DNA from: Ricordea florida
Taxonomy: Eukaryota > Cnidaria > Anthozoa > Corallimorpharia > Ricordeidae
Direction: 5' to 3'
Assembly (NCBI GenBank): GCA_949710005.1
Contig: OX453275.1
Location: 22,503,191-22,567,190 of the forward strand
DNA: 64,000 bases
The notes under the pieces are model-generated. The model worked only from the letters and a program-made list of their open reading frames with translations. It made no database searches and had not been told where the DNA came from. Shown piece after piece: positions 1 through 64,000 of the stretch. How positions within the stretch are numbered: the stretch's first letter is position 1; each line of letters begins with the position of its first letter. The position numbers were made by a program, and so were the translations under genes.

Positions 1-2156
1 TTTTCTCAAGCTAACTCACCGAGAATTCGAACGATTCCAAAGAACCTAAGAATTAGACGGACAATACGAAATACGACCCAGGGACAAAGTAGGTCGATGT
101 TATGAAAAAAAAAAAATTTTATTTGCACTTTCCATGACAACAATTACAACTCAGCGACTTTGGTCACCACCCGTCCCCCCCCCGTGTCAAATCTCAGAGA
201 ACGCGCACGTCTGCGTAGAAGCTTAAGGGCACAGTTTAAACCGCCAAGCCTTCTTGAATAGGCCGGTGTTCTTTAGTGTTAGTCACGCGTTCGTCGGGGA
301 AGAACCCGTAGCAACCACACAACGAACCTAGAAGCGTTGGAGCCGACAGAGTGACCTTCCATTTGGAATGTTCCTGGAGCAAAAGGCGCCAGGGAGTTCC
401 TTTAAACTGCATAAATATGGCGTGGGACAGTTACAGTTTTTCTCCATCGCGGTACGTAGTACTCTAATCGATCTAAGACGGCGTGTCGTGACTGCACATG
501 CATTGACTACACTGTAAGTTTCTCTTCCAATGAAAATTTTACAAGACTTCTGTATTCAGTAATTCATTACGCATGGCATAATATAGCTGTTCTGTTTTGC
601 CGCAAGTGCCAAAAATTCTTGTTTCTGAAAAACGAAGCGAGGCCGCTCGTTCCATTTACATAGTAGGTCTAGTTGGGATTCAAAATAGGACGATCCTCGG
701 TTAAATAAAATCGGAAAGTTGTCGTTCAGATTAAACTTAACAATAAACCGCATTACTGATTCCGTTCTTGAAACCACAACTTATATATTAACCCAGTTAC
801 TCAATGGCTCAAAACCACATGCAGCTCCAGAATTGAAAGTCCACCGAAAAATCAGTGCTACCAGGTAATGGGCTCCTGGTGCTACGGCATTTACTTTTCC
901 ACTAGTACTGGATTGTTGTCGTCCATCGAAAATAATACAACGTGGATCTTCTTTTGCATTAGCGATCGTTTGATATCTTTTGCTTGGGACTTGTCTGCTT
1001 TAAATGTGACAAAATATAAAGTGACTAAGTTTGGACCACGAAAATTACATTTTACAAAAAGTGACTTAGACGGGGTGGCCAAAAATAGACTATAATGGGG
1101 TAGGGGCTCTGAGAGGTCAACGCGACATACCCAGCAAACATTAACCCAAGTACTCCCCACCCACCCCCCGACCGGACAAACAGGACTACCCTCTCACACG
1201 TTCCGTTTCTACAGGAAAATTTCCAACGGAACGTCAAGGAAACCCGTGTACCAGTTACTTTCGGAAACGTTTTGTACGTTGTAAGCCATCACTTGCTGCT
1301 ACAACATGCTAAAGTTTATTTTTTAAATTTATTCATGGGGTCTTACATGACGGAAAAATAACAAGGCGCGCGAAAATTCGTTACTAAAGTTGCCACTGAT
1401 TTCCGTTTGCACCGATCAATAATTTTAGCAGACAAAGAAGTGAATTAGCAGACAAAGAAGTGAAACTGCAATCGACAGCCCATCTGTTGCTAAAATTGGA
1501 AAGCTGAAAACGCATCTCGATGGCAAAAGTCTTAAGATAGACTTGCTCTCGTGAGAGATCGTGAGAAGGATTGAGCACGATTTCGCGGACGCTATTTTAA
1601 AACTACACAATTTAAAGCTGTGAAATGTCATAGTTCAAGGGGAAAACTTCGCAGGACTTAGCTTCAAGTCTTCGTCCTCTGAAGGAGGTTGTGTGTCACA
1701 TTTCCTTTCCGCGTAACTTCAAGTTCAAAGTTGCAGCTATTTGGGTGTCCTTCATTTTCAGGTCAGACATATACCAGTTAAATAGTTACATCTGTTGTCT
1801 TGTTTGCTGTCTTGCGTTTACAGATTTATCGAGGTCGCTGTTGCAAACCAGCAAACCTGTGCAATGGTCGTTCGGCTAGCTAATCGGAAAAGCTGTTAAA
1901 AAATGGCTTCTCTATGTTTTCTTCAGATTGCATGGATAAAAGATTGTCCATTTTGTTCTGAATTTTTTTGGCTAACTTGTACCCGCCAAGTTTTTTTCAG
2001 TATCACGCCAGTATAGTGACAAAAAAATATAGTGTACACCCACGGGCAAATAGTGTGCGTTTGATATAAACCAATCAGAGCACCCGTTTTATCGATGTAA
2101 ATACCAAGGTTGCTAAGTAGGTAGATACTAATTAACAATTAGGTTATGAGCTCGTT
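1..2156. other. Intergenic stretch, no gene recognised
   Basis: No reading frame here looks like a protein: the longest are under 100 codons, overlap on both strands and show no family resemblance. A short homopolymer-rich patch lies near 110-180, and a 17-bp phrase (gcagacaaagaagtgaa) is repeated directly around 1428-1465. The stretch may hold untranslated or regulatory sequence of a gene beyond the window, but nothing seen supports that. Confidence 0.5.
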
Positions 2157-3462
2157 ATTTACATGGAGTGATAGTTCAAGAGGCAGAAGGCCGATTAGAA
2201 ATCGAGAGCGAATAATCTAATTGTTTTAGTAAAAATCATAACCGAATCCTGTGTTGGTGAAAAATAAAAGAAAATGCTAAATCTTTCTGCTAAACTTCGC
2301 CAAAGCTCGAAGACGTCGCCATTTTGAAAACGATCTTCAACCAAGTTCTGCTCTGTGTACCTCAGCCAATCAGATTGTGGCGTTTGTTTTAGTAAACTAG
2401 TAGATTTATACCAATACAATATACACGGAAATCTAGCGGAACATTTAAAACTACATTTATTTAAAGACTTTGCCATAATTTTGTTTCAATTGGCAGCATA
2501 GTTACAAAGGAAACATTTGAGAGATACACAGGCAACCTGTTTACCAAGGATAGGAAAAAAGTGGAATGTTGCAGCTTGTTAGTGAGATCCCAGACAAAAT
2601 TACTAAATCAAGCTTAGAATTGTTGGGGAATTTAAAAAAGGTTTCAATTTATCATCTGATCAGTTCACGCAAGCACGATCTGCTGTCTACACACACAAAA
2701 ACGTTTATTAATATCTAAAACCTTTGAATTACATGCACATTTATGTAAGGTTAAATCTACTTCCTGCACAAAGTACTATAAACTTGTAACTTGAAGAAAA
2801 GTTTCTTCATATTTCCAAGCAATTTTATAACCAGTTTTGGTGAATTAATTTTGAAAATATATCAAATGAACCCACCATCCCTCCAAGAGACTGATCTTGT
2901 TTGGAAAATTCTTGATTAAACTGTAGTACTTTGTGGTTTGTACATGTCTCTACATTTCACAACTGTCTTTCTTTTCTTTTTATTGTATCTATTCCTTGTC
3001 CGATTTCGACAACTTCACTTTGTGAGTGTCTGTCGCAAAGGGTCTGAGGACTTTTGGTAGAGAGGTACAGAATGCACCAATATTATTGCAAATCTGGGTA
3101 GGATTCACAATAGGGGCTTTTTCAACTAATCAATTTACTGAATGTTTTTCCAGTTGACTAATTTTTGTAACACAGCAATTATGCCCTTTGTTGAATATTG
3201 ACCTAGACATAATAATTTTACAATTTTGTTTTTTATTATTTTACAGCATCCTCAAAGAGGAGTTAATGTGTGTCAAACTGACAAACAAGAAACAGGAGAT
3301 AAAAAAGCAGAAACATTGTTATGTAAGGGTAAAATTCAAAATTATGATTTAAAAAATTCTTCTGTTCTTATCCTGGCACACATCTTGTACTGACAGCAAA
3401 AACAATATTCTTTTCTTTGGCCAAAGGTTCATTAACACTTTGGCACTCATTAAAAATTTAAC

Positions 3463-5085
3463 TCAAGAAGTTTGTCCCCCTCTCAAAACATCATCATAGC
3501 TGGGAGGGGCAAAGCCAGGAACAGACCCAGTCCCGTAAGTACCAAACGTAGTTTGTCCCATGCTTAGACTTGCTGTGTTTGTTGATGGCATGTAGTGGCT
3601 TGGCATGAAACCAAACATTTGCTGTGAGGGTTGTTGCAGTGTTGAAATATCGTATGCAAACCACCAGCTGTGAACATCAATAGAATAATCAGGGCCATTG
3701 TCTTGATGGACATATTTAGCGGATACATCAGCTGATGTCAGTAATCTCCACCCTCGCAAGGTAAGGGCCTGAAGGAAGTAACACACCAAACTGCGGGCAT
3801 GAAGTCCATCGATAACGCTGTAGTAACCAGACCAAGGATTTCCCACCAACTTGAATTCATGTGCCATGCATGGACTTGAGATACGCTTCTCTTCCTGTAT
3901 CCCTTTATACCAGCAAGACTGAATGATCTCTCTAAAAATTCCAACAAGTTCCTGTGGTACATTAATCAGTCGAATCTTGTCTGTGTCATTATAGCTTAGA
4001 CACATAACTGGTGCATTCAAGGGCTGTGATTGGACAAATACAAGGACACTCTTGTCCTGGGCTCTTCTGCAAATATCAATGGATCCCTTGATATACCACC
4101 CTGTATTCTGTAGACCCTCAAAGAGTTTGCACACCAGGAAACGTGCCATCACAGATTCCTCACCAGTTGACCACCAAGGGTTACCACTCAGTTTGAACTC
4201 CCAGCTGCCATTATACTCTCTCTCTTTCTGTATTCCACCTCTTGTACTCCAGTACTGTGTAAGCACCTGTTTGACAACTTGGATCATACCTTCAGGGGCA
4301 TTTATCATCCGCAGTCTGTCTGTTCTGTTTAAACTGATGACAAAGTGGTGTGATGACTCTGGTGAATTAGCTGGATCGTATTGAAAGAACATGCTGTCAG
4401 CTGTGTCTTTCAGGTTAGCCGCAGCATGGAAGATCAACTGATGTTGAGCCAGTGCTGATAGCAGATTATTCAAAAGAATTCTTGCTTGGACAGATTGGTC
4501 CCCAGTGGAAAGCCATGGGTTTCCTAACAATTTGAATTCAAAGCAATTCTCTTTAGGCCCCTCAGCTTGGATTCCTTGCCTCCAGCTTGTTTGAATAGTG
4601 CTTCTTATCAAATCAATGATGTTGGCCGGGGCATTAACAATTTGAAGTTTGTCTGTACTGCTTAATCCAATGCATAGCAATGGAAACTGGATTTGCCTCA
4701 GGGGCTGGACTGTCCTGTTCATAAAGATGAATGTTGAAAGCCCTCCGATCCGGCTTAAATCACTTGTCATAACCAACTGCCAGCCGGCATTATTAAGTTG
4801 CTGTAAAATCTGGCACATCATAAGCTTGACACTAGCAGACTGAACAGTGTTGGTTCCCATTCTAAATGGATAACCATTTAGCTTAAAAGACACTGAAGAA
4901 CCACATTTAACTTTCTCTAACTGAAGACCTTGAACCCACAGTTGAGTTATGGCTTGCCGGATAATCAACAGTTCACGCTGAGTGCCAAAGAGTACCCTTA
5001 ACTTGTCAACACCAGTGATACTAAGAACAAGGTATTCAAATCCTGTAGGTGGTGCAGGAATTGGAACTGATGTTTCTGATCCCAT
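3463..5085 (-). CDS. Four-repeat PPxY-tailed protein, copy 1 (function unknown)
   Basis: Single-exon gene for a 540-residue protein. The start chosen is the ATG at 5085, inside a near-perfect Kozak context (ACCATGG); an upstream TTG in frame is not needed. I see four diverged copies of a ~105-120 residue module, at about 16-122, 134-235, 248-352 and 359-480. Each has a start like 'L.(S/N).TDKLR.(I/L)NAP', a middle 'W..GIQ.E', then 'FKL.GNPW' (GYPF in the first copy), 'AR.L...L...L...GW' and a closing hydrophobic strand. A Pro/Tyr/Gly-rich tail follows, ending in PPSYDDVL, with PPSY at 527-530. Such motifs bind WW domains, for example of Nedd4-type ubiquitin ligases (known biology, inferred here). 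There is no signal peptide or membrane segment, so a cytosolic or nuclear protein is likely. I do not know a named family. A 24-substitution paralogue lies at 16846-18468. Confidence 0.85.
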   Translation of the reverse strand: MGSETSVPIPAPPTGFEYLVLSITGVDKLRVLFGTQRELLIIRQAITQLWVQGLQLEKVKCGSSVSFKLNGYPFRMGTNTVQSASVKLMMCQILQQLNNAGWQLVMTSDLSRIGGLSTFIFMNRTVQPLRQIQFPLLCIGLSSTDKLQIVNAPANIIDLIRSTIQTSWRQGIQAEGPKENCFEFKLLGNPWLSTGDQSVQARILLNNLLSALAQHQLIFHAAANLKDTADSMFFQYDPANSPESSHHFVISLNRTDRLRMINAPEGMIQVVKQVLTQYWSTRGGIQKEREYNGSWEFKLSGNPWWSTGEESVMARFLVCKLFEGLQNTGWYIKGSIDICRRAQDKSVLVFVQSQPLNAPVMCLSYNDTDKIRLINVPQELVGIFREIIQSCWYKGIQEEKRISSPCMAHEFKLVGNPWSGYYSVIDGLHARSLVCYFLQALTLRGWRLLTSADVSAKYVHQDNGPDYSIDVHSWWFAYDISTLQQPSQQMFGFMPSHYMPSTNTASLSMGQTTFGTYGTGSVPGFAPPSYDDVLRGGQTS

Positions 5086-5330
5086 GGTGACAATCGTGAA
5101 ACCCAAGCTCTAGTACATAGCTTGATTGACAGCTAAAAATCATAATACAACAAATTTTGTATCAAGCACTGCATCAATAATTTGCCATCTACATGCCATA
5201 GTGAACACCATTTGTACAGTACAACTTCAACATGTTTAGTTTAATTAGACATTTCATATTTAAGGTGTGAAATGCCCCTTACATGGTAACTTTTTCATCA
5301 CTATTAAGTTTGAGTGAAATATTATGATTC

Positions 5331-5690
5331 AGGGTGTGTTCTTTGGTATGGTACAGATCAGGACCTGTGATCTGCGACCACACGAATCATGATGCTTCAA
5401 AAGGATTGACAAATCCAGTACGGACAAGTGGTGTATACCTCTGGTACAATCCAGATCAGGATTTGTGATCAACGTTTATTCTGGTCACAGTCCATCAAAA
5501 GAATCGATGAATCCACCTTGGACAACGATTTATTGGTTGCTTTGATGTTCCATGATCTGGGTAACCCTGCACTACAAATCATGATCTGGATCAAGGACTT
5601 AAGGATTCATCAATCACTGTGATGAATCATGACCCAAGTGATTTTGGATCACACAAATCCTGTCCTGGATCATACCAAAAAATGCACCCT
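5331..5690. mobile_element. MITE-like element with ~38-bp imperfect terminal inverted repeats
   Basis: The left end begins agggtgtgttctttggtatg and the right end, read on the other strand, begins agggtgcattttttggtatg, so the ends mirror each other for about 38 bp. The inside is rich in GATC-containing words and has no credible coding sequence. A second copy at 18733-19066 sits at the equivalent place in the duplicated unit, so the insertion predates the duplication. No clear target-site duplication was found and the superfamily is undecided. Confidence 0.6.
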
Positions 5691-6533
5691 CGATCATGAT
5701 GACATGAATGCTTATCGACAAATATCTAAATAAGTTTTGCCAACTGAAAAATGTAAAGACCAGATTAATGCCACAAAACTTCAAAAGCTGGCCGCTTTCT
5801 TTCCTGCTTATTAGTCAACCTTAATTATTGATTGTCAACAAGGATCGTCCACAACAGAATTTTGAGACTGTGATCGTAGTGAACTTGTTATCAAACAATT
5901 TGTTGGCGGATCCAAAAACTACTCGCTAGCTTTCCGTATCACTTCATACCTCTTTTTAATGTGTGCTGTAGCTAAATTGGTTAGGGTATTAAAATACCCG
6001 TGGAAACATTTCTTGTTTACGAAGAACGAAGCAGACTTTGTAGGGCTGCAGTATGCATGATGAACTATTGGGATGATATGGAAATGTAGCCAGAATACAC
6101 GCACACCAAATTATTAAACACCAATCGATTTACACGCTAATCAGATTTTCTACTATACCTAGATTCTCCAGGTCCGCAAAAGGGAATCTCGACAAACTTA
6201 AGAAATGCTTGCACTCACAACAGCCAACTAACCAGTCACGCCTTGAACTGCCCCAGTGCACAGCTTGGTTACAAAGTTGGAAAATTTGGAACAAGGAACT
6301 ACAGGAATGAAGAGTAAGGAATCGTGAGGAATTACGCTACAGTGTTAACAATGGACCGACCTAAGGTATGGCTGATGCATACTTTTTTAAGTTAGAGAGC
6401 ACACGAGAATTGAGGAGAAAGAGAAGTTAACGTATTTATTCGAGAAAGCGCCCGGGGTGCTTATTTAATTTTGGTTCGGGAGGGCCCTTATTAAATTTTA
6501 GTCGCAGACATTCGAATCTTGAGCAAATTTATT
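5691..6533. other. Duplicated non-coding flank of the PPxY gene
   Basis: This stretch is repeated almost exactly at 19067-19368 plus 21057-21596, but shows no gene. At about 5978-5983 it preserves attaaa, the uninterrupted site at which a 1.69-kb element inserted in the second copy. Confidence 0.6.
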
Positions 6534-7538
6534 GTTATCTTCCACTACACAACAAAGTGCAAAATGACCATACTGTCCGATAAAACATTCTTAAACAAGT
6601 TCTTAGCGGAAACATATCTAATAAAAGTCTTGACTCTAGTATTTACCCAATACAGTCTAACAAAACATTTTAGTCTAAGCCAGTTATCACAGCGATTCTA
6701 GCACCTTTTTTTTTGGAAGGGGGGGGGGGGGGAAGGCGCTTATTTAATTTTTGCAGGAGCCCATGATTTTTGGTCTTCTTAAGGGGGCGCTTATTCGATA
6801 GGGTTGCTTAGTCGACAGAGGGCGCTAATTCGAATTAATATGCTACTAGAAAATGAAATGGGAATAACCCTACTTAGGTGCACCATTAAGAACTTATCAA
6901 CACATATTTTGATAACTTTGTGGACCATTTAGTGAAAAAGTACAGTGACTACCATTGGTCAACATTTTTCCAATACTGTAAAAAAAAAAATCATAAAACC
7001 TACTTTTGAAACATTTTGAGCAATTTGTCACATTTCCTATTAGTACAATAACATGGGCTGCTGATTAGAAAGAAGAATTTGTATTGTCTGGTTTATATCA
7101 TGGTATACATGTATGTGAGTCCTACTGAAAAATAATTGGACTCAATGATAGAAAATCATCTGACTGATTAATTAGACTGGGTAAATGGCATGCCCAATCT
7201 CATTAAGTTGATATTAAATAAACAAATTTTATAATACTATTGTAATAATAATAATAATAAAATTATAATGAAATATTATTTTTTGGTTATCGTAATTAAT
7301 ACTCATAGTAATAACATTGATATAGTCAGGAACTAATCACTGGGTTCCTGTTATACCAGAAATTTGATGACAGTAATGGTATCTTATTAAGAATGATATT
7401 ATTTTGATAATAATATTCTTTTAATGCTATTACCATGATAAATAACTATTAAAATTAAAAGAATAATAATGACCATATATAATAATATGTATTATTAATA
7501 ATACCATTATTATTATTGTAACAGGAGCCAGTCACTGA
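6534..7538. other. AT-rich spacer, no gene
   Basis: Very AT-rich sequence with a poly-G run near 6717-6732 and long (taa)-type stretches from 7230 onward. The last 300 bp resemble diverged versions of the satellite that follows. No coding region is supported. Confidence 0.5.
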
Positions 7539-8503
7539 CCCAGTGATAGTCTCCTTTTATAATAATATCATTATTTGTAATTGATAATTTTAATTGATAG
7601 CAATATGATAATGATTACTATTGTTATTGTTTTACCCAGTGATAGTCTCCTTTTATAATAATATCATTATTTGTAATTGATAATTTTAATTGATAGCAAT
7701 ATGATAATGATTACTATTGTTATTGTTTTACCCAGTGATAGTCTCCTTTTATAATAATATCATTATTTGTAATTGATAATTTTAATTGATAGCAATATGA
7801 TAATGATTACTATTGTTATTGTTTTACCCAGTGATAGTCTCCTTTTATAATAATATCATTATTTGTAATTGATAATTTTAATTGATAGCAATATGATAAT
7901 GATTACTATTGTTATTGTTTTACCCAGTGATAGTCTCCTTTTATAATAATATCATTATTTGTAATTGATAATTTTAATTGATAGCAATATGATAATGATT
8001 ACTATTGTTATTGTTTTACCCAGTGATAGTCTCCTTTTATAATAATATCATTATTTGTAATTGATAATTTTAATTGATAGCAATATGATAATGATTACTA
8101 TTGTTATTGTTTTACCCAGTGATAGTCTCCTTTTATAATAATATCATTATTTGTAATTGATAATTTTAATTGATAGCAATATGATAATGATTACTATTGT
8201 TATTGTTTTACCCAGTGATAGTCTCCTTTTATAATAATATCATTATTTGTAATTGATAATTTTAATTGATAGCAATATGATAATGATTACTATTGTTATT
8301 GTTTTACCCAGTGATAGGCTCTTTTATAATAATATCATTATTTGTAATTGATAATTTTAATTGATAGCAATATAATAATGTTGTTATTGTTGCTATTGTT
8401 ATTGTTTTACCCAGTGATAGGCTCTTTTATAATAATATCATTATTTGTGATTGATAATTTTAATTGATAACCATATGATAATGATTACTATTGTTGTTGT
8501 TTA
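7539..8503. repeat. 96-bp satellite array, 10 copies
   Basis: A unit beginning cccagtgatagtctcc recurs at 7539, 7635, 7731, 7827, 7923, 8019, 8115 and 8211 with an exact 96-bp period, and I see almost no differences between these copies. The copies at 8307 and 8410 are diverged (gataggctcttttat) and spaced 96 and 103 bp. The unit is about 75% A+T. Homogeneous inner copies with diverged edge copies point to recent array expansion. There are no spacers, so this is not a CRISPR array. Confidence 0.95.
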
Positions 8504-8559
8504 TATTTCGATCCTCCTTGGTGTTTTCCGGTTTTCCTCCCTCCTTAAAAACCTACACT

Positions 8560-9078
8560 CTCAAATTCCAATTCGATCAGGAAACAATTGACAAAAAGCC
8601 ACTTGGTTGATGTACCACTGCGAAAACGTATTTACTTATTTGCTTTTTCTAGCTACGGACTTCCTGTGGAGGCCATGGATACAATGCTATCGTGTTTGTA
8701 AGTCCGTCCACGAGTAACAATAGAAACTATCGGCAAGTAATCGCAATCTCTCTAATGCCCTTCGTTTTGTACGAGTTTTTTCGCCGGTCTCCGATCTCTT
8801 CCGATCTCTTCTCGATTTCGTCTTCCGACTGATAGCGAGTCTTCCAACTGCGTTAATTAACTCTGCTTTGCTAATGGTCTTCACGCTTGTGAGGTAAGTT
8901 GGCAGTCTCTGTTTTCTATTCTTTTTTCTGTTCTCTATTCTGTTTTCTCTAATAACAAGGTAGCATGGCAAAGTTTGAAACGGCCACTTTCCTAGCTGGT
9001 CCATCCTGTAGATAACAAGTATTGTGGGGATAGTTTCTAAAGAAACTGGTGCTGCGTCGGTGGGAAATTGAAACACAA
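8560..9078 (-). repeat. Dispersed repeat fragment with a 129-codon open frame
   Basis: The minus strand is open at 8687-9076 for 129 residues, very rich in Arg and Lys in the second half. The 5' part (reading TDAAPVSLE) resembles a second stretch at about 48580-48650 (ADAAPLSLE), and both lie next to the phrase 'taccaccgtaag.taaaag'. I take this to be a piece of a dispersed element, probably tied to the terminal sequences of a Penelope-like element, and not a host gene. Whether the frame is ever translated is unknown. Confidence 0.4.
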
Positions 9079-9301
9079 GTAATTGGGTAAATCAAACGAG
9101 TTGATTAAGTAAGCTGTACCACCGTAAGGTAAAAGGGAGGTGCTGACGTTTCGAGCGTTAGCCCTTCGTCGGAGCGCTAAGAAGGGCTAACATCTCCCTC
9201 TTACCTTAACATCTAAGGGCTAACATCTCCCTTTTAACATCTCCCTTTTACCATACGGTGTTATAACTTACTTAATCAACTCGTTTGATTTACCCAATTA
9301 C
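9079..9301. repeat. Inverted repeat, ~59-bp arms
   Basis: Arms 9079-9137 and 9243-9301 are near-perfect reverse complements, beginning gtaattgggtaaatcaaacg at the outer edges. The loop carries the phrase gacgtttcgagcgttagccc followed by cttcgtc, then short repeats of gggctaacatctccc. Phrases of this 'acgtttcgagcgtt.gc.cttcgtc' type also occur at about 27655-27680. They are common at ends of Penelope-like retroelements in cnidarians (recalled, not checked). Confidence 0.7.
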
Positions 9302-9523
9302 ATCCTGTAGATACATCGGGGGGGGGGGGACTGCCATATATGGGCTATATTGGTATGTACCGCTGTGGAGGGTATGGTTTTCAAGCAGTTTACTCTAGCA
9401 TAGGGTGTATAAATCCGAGCGTTTAGGTCTAGAATAGGATATCATTTACCACGAAACTGACCAGTTGGTTGAAGATTAAAAAAAAAGAAAAAAAACTGAA
9501 CAAGTATAAATAAATGTTTTTTT

Positions 9524-9528
<5 letters not shown>

Positions 9529-9560
<32 letters not shown>

Positions 9561-9568
9561 GTGAGTGA
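9529..9568. repeat. (GA)n microsatellite at the 3' end of a non-LTR element
   Basis: A GA run ending in gtgagtgagtgac abuts the 3' end of the minus-strand retroelement that follows. Read with the element it is a (TC)n tail. Confidence 0.8.
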
Positions 9569-10376
9569 CACTTTATTTAAACTCGGAATTCCATCAATTA
9601 ATATTGGTTTTCATGAAAGCCGAGTAAGATTAAAAATTTAAACAGAGATTAAAAAGTGGGACAAACTATCAATAACAAGATAATAACATATCAAAGTCAA
9701 AAATATTATTATCTTCCAGTCCTCTCTTGAAGGCTGCAAGAGTTTTAGCCGACTTAATTGAATTAGGCAAGGAATTCCACAATTTAGGACCAGCGTAAAG
9801 AAAACTCCTTTTCATAAAATCGGTTTTCGGTAATGGTAAATTAATATTTAATTCACTGTTCCTAATATTGTAAGGATTTCTTGCCTCGACTTTGAAAAAT
9901 CTGTCAATTAAATAGTTTGGGGCTGCACCAGTAGAAATTTTAAACATTTGGGTGGCCTTATGCTGAGCTCTTCGGGTTTTTAAATCAGACCATCCAAGTT
10001 CCCTTAAAACATCCTCTGAGCTTACATCATAGGCAGCCCTTAAAATAACCCTACCAGCCCTATTCTGTAATTTTTGTAATCTGGTTGCTAGACCTTTAGA
10101 TAAATTATCCCATACCAAATCACAATAGTCAAAAGATGGCTGGATAAGGGAATTATAAATAGTTATAAGAGTATCATCATTAACAAATTGCCTTATTTGT
10201 CTCAAGCCCCCGATTGCAGATGAGACCTTTTTTGCCACATGGTTAATATGAGTGGACCATGATAAACGATCATCAATATAAACACCAAGAGATTTAGCAG
10301 AGTAGACTCGTTTTATACTTGTATCACCTAATCTGATCTCAGGAGAATAGCCAAGATTGGCGAGATTGTAATAAGA

Positions 10377-10381
<5 letters not shown>
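9569..10381 (-). mobile_element. 5'-truncated non-LTR retrotransposon (CR1/L2-like), RT C-terminus
   Basis: The minus strand is open from about 10381 to a stop at 9669. It encodes the C-terminal part of a non-LTR reverse transcriptase: 'LGVYIDDRLSWSTHI', then 'YNSLIQPSFDYCDLVWDN', then 'LQKLQNRAGRVIL', then 'LWNSLPNSIKSAKTLAAFK'. These are hallmarks of the region after the polymerase domain in jockey/CR1/L2-type elements (family knowledge). The catalytic domain and endonuclease are missing, and the 5' end stops at a (CT)n run at 10383-10410. A ~100-bp 3' UTR with AATAAA and the (TC)n tail follows. The remaining frame is uninterrupted, so this copy is fairly young. Confidence 0.85.
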
Positions 10382-10407
<26 letters not shown>

Positions 10408-10409
10408 AA

Positions 10410-10687
10410 CGATTGTGGTATGAGGTTTTGTTTTGGCTAGACTGTGCTAGTGACCTCAGTTTCTGAAAAGCAGCTACTCTAGGATAGGAGTGATTTGGGG
10501 GGTTTACTCTAGTATAGGGTAACAAAATTCAGTTGAACCAGCTCTTGTATAGGCTAAGGGTTCCAGGGTTCCAGCGGCACATCCCCACCCAAAAATTCCT
10601 AAAGTACCCCCCCCGGAGATACATGCAGCCTAAACAGCCTGTGTATTTGTTTGTTTGTTTGCCTGTTTATCTATTTATTATTTATTT
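10410..10687. other. Short spacer, no gene
   Basis: Sequence between the retroelement and the block shared with unit 2. The phrase 'tactctagtatagg' occurs near 10505 and again, slightly changed, at about 9390. No coding region is supported. Confidence 0.4.
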
Positions 10688-11638
10688 TAAAATTACTTAT
10701 GGTCTTCTTGTACACCGTATCATCTTCAGAACTCACAACTGGCCAGAACTGTTGTCTCACGTCACAAACGTCAGTACATGTGTTAGCCTTTTAACATCTC
10801 TGACCTGTGAGAAGATCAGATCACTCTCTTTTTAAAATAATTTTATGTAAAGCGCACTATCCTCGTTATTTACTTGTACTTAGGTATTAATCCAGTTCGT
10901 TATGCCTTAGAAACCTCAGAAGCCTTTTCCCCCTCTGTATTAATACAGAACGCCAGTTTTGAATCTAGCTTTTTTAAGACTTCATTTCCAGTATAACCCA
11001 ACCGTGTGGATATTATGTTTAATCAAGAGAAGTTTAATTTCCATACATTTTTACTCGGTTTTCTGAGATTTTTACTGAATAAGATGGTACTTTTCTCCTG
11101 CGGCGAACAAGACAACTGTTTTCCCGTGATAACGAATCCGAGAACAGAACCAGAAAAGTTTTAACAGTTTCGCTTTGAACATCGATTGCGCCTCTTCATC
11201 GTGAAAGTGGTTCGAAAATCAATTCTAGTCTGTTAACCCGCAAGGACTGATGGTCGGACTCACTCTTTAAGGGCAACAACATCTGCCTCAAAAGCAAATC
11301 AAACTTCACCCGCTACGATATCAAGATTTATATGGAGTGATAGTTGATGAGGCAGAAGGCCGATTAGAAATCGAGAGCGAATAATCTAATTGTTTTAGTA
11401 AAAATCATAACCGAATCCTATGTTGGTGAAAAATAAAAGAAAATACTAAATCTTTCTGCAAAACTTCGCCAACACTCGAAGACGTCGCCATTTTGAAAAC
11501 GATCTTCAACCAAGTTCTGCTCTGTATACCTCAGCCAATCAGATTGTGGCATTTGTTTTAGTATACTAGTAGATTTATACCAACAAGACGATCTAAGATC
11601 GTAAGTCGGACAACAGGTAGACGTGCTGTTATGGGAGC

Positions 11639-12118
11639 AACTTCAGAATACCCGGCCACGATTGCGTGACATTAATCTCGTGCTCCCGTGGTGCCGCAGT
11701 CGCGATTTCAATCATGAAATTAAAAAAGAGAAATGGGCCAAAAAATATTTTAAAAGAAATAAAGTGGATGGAGTGGGTATAGAACTAGTGCTCCCGCAGT
11801 CCCGCAGTCCCGCAGTTGAAAAAAAGGATATGACATGGATTACTTGTTTTCGGCACATCGATTATAGAACGAGGTATGTTCATGTGTATTGTGCTTGTTT
11901 TCGGCACATGGATTATAGAACGAGGAATATTCATGTGTATTGTGCTTGTTTTCGGCACATGGATTATAGAACGAGGAATATTCATGTGTATTGTCCTTGT
12001 TTTCGGCACATGGATTATAGAACGAGGTATTTGTTTCCATATGCAAATATTTGTTAATGAGGGACTGCTGGAGCAGAACTTTAATCTCACGCAATCGTGG
12101 CCCGGTATTCTGAAGTTT
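11639..12118. mobile_element. MITE nested in the left end of the ISL2EU element
   Basis: Left arm 11639-11686 begins aacttcagaataccc and is mirrored by right arm 12070-12118. Together they form ~48-bp terminal inverted repeats sharing ccacgattgcgtga. The inside carries repeated cccgcagt words and the 51-bp minisatellite described separately. It separates the outer part of the ISL2EU left terminal repeat from the inner part, so it inserted later. Confidence 0.7.
11843..12033. repeat. 51-bp minisatellite, ~3.7 copies
   Basis: Units starting cttgttttcggcacat recur at 11843, 11894, 11945 and 11996 with an exact 51-bp period. Because 51 is divisible by three and the unit lacks stops in several frames, it creates repetitive open frames on both strands. 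I regard these as artefacts, not genes. Confidence 0.9.
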
Positions 12119-12553
12119 CAGCCCCTACGGAAACGTGGCATCTTTGTTGTCGTTTCCTCGAGTTTCATCGCGAGGCACCTTGTCTTTATCAGCAAATGCT
12201 CTTCTGTCACTCTGTCCACATTTTCTGTTCACTGGTAACTCGTTTGATTTCTGGTTTGATTCTTTTGAGACATTCGCTAAATCATTTGATTCTTTTGCTA
12301 TTTTCAGTTCGTGGAACGACCCGTTTCGAAATATACGCTCATTACACACGCCACCTTTTAGAGTGGGTCTACCGCGAACGGTTTGTGGCTCTGTATGTTT
12401 GAGCGTAGAAAAGATGACACCATTTGTTTTCAACATATTCGCCATTCGCCTTTATCGTACAGCAGCCATCTTGGATTGACGTCATGTATTTTTGTCACCA
12501 ATGCGAGGCCACGCGTGTAAAGGTCAACTTCCGGCGATCGAAGATTTGCCATC

Positions 12554-13620
12554 ATGCCGAACAGAGATCACTGTTGCGTGCCGCAATGTCAAAATAATCG
12601 CTCAAAAATTATTCCAGGTCTTACCTTTCACCAATTTCCGAGTGATCAATCCCTTCGAAAGCAGTGGGTTGTCAAAATACGGCGAGACGTGGGCAAAAGC
12701 TTCAAGGTAAGTTGGTGACGTTATCGATGTCATTTTTGCGCACATGTATTTAAGCTACATATTATCTGGCCCATCTCCAGATAACCAACAGCACAAGAGT
12801 CTGCTCTGTACACTTTAAGGAAGGGGATTTTAAGACCACTTTAACAGGGAAGCGTCTTCTGGAGAAGCATGCAGTTCCGAGTGTATTTTGCTGGTCAAAT
12901 TCACCCAGAAAAAGAAAATCTCCAAAGAAGCGAGAAGCACCGCGTGCACGAGTGCGATTATTCGATGTAAGCGTGTCATCGCCTGCTACTGCCACTGCCA
13001 CAGGTAAATTCATGTTGTCATTATTGTTTTAAACATTTATTGGTTAAAATGGTACTTATATGTTTTCATTTTAATCCGTAGCATCAACTTCCAGCGACCA
13101 AGTTTCTGATGAGGAAATTCCAATGGAGGGCCAACCGGAACTGTCACCCTGTGCATCCTCTTCTGTTCTTGTCGACTCCCCCGAGCCCATATAACCTACC
13201 TTGAACTGCCACGATTACATTTTTTCTGGTGAGCCTCCCAAGACCACAGAGGAGCTGCTTGAAGCAGCTCATCAGAGAATTGGGGAGCTGGAGGCAGCAC
13301 TGGAGAAGCAAACAAATTATGTACAACTAAAAATGAAACCCAACAGCAGTATTAAGTTTTACACAGGTTTTCCTTCCTTTGATGTTCTTGTTGCAACGTT
13401 TAGAGCTCTGAGTCCCACTGCACAGAATATGTATTCTAGGTCCCAAATGCAGCGCCTTAGAAATAAAGGGATTAGGTATGTTGAAGGCCTAAGGCAAACT
13501 ATGCGAGGCTGCAAACTAAGTTTATTTGACCAGTTCTATTTAGTTCTTCAAAAGTTGAGGGTTGGTAAAAGGTACAGGAGTCTTAATGAAAATAACTGTC
13601 TAACAAGGCTCACAAGATGA
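12554..13620 (+). pseudogene. Broken THAP-domain transposase of the ISL2EU element
   Basis: Three exons read by eye: 12554-12706 (donor gtaagt), 12781-13003 (acceptor ccag, donor gtaaat) and 13082-13620 (acceptor gtag), with compatible phases 0 and 1. The N-terminus is a THAP DNA-binding domain of C2CH type: the Cys pair is C8 and C12 (or C7), then C59 and H62 in 'VCSVHF', and the closing AVPSVF at 82-87. A basic patch follows. An in-frame TAA at 13192-13194 cuts the protein at about residue 161. The same frame then continues with a coiled region and 'KFYTGFPSFDVLVATFRAL', typical of the segment before the DDE nuclease in THAP/DDE_4 transposases. The frame ends at 13620 just after 'LRVG' with a short unrelated tail. 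The whole catalytic domain is missing, so this copy cannot make an active transposase. AATAAA follows at 13651. Confidence 0.8.
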
Positions 13621-13650
13621 GGAATGCTCATTGAGACTATGATATGACAC

Positions 13651-13656
13651 AATAAA
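13651..13656 (+). terminator. Poly(A) signal AATAAA for the THAP gene
   Basis: A canonical AATAAA lies 31 bp after the plus-strand stop, in the ~130-bp gap between the convergent transposase and nuclease genes. Confidence 0.5.
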
Positions 13657-13752
13657 GTCTTGAAAATTGTTCACAGTAAACATACTATGTGAATTTCTTT
13701 GATACAATACAAAACCATCCTTTTGTCATTAAATTGCCTCAAAAGCATACAT

Positions 13753-15592
13753 TCATTGAACACAAGCATTAAGATGGATGTCAAAATAGAACTGATTAAG
13801 CTTTTCAAGCATCTCTGAGAAAAAGGTAGGATTAAAATAAACTCTTTCACAGTGGAACTCACTGCGGCAAGAGACAAAAAAATCCTCCCAAGCACTACCC
13901 GTCAAACCGATACAGCCCATGGTTTGATAATAATACCCATGAGTCCTTCTTAGACTGTATGCACCAGTCCTGCCATTGTGTTTTAAGTAACTTAAATCAG
14001 ACAAAAAGTCTGATGGTGAGGATTTAATTTCTAATAATCCCCATGGCTCATTTTCAGAAGGGTCATAAACCCTTCTGTCAGGACTACAACCAAGGTGGGG
14101 TAAGGAAGGGTTGATAACAAAACCAACCGGATAAACATCCCTTCCAAAGTGACTTGCATATTGATTTGCTGCCTCATCCTCATGCTGAATGCCATATCTC
14201 ATGGCAGCTGTTTGCACTACTTTTCCTCGCAGCAGACGCGCTGAAAGGCTTTCCAGATCTTTCCTTCGTGAACAGACTGCTTTAAAATTTGATGCAGTCA
14301 AGCGGTACTTTCTTAACCGATGCCAGTCCCGTGACATTGATTGCTCTCTTGTGATTCGCTCATATTCAAGAGCTTGATCTAAAGATACTTGAAGGGAATT
14401 GAAGTGTAGCAGCTCTTTCTCAGCAAGGACAGTTGGCTGGTGCCCCAAATCTGGCAAGTCAAAATCTGGCACTGGATGTGCAAGGTTTCCAGAGCTTTGT
14501 CTACTTATTTGCTGCTGCTGATAGGAGAGGACAGACCCCCGTGGAACCAACCCATACTTTGTCTCAACTAGAGGAATGTCTTCTTCTTCGTCTGGCCAAA
14601 TCCTCAAAAACCCAGGCTCGGGGTCAAGCTTTTCAAATAATGGGCTGAGGGCACTTGGTAGATTGATGGAAGCAAGCTGTTCCTCAAAAGGCTTGTACAC
14701 AGTACAAGAAACCCCTGATACTTTACGTTTTTTCTTAACCTCAGTAGGTTGTTGAGAAGGGTTCTCAGCCTTCTGGATAACAACATCCATAACTGGCCTT
14801 GGACTAACTCCTTCAGTTCTGGAAGGAATATGCCAAGTCTAGAAATAAAACATTGGAAAAGTATTAAAGAAGGCATTACAAACAGTACTGATATCTTTTT
14901 GGGCTAAAACCAATATGGGTCTTCTTCAGTTATGCTTTAAATAATTTAAGGAAAACTTTTTTTAAGTATTTCAACAACAATATGTAAGTGTGACTCAAGT
15001 ACAGGTAGTGTGCACTTGAGGAATCTACCTGCGGTTTGGAGGTTTTAGAAACAACAGGCGGCACGCTTTTCAACCCGAGCATTTGGTAATGAGCCAGTGT
15101 ATACATGAAGCCAATAACGTGGTGGCAAAGGCCCTGACCGGCTGCACAGCTGCACGCGAATGACTCCACTGCGACTTCATCTTGACGCTTGAACACCACA
15201 TGAAGTCTGTGTGGCTCTTCATTCTTCTTCATGCTTCTGAAGCATTTTCCCCGGACCGTAATTCCCTCATCTTCCTTAGCAAGCTTAACTGTAAAAAAAA
15301 CAAATATTTTACGTTTGCTTCGACCAGACTCAAACGTTCGATTGCTAAAGAAGGCACGAGTAACAATCATCGAGCAATGACGCTCAAGGCAGCTACATAC
15401 AGCTGGAAGCTTACCTTCAATATCGTGGATATATGATTCGTGGAAGAATTTATATCCTCTTGTCAAAGTCACCTTCACTGGAAGGTTTTCACTGGCCATT
15501 TTTTCAATAAAGGCGTTTGTGAATGACGGTATGTCCACCAGATTGCGGTGCCAAAACTCTGAAGAAATCGGAGTACTCGTCGAGTCAGCCAT
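13753..15592 (-). CDS. SWIM zinc-finger / YqaJ-like nuclease of the ISL2EU element (two exons)
   Basis: Exons 15029-15592 and 13753-14838 (minus strand) join in phase 0, with donor CAG|gtagat and acceptor tttctag, to give 549 residues. The start is the ATG at 15592. Residues 147-158 form a SWIM zinc-binding motif (CxC-x6-CxH: C147, C149, C156, H158), usually a DNA- or protein-binding module. After a linker with a basic KKKRK near 223-227, residues ~360-500 form a YqaJ/lambda-exonuclease-like PD-(D/E)XK nuclease. It has 'RLTASNF', an acidic GIQHEDE (E408 region), SPD with D442, LEIK with E458 and K460, and YYYQ with Q493. All expected catalytic residues are present and the frame has no break, although the partner transposase is dead. 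In ISL2EU elements a YqaJ protein accompanies the transposase; its exact role in transposition is not established. Two in-frame exons and an intact active site suggest the copy is young or retained. Confidence 0.85.
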
Positions 15593-16845
15593 GATTGTTT
15601 TAACACGCGTGGCCTCACTTTCGTGCGAAAATGATGACGTTGCATCCCATCATGGCGGACTGTGATTAAGGCGAATCGACTTCGACATCGTAGAAAAAAG
15701 GTTGCGCCCGTATTACGTGTCTGCGGTATTCGCCATTGCACGTGACTGCGATTTGCGATGAAACTCGAGGGTAAACCTATAGTCGGTTGCCCGACTAATA
15801 AAATATACACGGAAATCCAGCAGAACATTTAAAAGTACCTTTATTTGAAGATTTTGCCATAATTTTGTTTCAATTGGCAGCATAGTTACAAAGGAAACAT
15901 TTGAGAGATACACAGACAACTTGTTTACCAAGGATAGGAAAAAAGTGGAATGTTGCAGCTTGTTAGTGAGATCCCAGACAAAATTACTAAATCAAGCTTA
16001 GAATTGTTGGGGAATTTAAAAAAGGTTTCAATTTATCATCTGATCAGTTCACGCAAGCACGATCTGCTGTCTACACACACAAAAACGTTTATTCATATCT
16101 AAAACCTTTGAATTACATGCACATTTATGTAAGGTTAAATCTACTTCTGCACAAAGTACTATAAACCTGTAACTTGAAGAAAAGTTTCTTCATATTTCCA
16201 AGCAATTTTATAACCAGTTTTGGTGAATTAATTTTGAAAGTATATCAAATGAACCCACCATCCCTCCAAGAGACTGATCTTGTTTGGAAAATTCTTGATT
16301 AAACTGTAGTACTTTGTGGTTTGTACATGTCACTACATTTCACAACCGTCTTACTTTTCTTTTTATTGTATCTATTCCTTGTCCGATTTCGACAACTTCA
16401 CTTTGTGAGTGTCTGTCGCAAAGTGTCTGAGGACTTTTGGTAGAGAGGTACAGAATGCACCAATATTATTGCAAATCTGGGTAGGATCCACAATAGGGGC
16501 TTTTTCAACTAATCAATTTACTGAATGTTTTTCCAGTTGACTAATTTTTGTAACACAGCAATTATGCCCTTTGTTGAATATTGACCTAGACATAATAATT
16601 TTACAATTTTGTTTTTTATTATTTTACAGCATCCTCAAAGAGGAGTTAATGTGTGTCAAACTGACAAACAAGAAACAGGAGATAAAAAAGCAGAAACATT
16701 GTTATGTAAGGGTAAAATTCAAAATTATGATTTAAAAAATTCTTCTGTTCTTATCCTGGCACACATCTTGTACTGACAGCAAAAATAATATTCTTTTCTT
16801 TGGCCAAAGGTTCATTAACACTTTGGCACTCATTAAAAGTTTAAC

Positions 16846-18468
16846 TCAAGAAGTTTGTCCCCCTCTCAAAGCCTCATCATAGCTGGGAGGGGGAAAGTCA
16901 GGAACTGACCCAGTCCCGTAAGCACCAAACATACTTTGTCCCATGCTTAGACTTGCTGTGTTTGTTGATGGCATGTAGTGGCTTGGCATGAAACCAAACA
17001 TTTGCTGTGAGGGTTGTTGCAGCGTTGAAATATCGTATGCAAACCACCAGCTGTGAACATCAATAGAATAATCAGGGCCATTGTCTTGATGGACATATTT
17101 AGCAGATACATCAGCTGATGTCAGTAATCTCCACCCTCGCAAGGTAAGGGCCTGAAGGAAGTAACACACCAAACTGCGGGCATGAAGTCCATCGATAACG
17201 CTGTAGTAACCAGACCAAGGATTTCCCACCAACTTGAATTCATGTGCCATGCATGGACTTGAGATACGCTTCTCTTCCTGTATCCCTTTATACCAGCGAG
17301 ACTGAATGATCTCTCTAAAAATTCCAACAAGTTCCTGTGGTACATTAATCAGTCGAATCTTGTCTGTGTCATTATAGCTTAGACACATAACTGGTGCATT
17401 CAAGGGCTGTGATTGGACAAATACAAGGACACTCTTGTCCTCGGTTCTTCTGCAAATATCAATGGATCCCTTGATATACCACCCTGTATGCTGTAGACCC
17501 TCAAAGAGTTTGCACACCAGGAAACGTGCCATCACAGATTCCTCACCAGATGACCACCAAGGGTTACCACTCAGTTTGAACTCCCAGCTGCCGTTACACT
17601 CTCTCTCTTTCTGTATTCCACCTCTTGTGCTCCAATTCTGTGTAAGCACCTGTTTGACAACTTGGATCATACCTTCAGGGGCATTTATCATCTGAAGTCT
17701 GTCTGTTCTGTTTAAACTGATGACAAAAAGGTGTGATGACTCTGGTGAAACAGCTGGATCGTATTGAAAGAACATGTTGTCAGCTGTGTCTTTCAGGTTA
17801 GCCGCAGCATGGAAGATCAACTGATGTTGAGCCAGTGCTGATAGCAGATTATTCAAGAGAATTCTTGCCTGTACAGATTGGTCCCCAGTGGAAAGCCATG
17901 GGTTTCCTAACAATTTGAATTCAAAGCAATTCTCTTTAGGACCCTCAGCTTGGATTCCTTGCCTCCAGCTTGTTCTAATAGTGCTTCTTATCAAATCGAT
18001 GATGTTAGCCGGGGCATTAACAATTTTAAGTTTGTCTGTACTGCTTAATCCAATGCATAGCAATGGAAACTGGATTTGCTTCAGTGGCTGGACTGTCCTG
18101 ATAGTAAAGATGAATGTTGAAAGCCCTCCGATCCTGCTTAAATCACTTGTCATAACCAACTGCCAGCCGGCATTATTAAGTTGCTGTAAAATCTGGCACA
18201 TCATAAGCTTGGCACTAGCAGACTGAACAGTGTTGGTTCCCATTCTAAATGGATAACCATTTAGCTTAAAAGACACTGAAGAACCACATTTAACTTTCTC
18301 TAATTGAAGACCTTGAACCCACAGTTGAGTTATGGCTTGCCGGATAATCAACAGTTCACGCTGAGTGCCAAAGAGAACCCTTAACTTGTCAACACCAGTG
18401 ATACTAAGAACAAGGTATTCAAATCCTGTAGGTGGTGCAGGAATTGGAACTGATGTTTCTGATCCCAT
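16846..18468 (-). CDS. Four-repeat PPxY-tailed protein, copy 2 (function unknown)
   Basis: Intronless 540-residue paralogue of the gene at 3463-5085, in the second unit of the tandem duplication. The ATG at 18468 has the same ACCATGG context. I count 24 amino-acid differences between the copies (about 95% identity), no indels and no stop. The four modules and their GNPW/GYPF cores are all kept. Several changes cluster in the C-terminal tail, where the end reads PPPSYDEAL instead of APPSYDDVL. The PPxY motif itself is intact, as expected if WW-domain binding matters. Others fall in the third repeat and between repeats, for example Y to C, Y to N and C to R. Upstream and downstream non-coding sequence is duplicated too, so the copy probably has its own promoter. 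Both being intact argues that both can be expressed. Confidence 0.85.
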   Translation of the reverse strand: MGSETSVPIPAPPTGFEYLVLSITGVDKLRVLFGTQRELLIIRQAITQLWVQGLQLEKVKCGSSVSFKLNGYPFRMGTNTVQSASAKLMMCQILQQLNNAGWQLVMTSDLSRIGGLSTFIFTIRTVQPLKQIQFPLLCIGLSSTDKLKIVNAPANIIDLIRSTIRTSWRQGIQAEGPKENCFEFKLLGNPWLSTGDQSVQARILLNNLLSALAQHQLIFHAAANLKDTADNMFFQYDPAVSPESSHLFVISLNRTDRLQMINAPEGMIQVVKQVLTQNWSTRGGIQKERECNGSWEFKLSGNPWWSSGEESVMARFLVCKLFEGLQHTGWYIKGSIDICRRTEDKSVLVFVQSQPLNAPVMCLSYNDTDKIRLINVPQELVGIFREIIQSRWYKGIQEEKRISSPCMAHEFKLVGNPWSGYYSVIDGLHARSLVCYFLQALTLRGWRLLTSADVSAKYVHQDNGPDYSIDVHSWWFAYDISTLQQPSQQMFGFMPSHYMPSTNTASLSMGQSMFGAYGTGSVPDFPPPSYDEALRGGQTS

Positions 18469-18732
18469 GGTGACAATTGTGAAACCCAAGCTCTAGTAAA
18501 TGGCTTGATTGACAGCTAAAAATCATAAGAAATACAACAAATTTTGTATCAAGCATTGCATCAGTAATTTGCTATCTACATGCCATAGTGAACACCATTT
18601 GTACAGTACAACTTCAACATGTTTAGTTTAATTAGACATTTCATATTCAAGGTGTGAAATGCACCTTACATGGTAACTTTAGAATGTACATATTTTTCAT
18701 CACTATTAAGTTTGAGTGAAATATTATAATTC

Positions 18733-19066
18733 AGGGTGTGTTCTTTGGTATGGTACAGATCAGGACCTGTTATCTGAGACCACACGAATCATGATGCTTC
18801 AAAAGGATTGACAAATCCAGTATGGACAAGTGGTGTATTCCTCTGGCACAATCCAAATCAGGATTTGTGATCAACGTTTATTCTGGTCACAGTCCATCAA
18901 AAGAATATTGGTTGCTTTGATGTTCCATGATCTGGGTAACCCTGCACTACAAATCATGATCTGGATCAAGGACTTAAGGATTCATCAATCACTGTGATGA
19001 ATCATGACCCAAGTGATTTTGGATCACACAAATCCTGACCTGGATCATACCAAAAAATGCACTCTC
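18733..19066. mobile_element. MITE-like element, second copy
   Basis: Equivalent of the element at 5331-5690, carried along by the tandem duplication. It has lost about 27 bp in the middle (after 'aaaagaat'), but keeps the mirrored ends. Confidence 0.6.
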
Positions 19067-19368
19067 GATTATGATGACATGAATGCTTATCGACAAATAT
19101 CTAAAAAAGTTTTGCCAACTAAAAAATGTAAAGACCAGACTAATGCCACAAAACTTCAACAGCTAGCCGCTTTATTTCCTTCTTATTAGTCAACCTTAAT
19201 TATTGATTGTCAACAAGGATCGTCCACAACAGAATTTTGAGACTTTGATCGTAGTAAACTTGTTATCAAACAATTTGTTGGCGGATCCAAAAACTACTCG
19301 CTAGCTTTCCGTATCACTTCATACCTTTTTTTCATGTGTGCTGTAGCTAAATTGGTTAGGGTATTAAA

Positions 19369-21056
19369 GAGGGGCCGTAAGGGGGTTTCTCGTGAAACTT
19401 GATCGCATGTTTTTATTCTCCGTGATCTGTGATTACGAAATATTAAAATCCGTGAACTGTGAATAACATGCTTGTCGTGACACGTGAAAGCAAAAAATTA
19501 TTTTTCGATAACCGTTAAACTTGAATAAAATTCTTCACTTTTTCCGTGAAAACCGACCTACCGTGCAAATGTGACCCTTAATGATGTTTTCAAATTGCGT
19601 GTCTGACCGACTAGACGCGATTTGCGTGATGGCTTAGTACCGTACTTGACGACTTGACAGAAGATTGTAAAACAAACATGCACTTTGATACCAGAAGCCG
19701 AATCAAGGGGTCAGATGACAAGAGAAGACAACGATGTCATTCTATTCGATGTCCCTTGCATGTTAAATCACGCTATCATATATTTTTTTAATTTTTTAAT
19801 TTTTTAACGAGGACTAGTGAGCAGCACAAAGGAGAACTTTGTAGTTATAACTATCAGTTTTAATTCCGATGCGTTTCGTCTCAAACGGAGACTTCTTCAG
19901 GGAATGAATGTTACAACTTAGGATAGCATATATATACACAAAATAACGCTACGTAATACACACGTGTAAGAGTGAAACTTCCCGTGCTGTAGGCGTATGT
20001 TACGAAAAACGCCTAAATTGAGGAATTGCGTGTTTCATATTTTGGGGGCCATACGATTAGATTGACCTACAAAGAGCAATTTCCAACTTTGCTGCAGTAT
20101 GCACAGAACCTCGCCAATACCGTGTATGAGAGCATCAAAAGAGTGGTACAGTGGGCGGTGTACTACTACACTCGTGAGAAGTCCTATTATCCGGTAGTTA
20201 CTCAGGGAACGCCACTTAATGCCCTTCCACGGATGACTCATCTTAAGCCAGCGAGAAAGCTTAATGATCGAGAGCGAGAATCGATGTTGGAATGGGCAGC
20301 AAACAATGGTAAAGCTGTCAGACAGCGAACAGTACGCCAGGAAACAACAATGTTCAAAGCAGGCACACTGCCACTGAACATGTATGCTACTTCTGGGCAA
20401 CCGAAGGAAAAGGTAACGATGGAGAGATCTCTGGGACATGTGGATGCTGTGAGTGACCTGGGACGTCCTGTTGAAAGCAGCAAAGACAGCGAAGACAGCG
20501 AAGAAAACCACGAAGGGACAGAAGTCACAGAACAAGATGATGAACAAGAATCCGAGTATGACACAGACTCTGAAAGTGAACTTCCAGCAACTGTAGAAAT
20601 AGACCAGGAGGACGAAATGACTTTTCTTCGAGCCGTGACAACTCGTAGCGGACGAACTGTTCGAGTAACATCAAAGTTCTTTTAGCTGGCAGGTCCAGTT
20701 CCCCATGGATGAGGTACTTGTTTATTTTAGATGACCTTACATTTAGCTAACATTGTGTTCGCCGGTAACCTTTGTGCAAAATTGCAAAATTGACGATTAT
20801 CAAGTTCATAAACAGGATCCCGACCCATTACCTCGGCATAAATAATAACTTCGGAAAGAAACATTAACATATCAATGATTGATGGCTTTTGTACGAGTGA
20901 AGACACTCAATATGGAGGAGTAAGTGCACAAGAGTTCCTTGTCTATGATGTTATTTTCCGTGAATTGTGAAACTCGAAAATTAACTTGCCGTGATTCGTG
21001 ATTTTCCATCTTTAATAGTCGTGAACTGTGCGCACTACCCCCCCTTACGGCCCCTC
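19369..21056. mobile_element. 1,688-bp DNA transposon with GAGGGGCCGTAAGGGGG ends and 6-bp target duplication
   Basis: The insertion is proved by its empty site. Unit 1 reads gggt-attaaa-atacccg near 5978, while here the element sits between two copies of attaaa (19363-19368 and 21057-21062). Both ends carry the same 17-bp inverted repeat, starting gaggggccgtaaggggg. Subterminal zones of about 180 bp on both sides are packed with 'cgtga(a/t)(c/t)tgtga' words, probably transposase-binding repeats (inference). It contains one long frame (20026-20685) with no recognised transposase, so it is probably non-autonomous. A 6-bp duplication fits superfamilies such as IS3EU or Dada, but no coding evidence decides this. 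The left half also carries a 'gtttcgtctcaaacggagac' phrase of the sort found at retroelement ends, so it may itself be composite. Confidence 0.85.
20026..20685 (+). CDS. Unrecognised ORF inside the 1.69-kb element (219 codons)
   Basis: Open from a stop at 20014 to a stop at 20683-20685. The first possible codon shown is a TTG; no well-placed ATG exists early in the frame, so it could be an internal exon or the end of a decayed gene. The product has a basic N-terminal half including 'LNDRERESMLEWAANNGKAV'. A strongly acidic stretch (about residues 150-195, rich in Glu, Asp and Ser) follows, and the end reads 'TRSGRTVRVTSKFF'. Ends of the form 'TRSGR.V..P.R(F)' are common at the C-terminus of integrase-bearing retroelement polyproteins, so capture of a retroelement tail is possible. 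I recognise no catalytic motif. The antisense frames are shadows. Confidence 0.4.
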   Translation: MRVSYFGGHTIRLTYKEQFPTLLQYAQNLANTVYESIKRVVQWAVYYYTREKSYYPVVTQGTPLNALPRMTHLKPARKLNDRERESMLEWAANNGKAVRQRTVRQETTMFKAGTLPLNMYATSGQPKEKVTMERSLGHVDAVSDLGRPVESSKDSEDSEENHEGTEVTEQDDEQESEYDTDSESELPATVEIDQEDEMTFLRAVTTRSGRTVRVTSKFF

Positions 21057-21596
21057 ATTAAAATACCCGTGGAAACATTTCTTGTTTACGAAGAACGAAG
21101 CAGACTTTGTAGGGCTGCAGTATGCATGATGAACTATTGGGGTGATATGGAAATGTAGCCAGAATACACGCACACCAAATTATTAAACACCAATCGATTT
21201 ACACGCTAATCAGATTTTCTACTATACCTAGATTCTCCAGGTCCGCAAAAGGGAATCTCGACATGCTTGCACGCATAACTGCCAACTAACCAGTCACGCC
21301 TTGAACTGCCCCAGTGCACAGCTTGGTTACAAAGTTGTCAGGAAAATTTGGAACAAGGAACTACAGGAATGAAGAGTAAGGAATCGTGAGGATTACGCTA
21401 CAGTGTTAACAATGGACCGACTTAAGGTATGGCTGATGCATCCTTTTTTAAGTTAGAGAGCACACGAAAATTGAGGAGAAAGAGAAGTTAACGTATTTAT
21501 TCGAGAAAGCGCCCGGGGTGCTTATTTAATTTTGGTTCGGGAGGGCCCTTATTAAATTTTAGTCGCAGACATTCGAATCTTAAGCAAATTTATTAT

Positions 21597-22121
21597 TCAT
21601 TCAAAATATTTCCCCGATTCTGATTGGTTAAAAGCACACGTTTAATTCACCATAACCAGTTACTGATGACCAAATTTGGAAGAAGTTTGACTTTAACGAG
21701 GAAATGACGTCAAAAATGCAGCGTTTTCGCAGGTTAAGGCACCGTTAACCGAGAAGACCTGGGGACGAGCTTGTGTTATTTTGTTGTTTTGTTATATTGC
21801 TGGTGGGTGTGAAATTTGTGAAAATAAAGCTCATTTTCTCCTTTTAAGTGTTTGAAAATATTTTGATAAATAATAAAGCAATTAATGAATGAGGCTATCG
21901 TAGGATATGAAGAATTAAGGTTACACAATACCTTCGCGGGTGTCCTTCCGAAAAAAATTCGTACGCGCGTTGTTTTAAAGTAAACTACCACAAACTATAT
22001 ATCAATAGAAAGGTAAAGAACTGTAGAATTCGAAAAAAAATATCCGTTGTTTGGCAGAGCCATTATTGAGAAGAAAGAAGCCAATAAACCGAAAACGACC
22101 GAGTGTCATTCTGCCGAATGA
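21597..22121. other. Unit-2-specific spacer, no gene
   Basis: Half a kilobase with no match in unit 1 and no credible coding region. It may be what remains of the ancestral spacer between the gene block and the shared block at 22122-22755, or a replacement. Confidence 0.4.
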
Positions 22122-22755
22122 CAAAATTACTTACGGTCTTCTTGTACTCCGTATCATCTTCAGAACTCACAACAGGCCAGACCTGTTGTCTCACGTCACA
22201 AACGCCAGTACATGTGTTAGCCTTTCGACATCTCTGACCTGAGAGAAGATCAGATCACTCTCTTTTTAAAATAATTTTATGTAGAGCGCACTATCCTCGT
22301 TATTTACTTGTACTTAGGTATTAACCCAGTTCATTATGCCTTAGAAACCTCAGAAGCCTTCTCCCCCTCTGTATTAATACAGAACGCCAGTTTTGAATCT
22401 AGCTTTTTAAGACTTCATTTCCAGTATAACCCAACCGAATATTATGTTTAATCAAGAGAAGTTTAATTTCCATACATTTTTACTCGATTTTCTGAGATTT
22501 TTACTGAATAAGATGGTACTTTTCTCCTGCGGCGAACAAGACAACTGTTTTCCCGTGACTGAACGAATCCGAGAACAGAACCCGAAAAGTTTAACAGTTT
22601 CGCTTTGAACATCGATTGCGCCTCTTCATCGTGAAAGTGGTTCGAAAATCAACTCTAGTCTGTTAACCCGCAAGGACTGATGGTCGGACTCACTCTTTAA
22701 GTGGCAACAACATCTGCCTCAAAAGGAAATCAAACTTCACCCGCTACGATATCAA

Positions 22756-24527
22756 AGTGACACCTAAACTCGTTCAGTTTACTCAAGGTTTGTTTTACTG
22801 CCTGTTTGTTCGTCAGAAGTTAATATCTTCTCAGCCACACACTGTGTAAACAGCTGATATACGTCTTTTTACGTAAATTATCTGACATTATTTCCTTATA
22901 ACCGAGCTCATTTGCTCTCGTGTCCCGCTATTCATTTTAACGGGTTAAAATCTTGATTTCGCATTAATTTCCCGCCGAAAGCTTCATCCAGCGTTAAATG
23001 AAAATGAACGGTTTTAAAGGAATTTTTTATTGAATAAACTTCCCGCTTTTTTTAAAAATCTTTATATATTCAGGTTCTTTTTCTGGAAGTTATTTAAACA
23101 TGAACGACTTGGATTGACCGTGACTAGCGTTTTGAATCGAGTGATTTTAAAATTTCGTTTTTACTTTTCCAATCGCTCTTTTACTTTTTTTATAAAAGAA
23201 GATCTTCGTTGAGTTCGGATCCAATTTAGCTATCACTGCTCTGTAGAGGAAATACAATTCTCTTGTTTTAGAAATGGGTGGCTTAATGAGAAAAATATGC
23301 CGGCCTGGATAGAACTTTGCCCGGACACTTGAAGATTGAAAAGAGACAAAAGCAATTTATAGTCTTAACAGCTCAAAATCAGACTCGTCGGGTAATTAGC
23401 AATGCCAAGGCTAGTTTGCAGTATACTGTATAGTAACTGCTTTGTTTGGTATGGTAATGAAACCGCGACTATCCATAATCAAAGTATTTAAATACAGCGA
23501 TCATCAAGTTTTTGTTAGTTGTTTATTTAGGCAGAAAAGGCTCGACAATGAACTCATATAATTCCTGCTTATCCTCCCACTAATTGCTGATTATAACGAA
23601 AAACTTACGCCGCTAAAACCCTTTTAAGTACTACAGGAAATTGAGCGCTTTCCATGATGAGTGGGTTTGCGATTTCGGCGACACAAAGAGGGTTCCAATC
23701 AGTGGAGAGCTCTGGTTCCCTGTACCGGCTAAGCGACTTCAAGATTTATATCCTTGTTTCCATTGTAATCTTCTCCATTGTTCAAGCCGTTAAATAGCAT
23801 AGAATGAGCACTAAAATGAAAATTTTGTTCAAAATACAAGGCTATTCTCCTACTGCGCACATTAAAAACTATAAAACCCCAGAATGCGTCAACTCGGAAA
23901 GAAGGACCTTGGTTTATTTGCTATTATTTGACACAAAACCAGGGAAATGAATATTTTGAATTCAAAGTGAATTTATAGCTTTTCCAACTCATTTTCGGGG
24001 CCACTACAATTGCTATTAGTTATTATCTTCTCCGAGCAAAGCCATGTTTCCTGATTCCATCCTCCACGGCTTAAAAGTACGCTTTATTTCTCTTTTCAAT
24101 TTGTTAAGCCGCATTCCTCTCATTTACAAAGAAGCTGTTATTCTTTAAAAAGCACAAAGAAGACACATCTTGTTAGGAAAGGTTTCAGCTTTAAGAGCTA
24201 TTTTGGATTTAAAGCGGCCACCATACTCTACTTAATGATCAGAATGCCTGAAAATGATTCACCTCCGTTCCACGTTAAAATCGCGATAGTTAAAACAAGA
24301 AAAGGGTTTCAGAGGTTTTTTCCTTTAGCATCGGAAAGGAACTTGTAATGAGCGTATTCTCGGAATCTGCACACACAGCTGTATTACGAACAAAGATAGT
24401 TGGGGATTCGTAAGCGATTTATTTGCTCTCTACAACTGAATCACAAACAAGCAATCATGGTATAACAGACAAATATGCAATCACGTAGTTTATAAGCACA
24501 AACATAACACAACTTTTTCAAAGCTTC
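22756..24527. other. Unique intergenic sequence, no gene
   Basis: Unique sequence beyond the tandem duplication. Reading frames are short and unremarkable, and no RNA gene was recognised. Confidence 0.45.
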
Positions 24528-24691
24528 TGTTGTAGAAGTAGTAGTAGCAGCAGTAGCACTGAGCAGTAGCAGTAGCAGTAGCGGCAGTATTAGCAGCAGC
24601 AGCAGCAACAGTATCTGTAGCAGTGGCTGAGTAGCAGCCGCAGCAGCAGTAGCAGCAGCAGTAGCAGCTGCAGTAGCTGAAGTAGTAGCAG
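24528..24691. repeat. Impure (AGC/AGT)n trinucleotide repeat
   Basis: About 160 bp of gtagcagcagtagcagt-type repeats, interrupted by short variants. It is not part of an open coding exon that I can support. Confidence 0.85.
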
Positions 24692-24759
24692 GTTAATTTT
24701 TACTCTGTTGAAATAATTCTTCGAATATTTTAATAACTGAAATATTTATTTCTCGGCAC

Positions 24760-24875
24760 TGTCACAGGCAGACTCGGAAAAGGAAAATCCGAGTTCTCCC
24801 GGCAACAGACTTCGAACCTACGAGGCCTTCCGATACTAGTTCGGACGCTCTACCACTGAGCTATAGGAGACTCGT
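24760..24875 (-). mobile_element. tRNA-derived SINE (Pol III A and B boxes)
   Basis: On the minus strand a tRNA-like head runs from 24874: ctcctatagctcagtggtag and on to agagc (A box, plus coordinates 24847-24863), then a TCCGA/TCGGA anticodon-like stem, then ggttcgaagtc (B box, 24809-24819). The acceptor ends pair only partly and the loop lacks the usual T33, so it is a SINE or tRNA pseudogene, not a working tRNA gene. An A/T-rich tail follows toward 24720. Confidence 0.6.
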
Positions 24876-25470
24876 GGAAGCAAGACCATTAAACTAGGTG
24901 TAGGACGTCTTGGCTGTGGTCGGCGTACATAGTTTTTGTAAAAGATACAAATTAACAGCTTATGAATAACATAGCAGGGTTATAAATAATGAAAAAAGAC
25001 CACTCGAATAAATTGTAGAGAAATTTCATGTGTAGTGTCCAATATAACTTTTCAATCGCACCAAACACTAGATTATTCATGAACTTATAGAAATGGCAAA
25101 TAAGCTTACTCGATGCCTTGATCTCTTTCATCATTATTTTTATAAATAATTATCGCGAACGTACATACGAAGCCAGTCACTAAAGTGATGATCGCTATTA
25201 ATGTCCCAATAAATAATCCTTCGTATGAGAACCGCTGGATTGCACTTGAACTCTTTTATTGACCTTCTCAGTGCCCGAGGGCTTTTTAGCCCCAAGTTCC
25301 ATGGTAACAAACTGTTATTCTCTGCCCAGGTTCTTTGTCCTGTTAACAAAGGCAAGAGGGACTTTTAGAAAAGCTGGGCGCGTATTGGTTCACGAGGGCT
25401 ACTTGCACCGTCATCAATTAAGAGGCGCGGACAGTCTACATACAATTGAACAGCTCTGTAAACCGTGCCT
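24876..25470. other. Upstream flank of the first homeobox gene, no gene seen
   Basis: Short overlapping frames only. The nearer half, up to the TATA-like site at 25472, may hold promoter-proximal elements. Confidence 0.4.
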
Positions 25471-25471
25471 C

Positions 25472-25479
25472 TATATTTG
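25472..25479 (+). promoter_or_regulatory. Candidate TATA-like element
   Basis: The sequence ctatatttgtag lies 65 bp before the proposed ATG at 25537. A start site about 30 bp downstream would leave a short 5' UTR. The call rests on position and sequence only. Confidence 0.3.
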
Positions 25480-25536
25480 TAGTGAATTTAGCGGTTAATT
25501 TAGCAGGACGATCATAGCCTTAACGCGCGCCACATT

Positions 25537-28500
25537 ATGGACCTCCTTAGGCATCACTACATGTACCCGTATCGCCTGCCACTAAACATGAGATACGGAG
25601 CCGTATCACCTTACCAAGTGCTGACAATCCCGCGTTGCACCTGTGAGTGTTACTGTGAGAGAAGTCGGGTGAAAATCATGGAAGGGGAGAATCGTCACCT
25701 ACCAGACTCAATCGAGGCTTCCCGGTTGTTCGACGATCATACAAAAAATGGTGTGTATTTAGACAATTTTTTTTTGTATTTTGAGCAAAGGAGAAAAGAA
25801 CTGGTTTCTGTTTGCATCTCAGATTTCTCCAAAAAGGAATTCGATGCTATGATTTCAAAGTTGTACTATCTGAATTCAAGTTCCTCTTTATTTCTTTGAT
25901 GATTTCGACATTAAATCCTTTTTTATCTTTATATATCCTATCATCAGGATGGAAGAATAGCAAAAAATACAAGGAAAAAGCATATTCACTGAGTGCAATT
26001 TAACAAATTGCATCGTTTTAACTACTGGTGCACCTTAATCTGACTGATTTTATTAAACTGTTTTACTGCTTGTCTGAAAACGTGGACACGATATTGGATA
26101 TCCTGTCGGGATTCTGAAGATTTACACCCAAAAACCCGTAGAAAAAGTTACTGAGCTAAACAAAAGCATCTTCATTTGTGAAGTCCTCTGCATTCATGTG
26201 TAATTAAAGAGAATTTTCCAAGTGTTATTTGTGCGTTAAGCAGAGCGCGCCAGCTGGCTTTCAATTCACAGGCTAATCTCTTTCTACTTCGATTAGGTTT
26301 TGTTCAGCAAACTTATCGCTTTTAAGAACAATGCTGTAACGAATTATCTGAGATTTGGCTTTCCGTATCGGAAGACCTTTGTTATTCTTGATGCCTGTTC
26401 TTAAGCGGCTAATTTCAAAGCTATTTATAAACCCGAAGAGTACCGAATAAACTAGGAAGATCGTGTTTTGAACCGAACTTTACCAAAGTTCAACCAATAT
26501 TACGCTATTCAATTCTAGCCCAGAATATCGTTCTTTTTCTATCAAGACGCATTTAAATTGGTTCTGCCCTGCGTCAGTCAAAGCGCACTCTTCGACCCCA
26601 AACTGTTTCGAGAATTTTTGCTTTCGGCCGAGAGCAAAATCGTTGAATTAAACGGTGTTTATGTGATGCATTATTAACTTAATATTATTATACTAATGAT
26701 GTAATAATTACGTATATAGAACACAGTTTAAAATCCAAAACAAAATGAGATGTTCCCATTTCTTTACGAAAACGTGTCGTCAGTATTTCTGCTAGATGTT
26801 CTTTTGCGCATTTCTAGTTGCTTTCTAATCCACTGCTGTGACTTGTTCACAGTTCTGCGTTTTGTGGCTTTCACCCGACACAGTTAAAGTTTCCAATTGA
26901 CTTTCCTCACAATACCCACCCCGCGACATTAATTTGCGGTCTTCATTTCAACCCAGTCATTTTTCGTATCATGAAAATCTCTTAGCGATCACAAATATTA
27001 AATGGACGCTTTATTTGCCTTCAATGTTTTCCAATATGCCACTCTTTCCAAACCCGATCTTGACAAAAGGTTCAAAGTTATTAATTCTCAATCATACTTT
27101 TCGCTGTGGTACCTTTAAACAGCTGTCGGATTCGACCCGCCTATTCCAGGATGGCGGTTCTCGCCAGCGATATCTAAAACAACTCAATTCACAATATTTA
27201 GCTGGATACAAAATTCACATCATACAAGTATGTCGTTATTTCTTTGTGATCGCGGGACGAAAACTGTGTTTACCTTGAGTATAGTGCTTCCATCCTTATA
27301 GCTATTGCGAACGATTATTACGGATTCAATTCCGTATTGAATAAATATGACGGGTTCGTGAGCTTTAAATTCTAGATATTAGTTATTTGTCTAGCGCAAA
27401 TCTTACTCTCTCTTGGGATAGTCCGGCCCAGTAAAAAAATAAAAAATAAAAATATAAAATAAAACAAAAGAAATAATACTTGTTGTATGGCATAGCTTTC
27501 TACAAAAAAGAAATTTTTGCAAAGCCTATATAGACAACTGCAGAATCTTTTTAAACTTGTATAAAGGAGATAGTTCCTATAGAAACTAAAGAAATTGGAA
27601 ATTGAATCACACTGAGAAAGAATGGTTTTTAAAACGAATTGATAACATTTTTTTAACGTTTCGAGCGTTGGCGCTTCGTCAAAACAGTTTTTAAACTTCT
27701 AGTTTCGTTTTCTTTTCAGTGCTAGCTCAGACCTAGGACAAATATCATTTGAAGCTAATTTTTCCGTGCTTTTTTTTGTTATGCAATGTAATAAACTGGA
27801 ATCTTACATGGGGTTGCCAGTATAGTGGGAAAATGCACAAATACAATGATTGACTTGTCTTACTGATAAAAATAGTTTCGCCCGCAGATCTAACGGACCA
27901 AGTAACAGTTTATACTTAGCTAAATTCCTTAAATGAGCTTTATTCAAATTACGAATATTCTCAACAAGCTAAGTTCAGTTTCAACTTGCGAATTTCCGAA
28001 TGGCTTGAATAGAACACAAATTCCAACGCGACTAACAAAAAAGGCACGACTGCGGATCGCACTTATCTATGTCGGATAAGCAAGTTACCTTTTTAATTTT
28101 GTGAACTGTCGGATAAATGAACAAAGGCTGTTTTCATTGAAATGACAAGATCTGTTCGTGAGAGGAAGTTGTCACCTTTCTTTCCTAACAAGAAAGGCCG
28201 GTGTATTTTACCACCTTGAGTGAAATGTGCACACACGCTAGCAGCTGGGACGCGATGGCAAACGCATGTCTTGAGCTATGTAAACATGTCTCTTTCAAAC
28301 AGCACCTCTAGCTCTTCAAACAACGATTTAAGCCACCAACTCGAGCTATTGATCTTTAATAACTGCAATACTATAGAATAGGAATCGTTGATAAATCTGT
28401 CTTGATATAAACAGAATGATAATTGAGGCGAATCAGTCTAACCAACAGACTAGCTAATTCATTGCTATGAATGACAACCAGTTTATGCAAAGTTAGGTTA

Positions 28501-31030
28501 AGTTGGGTTAGATTTACGTTTTGAAAATGAAGGTGGTAGATTGTGCTCCTTCATTTTCTATCAAACAAGACCTTGTTTTTCTAGAGATGTATTCAGGTTT
28601 GTTGGCCAAGATCTGAGTCCTGCCATTGCTAAACAAAGGCAGAAATAGTTCGCTTATATTGTTTTCCAATTAAAGAAAGCACAGAACAACTATATTGGCA
28701 AGATTAGATTTCAAGAAGAAAAACGTTCAGTTTGACGGTCAGCTGAACATCAGTTGGACCTTGATGAGATCCGTTTAATGTGGTGTTAACTATTGTGCAC
28801 TACACTAACCTTCTCCGCCTATTAAACTTTAACATGTGATCCCTCAATGCAACAGAGAGGTTTTCACGTTACTCTTGCTAAACTCAAAACCAAAGGAACG
28901 ACTCTGCGGAAGCACTCGATAAGGGACGTCAAGTTGATTTAGTCTTTTAGATTTTTCTAAGGCTTTTTGATCGTGTTCCCCATAAAGTCTTGCTGCAAAA
29001 GCAGCTTTGTAATCTTGGAATGCCTGGGAGCCTGCTGAACTGATTTAAGACTGCGTTGGTAACCTTTTAGTTATAGATGTTTATAGATGATTATTCTTCC
29101 TCTTTGTTGGAAATTACATTCGGTGTACTACAAGGCTCCATCCTTGGGCCATTATTGTTTGTAATTTTTATCAATGATTTACCTGATGTAGTCTGTTCTA
29201 AGAATACCATGGCACTGTGTGCAGACGATAGTAAGATGTTTAGATGTTTAGCAACTGCTAAAGTAATTGCCAGTTACTTCTTTCGATCACCGAAAACCGC
29301 TCTATCAATAAACTGTCGAGAAAGCCATGACAGGTTATCATGATCACAGTTCACAAGTGCTGGATTCTCCAAACTAACATATAAGAAAAAAGTATGGAAT
29401 TCTTCAAGGAGAATTGCTATTCAGATCTGGGGAGTGAAAGAGTGGACGATTTCTTTGTAGTGCGCTCGTATTTTTTAAATCGCATTCTTAGTGTTTGGAT
29501 TTTTGTGCTCTAGACTTCTGCCAAGACAAAACGGGTCGACGGAATCGTACAACGTACAAGAGATGGCAGATAGACGAACTGGAACGAGCCTTCGGTGTCA
29601 ATCCTTATCCGACCAGCGTGTTCAAAAAAACTCTCGCATTGAGACTGGGGCTCAGGGACTCACGAGTTCAGGTAAGGGGACTGCGTACCAAATACAAAGA
29701 AGAACAGGCTGAATGGAAGTACTGTTCATAAGCTTTCCAGCGAATTCAGTCTTCATCGCTTCATATGATTTCAGGAGCCCATCGATTTCCATTGGCAAAA
29801 CAAAGTGTTCAGAGAAATCAGAACACTTAAACATTTCGCAAAAATGTTTTAGTATATACCAACTCATCAATCTTGGCATTTTGAGTAATCGGATCGGCTC
29901 GCTGGGGACCCTTCAATTTTTACGAGGGAGGGGGGGGGGGGGGCTGGTGGTATTTAGCGGGGGGCATGCGAAAAAAATCAAGGAAAATGGGGGGTCACGT
30001 AAAATACTTTACCGATACTTTTATGTCACAATTTTTTAATCTTTTTCTTTTTATGGGGGGGGGGGGTTATGTAAAAAAAATGGCAAACTGTGAGGGGCTC
30101 ATGCAATTTTTAAATAGTGCTTCCCGAATCCCACCAGCCCCCCCCCCCTCCCTCATAAAAGATAAACGGTCCCCTATCTCGTTATATTCACCTCATACGA
30201 GGTGAATGTTGCCAGGGGCTTCAGGGAAATCCTCGTGCAAGTGAGTTTAAGTAATATGGAAAGGCCTGTTTTTGGAATAAATTTTCCTCGTCGCTTTGAT
30301 GTGACTGAGGTTGCTTCATTGGTGTAGACTAAAACAATTATTTTCTTCAGTGTTGGTGAATAGTGTTTGTAGAATTATTTACATCGCTTTCTGAGAATTT
30401 TCAATCAATCAATCAATCAATACTTTATTTCATTGATTGATTGATTGATTGATTCTTCAGTCTCGGTGAATAGTGTCTGTAGAATTATTTACATCGCTTT
30501 CTGAGAATTTTTGTCAATCATTGCCGTTAAACCTCAGCTCGTTTCACTTATGCTCATAAATGACCGCAAGCATTTTTCAGTTAGTGCTTCATGTCAGACA
30601 GTTCAATTTGTACCTCATTCCCTTGAAGCTGAGTGTTTGTCACACCGGTTTACGGTCGTTTCGCCCGGATGGTCAGTTCGCCCGAAACCAGTTCTTCCGA
30701 ACTGAAGTCGTTTCTCCCGAACCTTATAAGTCGAGTAATAATTCGCCCGATCGAAAAGGCGGTTTTCTTGGACTATTTTTAGACCGTTTCAGTTATTAAA
30801 CCAGTTGCAAAGTTTTCTTAGATCAGTTTCTCGACTATTTTAATAAAATAAGTTCGAATCCCGGGCAAATGCGTACCCTGGTCCGTATGTGTATATGGTT
30901 CAGTATACTTGAAACTTTGTTCTCGAACAGGTATTAAGTGTCACGTCGAAACAGTTTTAATCACGCTGTTATGCAAACGAACTTTTTTTATCCCTAGACT
31001 TCTTAGTCCTGCTATTACTGAACTCTGGGC

Positions 31031-31062
<32 letters not shown>

Positions 31063-31802
31063 GTTTATTGACACTTCTGGCAGTTCAAACTGAATAAACA
31101 TTGTAATTTACAAGAAATTTACAAGCTAAAACTAATAACTTTACAAACTAAATCTTATAACTAAGATAATAATAATATATTAATATATCTATGCAAATCT
31201 AAATGTAAAAAAGCCATTCGCTCTCTTAGTCCTTTTCATTGTTCTCGTAGCCATAGTATTTCCTAAGGGCTGGTTCACACTTTGACATAAGCATAAGCAT
31301 AAACATAAGCATAAGAAAAATATGTGTGAACCGGGGTTACATAAGCATAAGCATAAGCATAAGCACAAGGAATGGAACTTTTTCCATTTTCTTATGCTTC
31401 TGCTTATGCTTATGTAACCCCGGTTCACACATATTTTTCTTATGCTTATGTTTATGCTTATGCTTATGTCAAAGTGTGAACCAGCCCTAAACGACTTGAG
31501 TTCGGGCAAATCGACTTCTAAAGTTCGGGCGAACTGGCCATCGGGCAAAACGATCGATCACCTTAGTTACATATTCTTCGTTATGATTATCATGAGTATT
31601 TTTGAGTTTATTAAGGGTCAGTCCTAAAGAAAATGATAAATCTTATTTTCCGCTGCAGGTTTGGTTCCAAAACCGTAGAGCGAAAGCTAAGCGAGAGAAA
31701 TATGGCTCGTCGGAGACTTACAGCAATGACACTGAAACGGAATTGACTGAAGAGGAACAAACGAACGAGGGGCATACCACTGATATCGAAGACAGCAAAT
31801 GA
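25537..31802 (+). CDS. PRD-like homeobox gene 1 (three exons proposed)
   Basis: Proposed exons 25537-25750, 29514-29671 and 31659-31802 give 171 residues. The homeodomain, residues 79-138, is clear: RRNRT at the start, W48-F49-Q50-N51, R53 and the invariant L16, F20 and R44. Gln at position 50 with no paired domain seen marks a PRD-like transcription factor. The intron between homeodomain residues 46 and 47 (CAG|gtaagg to gctgcag) is typical of this class. Exon 2 is 158 nt and starts in phase 1, exactly as in the UNCX-like gene at 55260. The 5' exon is less certain: its ATG has a good context (A at -3, G at +4) and two possible phase-1 donors, after 25750 or at a GTGAGT after 25642. The shorter choice would drop the CTCECYC cluster (residues 34-40). 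A short acidic tail follows the homeodomain, with no OAR or EH1 motif. The introns contain transposon remnants. Likely a nuclear DNA-binding regulator; orthology is not settled. Confidence 0.7.
27570..27720. repeat. Dispersed repeat fragment with Penelope-end-like phrase (intron 1)
   Basis: The phrase aacgtttcgagcgttggcgc followed by cttcgtc matches that at 9140-9175 (gacgtttcgagcgttagccc). The preceding 'atagaaactaaagaaattgg' resembles 9020-9050. It is a short remnant of the same dispersed family. Confidence 0.5.
28860..29345 (+). pseudogene. Non-LTR reverse transcriptase remnant (intron 1)
   Basis: Frames across this stretch give 'FDRVPHKVLLQKQLCNLGMPG', then 'GVLQGSILGPLLFVIFIND', then 'CADDSKMF', which are palm motifs of a non-LTR reverse transcriptase. 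The first part is broken by stops and frameshifts. It is a dead fragment inside the first intron of homeobox gene 1, in the same orientation. Confidence 0.75.
30343..30512. repeat. Direct ~58-bp repeats flanking a (CAAT)n/(ATTG)n core
   Basis: The phrase starting ttcttcagtgttggtgaata at ~30343 recurs at ~30453 as ttcttcagtctcggtgaata, and both continue through 'ttatttacatcgctttctga'. Between them lies only (caat)n-tactttatttc-(attg)n. It looks like a very short insertion flanked by a long target duplication. Confidence 0.7.
30654..31560. mobile_element. Inverted-repeat element with TTCGCCCGAA-like ends (intron 2)
   Basis: The left end has tcgtttcgcccggatggtca then gttcgcccgaa. Reading the right end on the other strand gives tcgttttgcccgatggccag then ttcgcccgaa, so the ends are ~37-bp inverted repeats. 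Four more TTC(G/T)(C/T)CCGAA-like words follow at the left and two at the right. No transposase frame is present. A smaller hairpin MITE and an (aat)n run (31031-31061) are nested inside. Confidence 0.6.
31267..31487. mobile_element. Hairpin MITE with TAA target duplication
   Basis: A 221-bp near-perfect palindrome. Both ends read gggctggttcacactttgac and the arms (~95 bp) are full of cataag repeats. It is flanked by taa at 31264-31266 and 31488-31490. A 3-bp TAA duplication and a G-rich terminus fit PIF/Harbinger-type MITEs. The cysteine/leucine repeat frames across it are artefacts of the cataag repeat. Confidence 0.85.
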
Positions 31803-32081
31803 AAATTGTGTCATGTCCAAAGCTAACGACTATACCAGATATGTCACAGTAGATGAAAGAATGCAGTCTACATCAGCCAGTATTAACCCATTTCACTCCC
31901 CAGATCTGAGTAATTATTCTCCTTATCGTGGGTCATACATCCCCTTATATATTAGTTTGGAGAATTTGGTACTAGAGCCATTCATTATCCTTGAGGTGAC
32001 CATTCCCTCAATTCTCACCACCTGTTTACTCGATAGTGTATTGACGGTGTTAGGATAAGTTGCATATTGATCTCCTCTAAG

Positions 32082-32087
32082 AATAAA
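32082..32087 (+). terminator. Candidate poly(A) signal of homeobox gene 1
   Basis: AATAAA lies 280 bp after the stop at 31802, and I see no closer canonical signal. Confidence 0.4.
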
Positions 32088-32211
32088 ACGGTAATCATGG
32101 TGACCTGGAGCAGGTTCCTAGAACCTGACATAGTGTTTGATCCTAGAAAAGCACCAAACAGGGACTTCCTAAAAAATCCAACTCTTTTTTTGTGGAGGGG
32201 AGGGTGGGGAG

Positions 32212-32214
<3 letters not shown>

Positions 32215-32264
<50 letters not shown>
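32215..32264. repeat. (GA)n microsatellite at the 3' end of a non-LTR element
   Basis: About 24 GA dinucleotides end directly at the 3' boundary of the minus-strand retroelement that follows, the same arrangement as at 9529-9568. Confidence 0.85.
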
Positions 32265-32271
<7 letters not shown>

Positions 32272-34420
32272 ATCATCGATTGGTAAATTCGTTCGGCACT
32301 TAAAATAGCAATGTTGGAACGGATGCGTCGTTAGAGATTCACTCTACCTGCTGCCTTCTTGTAAATTTTTTGAAAATGCGTTTCAAAATTAAGCGTCGGG
32401 TCCAGATGCACGCCGAGGTACTTATAACATATAGTGGTGTTGGTGGGAGAACCATTGACCGAGAGCTTGATTTGACAGCCTTGGAACAGATTCAACCGTT
32501 TACCAGTACCAAACAACATCACCTCAGATTTTCCCTTCTTCAGGTTAAAAATAAGTTCATTATCACGAAACCAGGTAGAGAGATTATCAAGCTAAGTCCT
32601 GGGAAAAGCTGCTTTGTATCGCGCTGATATCACTTGAGAATGTAAAAATCACCGTATCATCAGCCTAAGTGATGATCTTACAATGACGAAAGGGACTATG
32701 CACATGAGAATAAGGATGGGCTCAAGAATACTTCCTTGAGGGACACCAGTGTTAATTGGATTTGCTAGTTTAGATAGCAGACCATGAAATTGAACGATCT
32801 GCTTGCGAAGAAATAAATAATCAGTAAACCATTGTAGTTCCGCATCATATACGCCATAACGGGACAGTCTACTTAATAGAACAGAATGAGCTATGGTATC
32901 GAATGCCTTCAATAAGTCAATAAAAACTGCCCCTGTTGCCTTACCACTGTCGGTCTCCTTTCTGATGAGATCAGTAAAGTTACTAACAGCCAGTCCCGTT
33001 GAGCGATTCGGACGGAAACCAAACCGGCTGGCACTCAAGAAGTAGACTGTGACGCTCTAGATGAGCCATCAGCCACGCGTAGATTATTTCCTCTAGTATC
33101 TTGGACAAAGTAGGGGGAATTGAACTGATAGGTTTGTAATTGTTAATCTCAGCCAGAGACCCAGATTTGTAAAGAGGGATCACCTTTGCTACTTTCCACT
33201 CCCTAAACACAGCTCCAAGAGGCAAATTGATGATAAATGTCAAAGACTTAGTCAAAACAAAAGCAGCGTCTTTTAATAACTGTTTTCGCTTAATATTTCT
33301 CAGCTTCTTTAATAATTTCTGATTCTTTCACAGCTTTAAGAGTAAACTGCCTTACCGTAAATTGATTGGGAAGATTTTCTTCAGCAGGTTTGCTCCAGAC
33401 AAAGTCACAAAAAAGATAGATTTCCATTTCGGATTTCTGGCAATGGTACTGAAATATTCGCAAAAGCGCTAGCTATAAGCAGTGAAGTTTTGTCAGTTGA
33501 CTTTCATCCATTTATCTAAAACGCCTAACCCTGATCAGAAGGTGACTTAGTAAGATGGAGTTTCTTGATAACTGCCCACATTTATCAGGAGTGTCAGCAC
33601 AATCTTTAAAGAGGTCTCGATAATTTCGGTCGTTGTATTTTTTAACAAGACCAGAGACTTTGTTGCGCTGCCGTTTATAAGAAGACCAGTCGTTTTCTTG
33701 ATTAGTCCTGCTGGCTCTACTGAGCAAACCATCCCTGAGATTCATCTCTTTTTTGACATCCGGAGTCAGCCAAGGACATAGTCGGCCTCTGACCTTCTTT
33801 GAAATAGCAGGAGCATGCTTGTTGATACATTGTTGCAGAATGCCACGAAAAGAGGCTCAAGTCTCACTTATGCTGATAGATGAATAAACTCCTTCAAAAT
33901 TCGGAGAATTTAGTTCTTCACAAAATAGCTTAGGGTGATAGTTAGCACAATTTCGGTAAGTAATGATTCGCGGATTGAATTTAACATTATTCAGCTTGCG
34001 AGCACATTCAATGAGTTCATGATCACTTAGGCCAGTTGGGATTACTTTCACCGAAGAGATGTTATGTGGTTCGTTGCTGCAAACAACATAAATGAGGGTC
34101 GCGCATAATTCTCGTGGGGCTGTAATGAGAGTTTCAGACTAAAGTAGGTGAGAATGGATTTCATTTCTTTGTGACCCGAGGACACCACAAAATTGCAGTT
34201 TATGTCACCAAAGAGAAAAATTCCTTGTTTTCAACTGATACTGTCGAAGGCGTTGATTTAAATTTGCAATTAAAATTTACACAGAGATGTTTAGAAGAAT
34301 ACGGAGGGCGGTAAATAACCTCGACTAGAAAACGTTTGGTTTTAGGAAATAATATTTCAATCCAGATGCACTCAATATCCTCTTACTCGAAGTCCATTCG
34401 CTTCTGAGAGGAAGAAGATG
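32265..34420 (-). pseudogene. Non-LTR retrotransposon remnant with endonuclease and RT pieces
   Basis: On the minus strand, from high to low coordinates: an endonuclease piece 'FGDINCNFVV' near 34200-34240 and 'TGLSDHELIECARKLN' at ~33990-34035 (GDxN and SDH motifs of an apurinic-type endonuclease). Then comes a linker frame at 33512-33745. RT frames follow at 32983-33255 ('WKVAKVIPLYKSG') and 32649-33038 ('RFGFRPNRST', 'VFIDLLKAFDTI', 'NTGVPQGSILEP'). Last is 'CYKYLGVHLDPTLNFETHF' at 32331-32522. Several frameshifts and stops break it and its 5' end is missing. It belongs to the CR1/L2/jockey-like group; the (TC)n tail is shared with the copy at 9569. Confidence 0.85.
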
Positions 34421-34589
34421 AAGCAATATAAAAATGATTAAAATATTTTTAATAATTGAAATAATATTGAAATAGTTTTACCTTTTTTTGTCTATGCCAG
34501 TCAGTTATAGCACAAAGGCAGGCTAGTAGTGGAGCCGACTAAATGAATTAAAAAGCAAAATTCATATGAAAAATATCAAGGTTAAGAAT

Positions 34590-34725
34590 TCTAACAGGTT
34601 GGAGACGAACCAGGTAGCTATTCACAAACCTGGTGCTGGGATTTGCACCCACAACCAGGACACGTGGACAGTGCAATAAATCAGACCACTCGGCGCAGTC
34701 CCTAGGCGTTCCCTGCTCAGTTAAG
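34590..34725 (-). mobile_element. tRNA-derived SINE with Leu/Ser-like head
   Basis: The minus strand reads gccgagtggtctga (A-box region, plus 34681-34694), and after about 30 nt gggtgcaaatccc (B-box region, 34638-34650). This is the pattern of a class II tRNA such as Leu, but the intervening arms are wrong for a functional tRNA. The downstream sequence looks like a SINE body. Confidence 0.45.
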
Positions 34726-36507
34726 CCTGGATCCCACTTTGCGTCAGACTTCGGATCGATGAGAAGATTAGAAGAAACGCCTAGTAACTACGCTGCACTC
34801 CACATAAACATTATTCGAGGATGGCTTAGCACCATTCATTACAACTTAACAGTTATTAACAAACGTGTTTAAAACAATGACGCAACAATGTCTTGAAAAA
34901 GGCGTTAATTAAATGGGGTTGTAGTTGTAAAGAGATTTAAATCCGTGAGAGTAATAAACGATAGAAAACCTGCTTTTGTCAACGGCAAAAAGTCCGATCG
35001 TTCTATTGGTCCTGTAGGCTGGGCTTTCGCAACACAGGGATAAAATTCCCAAAGCTATCAAGAATATTGATTCACCCTTTTGCTCAGATTCAGCAGAAAG
35101 AAATATGCCAAGACTGTATAGCATTTTCATCGGCTGAGAGCGGTTTTCAACTCACTGCCAAAGTTAGTAGCGATTTCATTGGCTTTGCATCGCTACTATA
35201 AGTAATCGGCTGGCAAGTAAGTAGATAATAAATGATGTATATCGGTAAGTAAGGAAGTGAGTAGGTAAATGAGAAAGGTAGGAAGTCATGCTTTTTTCTC
35301 AACTAATCAGAACTTAAACTAAAATCATTCGTTATAAGACGGGATAAGACACTGATAAACACGAAATGAGTCAAGGTTTGATAAAACATGGTGAAGCAAA
35401 AGACATGATAGAACGAGCTAAAATAAAACAAGAGCTGACAAGACCAGGGGAGGAAAATAGACTTGAATGCGTTGATGTTTGCTGTGCATGTTCTCACTCA
35501 GTTTAACAGCTTTTCTTATCAAAATGCAAAGCTCGCATTTCTGAGCCCACTTCCTCTGTCAACACATGCCAGCGACTTGTCAAAAACGGTGAACCAACAG
35601 AAATGATGGTTTTAAGTTCGCTGGAAGTTGAATGTTACCATATCTATCGTGCATGATCTAGTGTGAGTCGAGCACGCCTCTATTGACCTGCAGCTCTCAT
35701 TGTATGAATAGCGTGTACCACTGACCTTATTAACACTCAGAGGGGGAGAAATGCACGCAAAAAACGGAATTGTAATTAAAAATAAACACGTGTCTTTTTC
35801 GGACGATTTCTCGGCAATTTGTTTTTTGCTTGGATACAGTGCAGCTAATTAGCTCTAAGATCTTCTAGGTTATCTACGTTTCTTTTCGAAACGTACCGAA
35901 ATGAGTTTGCTCTAAGTCTAATGAAATAATCTTTCATTTTCTCTCTCGAATTAATAGTCTTTGAAGAATCGTGCCAGGCGAGTTATTCTTAGTTCTTTAG
36001 ATTAGTTCCACATACAACGACATGAATTTAACATTTTCATTAGGAATTTATAGACCCCACGGTTTCTTGTCATTGGTTCTACTCAGTAACTGAATGACAA
36101 CCTGTGTGTGTCTTGGCGGGGGATGCTAACCCAGGTCAAAATCAAGATCTGGAAATGACAAGTTTGTTTTCAGTAATAATTTTTGGATTGTTTTTCACTG
36201 CTCGGTGTATGGGTTGCAGTTTTGATGAAAACCGCTGCCTAAACCATATTCTAGTTATGCTGGCAGGATCTCTGATGAAAACGTCTTGCACTGGAAGGCC
36301 ACACGTAATCCATAACTGCACTTATTTTTTTCTCAAGCATCTCAGCGGGCCGGAATCCCAAATCCTCGAATCTGATTGGCTAATCGCGCGCTCGTAACCG
36401 GTCCAGCTTTTTACGATATGGACCACGGTCCGGATTTTTATCCGCGCTATTCGCGGCAAATTGAAATTGTTGCAAAAAAAAAGCAAACAAGCAGAAAAAA
36501 TAAATAA
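34726..36507. other. No gene recognised
   Basis: Short frames without family resemblance. A gtaag/gtaagta-rich patch lies at 35212-35282. The end of the stretch (36340-36500) looks like dispersed repeat sequence leading into the hairpin element. Confidence 0.4.
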
Positions 36508-36650
36508 GTTATTTACCGGCCTAGGTCGGTCCGTATGGGAAAAAACTGTGCCCTTGGTCTTGAGTAATGCCCTCGGCCTTCGGCCTCGGGCCGTACTCAA
36601 GACCTCGGGCACAGTTTTTTCCCATACGGACCTCCCGCCCGGTAAATAAC
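36508..36650. mobile_element. Hairpin (foldback) MITE, 143 bp
   Basis: The sequence starts gttatttaccgg and ends with its exact complement. The arms share gtccgtatgggaaaaaactg and gccctcggcc over about 65 bp, with almost no loop. No clear target duplication was seen. Confidence 0.8.
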
Positions 36651-36689
36651 ATATATGTATCTACAATGCACGTTCGTTCTGAAAGTTCC

Positions 36690-36990
36690 GTCTCTCGTTC
36701 GTGCAGCCACAGCATCACTCTATTCCATGCCAGTGACTGTATTGCAAAATAAATCGTACCACAGTACAGTACTGTTTTGTAGCTTTGCAAACAATGGTCA
36801 CACTGCATGGTTTGATCCCCAAATGAAAAAGTTAGAACCACACTGTATAGTGAAACAAACAGTACCACAGTACAGTACTGTGCAGGAGCTTTCTAAAGAA
36901 TGGTCATACTGCATGGTTTGATCTGACAGATGAAAAAGTTAGAACCACACTATATTGTAAAATAAACAGTACCACAGTACCGTACTCATT
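36690..36990 (-). repeat. ~110-bp repeat family, locus 1 (inverted)
   Basis: Roughly 2.5 units with the core 'accacagtacagtactg', 'aatggtca.actgcatggttt' and 'gatgaaaaagttagaaccac'. The same unit occurs in the opposite orientation at 43831-44370 and, more degenerate, at 51210-51790. Confidence 0.8.
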
Positions 36991-37102
36991 TATTTATTCA
37001 TTTAGGTATTTGTTACAATTCAATGACAAGAAACAACGTCATCATTAGGATAGTCTAAAAGAGTCATAGACCCCATACAAAGGCAGACCACCTGAAAAAA
37101 GT

Positions 37103-37434
37103 ATATATATATATATATATATATATAAAGTGTAAAAGTTGATTAATCGTAAAACAGTGCTCAATACGTGAACGTAGAGCGAAGTAGTTGTTGCGGGAGA
37201 AAAAAACACACAAACAAACTACAGGTTTATCCCTACAAGCCTGTTTCGTGGTTGCCCACTCATCAGGGGATATCCAGGATATCCAGGATATCCAGGCACT
37301 GCAACTGATGAAGGTCATTGACCGAAACGTCTATTTTTATTAAATTTTTAAACTTTTTTTAGATTTTTTACTGTATATATATATATATATATATTTTTTC
37401 GCTCGAAGTTGTCCGTCCTCGTTTTCCACAATTG

Positions 37435-37475
<41 letters not shown>
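37103..37475. repeat. TA-rich microsatellites with Penelope-like end pieces
   Basis: (ta)n runs lie at ~37103-37126, 37374-37393 and 37438-37472. Between them is 'cacaaacaaactacaggttt', repeated near 37491 with one change, a threefold ggatatcca, and 'gaccgaaacgtc'. The last resembles the ends of Penelope-like elements. Confidence 0.6.
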
Positions 37476-37509
37476 TGTGGGAGAAAAAAACACACAAACA
37501 AACTACAAG

Positions 37510-37690
37510 TTTATCCCTATTATTATCAATAATAATAGTCTTGATAACCGTCTGCTCACAAGAGAGGCCTTTTAGTGTGCTCAATTATGCACCCTCACAC
37601 CTTATGGACTCAACAAAAGGTGCGCGTTTAATTCCAGAAATAGAATTCGCTACAATTAACACCATCTTGCTGCTGTATTTTATTTGATTT
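37510..37690 (+). pseudogene. Penelope-like element 3' remnant
   Basis: With one in-frame stop, the plus strand reads 'LLTREAF.CAQLCTLTPYGLNKR'. This matches the C-terminal end seen in the better preserved Penelope-like copy at 40270-40345 ('LLLTREAYWTAQLFTLNPHG'). Only the last ~55 codons remain. Confidence 0.65.
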
Positions 37691-37799
37691 TACTTGCTTT
37701 TTAGCGGGTGTTATACCATTTTTAGTATTACGTAATTCTTATCTAATGTTATGTAAAATATTTTATATTTAAATTTTCTTTGTTCTTTTGTAAGCTAAT

Positions 37800-38495
37800 G
37801 TTTTGTAACTGTATATACATAGAAAGAATTAAAAATTAAAAATTTGGTTATATCTTTATAGCAAGAATTCCCTTGCACCCTATTGAAAACTAGAAATGTT
37901 AGATGCCTGACGTACTGTCAGTGGTAATACATTCCACAGATCCACCATCCTATTAAAGAAACTGCTTTTAAAAGAAGTAATTCTAGCAAAGTTCTTTTTG
38001 AGTGTAAGTTCATTCCTTCCCCTAAGGTGGTACCTATTAGAATCAGTACAAAATTGAATATATGCGGATATGTCTATACTTATATACCCGTTAAGACCTT
38101 TATACAAAAATAAACATCAAATAAAAAGCGTTTGTCCTCCAAAGACAACAAATTCAATCGTTTTCTGCGCGTATCATAGTCATCATCTGTCTTCAGAATA
38201 AACTTAGTGGCTCTCCTCTGAATTCTTTCTAACTTGTTGATGTTCCTAGCAGTTTGAGGTGACCATACGACAGTACAGTACTCTAGTTCGGATCTTAGCA
38301 ATGCACAGAACAATGTTCTCAGGGTAGAGATATCCTTCATACCTTTGCATGTCCTTTTGACAAGACCAAGGATCTAGTTATTTATCAGCGTGGGCATTCC
38401 AGGACAACTTGCTAATTTTTTTCTTTTTAATTATATGCAATTATAAGCGCATTGAGAATTCGAAATGCGCAATAAGAACCTTTATTATTATTATT

Positions 38496-38555
<60 letters not shown>

Positions 38556-39560
38556 GGTAGTTAGGCCAAGTTCAGAAAATTCAAAGGTTTCCTCCAAGGT
38601 GTGATTGTTTATTTGTAGGTCAGAATGAGAAGGCATTTTCTTCTTGATGATACGTATCAGCTTACATTAATATATATATATTGTATATATAATGTATTAT
38701 ATATTGTATTATATATATTGTATATTATATATATTAAGTCTAATAGGTTATGTTGGCTCCATAGATACAGGTTATCCAAATCCGATTGAAACAAGGGGGA
38801 ATCAGAAGGACAGGTTATCACTCTGGATGTTTTACCGGTTATCTGCATATAATGCAATTGTGTTGTCATGCATAACTACCTCTGGTAAATCACTTATGAA
38901 TATCACAAAAAAATGGCTCAAGCAATGACCCCTGAGGTACTCCAGATGGAATAACAGACCAGGTTGAACTTTTTCCATCGATGACCACCCTCTGCTCTCT
39001 GTTGTTTAAGTAATCTTTACACCAATTCAACAGAGTTCCAGAGATGCCGAAATTACATAGTTTCTGCAAAAGTATGTCATGTGTAACTGTCGAACGTTTT
39101 AGCAAAATCCAAGGACACAACATCTACATGTAATTCATCATCCAAGGCCTTCGACCAGTGATGTTGTGTTAAAACAAGCTGAGTTACACATGAACGACCT
39201 CTCACAAATCCATGCTGCCAATCTGACAGATAAGGAGCCACTTGAGAATATATGGCATTATGTACAATCTTTTCTTGACATTTACTTGTGGTGGACAACA
39301 GAGAGATAGATCGATAATTCTCAACCACATCCTTTGCATCAGATTTAAACACTGGAGTGATGTTTATCTTTTTTCCACAAAGAAGGCACTCTGCTAGGTC
39401 CAAACGACAGGTTAAATAATGAAGTTAATGGATATGATAACTCCACTGCTCACTCCTTGAGAATCCTTGCAGGTATGGCATCCACTCCAGTAGCCTTGTT
39501 AACATCAAGCTTACTGAGAATATCCTTAACTTCATTGTGAGATGTTGATATTAAATAGAT
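37800..39560 (-). pseudogene. Non-LTR retrotransposon remnant (CR1/L2-like), RT and C-terminus
   Basis: On the minus strand the broken frames read 'VFKSDAKDVVENYRSISLL' (39077-39403), 'HGFVRGRSCVTQL', 'GVPQGSLLEP' (38890-39123), and 'IALYAD' in place of the FADD-type box (~38850). Then come 'LFCALLRSELEYCTVVWSPQ' (38080-38340) and 'DLWNVLPLTVRQASNISSF' (37880-38107). Frameshifts, an internal (TTA/TCA)n microsatellite at 38485-38557 and TA repeats at ~38672-38738 break it. No endonuclease is left. It is a dead copy from a different subfamily than the copy at 32265. Confidence 0.8.
38485..38557. repeat. (TTA)n/(TCA)n microsatellite
   Basis: Compound trinucleotide repeat (atcatc and attatt blocks) inserted in or expanded within the retroelement remnant. 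Confidence 0.9.
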
Positions 39561-40690
39561 GTAAGAAATACAAATTAAGGAAGGGCATTTGAAATCGCAA
39601 AATTATCCAGCGGAGCTTGCTGATAGTTCGACAAAGCTCTTAGTATACCAAGAGCCGAAAGTTTGAGGAAAAAGGTCAAGTCATCAAGGAAAGTTTTTCC
39701 ATTGTTGCTCGACTACAATCCAATTTTGCCAAGTATCCAAAAAGTTTTCAAAAAGCACTTTCATCTATTACAGTCCTCACCAGAGGTCAAAGAAATTATT
39801 CCATCCAAGTCGATATTTCCCGCTTATCTTAGAACAAAAAATATTAAGGAGATGTTGGCGCCATCAAAATTTCGGGTAGCCTCCAGTGGAAATCAGAGAG
39901 AAGAAAACGGAGGTTGTTCAAAATGCAACAAGAAGTGCGATCTATGAAAAATTATTCAATTCAGGCTTCGAAATTTCAAAGTTCGGCAACTGGCCATCAA
40001 TATCCTCAGTATTCAACAAAGGCTGTCTTGTTCGTCACATGTTATTTACTTAGCCACTTGTACCAAATGCAACCTGCAATATGTAGGCTCCACCTCGACT
40101 GAATTTAAAGTAAGATTTCGTAACCACAAGTCGAACATGCTGAAGAACAAAAGAACTTGTGAATTGGCCATGCATTTTAATACTGATCCTGAACGTGAAC
40201 TCTCTCAAATCAATTTCATTATCATCGTACAAATTAGGTCTTTTGAAAATTCCTTACATCTTGAACAATTATTACTCACTAGGGAGGCCTATTGGACCGC
40301 GCAATTATTTACCCTCAATCCTCATGGTCTCAACAAACGGCGGGAATTTAGATCCAAACACCGCATTAATTATTACAATTGAGTAGTCCTGATTTGCCAT
40401 TTTTCCAATATGACGTATTTTAATTTTATTCTATTATCATTTTTGTTATTTCTTATTTGTATTCATCTTATTTGTATTCACATGTTACCAATAGTCCTTA
40501 TTTGCTTTTGATTGTTTAATCCTTCTCACTTTGTAATTTAGACCTTTGTAATTTACGTAACCTTAATCTTAATATTTCTGCTTTGTATATAAGTCGGTGT
40601 TCCTGTAACTTGTAACCACTGTAAATAGCTTTTAGTTTTTAAACTTTTAACCTGAAGAATGCCGAATGGCAAATTGATAAAAGTGTGTTG
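39561..40690 (+). pseudogene. Penelope-like element with GIY-YIG endonuclease, 5'-truncated
   Basis: The frame at 39663-39947 reads 'LLDYNPILPSIQKVFKKHFH', then 'CSKCNKKCDL', the linker between RT and endonuclease in Penelope-like elements. After a stop and a frame change, 40050-40382 gives 'CTKCNLQYVGST', 'VRFRNHKSNM', 'LLLTREAYWTAQLFTLNPHG', 'LNKRREF'. This is the GIY-YIG endonuclease with its zinc-finger-like Cys pair (YVGST is the core motif). The reverse transcriptase is missing. The 3' UTR runs to about 40690 and ends near 'cctgaagaatgccgaatggc'. It cannot mobilise itself. Confidence 0.85.
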
Positions 40691-40892
40691 AAAAAGATGA
40701 TATCCGCACACGAGTGATATCATTGTCGGGATAGAGTTTACCCTTCGGTTCTCGGTATACCATTCAGTTTTATATAATAAAACGAAAATTGCATGTTCGC
40801 TTGGAATAAGAAAATTTCTGTTTTCGCGTAGAAAAATATAAATGTTTTTAAACACTCGAAGAGAAATTTTGTATCTCTGCGCGGCCAAGTAA

Positions 40893-41042
40893 TATTCTCC
40901 ATTTATTATATCACCTAAGTAATATCCATATTTATAATATCACCCATGTAATATCCATATTTAATAAAAAATACACATATAATATCCATATCATATTTAT
41001 TATTTCACCCATGTAATATCCATATTTATTATATCACCCATG
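40893..41042. repeat. Imperfect ~30-bp minisatellite
   Basis: Units like 'cacccatgtaatatccatat' with 'ttattatat' recur about five times with variable length. AT-rich and non-coding. Confidence 0.7.
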
Positions 41043-41697
41043 CTTGATACCTTTGACGGGGTCGCGTTTTTATGGTTTGCTACCAAGTATGCCACTAAAT
41101 TTTATATGATAACCTTTATTTCACTGTATAGTTTTAATATTCGACAGCATTCTTAATGAATAATTTTTGAGCTTTTTTATACGAATACCTGTTTTGAGTT
41201 CAAAGTATTCTCTTGACACATTATTCTATTTGATAATTTACATTGCATCTCTAGAGGAAAAATAAAACTTCAAAATTTAGAGATAAACTGATAAAATGGG
41301 CAGCAATGTATATTATTAGAAATGTCAGCCTTAAATTTTTCAAGATTCAATCGATTCACGTCCGCTATAGTATCGAAAACGTTTAGCACTCTCAAGTATA
41401 AAAACGTTGATCAACACATCAATATGAACTAATTTTCATTTCAACAAGATTTGAAAAGTGTGCTAATTAATTTGACCAAATTCAGAGAGCGAGAAATCAT
41501 TGCCGTCTATTATATTTAAGCAAAGACAGGTTTGGATAGCACAGTTGAATCAAACGAATTAAAATCCCGTTTACACTGGCACAAAAAATGGCACAGCATA
41601 TGCACTCCTAAATCTCGGTATCGTACCTGCGCTTTATGGGCACGGCCCGGTATATTTTTAACGTGTAAACAGAACCGAAAGAAACTTCGGTAAGCCG

Positions 41698-41830
41698 ATT
41701 TCCTCACTGGTCCCTACGCCATTATGCATGCTGTAGCCGTACGGTTTCGTTCCCAGAAATGTTTGCACGCGCACTTCCCAAGACAATTCAATTACAGCAT
41801 GCATAATGAAGTAGGGACCTGTGAGGAAAT
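41698..41830. repeat. 38-bp inverted repeat
   Basis: Arms 41698-41735 and 41793-41830 both start atttcctcac at their outer ends and end tgcatgctgta at their inner ends, with a 57-bp loop. They probably belong to a MITE-like element. Confidence 0.7.
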
Positions 41831-42137
41831 GTTACCGAAGCTTCATTAGGCACCCGTACCAGACATTTTTGGGGTGCCGAGCACATCTCCCGAGGTATTT
41901 TTTTTGTGTGTGTGTGTGTTTAAGGCTCCTTCTGCCCGGGTCTAATAGTGCAATGACCGGTGTGTACAGTGGCAGAGCGAGATGTGATACCTAGTAGAGC
42001 CCGGAGTGCAATGGACGGCACGTGAACCGTACCGAGAGATCTGCATGCGTAAACCGATTGCCTTGCCGTGCTCCATGTGGAGCGGTCAGTAGTATTTCGA
42101 AGAAAGGTCACTACGCATGCGATTTTCGTGAAAATGG

Positions 42138-42350
42138 ATGGCGGGGTCTGATGTGCCTTTAGAATGTTCGCCAAAAAGAGAATCGAAGTCAAAGCGTTCT
42201 CCCAAGAAGAACCGTGGAATTTGTTGGAGAGCGGGAGCAACAAGAACTCTAATTGAACTCTGGACAGAGGAAACCATACAGTACTCTAAGAAAACACAAA
42301 ATCGTCCAAAGAGGGATGCTCATGCCAGACTGAAGGTACACATGGAGTAA
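42138..42350 (+). other. Orphan Myb/SANT-like exon (possible first exon or remnant)
   Basis: The frame from the ATG at 42138 gives 70 residues. A basic start (KRESKSKRSPKKNRG) is followed by 'CWRAGATRTLIELWTEETIQ', which looks like the first helix of a Myb/SANT-like DNA-binding domain of the kind found in transposon-derived and MADF-like proteins. A possible donor, AAG|gtacac at ~42336, would end the exon in phase 0, but I found no convincing downstream exon. It may be a remnant of a Harbinger-type accessory gene or a real first exon; the evidence is thin. Confidence 0.35.
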
Positions 42351-43830
42351 TCTCTTCATCAAAATTGAACTCTTGAGTGTTTGCATGTTTCTCAGACGGC
42401 GTGATGGATAAAATAAATGATACACAGTGAAAGAGCCATTTGTCTCCATTTTCGTGGGAGTGTAGTGTTTTCCACTTGTCAAGGAACTTGCAATACGACA
42501 GTCGTTCTAAGTACCTGGTGGAATTCACAATAAATTACTGTGTTAACAAGGAGTGCCGCGTCAAGACATGGTCGGTACTGTGCCGCACGATTTAGGAGTG
42601 CCGTGCCCAGTTTTCAACGTGTGTAACAGGGGTTTAAAATGGATTCAAACAAACGTTTTGGAACTTGTTCACCATGTTTTCCAAAGTTCAATTATATTGT
42701 ACCTAACTTTAATATCTAACGCTCCGTGGTCAAATTTATTGGGTACGGAAATGCGGTTTTGTCTTTTGGATGGAAGCAATTTCATTGCTAAATTTAATTT
42801 CCATGGTAGTTTCAGTGAGTATTAAGAAAGACTTAGCTATTTAGTACGGACATGTGAACAAGACATTAAAATCATTTTATCCGGCGAACATCGTGAATAG
42901 TATTTTTTAACTGAATTTAGCCGTTGTGTTGTTTGTTCAAAGAAAAATAGTTAAGAAAGAAACAAACTTAACGCCCATTTGTTGCTGTTTGGGAACATAA
43001 TTTTAACTGAAAAAAATTCTTCATAGTTTGCCATTTGTCGTTGTCTTTAGGCGGGCGGAAGCCATTGGTTAGAGTTCTATGGCTTTCTTAATTGACTGTG
43101 GTATTAACAACACACCGCATAGAAACAACAAGTCTACGAGCTTAACTCTCCTAATATTCTGCTGTTCTAATTTCTCCGAGTGGTCAGTCTTCATATACTG
43201 CGTTCGTGAAGGCTATGCCCGCTCTTTTAACAGTGAAAATAACATAAAACCACAGGGAAATACTGTTGAATCATGCATCTGCTGCAAATGTTGAAATTAT
43301 CATGATTATGGAGCATGTAGTTTAATGCCTTCCTTTGTTTTTGGTGTGGTAATGTATGATGACGAGTCCAAAACAAAGGAAAATAAAATTTAAACCAACG
43401 TTAAAAACCGAACCACAACACACGCACAAAAAAAAGTTTGAGTACCAAATAAAATAAGTACGCCTCACCATAGATAATTGAGTTAAGTAAAACTAACCAG
43501 ATAAAAGTCGCGTTCAGCCTTTCCCTCACTCACATTTGAGTCTTACTGAGTCATATCGGATGGACGCAAAGTGATAACATTTCGGACGTCTTTGGTTTCG
43601 AGAAAGTTAGGCCAACATCTAACTGAACTGAGCGGAACAAGAGCGTGCAAGCTTTACAGTGCAACACCTTCATTTTAATTGGTTACATATTTTTTACGAA
43701 GGTTATCACTTTGCTGGAACAATAACACTACAATTATATAAAACAAGGCCTTGTCACCATTCTTCCTTTCAATAGTTAGATTCCATAACCAAGCTCTGAA
43801 TCTCGCTGAAAGACCTAGCTTTTTCAAGTA
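42351..43830. other. No gene recognised
   Basis: Short frames on both strands without family resemblance. If the preceding exon is real, its intron would run here. Confidence 0.4.
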
Positions 43831-44370
43831 TGGATCAAAGCAAGCCAGCAGTGTGATCATTCTTTGTAAAGCTACTGAACAGTACTGTACTGTGGTACTG
43901 TTTGTTTTACTATACAGTGAGGTTCTAACTTTTTCATCTGTGGATCAAACCATGCAGTGTGACCATTCTTTTTAAAGCTACTACACAGTACTGTACTGTG
44001 GCACTGTTTGTTTTACTATACAGTGTGCTTCTATCTTTTTCATTTGTGGATCAAACCATGCAGTGTGACCATTCAGTCTCTGAAAAGCTACTGGACAGTA
44101 CTGCACTGTGATACCGTATGTTTTACTGTACAGTGTGGTTTTAAGTTTTTCATCTGTGGATCAAACCATGCAGTGTGACCATTCTCTGGAAAGCTACTGA
44201 ACAGTACTGTACTCAGTGGCACTGTTTGTTTTCCTATAGGGGGTTTTTATAAATTTTTTCATTTGTGGACCGAACCATGCAATGTAACCATTCTTTGAAA
44301 ACCTACTGGACAACACTGTACTGTGGTGCTGTTTCGTTTACTGTACAGTATAGTTTTAAAGTTTTCATCA
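43831..44370 (+). repeat. ~108-bp repeat family, locus 2
   Basis: The core 'tggatcaaaccatgcagtgt' starts at about 43833 (variant), 43941, 44047, 44157 and 44266, so spacings are 106-110 bp. Each unit also holds 'cagtactgtactgtgg', a near-palindrome, and 'actgtttgttttact'. The copies are diverged by several percent, more in the last. Confidence 0.85.
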
Positions 44371-47300
44371 GTCTTTTGATAAAGTAAGGAAGTTTGACCG
44401 GTTTCTTTGGAATGTCGGTGGTTCTAACTTATAACTTTTTCAGCACTAGTGTGATTAAATGCATACCCATAGTATACATACTCAACCGTACTGCAATATT
44501 TATTACGAGGCTGAACTTTTCAGGACTGTATTCTCCGAGGTTAAATTTCAATTTGGAAAGAAACGGTTTGCAGCGGTACAAGAATTTAGGGATGTTTGCG
44601 ACCGCGAATTCGCTCTCCTAGCCTTTTTAGATTGACGTGATATTAACGAAAATGCGTTTCAACAAGAAATCATTGGGATTACAACAAGAAGAATTGCCTT
44701 ATGTACTCTAGTTAGTTTAATACGACATGAATAACAATACGCGTTGCTAAAAGTATCGTGAAAACGGATTATATAAAACAAGAGTGCATAGTCTGTTTTA
44801 GTCGTATTCGTGATTCATTCCAATACCATGGTGAAAAAATATCAAGCCGTAGGCAAAACGTATTTAATATGAGCGAATAAACATATTTCATCTGACCAAA
44901 GTCCAATTGATACCAGCGATACAGACGGCTCAATGAAACTGAAGCTATGTCCTCAATTACACCAACCTGAATTGATTTATTCCGTGTATAATAAGTTAAG
45001 AAAACTGACATGAAATTATCACTGGAAAATCCATCTGAAACAGAAGATAGTTGTTGTTTCTGTGACCTGCGTTGCTCAACCCCCGCCAAGAGAATGCAGA
45101 TATTGTTACCGTTTCATAAAGCGACTCTCTGACAAGCAAGCATGGGGTCTTTGAACCTGTTAATTACAAATACTTATTTCTATCTACTTCTGTGGCAGCG
45201 ATACTGACAACACAGAAAGAAAGTGCCAAATTGTAGAGACTCCTAATAGCCGCGGGGAAAAATGAAACTGGAAATGCTTGAAGGTCGTTAGATTCTCAAC
45301 ACTGAAAGGGAGTTTTTTTTCTATTCAGAAAAGGACAACAGTAGCAGTATATTAAAGAAGCATGTGACGCCTTGGAGGCAATGACTAGGCCTTTATCGAG
45401 AAACAAGTTGCGTCTAAATGGCTCCTCTCATTAGAAAAACATAAGTCGTGGTTCGATTTTTTATCTAGTTTTCTCTTTGTGTACGATAATTTTTGAGTGT
45501 TAAACCAAAAAAAGAAAAAAAAAACTTAAACCAGCGGTACGTAGAATTAACGCAAAACAGATACTACTGGCTGAATCATGCCCATATTTGGCACATACCA
45601 CTTTTAGTAACGGAAATACCAAAGTCTTGATTTTTTTTTTTGCTTGTTTGTTTCGGCTTTCCTGTGTCAAGGCTTTTCCGCATCTGTGCTAAACCTGAAA
45701 CTGGAAAGGAAAGCTCACTACAGTGTATTGCAAAGAGCTGCGAAATAAAGGAAACTAAGGGGCGAACGGAACGATCAACAAGAAGCAAAAAAATGCAAAT
45801 GATTGGTCAGAAACTAACCTCAGGAAAAAGACCTCTTTTTAAAAAAAAAACATCAAAAATAGTAATAAATCGTTGAGATGCAAGATTCTCAGATTGTATT
45901 CCCTGCTTTTGATGAGAAGATCGTAATGATTTCGTGGAAAACTAAATTCCTTGTATTGTTTCAAAAGGCAGAAGAAAAACTAAACAAAGCGGGAAGAGCT
46001 GACAAGTGGAAAGCGGTACATGAAGATAAAACTGAATCTTCAGTTAATCATTTGTCTGAAGAGTAAACTTTTGTGTTACTGTACGTTTTTCCTCAGCACG
46101 ATCTGCTATCTAAACGCTACAGAAGACGTTCGCCCTTGGTTCATGTAAAGTTGAAGAAAGCAGATTGGTTTTTTCATGTCATTAGTTATTAGCAAGCGTC
46201 TAGCCTCTAAGATAGCAACGCCTTTGGCTTGCAAAAAATAGGACTTAAGTAGGGGATAAGAACTGAAACCTTTCATCTAAATGCATTTACCTTGCATTGA
46301 CTGCAGTAAAGGTCTTTAACTAGCTCACACATGAGCAAATGATACAAATTACTGTGCTCATAAGCACGGAGCTCCATTGTGAACAATCATTAAATTTTCT
46401 AATCTCTGTTGAAAGAAAGCATTACCAATATCATTAATTTCGATGCTTTAATACTGAGCAAATCGTATTGTTTTCTGAATCAAATTTTGCTTTTTATAAC
46501 AAATGCTTTTGATATTTTAAAAGGTATACGCTCTCTGCGGAAAAACGTGCTTCATGCTTTTTGAATTAAGCGTCTAAAATACCGAAAATGCCAAGAACAG
46601 GACCCCTTACCTAACACTGCCTCCAGCCTTGAGGTAACATTGTGGTAATTAGCGGGATTAATCTCATTCTTTACTTATTAAACCGATGACAGCTCTCCTC
46701 AGTCAAGAAGGTGTCCTCCTGCCAGCAGACTTGACTCAAACAATCGCTTTAGAGCACTTAAAATAATCGATTGTAAATGGACACATCTCACTTTCAGCTT
46801 GAAACTGCCTGTTCGTAACAGGGTTTGCATCTCGCTGTAGCGAAGTGTGTAGATCAGTACAAGTTTTTATTAGACGGTGGAGAATAGTCATCAAGAAGCA
46901 AAGCGAAAATTCGAGCGAGTCACAGATTGATGTGTTCCTTTCAACTGGAGCCGACACGCCCAGACCCTGTTATTAACACTTAAATCGTATTGACTGAAAG
47001 GTAACACCTGCACGTGCAATAACTAACGGTATTTGACTAATCTCCAAGGAATTAAAGAACTGGTATTGTTCATATCGTTTTTGGATTTCTCCGTGTTGTG
47101 TGAACTGAATCAAAAATAAAATAAACTAAAACCAAAAGGTTATTTGAAAATTGGGCACAAAATGAGTTTATTCATCGGTCGTCGGGCCTCAAAGGAATTA
47201 AAACCGGGAATTAAAGTGACGTGACCTCTACAGAGACTCAATCAAAACGCATGGTGCTAAATGTGTCGAGGTTTAAGTGGGGAATCATCGGTACAGATGA

Positions 47301-50300
47301 AAGAGTGTCTAAGCTAAGACGCACCTGGTATAAAATGAATCTTTGAAATGTAAAGTTTTCTTCGCGCAAAATAATCCGGGAGCTATGACCGGATAACCTT
47401 ACTGTTGACAGCTGGTTGTCAACTTTCGATCCCCTCTTATCAGGTCAGACGGGATTTTTTAACGTTTCAACAGACCATTTTTCTTTTTCATAGCATAGGA
47501 GGTTTTCACTAAATGGCCCTTTTCAGCGTTACCCTTACCCTTGTCATGTCACCATTTAGCTCTCTCTCGAGAAACACACGAAAAGGAAGATACTGTGTGT
47601 GAATGACTGATGAGGGATGAATGAATAAGTTTTTTAGGCGAGGATCAAAGCGACCCCGTCCTATCCGTCGGCACCCCGTCACTCAAAAGACGCTTTGTTA
47701 GGATTCGATCCATGGGTCCTTTAATTACCTCCAAATATGCACAAAAATCGCATTGCTATTTCGTAATGGAAATTTAAGCAACACGAAAGGTAAAAAAAAT
47801 CAACTTTCCCACAGTCCGATTTTATGTAAAAGAGTAAAAGGAATTAAATTTGAACTTTATCTTAGCTTGACTATTTTATTCATAAAGTATTAACCCCTGT
47901 TTACCTATTTAGAAGCGAATTAATTAAAGGATGTACAAAAAAAAGAATGGGTTGGACGAAACAGTCTACCATTTCAGGTTTCAACGACACGTCGATGATT
48001 TTTTATTATAACGTTGCTTCAGTTCAGAGAAATGAACGTTCTCAGGTGTGATTATAACGCTAAACAAAGGAGTCACGGTGTTATCAGGAAAAAACTGTAT
48101 GCGTTTCTGAGGAATGTTGCGAAGCAAGAGGTTTAAGATTTTACTTCAAGAGGTACCTTATGTCATGTGTATTTTGTTTTCCTGCCCATAACAAAGCTCC
48201 ACTTGTTTATACCTGTGATGTAATCGAAATATTCACATACCGAATTCACCAAAGCTGTCTTGTGTTGTTTGTTATTTCAAACCGAATTACAAGACATCTT
48301 TTTCACTTTTCCTATATCAATGAACTTTTCGATTTCAAAATTCAAGTAATACCGTCGTATTGCACTCTTTTAACTTGTTCGTCTTTGGATGTAACCCAGC
48401 GATACTTCATGACCACTCACTGAACGATACTTATATGCAATAGCATTTATTACATACTTTACATTGAACACAATTTCAAAGTTATAAGATTATGTTCGGC
48501 TGGTTTCGTATTGTGATTTGAGATACCCAATTGTGCTCAATCATAAGCCTATGCGTCGAAATATGAAGTCGTTTGTTTATTTCTAAAGACAGTGGTGCTG
48601 CGTCTGCGGGAACTTGATCGAAATACGCAAAATTGAGGCATGAAACGCCTTGATAATTATCACTTGTACCACCGTAAGATAAAAGTGGAGCTGAGGTGCA
48701 TTTGTTGGACAAAATGTCCTCGGATTATGTGCTTGTTTTTTTTTATGGTTTTGATTTTTGGGTTAATTTTATATACAGCCATTTAGTCCTGGAGAAATGT
48801 GTTTAAAGCTGGGGAACCATAACCGCAAAGCAAAACCTGACAAGTTGAACTGAGACAATTTGCATCCGTTATGGTCAAGAAAAATCAATTTGAGCAGCCT
48901 TGTGGATAATTTACCACACTCAGAAAGGAAGGAAAAAGGCATTTGTCACTCACTGGAGAACACAAAAACAGTCACTCCCCTGGGGTCACAGGCAAACGAC
49001 AAAGCTATGTTACGAATAGTGATTCTTTTAACAGACATAGGTTTGTTTTGATGTGCTAAAACTCTTTTACCTCCAGAGCATCCCCTTTTCCAAGATCTGA
49101 GTTGATTCTCAATTTGTTTAAAGCCCGAACTAATGATTCAGTCAGATTATGTGCTTACTAACTGGGATTTGCGTATTCAGTTTGACTACAAGGGAGTATA
49201 GCAATGATACTTTCCGCCGGGAATTTCGACAAGCTGCCGACATACAGACGATGAAATGTTCAATCACTAGATTCTAGTAATACTTTTCTCTTTCTCTGCG
49301 TTCTGACCCCGCGAAGGAAATTTTAACTTCCTTCTCCAATTGTCCGCTCTTGGGTTTTGATGTTATCGCGTTCCCAGTAGAAGCCGCGTGATTTACACTT
49401 AGACTCTGAAATGTTTCTATTGGGAATGAATTTTGTCTTACAGTGCGGAGTAAGCCAAATTGCCTCCTTTCGGCTCTCACTGAAGCCTGCGTCGTTTGCA
49501 AAGGAGCACTGAAAAGATTTCTTTCTGCCAGTGACGGATTAGTAACAAGGTAAAGTGCACTGAAATGCCATGTAAAGCGATTACAATGCGACCCAATTTT
49601 AGCAGCCAAGTACAAAGGGGCTGGCAAGTTGTTTCTTGTACTTAAATCAATACGAGTTGTTAAGATCTTTCTGTTTCGTCCTACGATTGTACGCAATTAC
49701 TTCGTTCCGAAAATTCTGTGTTGTTCGATGTTTTCCCTAATAATATGGAGCAAAATCAATACCTTTCCAGTTCTACCAAGCTGACTGAGAAGTTCCAAAT
49801 TTCGGCGAAGGCAAGTTTACAATTCACAGTCTCTTCATAGCGAAATGTAAATATGAGACAACATACAGCTTCGTTCTACACTACCAAAAGTTATACAAAA
49901 TTGTCTATACAGTAACTTCAAAAAGTGTACACGGTGTATGTGCATCATTTCATGGCACGAGTTGAATGCCGTAAAATCTTAAACTACCGCTTTCCCAAGC
50001 GAGTATGTTGGCTTTCTCGTTTTATTCATAATCCTTTCATCTCATTCTATATTTAGTCTAACCCACGACCCCTTTTCCTGTGCATGACTTTGATAAATGA
50101 TTTTCTTGCTCAAAAGATTTGATTTGGAGAATCTAGCCCTAAAAGACAGTTTTGAAAATCTGTGATGTTGCTATTCAACTGAGTTATAAGGAAGAGCAGT
50201 AAAAGAATGATTTATCCAACTTTTCTTGGTGCACGTAATCCGTGATTCGCCAAAGAACCCCTTATAAACGACACTTATCAATGTTTGACACGTTTTCATT

Positions 50301-51200
50301 TCCTCCTGCTTTAACTGCGTTTTACATTCGAGATGACGATAAATCCCATTTTACACTATTTACTGTGTTAGATAGGATTAATGGTTTGAGTTTGCGTTGT
50401 TAAATTTTAAGGCAAATTCCTCGATTGAACCCTTGCAAGAGGTGGGCGGAGTTTTCAGTTATGTTAGTTGTGGGTGTTGATATGTTCAATTGGATCTCTC
50501 TATTTTCATTACCCAAGTTTACTCCCCTGGAATGAATAAATCTTTTAGCCATTTTTGCACATAACGATTTTCCATTTTGAATTTCGCAAGTTAAAAGCAA
50601 ATATTTGGATCCCGAGAATCATTCAATCAGTGAAAATCGTCAAACCCTTTCGTAACTGTGGTCCAAGATAAAGAAAGATAAAAATGTCGGATCGCCGTGA
50701 TAACTCGTAATTTTACCACTCAAGAAAACATTTCACCACAAGGAAGTGCAGACAATGTAAAACAACAAATATCTATGAAAGTAATTTACTTAACCGCTCA
50801 TACTAGGTATGAAAATGAAGTTTACATGTCGTGGCATTTTTAACCACTAAACTGATATCAGTCTTTTACTTTACCTTTAGTTCGTTTTACAGGCATTTCT
50901 TCGTTTTTTTCTGTACCGAAGAGTACATAAGTCTGCTCAGTTTACGATAACCGAGTCAGCACACTTTGTAGCGTAGACACTAGTATAAATGCAAGCACAT
51001 GATCACAAGGTTCGATGGTTTTCCTTTTACCTATGTCACGCGGGTAATTTGTCATAAGGACAGCTCCGCTAATGGAGCAAGTGGGTCCATTGTTTTTGTG
51101 CTTTGGGTTATGTTTGTACCTGTATCTCTGATTTCTTCCAAAAACCTGTTACATATGCTTATGCTTGCGTTCAGTCTTTCCTGTAGACAAACTCGTACAG
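44371..51200. other. Long gene-free stretch
   Basis: Nearly 7 kb without a frame resembling a known protein and with few repeats. A fragment of the dispersed family also seen at 8560-9137 lies at ~48570-48690 ('gtggtgctgcgtctgcggga', 'taccaccgtaagataaaag'). The frames near 45640-46066 and 49274-49696 are open but show no domain, so I do not call them genes. It may contain non-coding RNA or regulatory sequence. Confidence 0.45.
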
Positions 51201-51209
51201 CGCTCCTCT

Positions 51210-51790
51210 TCATTGGAAGCTACTGAACAGTACTATACTGTATTCCTGTTCTCTGTCCATTATACTGCTTGGCTTCTGGGCTTTCAATTTTTCACCAAAC
51301 AGTTCTCTGCTGTTGTGCTGTTGTTTTTTTTTTTTGTTGTTGTTTTTTTTTAATATACGGTGTAGTTCCAACTTTTTCATGTTTACATCAAACCAGACAG
51401 AAGCACCGTTCTTTAGTATGCTGTTTATCAATGCTGTACTGTGTCACTGTTCGTTTTACTATTCAGTGTGGTTTTAATTTTTCATCTCTGCATCAAACCT
51501 CTACTGAACCGTGCTATACGGTTCTCCTGTTAGTGTGGTTTTTCATCTGTGAATTAAAAGATACATTGTGACCATTTTTTTCTAAAGCTACCGAAGGCTG
51601 TACTGTGTGGTACCCACGGTTTGTTTTCCTATATTGTGTGGGTCCAACTGTTTCATCTGTGGATCAAATAATGCAGTGTGACCGTTGTATGGAACACTAA
51701 TGAACAGAACTGTACTGGGCTAATGTTTCTTTCCCTTACAGCTTCGTTCTAACGTGTTCATCTGTGGACGAAACCATGCAATGCGATTTT
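51210..51790 (+). repeat. ~108-bp repeat family, locus 3 (degenerate)
   Basis: Diverged copies of the unit at 43831 are visible from 'gaagctactgaacagtacta' (51219), through 'actgtactgtgtcactgttc' (~51432), 'tgtggatcaaataatgcagt' (~51658) and 'tgtggacgaaaccatgcaat' (~51763). Spacing is irregular, and poly-T runs interrupt it near 51326-51352. Confidence 0.65.
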
Positions 51791-51978
51791 TCTTTGGACT
51801 AGGGGCTAATGAACGATACTTTGATGCGGTACAGGTTTCGCACACCAGTTTTCCATGCGCTCGCTATCGTTATATTTCCAGCCACACTTAAGAATCTGTA
51901 TTTGAACTCCTTGAAGACCTAGACAACAGCTTGTTTAGTCATCATAATGTAACCCTCTTTAATCACATGTAAACAATG

Positions 51979-52072
51979 GGTTTATAGGAGCCCATAGTCT
52001 CTTAGCTATAGGCTATTAGCTTAAAGGTTTATAGGAGCCCATAGTCTCTTAGCTATAGGCTATTAGCTTAAA
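51979..52072. repeat. Perfect 47-bp tandem duplication
   Basis: The phrase beginning ggtttataggagcccatagt is repeated exactly at 51979 and 52026. No differences are visible, so it is very recent. Confidence 0.95.
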
Positions 52073-55000
52073 GGTGAGTTGCATTTTTTACGCTCGAGAT
52101 TTCAAGAGTAAAACCATCTCATGAATTCGCCGTTTAGATTTACCACAGTTGTAAGTTATATACTTCTATCGCAAATCACTGTTCGTATTAAGCGTGATGT
52201 ATGTTGTCTTCATGCTTAGAAACTGAGACTCTGTTTTCAGTTTCGCGTCTGAGACCATTGGTTTTTCATAGCCTCCTGGTAAATTCCTTCTCAATCGAAT
52301 ACTTGATAACTCAAAACAGGACACTGTAAAAGCTATAGGTAAAAGTGCTGTACCATGAAACTTATATTCAAAATGTACTACTAAGACGGGTAGCCCTTCG
52401 TGCCCGTGCATATCGCGAAATCTCAACCTCCGTGCGATTTAGGAAACAGTCAACCGACTTCTTACTATCGCGTCATATATTAAACATTAATTAAGAGTCC
52501 TCTACATCCTAATAGAGTTCGCTTTCCGCAGAATCCTCTACCGGCCTAGTGCTGGAAAGCAGCTTCATAAAATTGTCTTCATCTAGTAAGGTCAATGTTT
52601 TAGAAGTAATTAAAGACATCGAATTCGGTAACTTGCAATGTTAAATTTTGTCTGTGTGCACAGTTCTAGGCTTATTGTATTGATCTAAAAGTGTACTGTG
52701 AATTATAGTATATTAGCTCTGTACATGGGTTTCTTTGTTGGAAGTTTACATTCAGCGTTTACTTTCACGCGATCACACGACCGTGTCAAGCTTTATAAGA
52801 CATAATATTATCGTGTCTCAATTGAAAGGTGACATTTACTTAGCAGTTACATACTTGTAGACGAGCATCGCCATTTTGCCCCTGTATCAAGCGATAAAAA
52901 ATTAAGTCGGTAACACGAACATTTGGCAGCACTACTCGCTTTCTTCGCAGCGAAACGACCTAAAGTTCCTTTAGTCTGTTGAATTCCTAACGTGTCTAGA
53001 AATTCCGAAGAACTAAGACTGTAGAGAAACCAATAGAGCACATCACATTCAATGTTTCTTAAATCTCCAAGGTAGAACTGTACTGCCCTTCGTTTGCTGT
53101 TTGTACTGTTCGCATGAATGTACCATCATCAATGTACCATCACATTGTACGCAGTGTATCGACAATGTTAACGTTCCTCTGGAATAAATACCCATCGTTC
53201 AGTTTCTATTGACGCAAATGCAAACAAGTTGTTTGCAAAACGCAAAATCGTGTACCGAGAATTTGCACACTGACCACGAATCCACTAGGCTTGATGCGAA
53301 AAACAGATGTTTTTCTTGTGTCTTTTACAGAAAACGGTTCCGTCAACTATTTTAAACAATTTTGATTCAGTTCTTATGAAGCTAAGGCTCGCGTGACTCT
53401 ACGAAATATCGGGCCATGCCTTATTGCGTACCATTGTTTGTTGGTCGCGATTCAATTTTTGAGAACATTTATTAACAAAAATGTTGATCATTCAAGTTCT
53501 ACATCATTGTAGTGTCTTCCTTAAACACTTCTGTTAAACTACGTATGCTGCAAAGTGAGCGCAGTAACGTAACAGTTCAGATAACAAGGACAAGATGGTG
53601 TGGCTTGCTTCTTTGGGTGTGGCACCTTGTTAGAAAGACATTTCATTTCGTTCCTCCCGTTGGGTAGATTGAACCCCCCTTCTGATGGACGAACGAGTGA
53701 AGTGCAAAGCAGAAAGAAGTAGAGCACATCAAGCATCCGTAGCATGCTTTGTACAAAAAAGAGTCGCAAGCCGAAAACTGCTACATTCTCTAGTGAGTTT
53801 GGTAATAGCTAAAACATTATAATCCTCCGTGACGGATTGGATTAAGAAATCCTTTAACAATGCGTTCTCAGAGTGAAGTTCGTGAATTAAGAGTTTATGT
53901 TGCAATTGAGAGTTCGTTGCGATTTGTGAGTAAGATTCATTCGAATTATAGTGAGTTTATCAAAGGCAAAACATGTTGCTAGAAAGTACATGATTTATTA
54001 AGAAACGAAACCACAGGAAAAGTTTTATCAAAGGTCGAGAGTCTCAGGTCTGACGATACGTCCTAATTGAATTTCCGGACAGCAGAAAAATCCTGTCAAG
54101 ATGATCGGACGTTATTCCTGCTGACAATAATGAACCATTCCAGAAAGACGAATCAGCGCGATGGAGTTTCGATTGCATTCCGCTGCGACATCGTCGTGTT
54201 GTCGGCCCAAAAATAGATAACGGACTTTCATTTATCCCCTTACCGCCTCTTAACTATGCAAAACATCTCTCGACAAGCAAACGGTTAGAGCTTATTTTCC
54301 AACAGTGTTCACGTTCTCAAGTTAGAGAACCGTAAATCCAGTCACGTTTTGCATTCTAGGACTGACAATGGTTGTGTGGTCCGAGTGCAAAATCTCTCAC
54401 TACAGATCGTTCGAGCGATATGAAAACTATTTTACTAATTTAATTGTGAAAGGTGCTGGTTGAATCCAGATGCGGAGGTGTATTCTTCTCATTCAGCACT
54501 GCAGGACAAAAGACCATGCCGCGAGCATGTGAAGGTCCACTGGTCAATATGGCTAGTGATCGGCTTCCAGAGCGTTTATCTTTTCAACGCAGATGAATGA
54601 GGGATAAGTAAGTGATTTATAGCGTGTACTGACTGCGAAAATAATTTCACAAGAGCAGTAAATCTTGATCTGTACACTGTCAAACTTGATAGCCACAGTC
54701 GTATCAAAAAGGCATTACATACAAGTGGTTCTAAAACTCTCATAAATTTGAACGCAATACCATTGCTAGTGTCAGCCGGGACTAATCTCTGTTGGCCAAA
54801 CAGCGTAATTGTAACCCAACACCACCAAACTGTTTACCCAAGAGATAAGTCCCCTTACTATAAACAACCCGAGTTGCAAACAGTCACCAATTAGCGAGCG
54901 ATGTAGACAATCCAAACCACCCCGGCTCCGGTTGGTGACTTGCCGAGTGATGTCTCTGGCGTCGGGTCGGACGATTTTATCTATAGTAATTACTTTAGAC

Positions 55001-55179
55001 GTAATTAGATAATTGGACAGGTGACTTGACGGCTTGTTAGGAGAATAAATGGCGTGCAATCTTGTCTATTCTTGCCATGACTGCCAGTTGTCTTGGGTTT
55101 CTGTTAACAACTCGATGCGCGATTCTAACGAGGCGCCTAAAGCAGTGGACGTAATCTACTCTCTGGCGGAAGCCTGCGC
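52073..55179. other. Gene-free stretch upstream of the UNCX-like gene
   Basis: Three kilobases with only short, unconvincing frames and almost no recognisable repeats. As the immediate upstream region of a developmental homeobox gene it is a plausible place for enhancers, but no specific site could be assigned. Confidence 0.4.
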
Positions 55180-55187
55180 TATTAAAT
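55180..55187 (+). promoter_or_regulatory. Candidate TATA-like element of the UNCX-like gene
   Basis: The sequence gctattaaatccg lies 80 bp before the ATG. An initiator-like tcattttg follows at 55211, about 31 bp downstream, the usual spacing. The stretch in between and after is GC-richer than its surroundings. Confidence 0.4.
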
Positions 55188-55259
55188 CCGTGTCTCAAAC
55201 TCCGGGGCTCTCATTTTGACGCAGTTTTCGCGCCGGCATTTACGCCGCATAGACGGATT

Positions 55260-58200
55260 ATGGATTTTCATCCCCAAACCTTCAACCTCATGCTACCAGA
55301 AGGAGATAACTATGCGCACGCAGCCGCTTTGAGATATTCGTTTGGGCCTAAAGATGGTTTGGGGCCAGATGCAAATTTATTCCACTTTCCCGTCTCATTC
55401 GGATCTTTGGCGGAGCTCAATTCGGACTCCGATGTGGAGATAATCGAGGCCATAGGTAAACCATTTTAAGAACCATTTCCATTGGTTACTGTATCTTAGA
55501 TTTAATTTGATTCCAGAGGGTAATCCTCTCCCCGCGTTGCAATCAAAGTGAACCCTCCATTGTCTAAAGTCTTTTTGTGTTGCCGGTTCGACGTGATTTT
55601 TCCAGAAATTCCAATCTTACCCAAGAAGAGAAGAAGCCGGACAAACTTTGACGCTTGGCAGCTTGGCGAGCTAGAGAAGGTGTTTAAGAAGACACAGTAC
55701 CCTGATGTGTTCACACGTGAAGCACTCGCTCTCAAACTTGACTTGCTTGAATCAAGAGTACAGGTGAGCATGTGTTTTCCACAGCGACACGTTCAGCGAT
55801 TATCGCACTGTGCGCACTTGAATTTTGCGAAAATTGCCAGTTGTTTAGTTCGCATTTGGAAATATGACCGAGATCGTTTACGTCTACCAACACCTCTGTA
55901 TTGTAAGTTCTTGTACCTTTAAATTTCCATACGTATCCCACTTTTCCATATTTTATAGGAATTTGTGCTTTGCTTTGCTTTACCTTACGGCAGATATGTC
56001 TTAACACATCTGTTAGCTCATTTTGTTGCCATGTTCTTGTCTCTGGCGTTTCAAACCATACGTTTACCAGACTCAATTTTAGTGAAAATATTTGAACACA
56101 CTGACCGAGCTAAAAGATATTTCTCTCATCAAAACTGCGGAGATCAACTATTGTGAACTCCCTCACCATCATAAAAGTTTTTTTATCGTTAGTAGCAAAC
56201 GAGATGGGGTTTGCAAAACAGACGGTTGATGTATGTTTGGAGGAGAAAGCCTTGCACGATATCCAACTGGGATGGATTGTACGATGTTTTCACATTTAAT
56301 TAAATTTGACCGGTTGTTGGGGATCAGTCATGTCAATAGCGGATTAAATAAGTCGTTGGTTTTTCTTTTAGAAAGACAAGTTCCACCACAACCATTTTCT
56401 ACTCTTCCGTTAGTTCGTTTTTCAGTTGTGTTGAACCGGTGAAGCCATTTTCCTATGACTCTTTTGAGAGTTACTGTTGTCAACTTATCGTCATGTCGAA
56501 CTCTTGCTGGCGGCAGAGAGTCGCCTTCAGTTTCCGTTATTTGCATCCCTGACTGGTTTCGTGTGGAGATTTTGTCTCGTATTCTCCACATAACATGAAC
56601 ATAAAGCCTTCAGACAACCCTTATCGCAGAGAATATCGGAAATTCTCGGGAGTAAAACTGCCTGAGACGAATGTTGTCGAGCTCGATATGAACATCACCA
56701 GTGGTAGTTGGGTCCCAGTTAAGGAGATGGATGCGTTTTTAAGCCTTTGTATCTTCACACCATTCCTTGTGTTAAAACGTTAATTGAATTAACTGCTCCA
56801 GTTTTAACGCGTATTGAGGTAGCGTTACTAGAAGGTGGTTTTTTCATAAGTGCTTTTGGTTACTTTGGAATGTCAGAGGATGATACAACGCTCAAACGCT
56901 TTGCTTCCTATTTTTCATACCTAATAATGGTGTTAAAGCGCTGGCGGTTTAATCGAGTAAAACCACAGTATTTCAATGTTTCATGCCGACACTTTTGAGG
57001 CAATATTTCTTGCCTAAAAAGCACTGCAAAATACAGTGAAGTACAAATTGCGATGCAACAAGGCACAGCGTTTGGCGCTCGATGAATTGAAACTATCATA
57101 TTGGGTGGAAAGTACACATTTTGAAGACCTTCGTGGGAAGTATTTCACGGCGAATTGCTACCTTAAGCGTCTATTACTTCCTTAGTTTAACCTTCCAGTT
57201 TTTCGGTTGTCAGAAAGTAATAAATTACTCGAGGCAGGGTCACGAATGATTAATAGTCTCGAAGAAAAGGAGTAACCATACTTAGAACTGACATATATCG
57301 AAAGGTAGACCCTCTCTATTGAGTAAATGCCTTTCGTGTTTCACTAAGTGACTAAGTAGGGTGATTTATATCACACACACATTCAAAGGTTAAATAATTT
57401 TTACATCTTTTAAAAACGTTCTCTTGGTCCTGAAAAGGAAACACTTATTTAGAATTCTCCAAAATATCCTGAGTTTGTTTATGTGTTTTAAACAGCGCCA
57501 TATGTTAAGCTGTTGTTTACTTGCTCAAGGCCAGCGTGGCCGCTTTCAGTTTTCTGCATCGGCATAATTGTCTTACAATCATATATGAGTAAGGTGAATG
57601 CTTCATCAGGAGGCCAAATATGTTTTCATTGAGACTGCGTTTATTCTCGCTCAGTAGGGTACGAGGATATGACCTTCTTTAGCCATTCTGTTCTTCTACA
57701 AGGTGCTGATATCTGTCTTGTCTGTTTCGAATATTATTTTCAGGTTTGGTTTCAAAACAGACGAGCGAAACTGCGAAGGGAGGAAAAGACAAAAGCTCGG
57801 CCTGGGAGAAGGGAAAAACGGCAGGTAGAGAAGGACGCCGTTGCATTTCAAATTCTCGACGTGTTTGAAAATGATTCTTCCCCGGAGGATAATACAGAAG
57901 ATGTAAACTTACGTGAATGTGATAAAAGCAACGTTTCGCTTCCTCTGCCTTCGAAATCATTTACCATAGACAGTATATTGTCTAGGAAAGAACCTTCGCA
58001 GGCCGAGGAACAAACCTCAGTCGTGGAGCTCACTGGTAGAAGTTTTCGCATCGAAAACCTCATTGACTCCAATAAAGAAAATGGAGGTAAAATGAAGAAT
58101 ACGGACTCCTTTACGCTAGAGAATGACAATGTTACAGAAAAGATTTCATCTCAACTTAGTTTGCGCAGCACTTCAAGTCATGAAAATAGTAGAGCTCAAG

Positions 58201-58448
58201 TGGGGGAAAATTTGGATTTAAACGCCTGTACTGAACAGTCGAAAACATCGGCCCCGCTGTATGTACCAACAGTAAAACAACGTGATTCAAGCCGATGCCC
58301 TGCACCACTACCAAGCAGACCCGACTCATCACAGGAGACCGCCGTGACGGTGGAAAGGTTTGAGACATTTCGTAGTTCAAGCATTTTGACTCTGAGAACA
58401 AGAGCCGAGGAGCATTACAAACAACTGCGCGTTTCTCTTGTTAGTTAG
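55260..58448 (+). CDS. UNCX: UNCX/unc-4-type paired-like homeobox transcription factor (three exons)
   Basis: Exons 55260-55455, 55606-55763 and 57744-58448 join in phases 1 and 0 (donors gtaaac and gtgagc, acceptors ttccag and ttttcag) to give 352 residues. The ATG has A at -3 and G at +4. The homeodomain spans residues 73-132, with R5, W48, Q50, N51 and R53. Its runs 'RTNF', 'WQL.ELEK.F' and 'YPDVF.REALAL.LDL.ESR' are those of the UNCX/unc-4 family. The following 'KTKARPGRR' resembles that family's 'TKKGPGRP' extension (recalled). The 46/47 intron is present. After the homeodomain come EH1-like repressor motifs FTIDSIL (191-197) and FRIENLI (219-225). At 329-343, '[15 protein letters not shown]' is a C-terminal OAR motif. 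Predicted nuclear, probably a Groucho-dependent repressor (inference). No paired domain. Orthology within PRD-class genes should be read as likely, not proved. Confidence 0.85.
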
Positions 58449-60060
58449 TTGATCGTTTATTTAACTGAATGACAAAACGCTGGCTTTCATTCAGAGTATC
58501 TGATCTCGATTACTGCAACACATCCCTTCGCAATGACATCAGTAGAGTCACAAAACTTTCTTATTGTATATTTTATTGGAAACCACTATATTTTCTCAAT
58601 CAATTTCAATATTTAAACTGGTTTTTTTTGGTCTTTATGCATCCAGAACAAAGCTCTATCTTCGTTAAATCGAGCTGTATATATCGCGTTAAAGAGTTTC
58701 AAGTACATTGCATGGGGTTTCAGTTAAGCTTCAATATTTCTTAGTCATTACAGGCATACTAAACTGTGCTACCAAATTTGCCATATAGCGCGAATTTTCA
58801 GGTTACCCTGAGAAGCGGACCGTTTTAAGACTGGATTAAAACCAGCGCTTCCCATTTTTCACTGTTAGTGAGTCGTATCTATGCAAGCAGATGGAACAAA
58901 AAGTGACATTTGATAAGTCAATGATAAATCATCGTATTTCGTGACTGCAGTCTCGGTTGTCAATAACTGTCTTGTTAGAGACTGCTAAATAGTTGATAGT
59001 TGATTGTATATCGTTAGCAAACGAAATCTCGAGTCCTTTGGGTAACGAACGCTCTTTCTGTTATCTGTCGAGTTGAGACTCTTGTAAAACGCGTGGCGTA
59101 CGAGTAAGGCACTGTAAGGAATGTTTTGTTCGTGTTACCGATAAAGTTTTGTTTACCCAATTCATGCAGTGGTTGTAATGGATACGTTTGATGTGTTTGA
59201 AATTCGCAAGAGGTTTTTAAAAGATAAACCGGGCATTTCTTTGTTTGTTTTGCTTTGTTTGAATCCATTGTTGTTTCTCTTCTGTATTAGTGTGCCAAGA
59301 CCTACTTCAGATTTCGTCAGCAGTGTGCCGTGAAACATATTCATTCGAAATGTAGGATTTATTCACATTGCTAAATCGCTCGGGATGAAAAGTGGTTCTC
59401 ATTCGGTTCAAGGTGTTTTCAGTTCTTAGAACAGCAGCCACCATGTTCACTAAGTCTATCGATGAAAAATAAACTTTTTCCTAGTCGCTGAACGTGATAT
59501 CAACCGTTTTCATTTCTAGAGGACAAAAACCACGGAGGTTATCGTAGAACCCCAACTTGTGCCCTCCACAACACACCTAAGCAGTGCTTATCGCATCTAA
59601 TCCTGCCAACAGTCTATTGACATACTCTGGCTGCAGTCCAGAACGGACTATTGAAGCAAAACTTAATTTGTTTTGATCAATTGTGCTCAGTTACTAACTG
59701 TCGGTACATAAAACTTTACTCGCGAGCGATGAAAAGCAGGTGCTAGTAGGATTGTACATTATTTCATAAAACTTAATAAAACCTGAAATTCCAGCGATTT
59801 CGTGAAGAAACCGCTTTTTTCCGATCAGCGCAGGAAATCTTTAACAAACACATACTCAGGGTGAAAATTTAGAATCGTGGTTTTTTTACACGACCCCACC
59901 CTCGTCTTGAAGATTATATCAACAGCTTAAACACCGCCACATTGTGGTCTTCATCCTTCGCTTGTTAGCTTGCTATAATAATATGACAGCTTAGCAGCTC
60001 AGGTATTCAGACGTCTTCAGCCGAAAACCGCCATAAATCAGCCACCTAGCGCTCTTGGAA
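58449..60060. other. 3' flank of the UNCX-like gene, no gene
   Basis: Probably 3' UTR, then intergenic sequence. The first clear AATAAA on the plus strand that I find is at 59468-59473, about 1 kb after the stop. No coding region is seen. Confidence 0.4.
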
Positions 60061-60560
60061 ATGATTAAAAAAATTCCATATTTAATCGTCGCGCCGGTTC
60101 GTAAAATGCGGTGCGATAAAGAAGAATGTTTTTCTACACTTAAGTTTTCATACCCATTCCTTTTATTGCTAAGACATTGAATTTGCAGCGCAATTCAATA
60201 ACGTTAGGTCCCTCTCGCTTTCCCCTCTATGCCAACTTTATTTTCGCAAAAAGCTTAAATGGTTTGTCGAAAGTTGCTCAAGGTTTAATTGGCCAGAGTA
60301 GCACCATAAACAGCCTAAAAAGAAAGAATTTGAAAACAATTTATAACGCAGTGCTGAATAACGCTCTTTCCCCTCTCGCTTCTTCCTTCTCTTGTTTCCC
60401 TTGAATTCCTGAATTGTTGTGAAAAGCTGAAGTGGATTGCACACGGCTACTGAAGGTTTGGCTACAACACGACTGTAAACACCATTCCACGCTGAAGTTA
60501 ATTGTTTGTTTGATGATAATTTACAAAAAAATATTTTCTTCAATGTAGCGCTGATAACAT
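60061..60560 (-). repeat. Probable dispersed repeat with two overlapping open frames
   Basis: Both strands are open for 75-101 codons, and neither product resembles a known domain. The composition and the mirrored frames suggest a dispersed repeat rather than a gene. The family could not be named from one copy. Confidence 0.3.
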
Positions 60561-62130
60561 CCCGTTGACGGGCCAGGGTCGGAAATTCAAGACAAAATTT
60601 GAGACAATTTCTTTACCTTAAGGGGGATATCATATAATCAAAATTTGACACGAGCCACTGTAGGGTCATGATATTCTGTTTTGAGCAGAACTTTGTCGTT
60701 TGCTTTCTCAATATATTAGAGTTAGATTATTTATTATTTTATCTTTCAGGTTAAAGAAAATACCAAATACTGAAAATAATAAAATTTTCTTGATCAGTAA
60801 CAAATAGCCTGAGGGGTTCCACGACAACTGCTTTGGAATCACGAAATCTTCAAACAGACCCAGGGACCAAAAAGACGTACTTTTCCCCGCGAAACTCTCT
60901 TCCGGACAAGACATAGAATCCTCGAAGGAAGCTCCAGAACTCTTGTCAGAACTATCCAAAAAAAAATTATCGCATGATCGGCGCTATCACCCACTATTTA
61001 ACGAGCTGAGAGTAAAAATTATCATGCTGTACTTAGATAGGACTTGCGCGGCGCAGGTTGATTCGTCCGTGTAATAGTTCTCACCATCGCATCGCTGTAA
61101 ACTGTATCTTTCTCCCAAGCAATGAGAATGTAGTACTCAAGAAGACAACCAATCAACATTAATATTTTAACTAACCAATCAAATTGCGGGAAATTTTAAG
61201 ACAAAATACAAGCACGATGTGCTGAATTCTTTGTAGCCAAAAAATTTTTCTTTATAAAAATGGCGGAATTTAACAAACCTGCTACTGGATAAACAAAGAT
61301 TTATTTGGTACTGACCAAAATTTCGTATTTAGCAAACAAAATTGTGGTATTTAAAATGGATGTAACAACTGGCAGATGAGCTTGTGATTTTGATTTTGCA
61401 ATCAAATTGTACTCCGTCATCCAGTCCTGTTACTGATATTTATTACCTGTTAAACAACCCTTCCTGTTAAGCGGTGCCGTCAAATATTTTTGCTTGGTTT
61501 GCTTTTCTCGATCGTTCATAACATTTCTTATAAGGTAACATCTTAAAGCCATAGTTAAAGCGTCGATTTTCTTTTGAAATATCCTCCGTCTTCTTTATGA
61601 TTGAAAGTCTCCTGAGAAATCTCGGCGTAAATCTTTTAAGGTATTCGTTGTATGCGGTTGTCGATGTTCCCGGCGGCTTCATTAGAATCATTCTTTCTTT
61701 CTCTTTGCGATGGTTCATAACAAATCCGACCAGTGCATTTTAGCCTCAAATTACATACAGAGGCCAATTTGTGACGCTGTAAGTCGATAGACAAGATTTT
61801 CCATAACCACACTATAAACATAGTTATGCTATATAGTAGTATAGCTGGGAAGCCAGTGAACAATGCCTTACTGTGAATTACTACTGTATACGACTTGACC
61901 GAATTCATGAATTCATTCACACATCGTAAGAGAAATTAAAACCATACTGGTCTCTTCTGCAGCTTTCCAACGAGTACTGAATAGCATTTCATGTTCCTTC
62001 TACTGATGAAAAATTTAGGATCATACATTGAATCTCATATTTGATGCTTAAGAATGCACTGCTGTAGTCAGTGAGTCGTCACCGTGGATTAAAATGTTAA
62101 AGTTCAATTCGTGATATAAGAAACTCTCTC
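60561..62130. other. No gene recognised
   Basis: Short frames only, AT-rich, no repeats of note. Confidence 0.4.
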
Positions 62131-62460
62131 TCCATAATTGTTTTGTTCTGTCCGTTCCCAGACAATGATAATGTGTCGGAATATGCTTTGTTTTGCGTGT
62201 GTGAGAGAGAGGAAGAGCAATCGTTCTGGTTATAATTCATGGTAAGCCAGTAAATCAGTCAAAAATTAGCAACTCTCTGTCTGTAGAGCTATTGTCATCG
62301 GCGCATCTCTTGGTTTTGATCTATTTTAGTGAGTAAAGTTACCAATGACAACGTGTTAGAGCGTGCCTTGTTCTCTGTGAGAATTTGTGTGTAGGAGTGA
62401 GAGAAATTGTTGGTTGAAATTCGTGGTAAGCCATTAAAGCAGACAAAAAAGCATTTCATA
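62131..62460. repeat. Diverged tandem duplication, ~183-bp period
   Basis: The segment starting 'caatgataatgtgtcggaat' (62163) is echoed from 62345 as 'caatgacaacgtgttagagc'. Both end in 'ttcgtggtaagcca' or 'ttcatggtaagcca' followed by 'aaa'. The copies are considerably diverged, so it is old. Confidence 0.6.
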
Positions 62461-64000
62461 TAAGGATATGGCACATATCAGAAGGGGTGGTTTCGTAGAT
62501 CCATGCATGGTTGAAATGAAATCGGGAGCTTCGAGGAATGTTCACGGAATGCACTTACTGGAGACATATGCTAGAGAACATCATTTACGTGGAATCTTTA
62601 AGTATATTGCATTATCTTCTTTTAGATAATAGGGGGGATTCTCAATTCTCGGGCGATCATTCACGTATTTTATGAATAAAATCTTAACAGTTAAAAGGGC
62701 TCTTGGTAGAGAAAAGCTTCGTAGCCCATGTGGTTCTTAATTCGGACGGCTTTTGGCTGTGGGCTTTCAAATACGTATTAAATGAAACCCGTTTCTTTTC
62801 ATCAAGGTTAGAATAGACGAAAATAAACGGTCCACTTACGTCTGCATTTGCAGCTTGCTGTCTGACAGGTGTTTTTAAATTAATCTACGCAGTTAAATAG
62901 AAACATTTTCAGCTATTTCAACGGTTTGACCAAAAGCTAGATACTCATTACTAATGATATCAACTGGATACAGGCGGGTTTTGGTCTGAAACAACGTGCG
63001 CGACAAAACCGCTTCATTAGGGGTCAACTTTTTTATTGATAACTTAGTAAATTTGTGTTAAACAAGACTGCACTGCTACACCGAAAAACTAAAATTCAGT
63101 TTTCAAGAAAGAGTAAGCCCTTTCTGTGTTTTCGACTCCCCCCTCTCCCACTCCCCCAAACCCAAATTGGCCTTTGTTTTAGAGCTTCTAAAACTACGAT
63201 GCTTTTCACCCTTATTCATTGTCTGAACACAATCGCAGCTGCTTGAATTCCAAGCAAGTCAATTACGTTGAAATGCTCGATAATGGCGCGTCACATATAG
63301 ACAAATCGCTCTCATTACAATTTGTTTCGTGCAATAGGTGGGTTTCTTTTCTGGCTAAAGGTTTCATGTCATGCATTTCGTGTTATCTCTTTGAAAGGGT
63401 GTCACGAATTAAGTTATTTATTGCAGTTCATCTAAGTGCATATTCCTAACGTTAACATGGTGGGTGCGTTTAACGTAACCTACCTTTCTAGATCTATTCA
63501 GAAAGTATTTTTGCGGAGAAGAACAAGCCATCTTAAGTATTTTTTTTTTCGACTAGTGTACCTTTGTGTGTTTACATTGATGCGGGTTATATAGATATTC
63601 ATTTAACTACTCTACAACACTCTTGACTTTCCCATACAAAGCTGTTCTGATCTCTTAGCAATTAAGCAATGCCTTTCTTTGATTTTGTTTGCTGAGCCAT
63701 AAACTGCGATTACATTGCTTTTGAATAGATAAAACCCTGTGCTTAAAACAAAATTATCGCATGCAAAATCTTATGTAAAAGAAGAGTTAACTCGTGAAAG
63801 GTGGTGAAGGAATTCAAGCCTTCAATCCTTGGGATGTGTACATTGATGCGGGCTATACATTTAACGACACTTACCTTTCATGCGAAACTAAGCACTACTT
63901 TTCTGTGATTTTTTTGCGGTTTTTGACAAAGATAAAATCTTATCATGGGCTCCTGACCCTATTCAAAATTTCTTGCGTTAAAAATGGTTAAAGAATTAAA
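62461..64000. other. No gene recognised to the window end
   Basis: Only short frames. The phrase 'tacattgatgcgggttata' (about 63575) is repeated with one change at about 63840, followed by similar but not identical sequence. No gene call is supported. Confidence 0.4.

Follow-up and report, generated by a model that had tools for sequence, protein, structure and literature searches.

The window analysed here, a 64,000-nucleotide stretch of the Ricordea florida genome, contains two three-exon paired-like homeobox genes, both on the + strand. Gene A (25537-31802) has a predicted product of 171 aa. Its first exon (25537..25750, 214 nt) encodes the N-terminal part in an open frame that runs from an ATG to a GT donor with 1 nt left over; two adjacent GT donors were tried as alternatives, and the frame was lost with both. 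Exon 2 (29514..29671, 158 nt, AG acceptor and GT donor) encodes homeodomain residues 1-46, including a Trp at position 11 (W11), and exon 3 (31659..31802, AG acceptor) encodes residues 47-60, with the motif VWFQNRRAK, and a short acidic tail that ends at a TGA stop. The predicted introns are 3763 and 1987 nt long, and repeats are present in gene A intron sequence. The homeodomain scored 71 bits against the Pfam homeodomain cut-off of 22.9, and its core is intact (L16, F20, W48, F49, Q50, N51 and R53). Neither an OAR nor an eh1 motif was found in gene A by a Pfam OAR scan and motif pattern checks.

Gene B (55260-58448) has a predicted product of 352 aa and a homeodomain that scored 75.4 bits against the same cut-off. 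Exon 1 (55260..55455, 196 nt) again encodes the N-terminal part, with an ATG, an open frame and a GT donor that leaves 1 nt over. Exon 2 (55606..55763, 158 nt, AG acceptor and GT donor) encodes homeodomain residues 1-46 with W11, and exon 3 (57744..58448), whose frame is open to the stop, encodes residues 47-60, eh1-like motifs and an OAR-like stretch. The predicted introns are 150 and 1980 nt. Two sequences C-terminal of the homeodomain matched the eh1-like pattern, FTIDSIL (protein residue 191) and FRIENLI (219). An 18-residue stretch close to the C terminus is similar to gene C, described below, with none of 2000 shuffles scoring as well. A Pfam OAR scan of the gene B tail gave no match up to E 10, so the OAR-like label of this stretch rests on its similarity to gene C.

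The initial annotation had described A and B as lying about 23 kb apart in the same orientation, with identical homeodomain-exon architecture and homeodomains identical at just over half of their positions. Each of these observations was recovered. The gap is 23.5 kb, and 32/60 homeodomain residues (53%) are identical. At the predicted borders every intron, four in all, has GT-AG ends, and joining the exons gives open frames. In both gene models the middle exon has 158 nt and a phase-1 start; homeodomain residue 1 lies 20 nt into it, and the exon stops, in phase 0, between homeodomain residues 46 and 47. The gap holds 26 open reading frames of at least 90 aa. In a Pfam scan, which is blind to host genes built solely of short exons, three of these were above cut-off (two reverse transcriptases and one GIY-YIG), one fell below its cut-off and 22 had no match.

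A and B had also been presented as a two-gene pair, but there are further genes on either side. Gene C lies 17.5 kb past B (75998-79588 on the scale of the window, C4:22579188-22582778), and a near-identical copy of it, C', lies 57 kb before A (-34540 to -31032 on the same scale). All four genes are on one strand within 114 kb, and the readable part of 264 kb showed no other open exon with a homeobox helix-3 motif. Gene C contains a Pfam OAR (30.2 bits) and the 46/47 intron (predicted GT-AG), and no eh1 motif was found in it by pattern check. In blastp up to E 10, the peptides that exon 1 encodes in A, B and C did not match one another. Several further local PRD-gene expansions are present in the same genome.

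How telling is the shared exon layout? The initial annotation had called the 46/47 intron a PRD-class trait, and it is indeed near-universal in Nematostella, being reported for 31/33 PRD genes (PMC1779571). For 31/37 other PRD-type homeodomain exons of the genome, the acceptor that scored best was predicted in phase 1. As both traits are class-wide, the exon argument for tandem origin is weaker than first thought, and we rejected shared phase and the 46/47 intron alone as proof of it. Of the layout traits only equal length is specific: it occurred in 17/82 pairs within linked groups and in 31/695 pairs between groups, with ratios much alike at three stricter score limits. Equal exon length is thus mild evidence for kinship of A and B. 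The homeodomain exon of gene C (exon 2) is 179 nt, not 158.

W11 is better evidence of kinship. Of 41 PRD-type rows, four had it, namely A, B, C and C', and the other 37 lacked it, in a count that left out three further fetched loci and drew on a genome search that scored 150 of 288 candidates. If W11 fell at random on three of the 39 distinct sequences, it would hit precisely the linked three with a chance of 1 in 9139, for a position that was chosen after seeing A and B. Trp at this position is a hallmark of Unc-4/Uncx. Since it is also confined to the cluster among the rows read, the A-B pair probably belongs to an Unc-4-type cluster. Of the earlier proposal that the match of exon length and phase points to tandem duplication, the conclusion stands, as descent of A and B by tandem duplication is likely; the exon match is not the main reason for it, and W11 is the stronger support.

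The outcome of homeodomain phylogenetic analysis depended on column 11 and on the Unc-4 family references (UNCX and C. elegans UNC-4), which, in the trees and in the identity counts, were provisional sequences. With all columns and both references, the references and A, B and C formed one clade (99/94). Removing column 11 left this grouping with 82/0, and the 95/86 group around it took in a further locus (L041); leaving out gene A as well gave 80/0. With column 11 and without references, B and C were sisters (96/81) and A joined a long-branched C2 group inside a starred set of nine (98/93). With neither, nothing united A, B and C, and neither a single A+B+C clade (p 0.449) nor B+C (p 0.649) was rejected. 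The ultrafast bootstrap did not converge in the two trees that combined A, B and C with references or in the one with neither references nor column 11. The initial annotation had named sister or near-sister placement of A and B as support for its reading; in these trees, which covered one cnidarian genome, neither fell firmly in a distant family, and A, which has a very long branch and shifts position between trees, was not firmly placed anywhere.

Gene C shares 50/60 homeodomain residues with the UNC-4 reference, 48/60 with UNCX and 43/60 with ALX4, and gene B shares 44/60 with UNCX, 43/60 with UNC-4 and 41/60 with ALX4. Counted over 46 residues, raw identity is highest to an Hbn-like gene for both B and C (32 and 33, compared to 30 between the two), and to two C2 genes for A (22, compared to 21 to B and C). 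The best non-self genome match of gene A was L038 on C3 (38.9 bits), which pairs with fly aristaless in the tree, followed by C (35.6) and B (34.0). PDB searches with the two genes matched 104 and 115 distinct sequences; among the 60 listed for each, the nearest to B were ALX4/aristaless-type and the nearest to A was DUX4, and no Unc-4 chain was present. In prokaryote genomes a scan yielded 198 matches to the pattern; as expected, not one was confirmed.

Taken together, the evidence makes it probable that A, B, C and C' are paired-like homeobox genes of the Unc-4 (Uncx) type, clustered in tandem on one strand across 114 kb. Judged from sequence, family membership would be firmest for C and least firm for A, whose assignment rests mainly on W11 and linkage. 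Only B and C might be Unc-4-type duplicates, with A a divergent neighbour from another PRD family whose W11 is convergent. The very long branch of A and its varying position among trees would fit this, as would its best match to the aristaless-type L038 and its having no OAR or eh1 in common with B or C; the absence of W11 from the 37 other PRD-type rows, and the strand and 158-nt exon that A shares with B, argue against it, and we regard it as unlikely.

We think it very improbable that A is decaying or goes unexpressed, which would make the pair in effect one working gene: its product is short and its branch long, and its intron contains repeats, but its three exons are open, its splice sites are canonical and all seven core residues are intact. 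Lower still we place a kinship of A and B at the level of the PRD class only, the exon match then reflecting an inherited PRD layout together with a chance equality of length. The class-wide phase-1 start and 46/47 intron, the 31 equal-length pairs between groups and the lack of resolution in the tree without references and column 11 speak for it, whereas linkage on one strand within 114 kb and the restriction of W11 to the cluster among 41 rows count against it.

If the four genes are an Unc-4-type cluster, their proteins would act as transcription factors that recognise specific sequences, their Q50 homeodomain being intact. By analogy with UNC-4 of worm and fly, gene B may repress its targets through its C-terminal eh1-like (Groucho-binding) motif. 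Gene A would be a homeodomain-only copy, short and diverging fast, and may be a competitor at the same sites; alternatively, it may have moved to new sites, as proposed for OdsH in flies. Expression, repressor function, and the duplication order and age of the cluster are all points that we infer. More tentatively, it is possible, if somewhat doubtful, that ancestral motifs were shared out in an anthozoan Unc-4 cluster, with B keeping eh1 and OAR, C only OAR, and the fast-evolving A neither, in an independent repeat of unc-4/OdsH outside bilaterians. If so, OAR-bearing Unc-4-type genes would imply that this motif was present in the ancestral Unc-4 and was lost in the bilaterian line.

In comparison with known Unc-4/Uncx genes, likenesses are W11 in A, B, C and C', the 46/47 intron, the C-terminal eh1-like motif of B and the identity of the C homeodomain to the C. 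elegans UNC-4 reference. Unlike them, C has an OAR and B an OAR-like stretch, A is far more divergent, and eh1 was not found in A or C; we do not take eh1 as required for membership. OAR is not known as a feature of bilaterian Uncx. C. elegans UNC-4 has an EH1 C-terminal of the homeodomain (PMC4901127), and fly Unc-4 and OdsH have an octapeptide there (PMC10917504). Two Uncx genes are counted in Nematostella, two in Acropora digitifera and one in each medusozoan tabulated (PMC7642931). No description of a linked anthozoan Uncx pair was found among the titles and abstract openings listed, a weak result as subscription journals are thinly covered there, and Uncx or Unc4 is not mentioned in passages of PMC7305137 or PMC10719294.

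The same genome contains a likely HRO cluster at C2:32.33-32.37 Mb, with a gene that we presume to be hbn. We rejected HRO membership for the A-B-C cluster, as the otp-, rx- and hbn-like genes sit on C2. Linked PRD-class genes with the 46/47 intron are common to both, but the HRO (homeobrain-rx-orthopedia) cluster, a feature of Cnidaria and Protostomia, joins three families in several phyla (PMC2938728) and the A-B-C cluster is probably one family. A linked Uncx-Alx pair is described in annelids and hemichordates (PMC6543554); such a neighbourhood was rejected for the readable part of the 264 kb, where A, B, C and C' were the only homeobox genes seen, the aristaless-type L038 being on C3. Tandem Nk2, Dmbx1 and Msx duplicates in Acropora millepora (Hislop et al. 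2005, as cited in PMC6214176) are likewise local homeobox duplications in a coral, of other families.

Another parallel is Drosophila unc-4/OdsH, tandem copies of an Unc-4-type gene, one of which has the longer introns and a homeodomain that has diverged further, with no exon-1 homology (PMC10917504). The cluster described here is a separate lineage; A has no octapeptide, which OdsH keeps except in D. mauritiana (PMC10917504), and a germline role is not known for A. As in flies, the more divergent copy, A, has longer introns than B (3763 and 1987 vs 150 and 1980 nt), and an exon-1 match is absent. If the family call fails, this is an ordinary local PRD-gene expansion. If it holds, the differences in repressor and OAR motifs among the members of this local Unc-4 cluster would allow a direct test of how a conserved neuronal-identity regulator splits after duplication outside bilaterians, and of whether Unc-4 tandem copies tend to yield one fast-evolving homeodomain, as in flies. 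The cluster is probably a known kind of gene-family expansion with one fast-evolving copy, much like fly Odysseus.

The paired-like homeobox genes in the window, A and B, are both complete and lie on the forward strand, each in three predicted exons (gene A, 25537-25750, 29514-29671 and 31659-31802, 171 aa; gene B, 55260-55455, 55606-55763 and 57744-58448, 352 aa). Both homeodomains were confirmed with Pfam. By the predicted borders, the middle exon in both genes is 158 nt long and starts in phase 1, with homeodomain residue 1 twenty nt inside it and its end between residues 46 and 47. On the joined predicted exons, the initial annotation was right to describe an identical homeodomain-exon architecture, and its estimate that the homeodomains match at just over half of positions held (32/60). 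Intron 2 of gene A also contains an inverted repeat (31266-31488; 107-nt arms, 96% complementary, 9 nt spacing).

The exon match had been read as a sign of tandem duplication, a reading that stands in part. We compared the exon around 40 further PRD-type hits in the genome, and the 46-residue frame was found for 37 (loci L059, L066 and L068 were left out). Acceptors were ranked by a rough score devised for this analysis, and the best-scoring acceptor was in phase 1 in 31/37 exons. In Nematostella, PMC1779571 gives the 46/47 intron for 31/33 PRD homeodomains. Phase and intron position are thus traits of the class. One of the 37, L067, had an uninterrupted homeodomain in the genome search and probably lacks this intron. 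Exon length, taken from the best phase-1 acceptor, was equal in 17/82 pairs within linked groups compared to 31/695 between groups (12/66 vs 26/597, 9/49 vs 24/543 and 6/40 vs 17/455 at three stricter score limits), so the shared 158 nt multiplies the odds of tandem kinship by about four to five. The acceptor in gene A itself scores weakly (0.9 by the rough measure) and is lost at the strictest limit.

A genome-wide homeodomain search (537.8 Mb, 48 contigs; 150 of 288 candidates scored) returned gene B and two further nearby homeobox exons on the same contig (C4); gene A was recovered only by a search with its own sequence. The sequence examined was then extended to a 264-kb stretch containing the window, of which all but 15,000 bases were read. 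A third homeobox gene, C (75998-79588 on the window scale, forward strand, 275 aa), has a homeodomain exon of 179 nt, compared to 158 nt in A and B. A copy, C', lies upstream of the window (-34540 to -31032, forward strand) and differs from C at 1/828 coding bases. All four genes lie on one strand within 114 kb, in the order C'-A-B-C. The segment with gene C, about 12.6 kb long and starting about 105 bp ahead of its ATG, is present twice (75893-88491 and -34644 to -22178), 110.6 kb apart and at 99.4-99.5% identity; C' could reflect recent duplication or an assembly artefact.

Between A and B, a Pfam scan of all 26 ORFs of at least 90 aa gave two reverse transcriptases and one GIY-YIG domain above cut-off and one match below it, with no match for the other 22. 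Between C' and A lies a linker histone H1-like ORF (-19518 to -18937, minus strand; Pfam 96.6 bits). A block at 2410-6533, which surrounds a 548-aa ORF that matched nothing in Pfam, is duplicated at 15794-19368 and 21057-21594 (about 96% identity), with a relative upstream of the window (-10048 to -8460; 88-89%). Transposon-like ORFs with THAP and YqaJ domains lie at 12754-14838, and a tandem array of 96-bp period, with several identical copies, at 7346-8413.

Trp at homeodomain position 11, which we take to be the hallmark of Unc-4/Uncx, was found in 4/41 rows, and these four are A, B, C and C' (the rows exclude L066 and L068, and also L059, which has Asp in its printed frame). Identities over 60 residues to UNCX and C. 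elegans UNC-4 reference sequences were 48 and 50 for C, 44 and 43 for B, and 32 and 31 for A. A homeodomain tree (46 rows, 46 columns) placed A, B, C and these two references in one clade (99/94). Without column 11, this clade fell to 82/0, within a 95/86 group that also held L041, and to 80/0 when A was removed too; much of the support therefore hangs on one column. Without references, B and C were sisters (96/81) and A shifted to a long-branched group on contig C2. Without both, A, B and C were not united, but the test did not reject a single clade (p 0.449), and the free search was outscored by a tree joining B and C (p 0.649). In raw identity across 46 residues, each of the three genes was 1 to 3 residues closer to an Hbn-like gene than to the other two, and gene A's best non-self match in the genome lies on contig C3. 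We conclude that B and C are probably Unc-4-type by sequence, and that A is likely so, less surely than B and C.

Outside the homeodomain, an OAR motif lies at the end of gene C (Pfam 30.2 bits against a cut-off of 20.1). The tail of gene B has a stretch matching it (score 44, reached in 0/2000 shuffles), on which the Pfam OAR model gave no report. Gene B also has two eh1-like motifs on the C-terminal side of its homeodomain. Such patterns arose in 0.045% (a tight pattern, written after the motifs were seen) and 0.24% (a looser one) of shuffled tails. The EH1 of C. elegans UNC-4 (PMC4901127) and the octapeptide of fly Unc-4 and OdsH (PMC10917504) are placed on that side too. Neither motif was found in gene A, nor eh1 in gene C, and blastp showed no match among the peptides encoded by exon 1 of the three genes. 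From this motif content, we propose that all three would be DNA-binding regulators, with B a putative Groucho-dependent repressor, C carrying OAR only, and A a bare, diverging homeodomain.

Taken together, A and B are probably part of an Unc-4-type tandem cluster. Tandem duplication of the pair, as originally suggested, is favoured by Trp 11 occurring, among the 41 rows, only in these four genes, on one strand within 114 kb; phase and intron position, being class-wide, add little, and the cluster has more than two genes.

Elsewhere in the genome, Otp-, Rx- and Hbn-like exons (named by reference sequences; the hbn label is provisional) lie within 39 kb (C2:32330833-32369754), probably the HRO cluster. 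Local arrays of PRD-type exons, presumably Dmbx-like, PaxD-like and Otx-like, lie at C7:24021813-24097724, C2:29821104-30044366 and C2:5352275-5408116. Pax3/7-like homeodomains (labels partly provisional) are also present; Table 7 of PMC7642931 lists Pax3/7 for two anthozoans, and its medusozoan listing has none. The same table gives two Uncx genes each in Nematostella and Acropora digitifera and one each in Hydra, Clytia, Aurelia and Morbakka; an earlier survey gave one UNC4 in Nematostella (PMC1779571). Our incomplete coverage of the literature yielded no published account of the linkage of anthozoan Uncx genes. This kind of duplication is already known: Capitella, Drosophila, Saccoglossus and Ciona have reported local copies of Uncx (PMC6543554), and Acropora has tandem duplicates of homeobox genes (Hislop et al. 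2005, as cited in PMC6214176). In flies, OdsH arose as a tandem copy of unc-4, and both its homeodomain is more diverged and its introns are longer (PMC10917504, PMC2779102).
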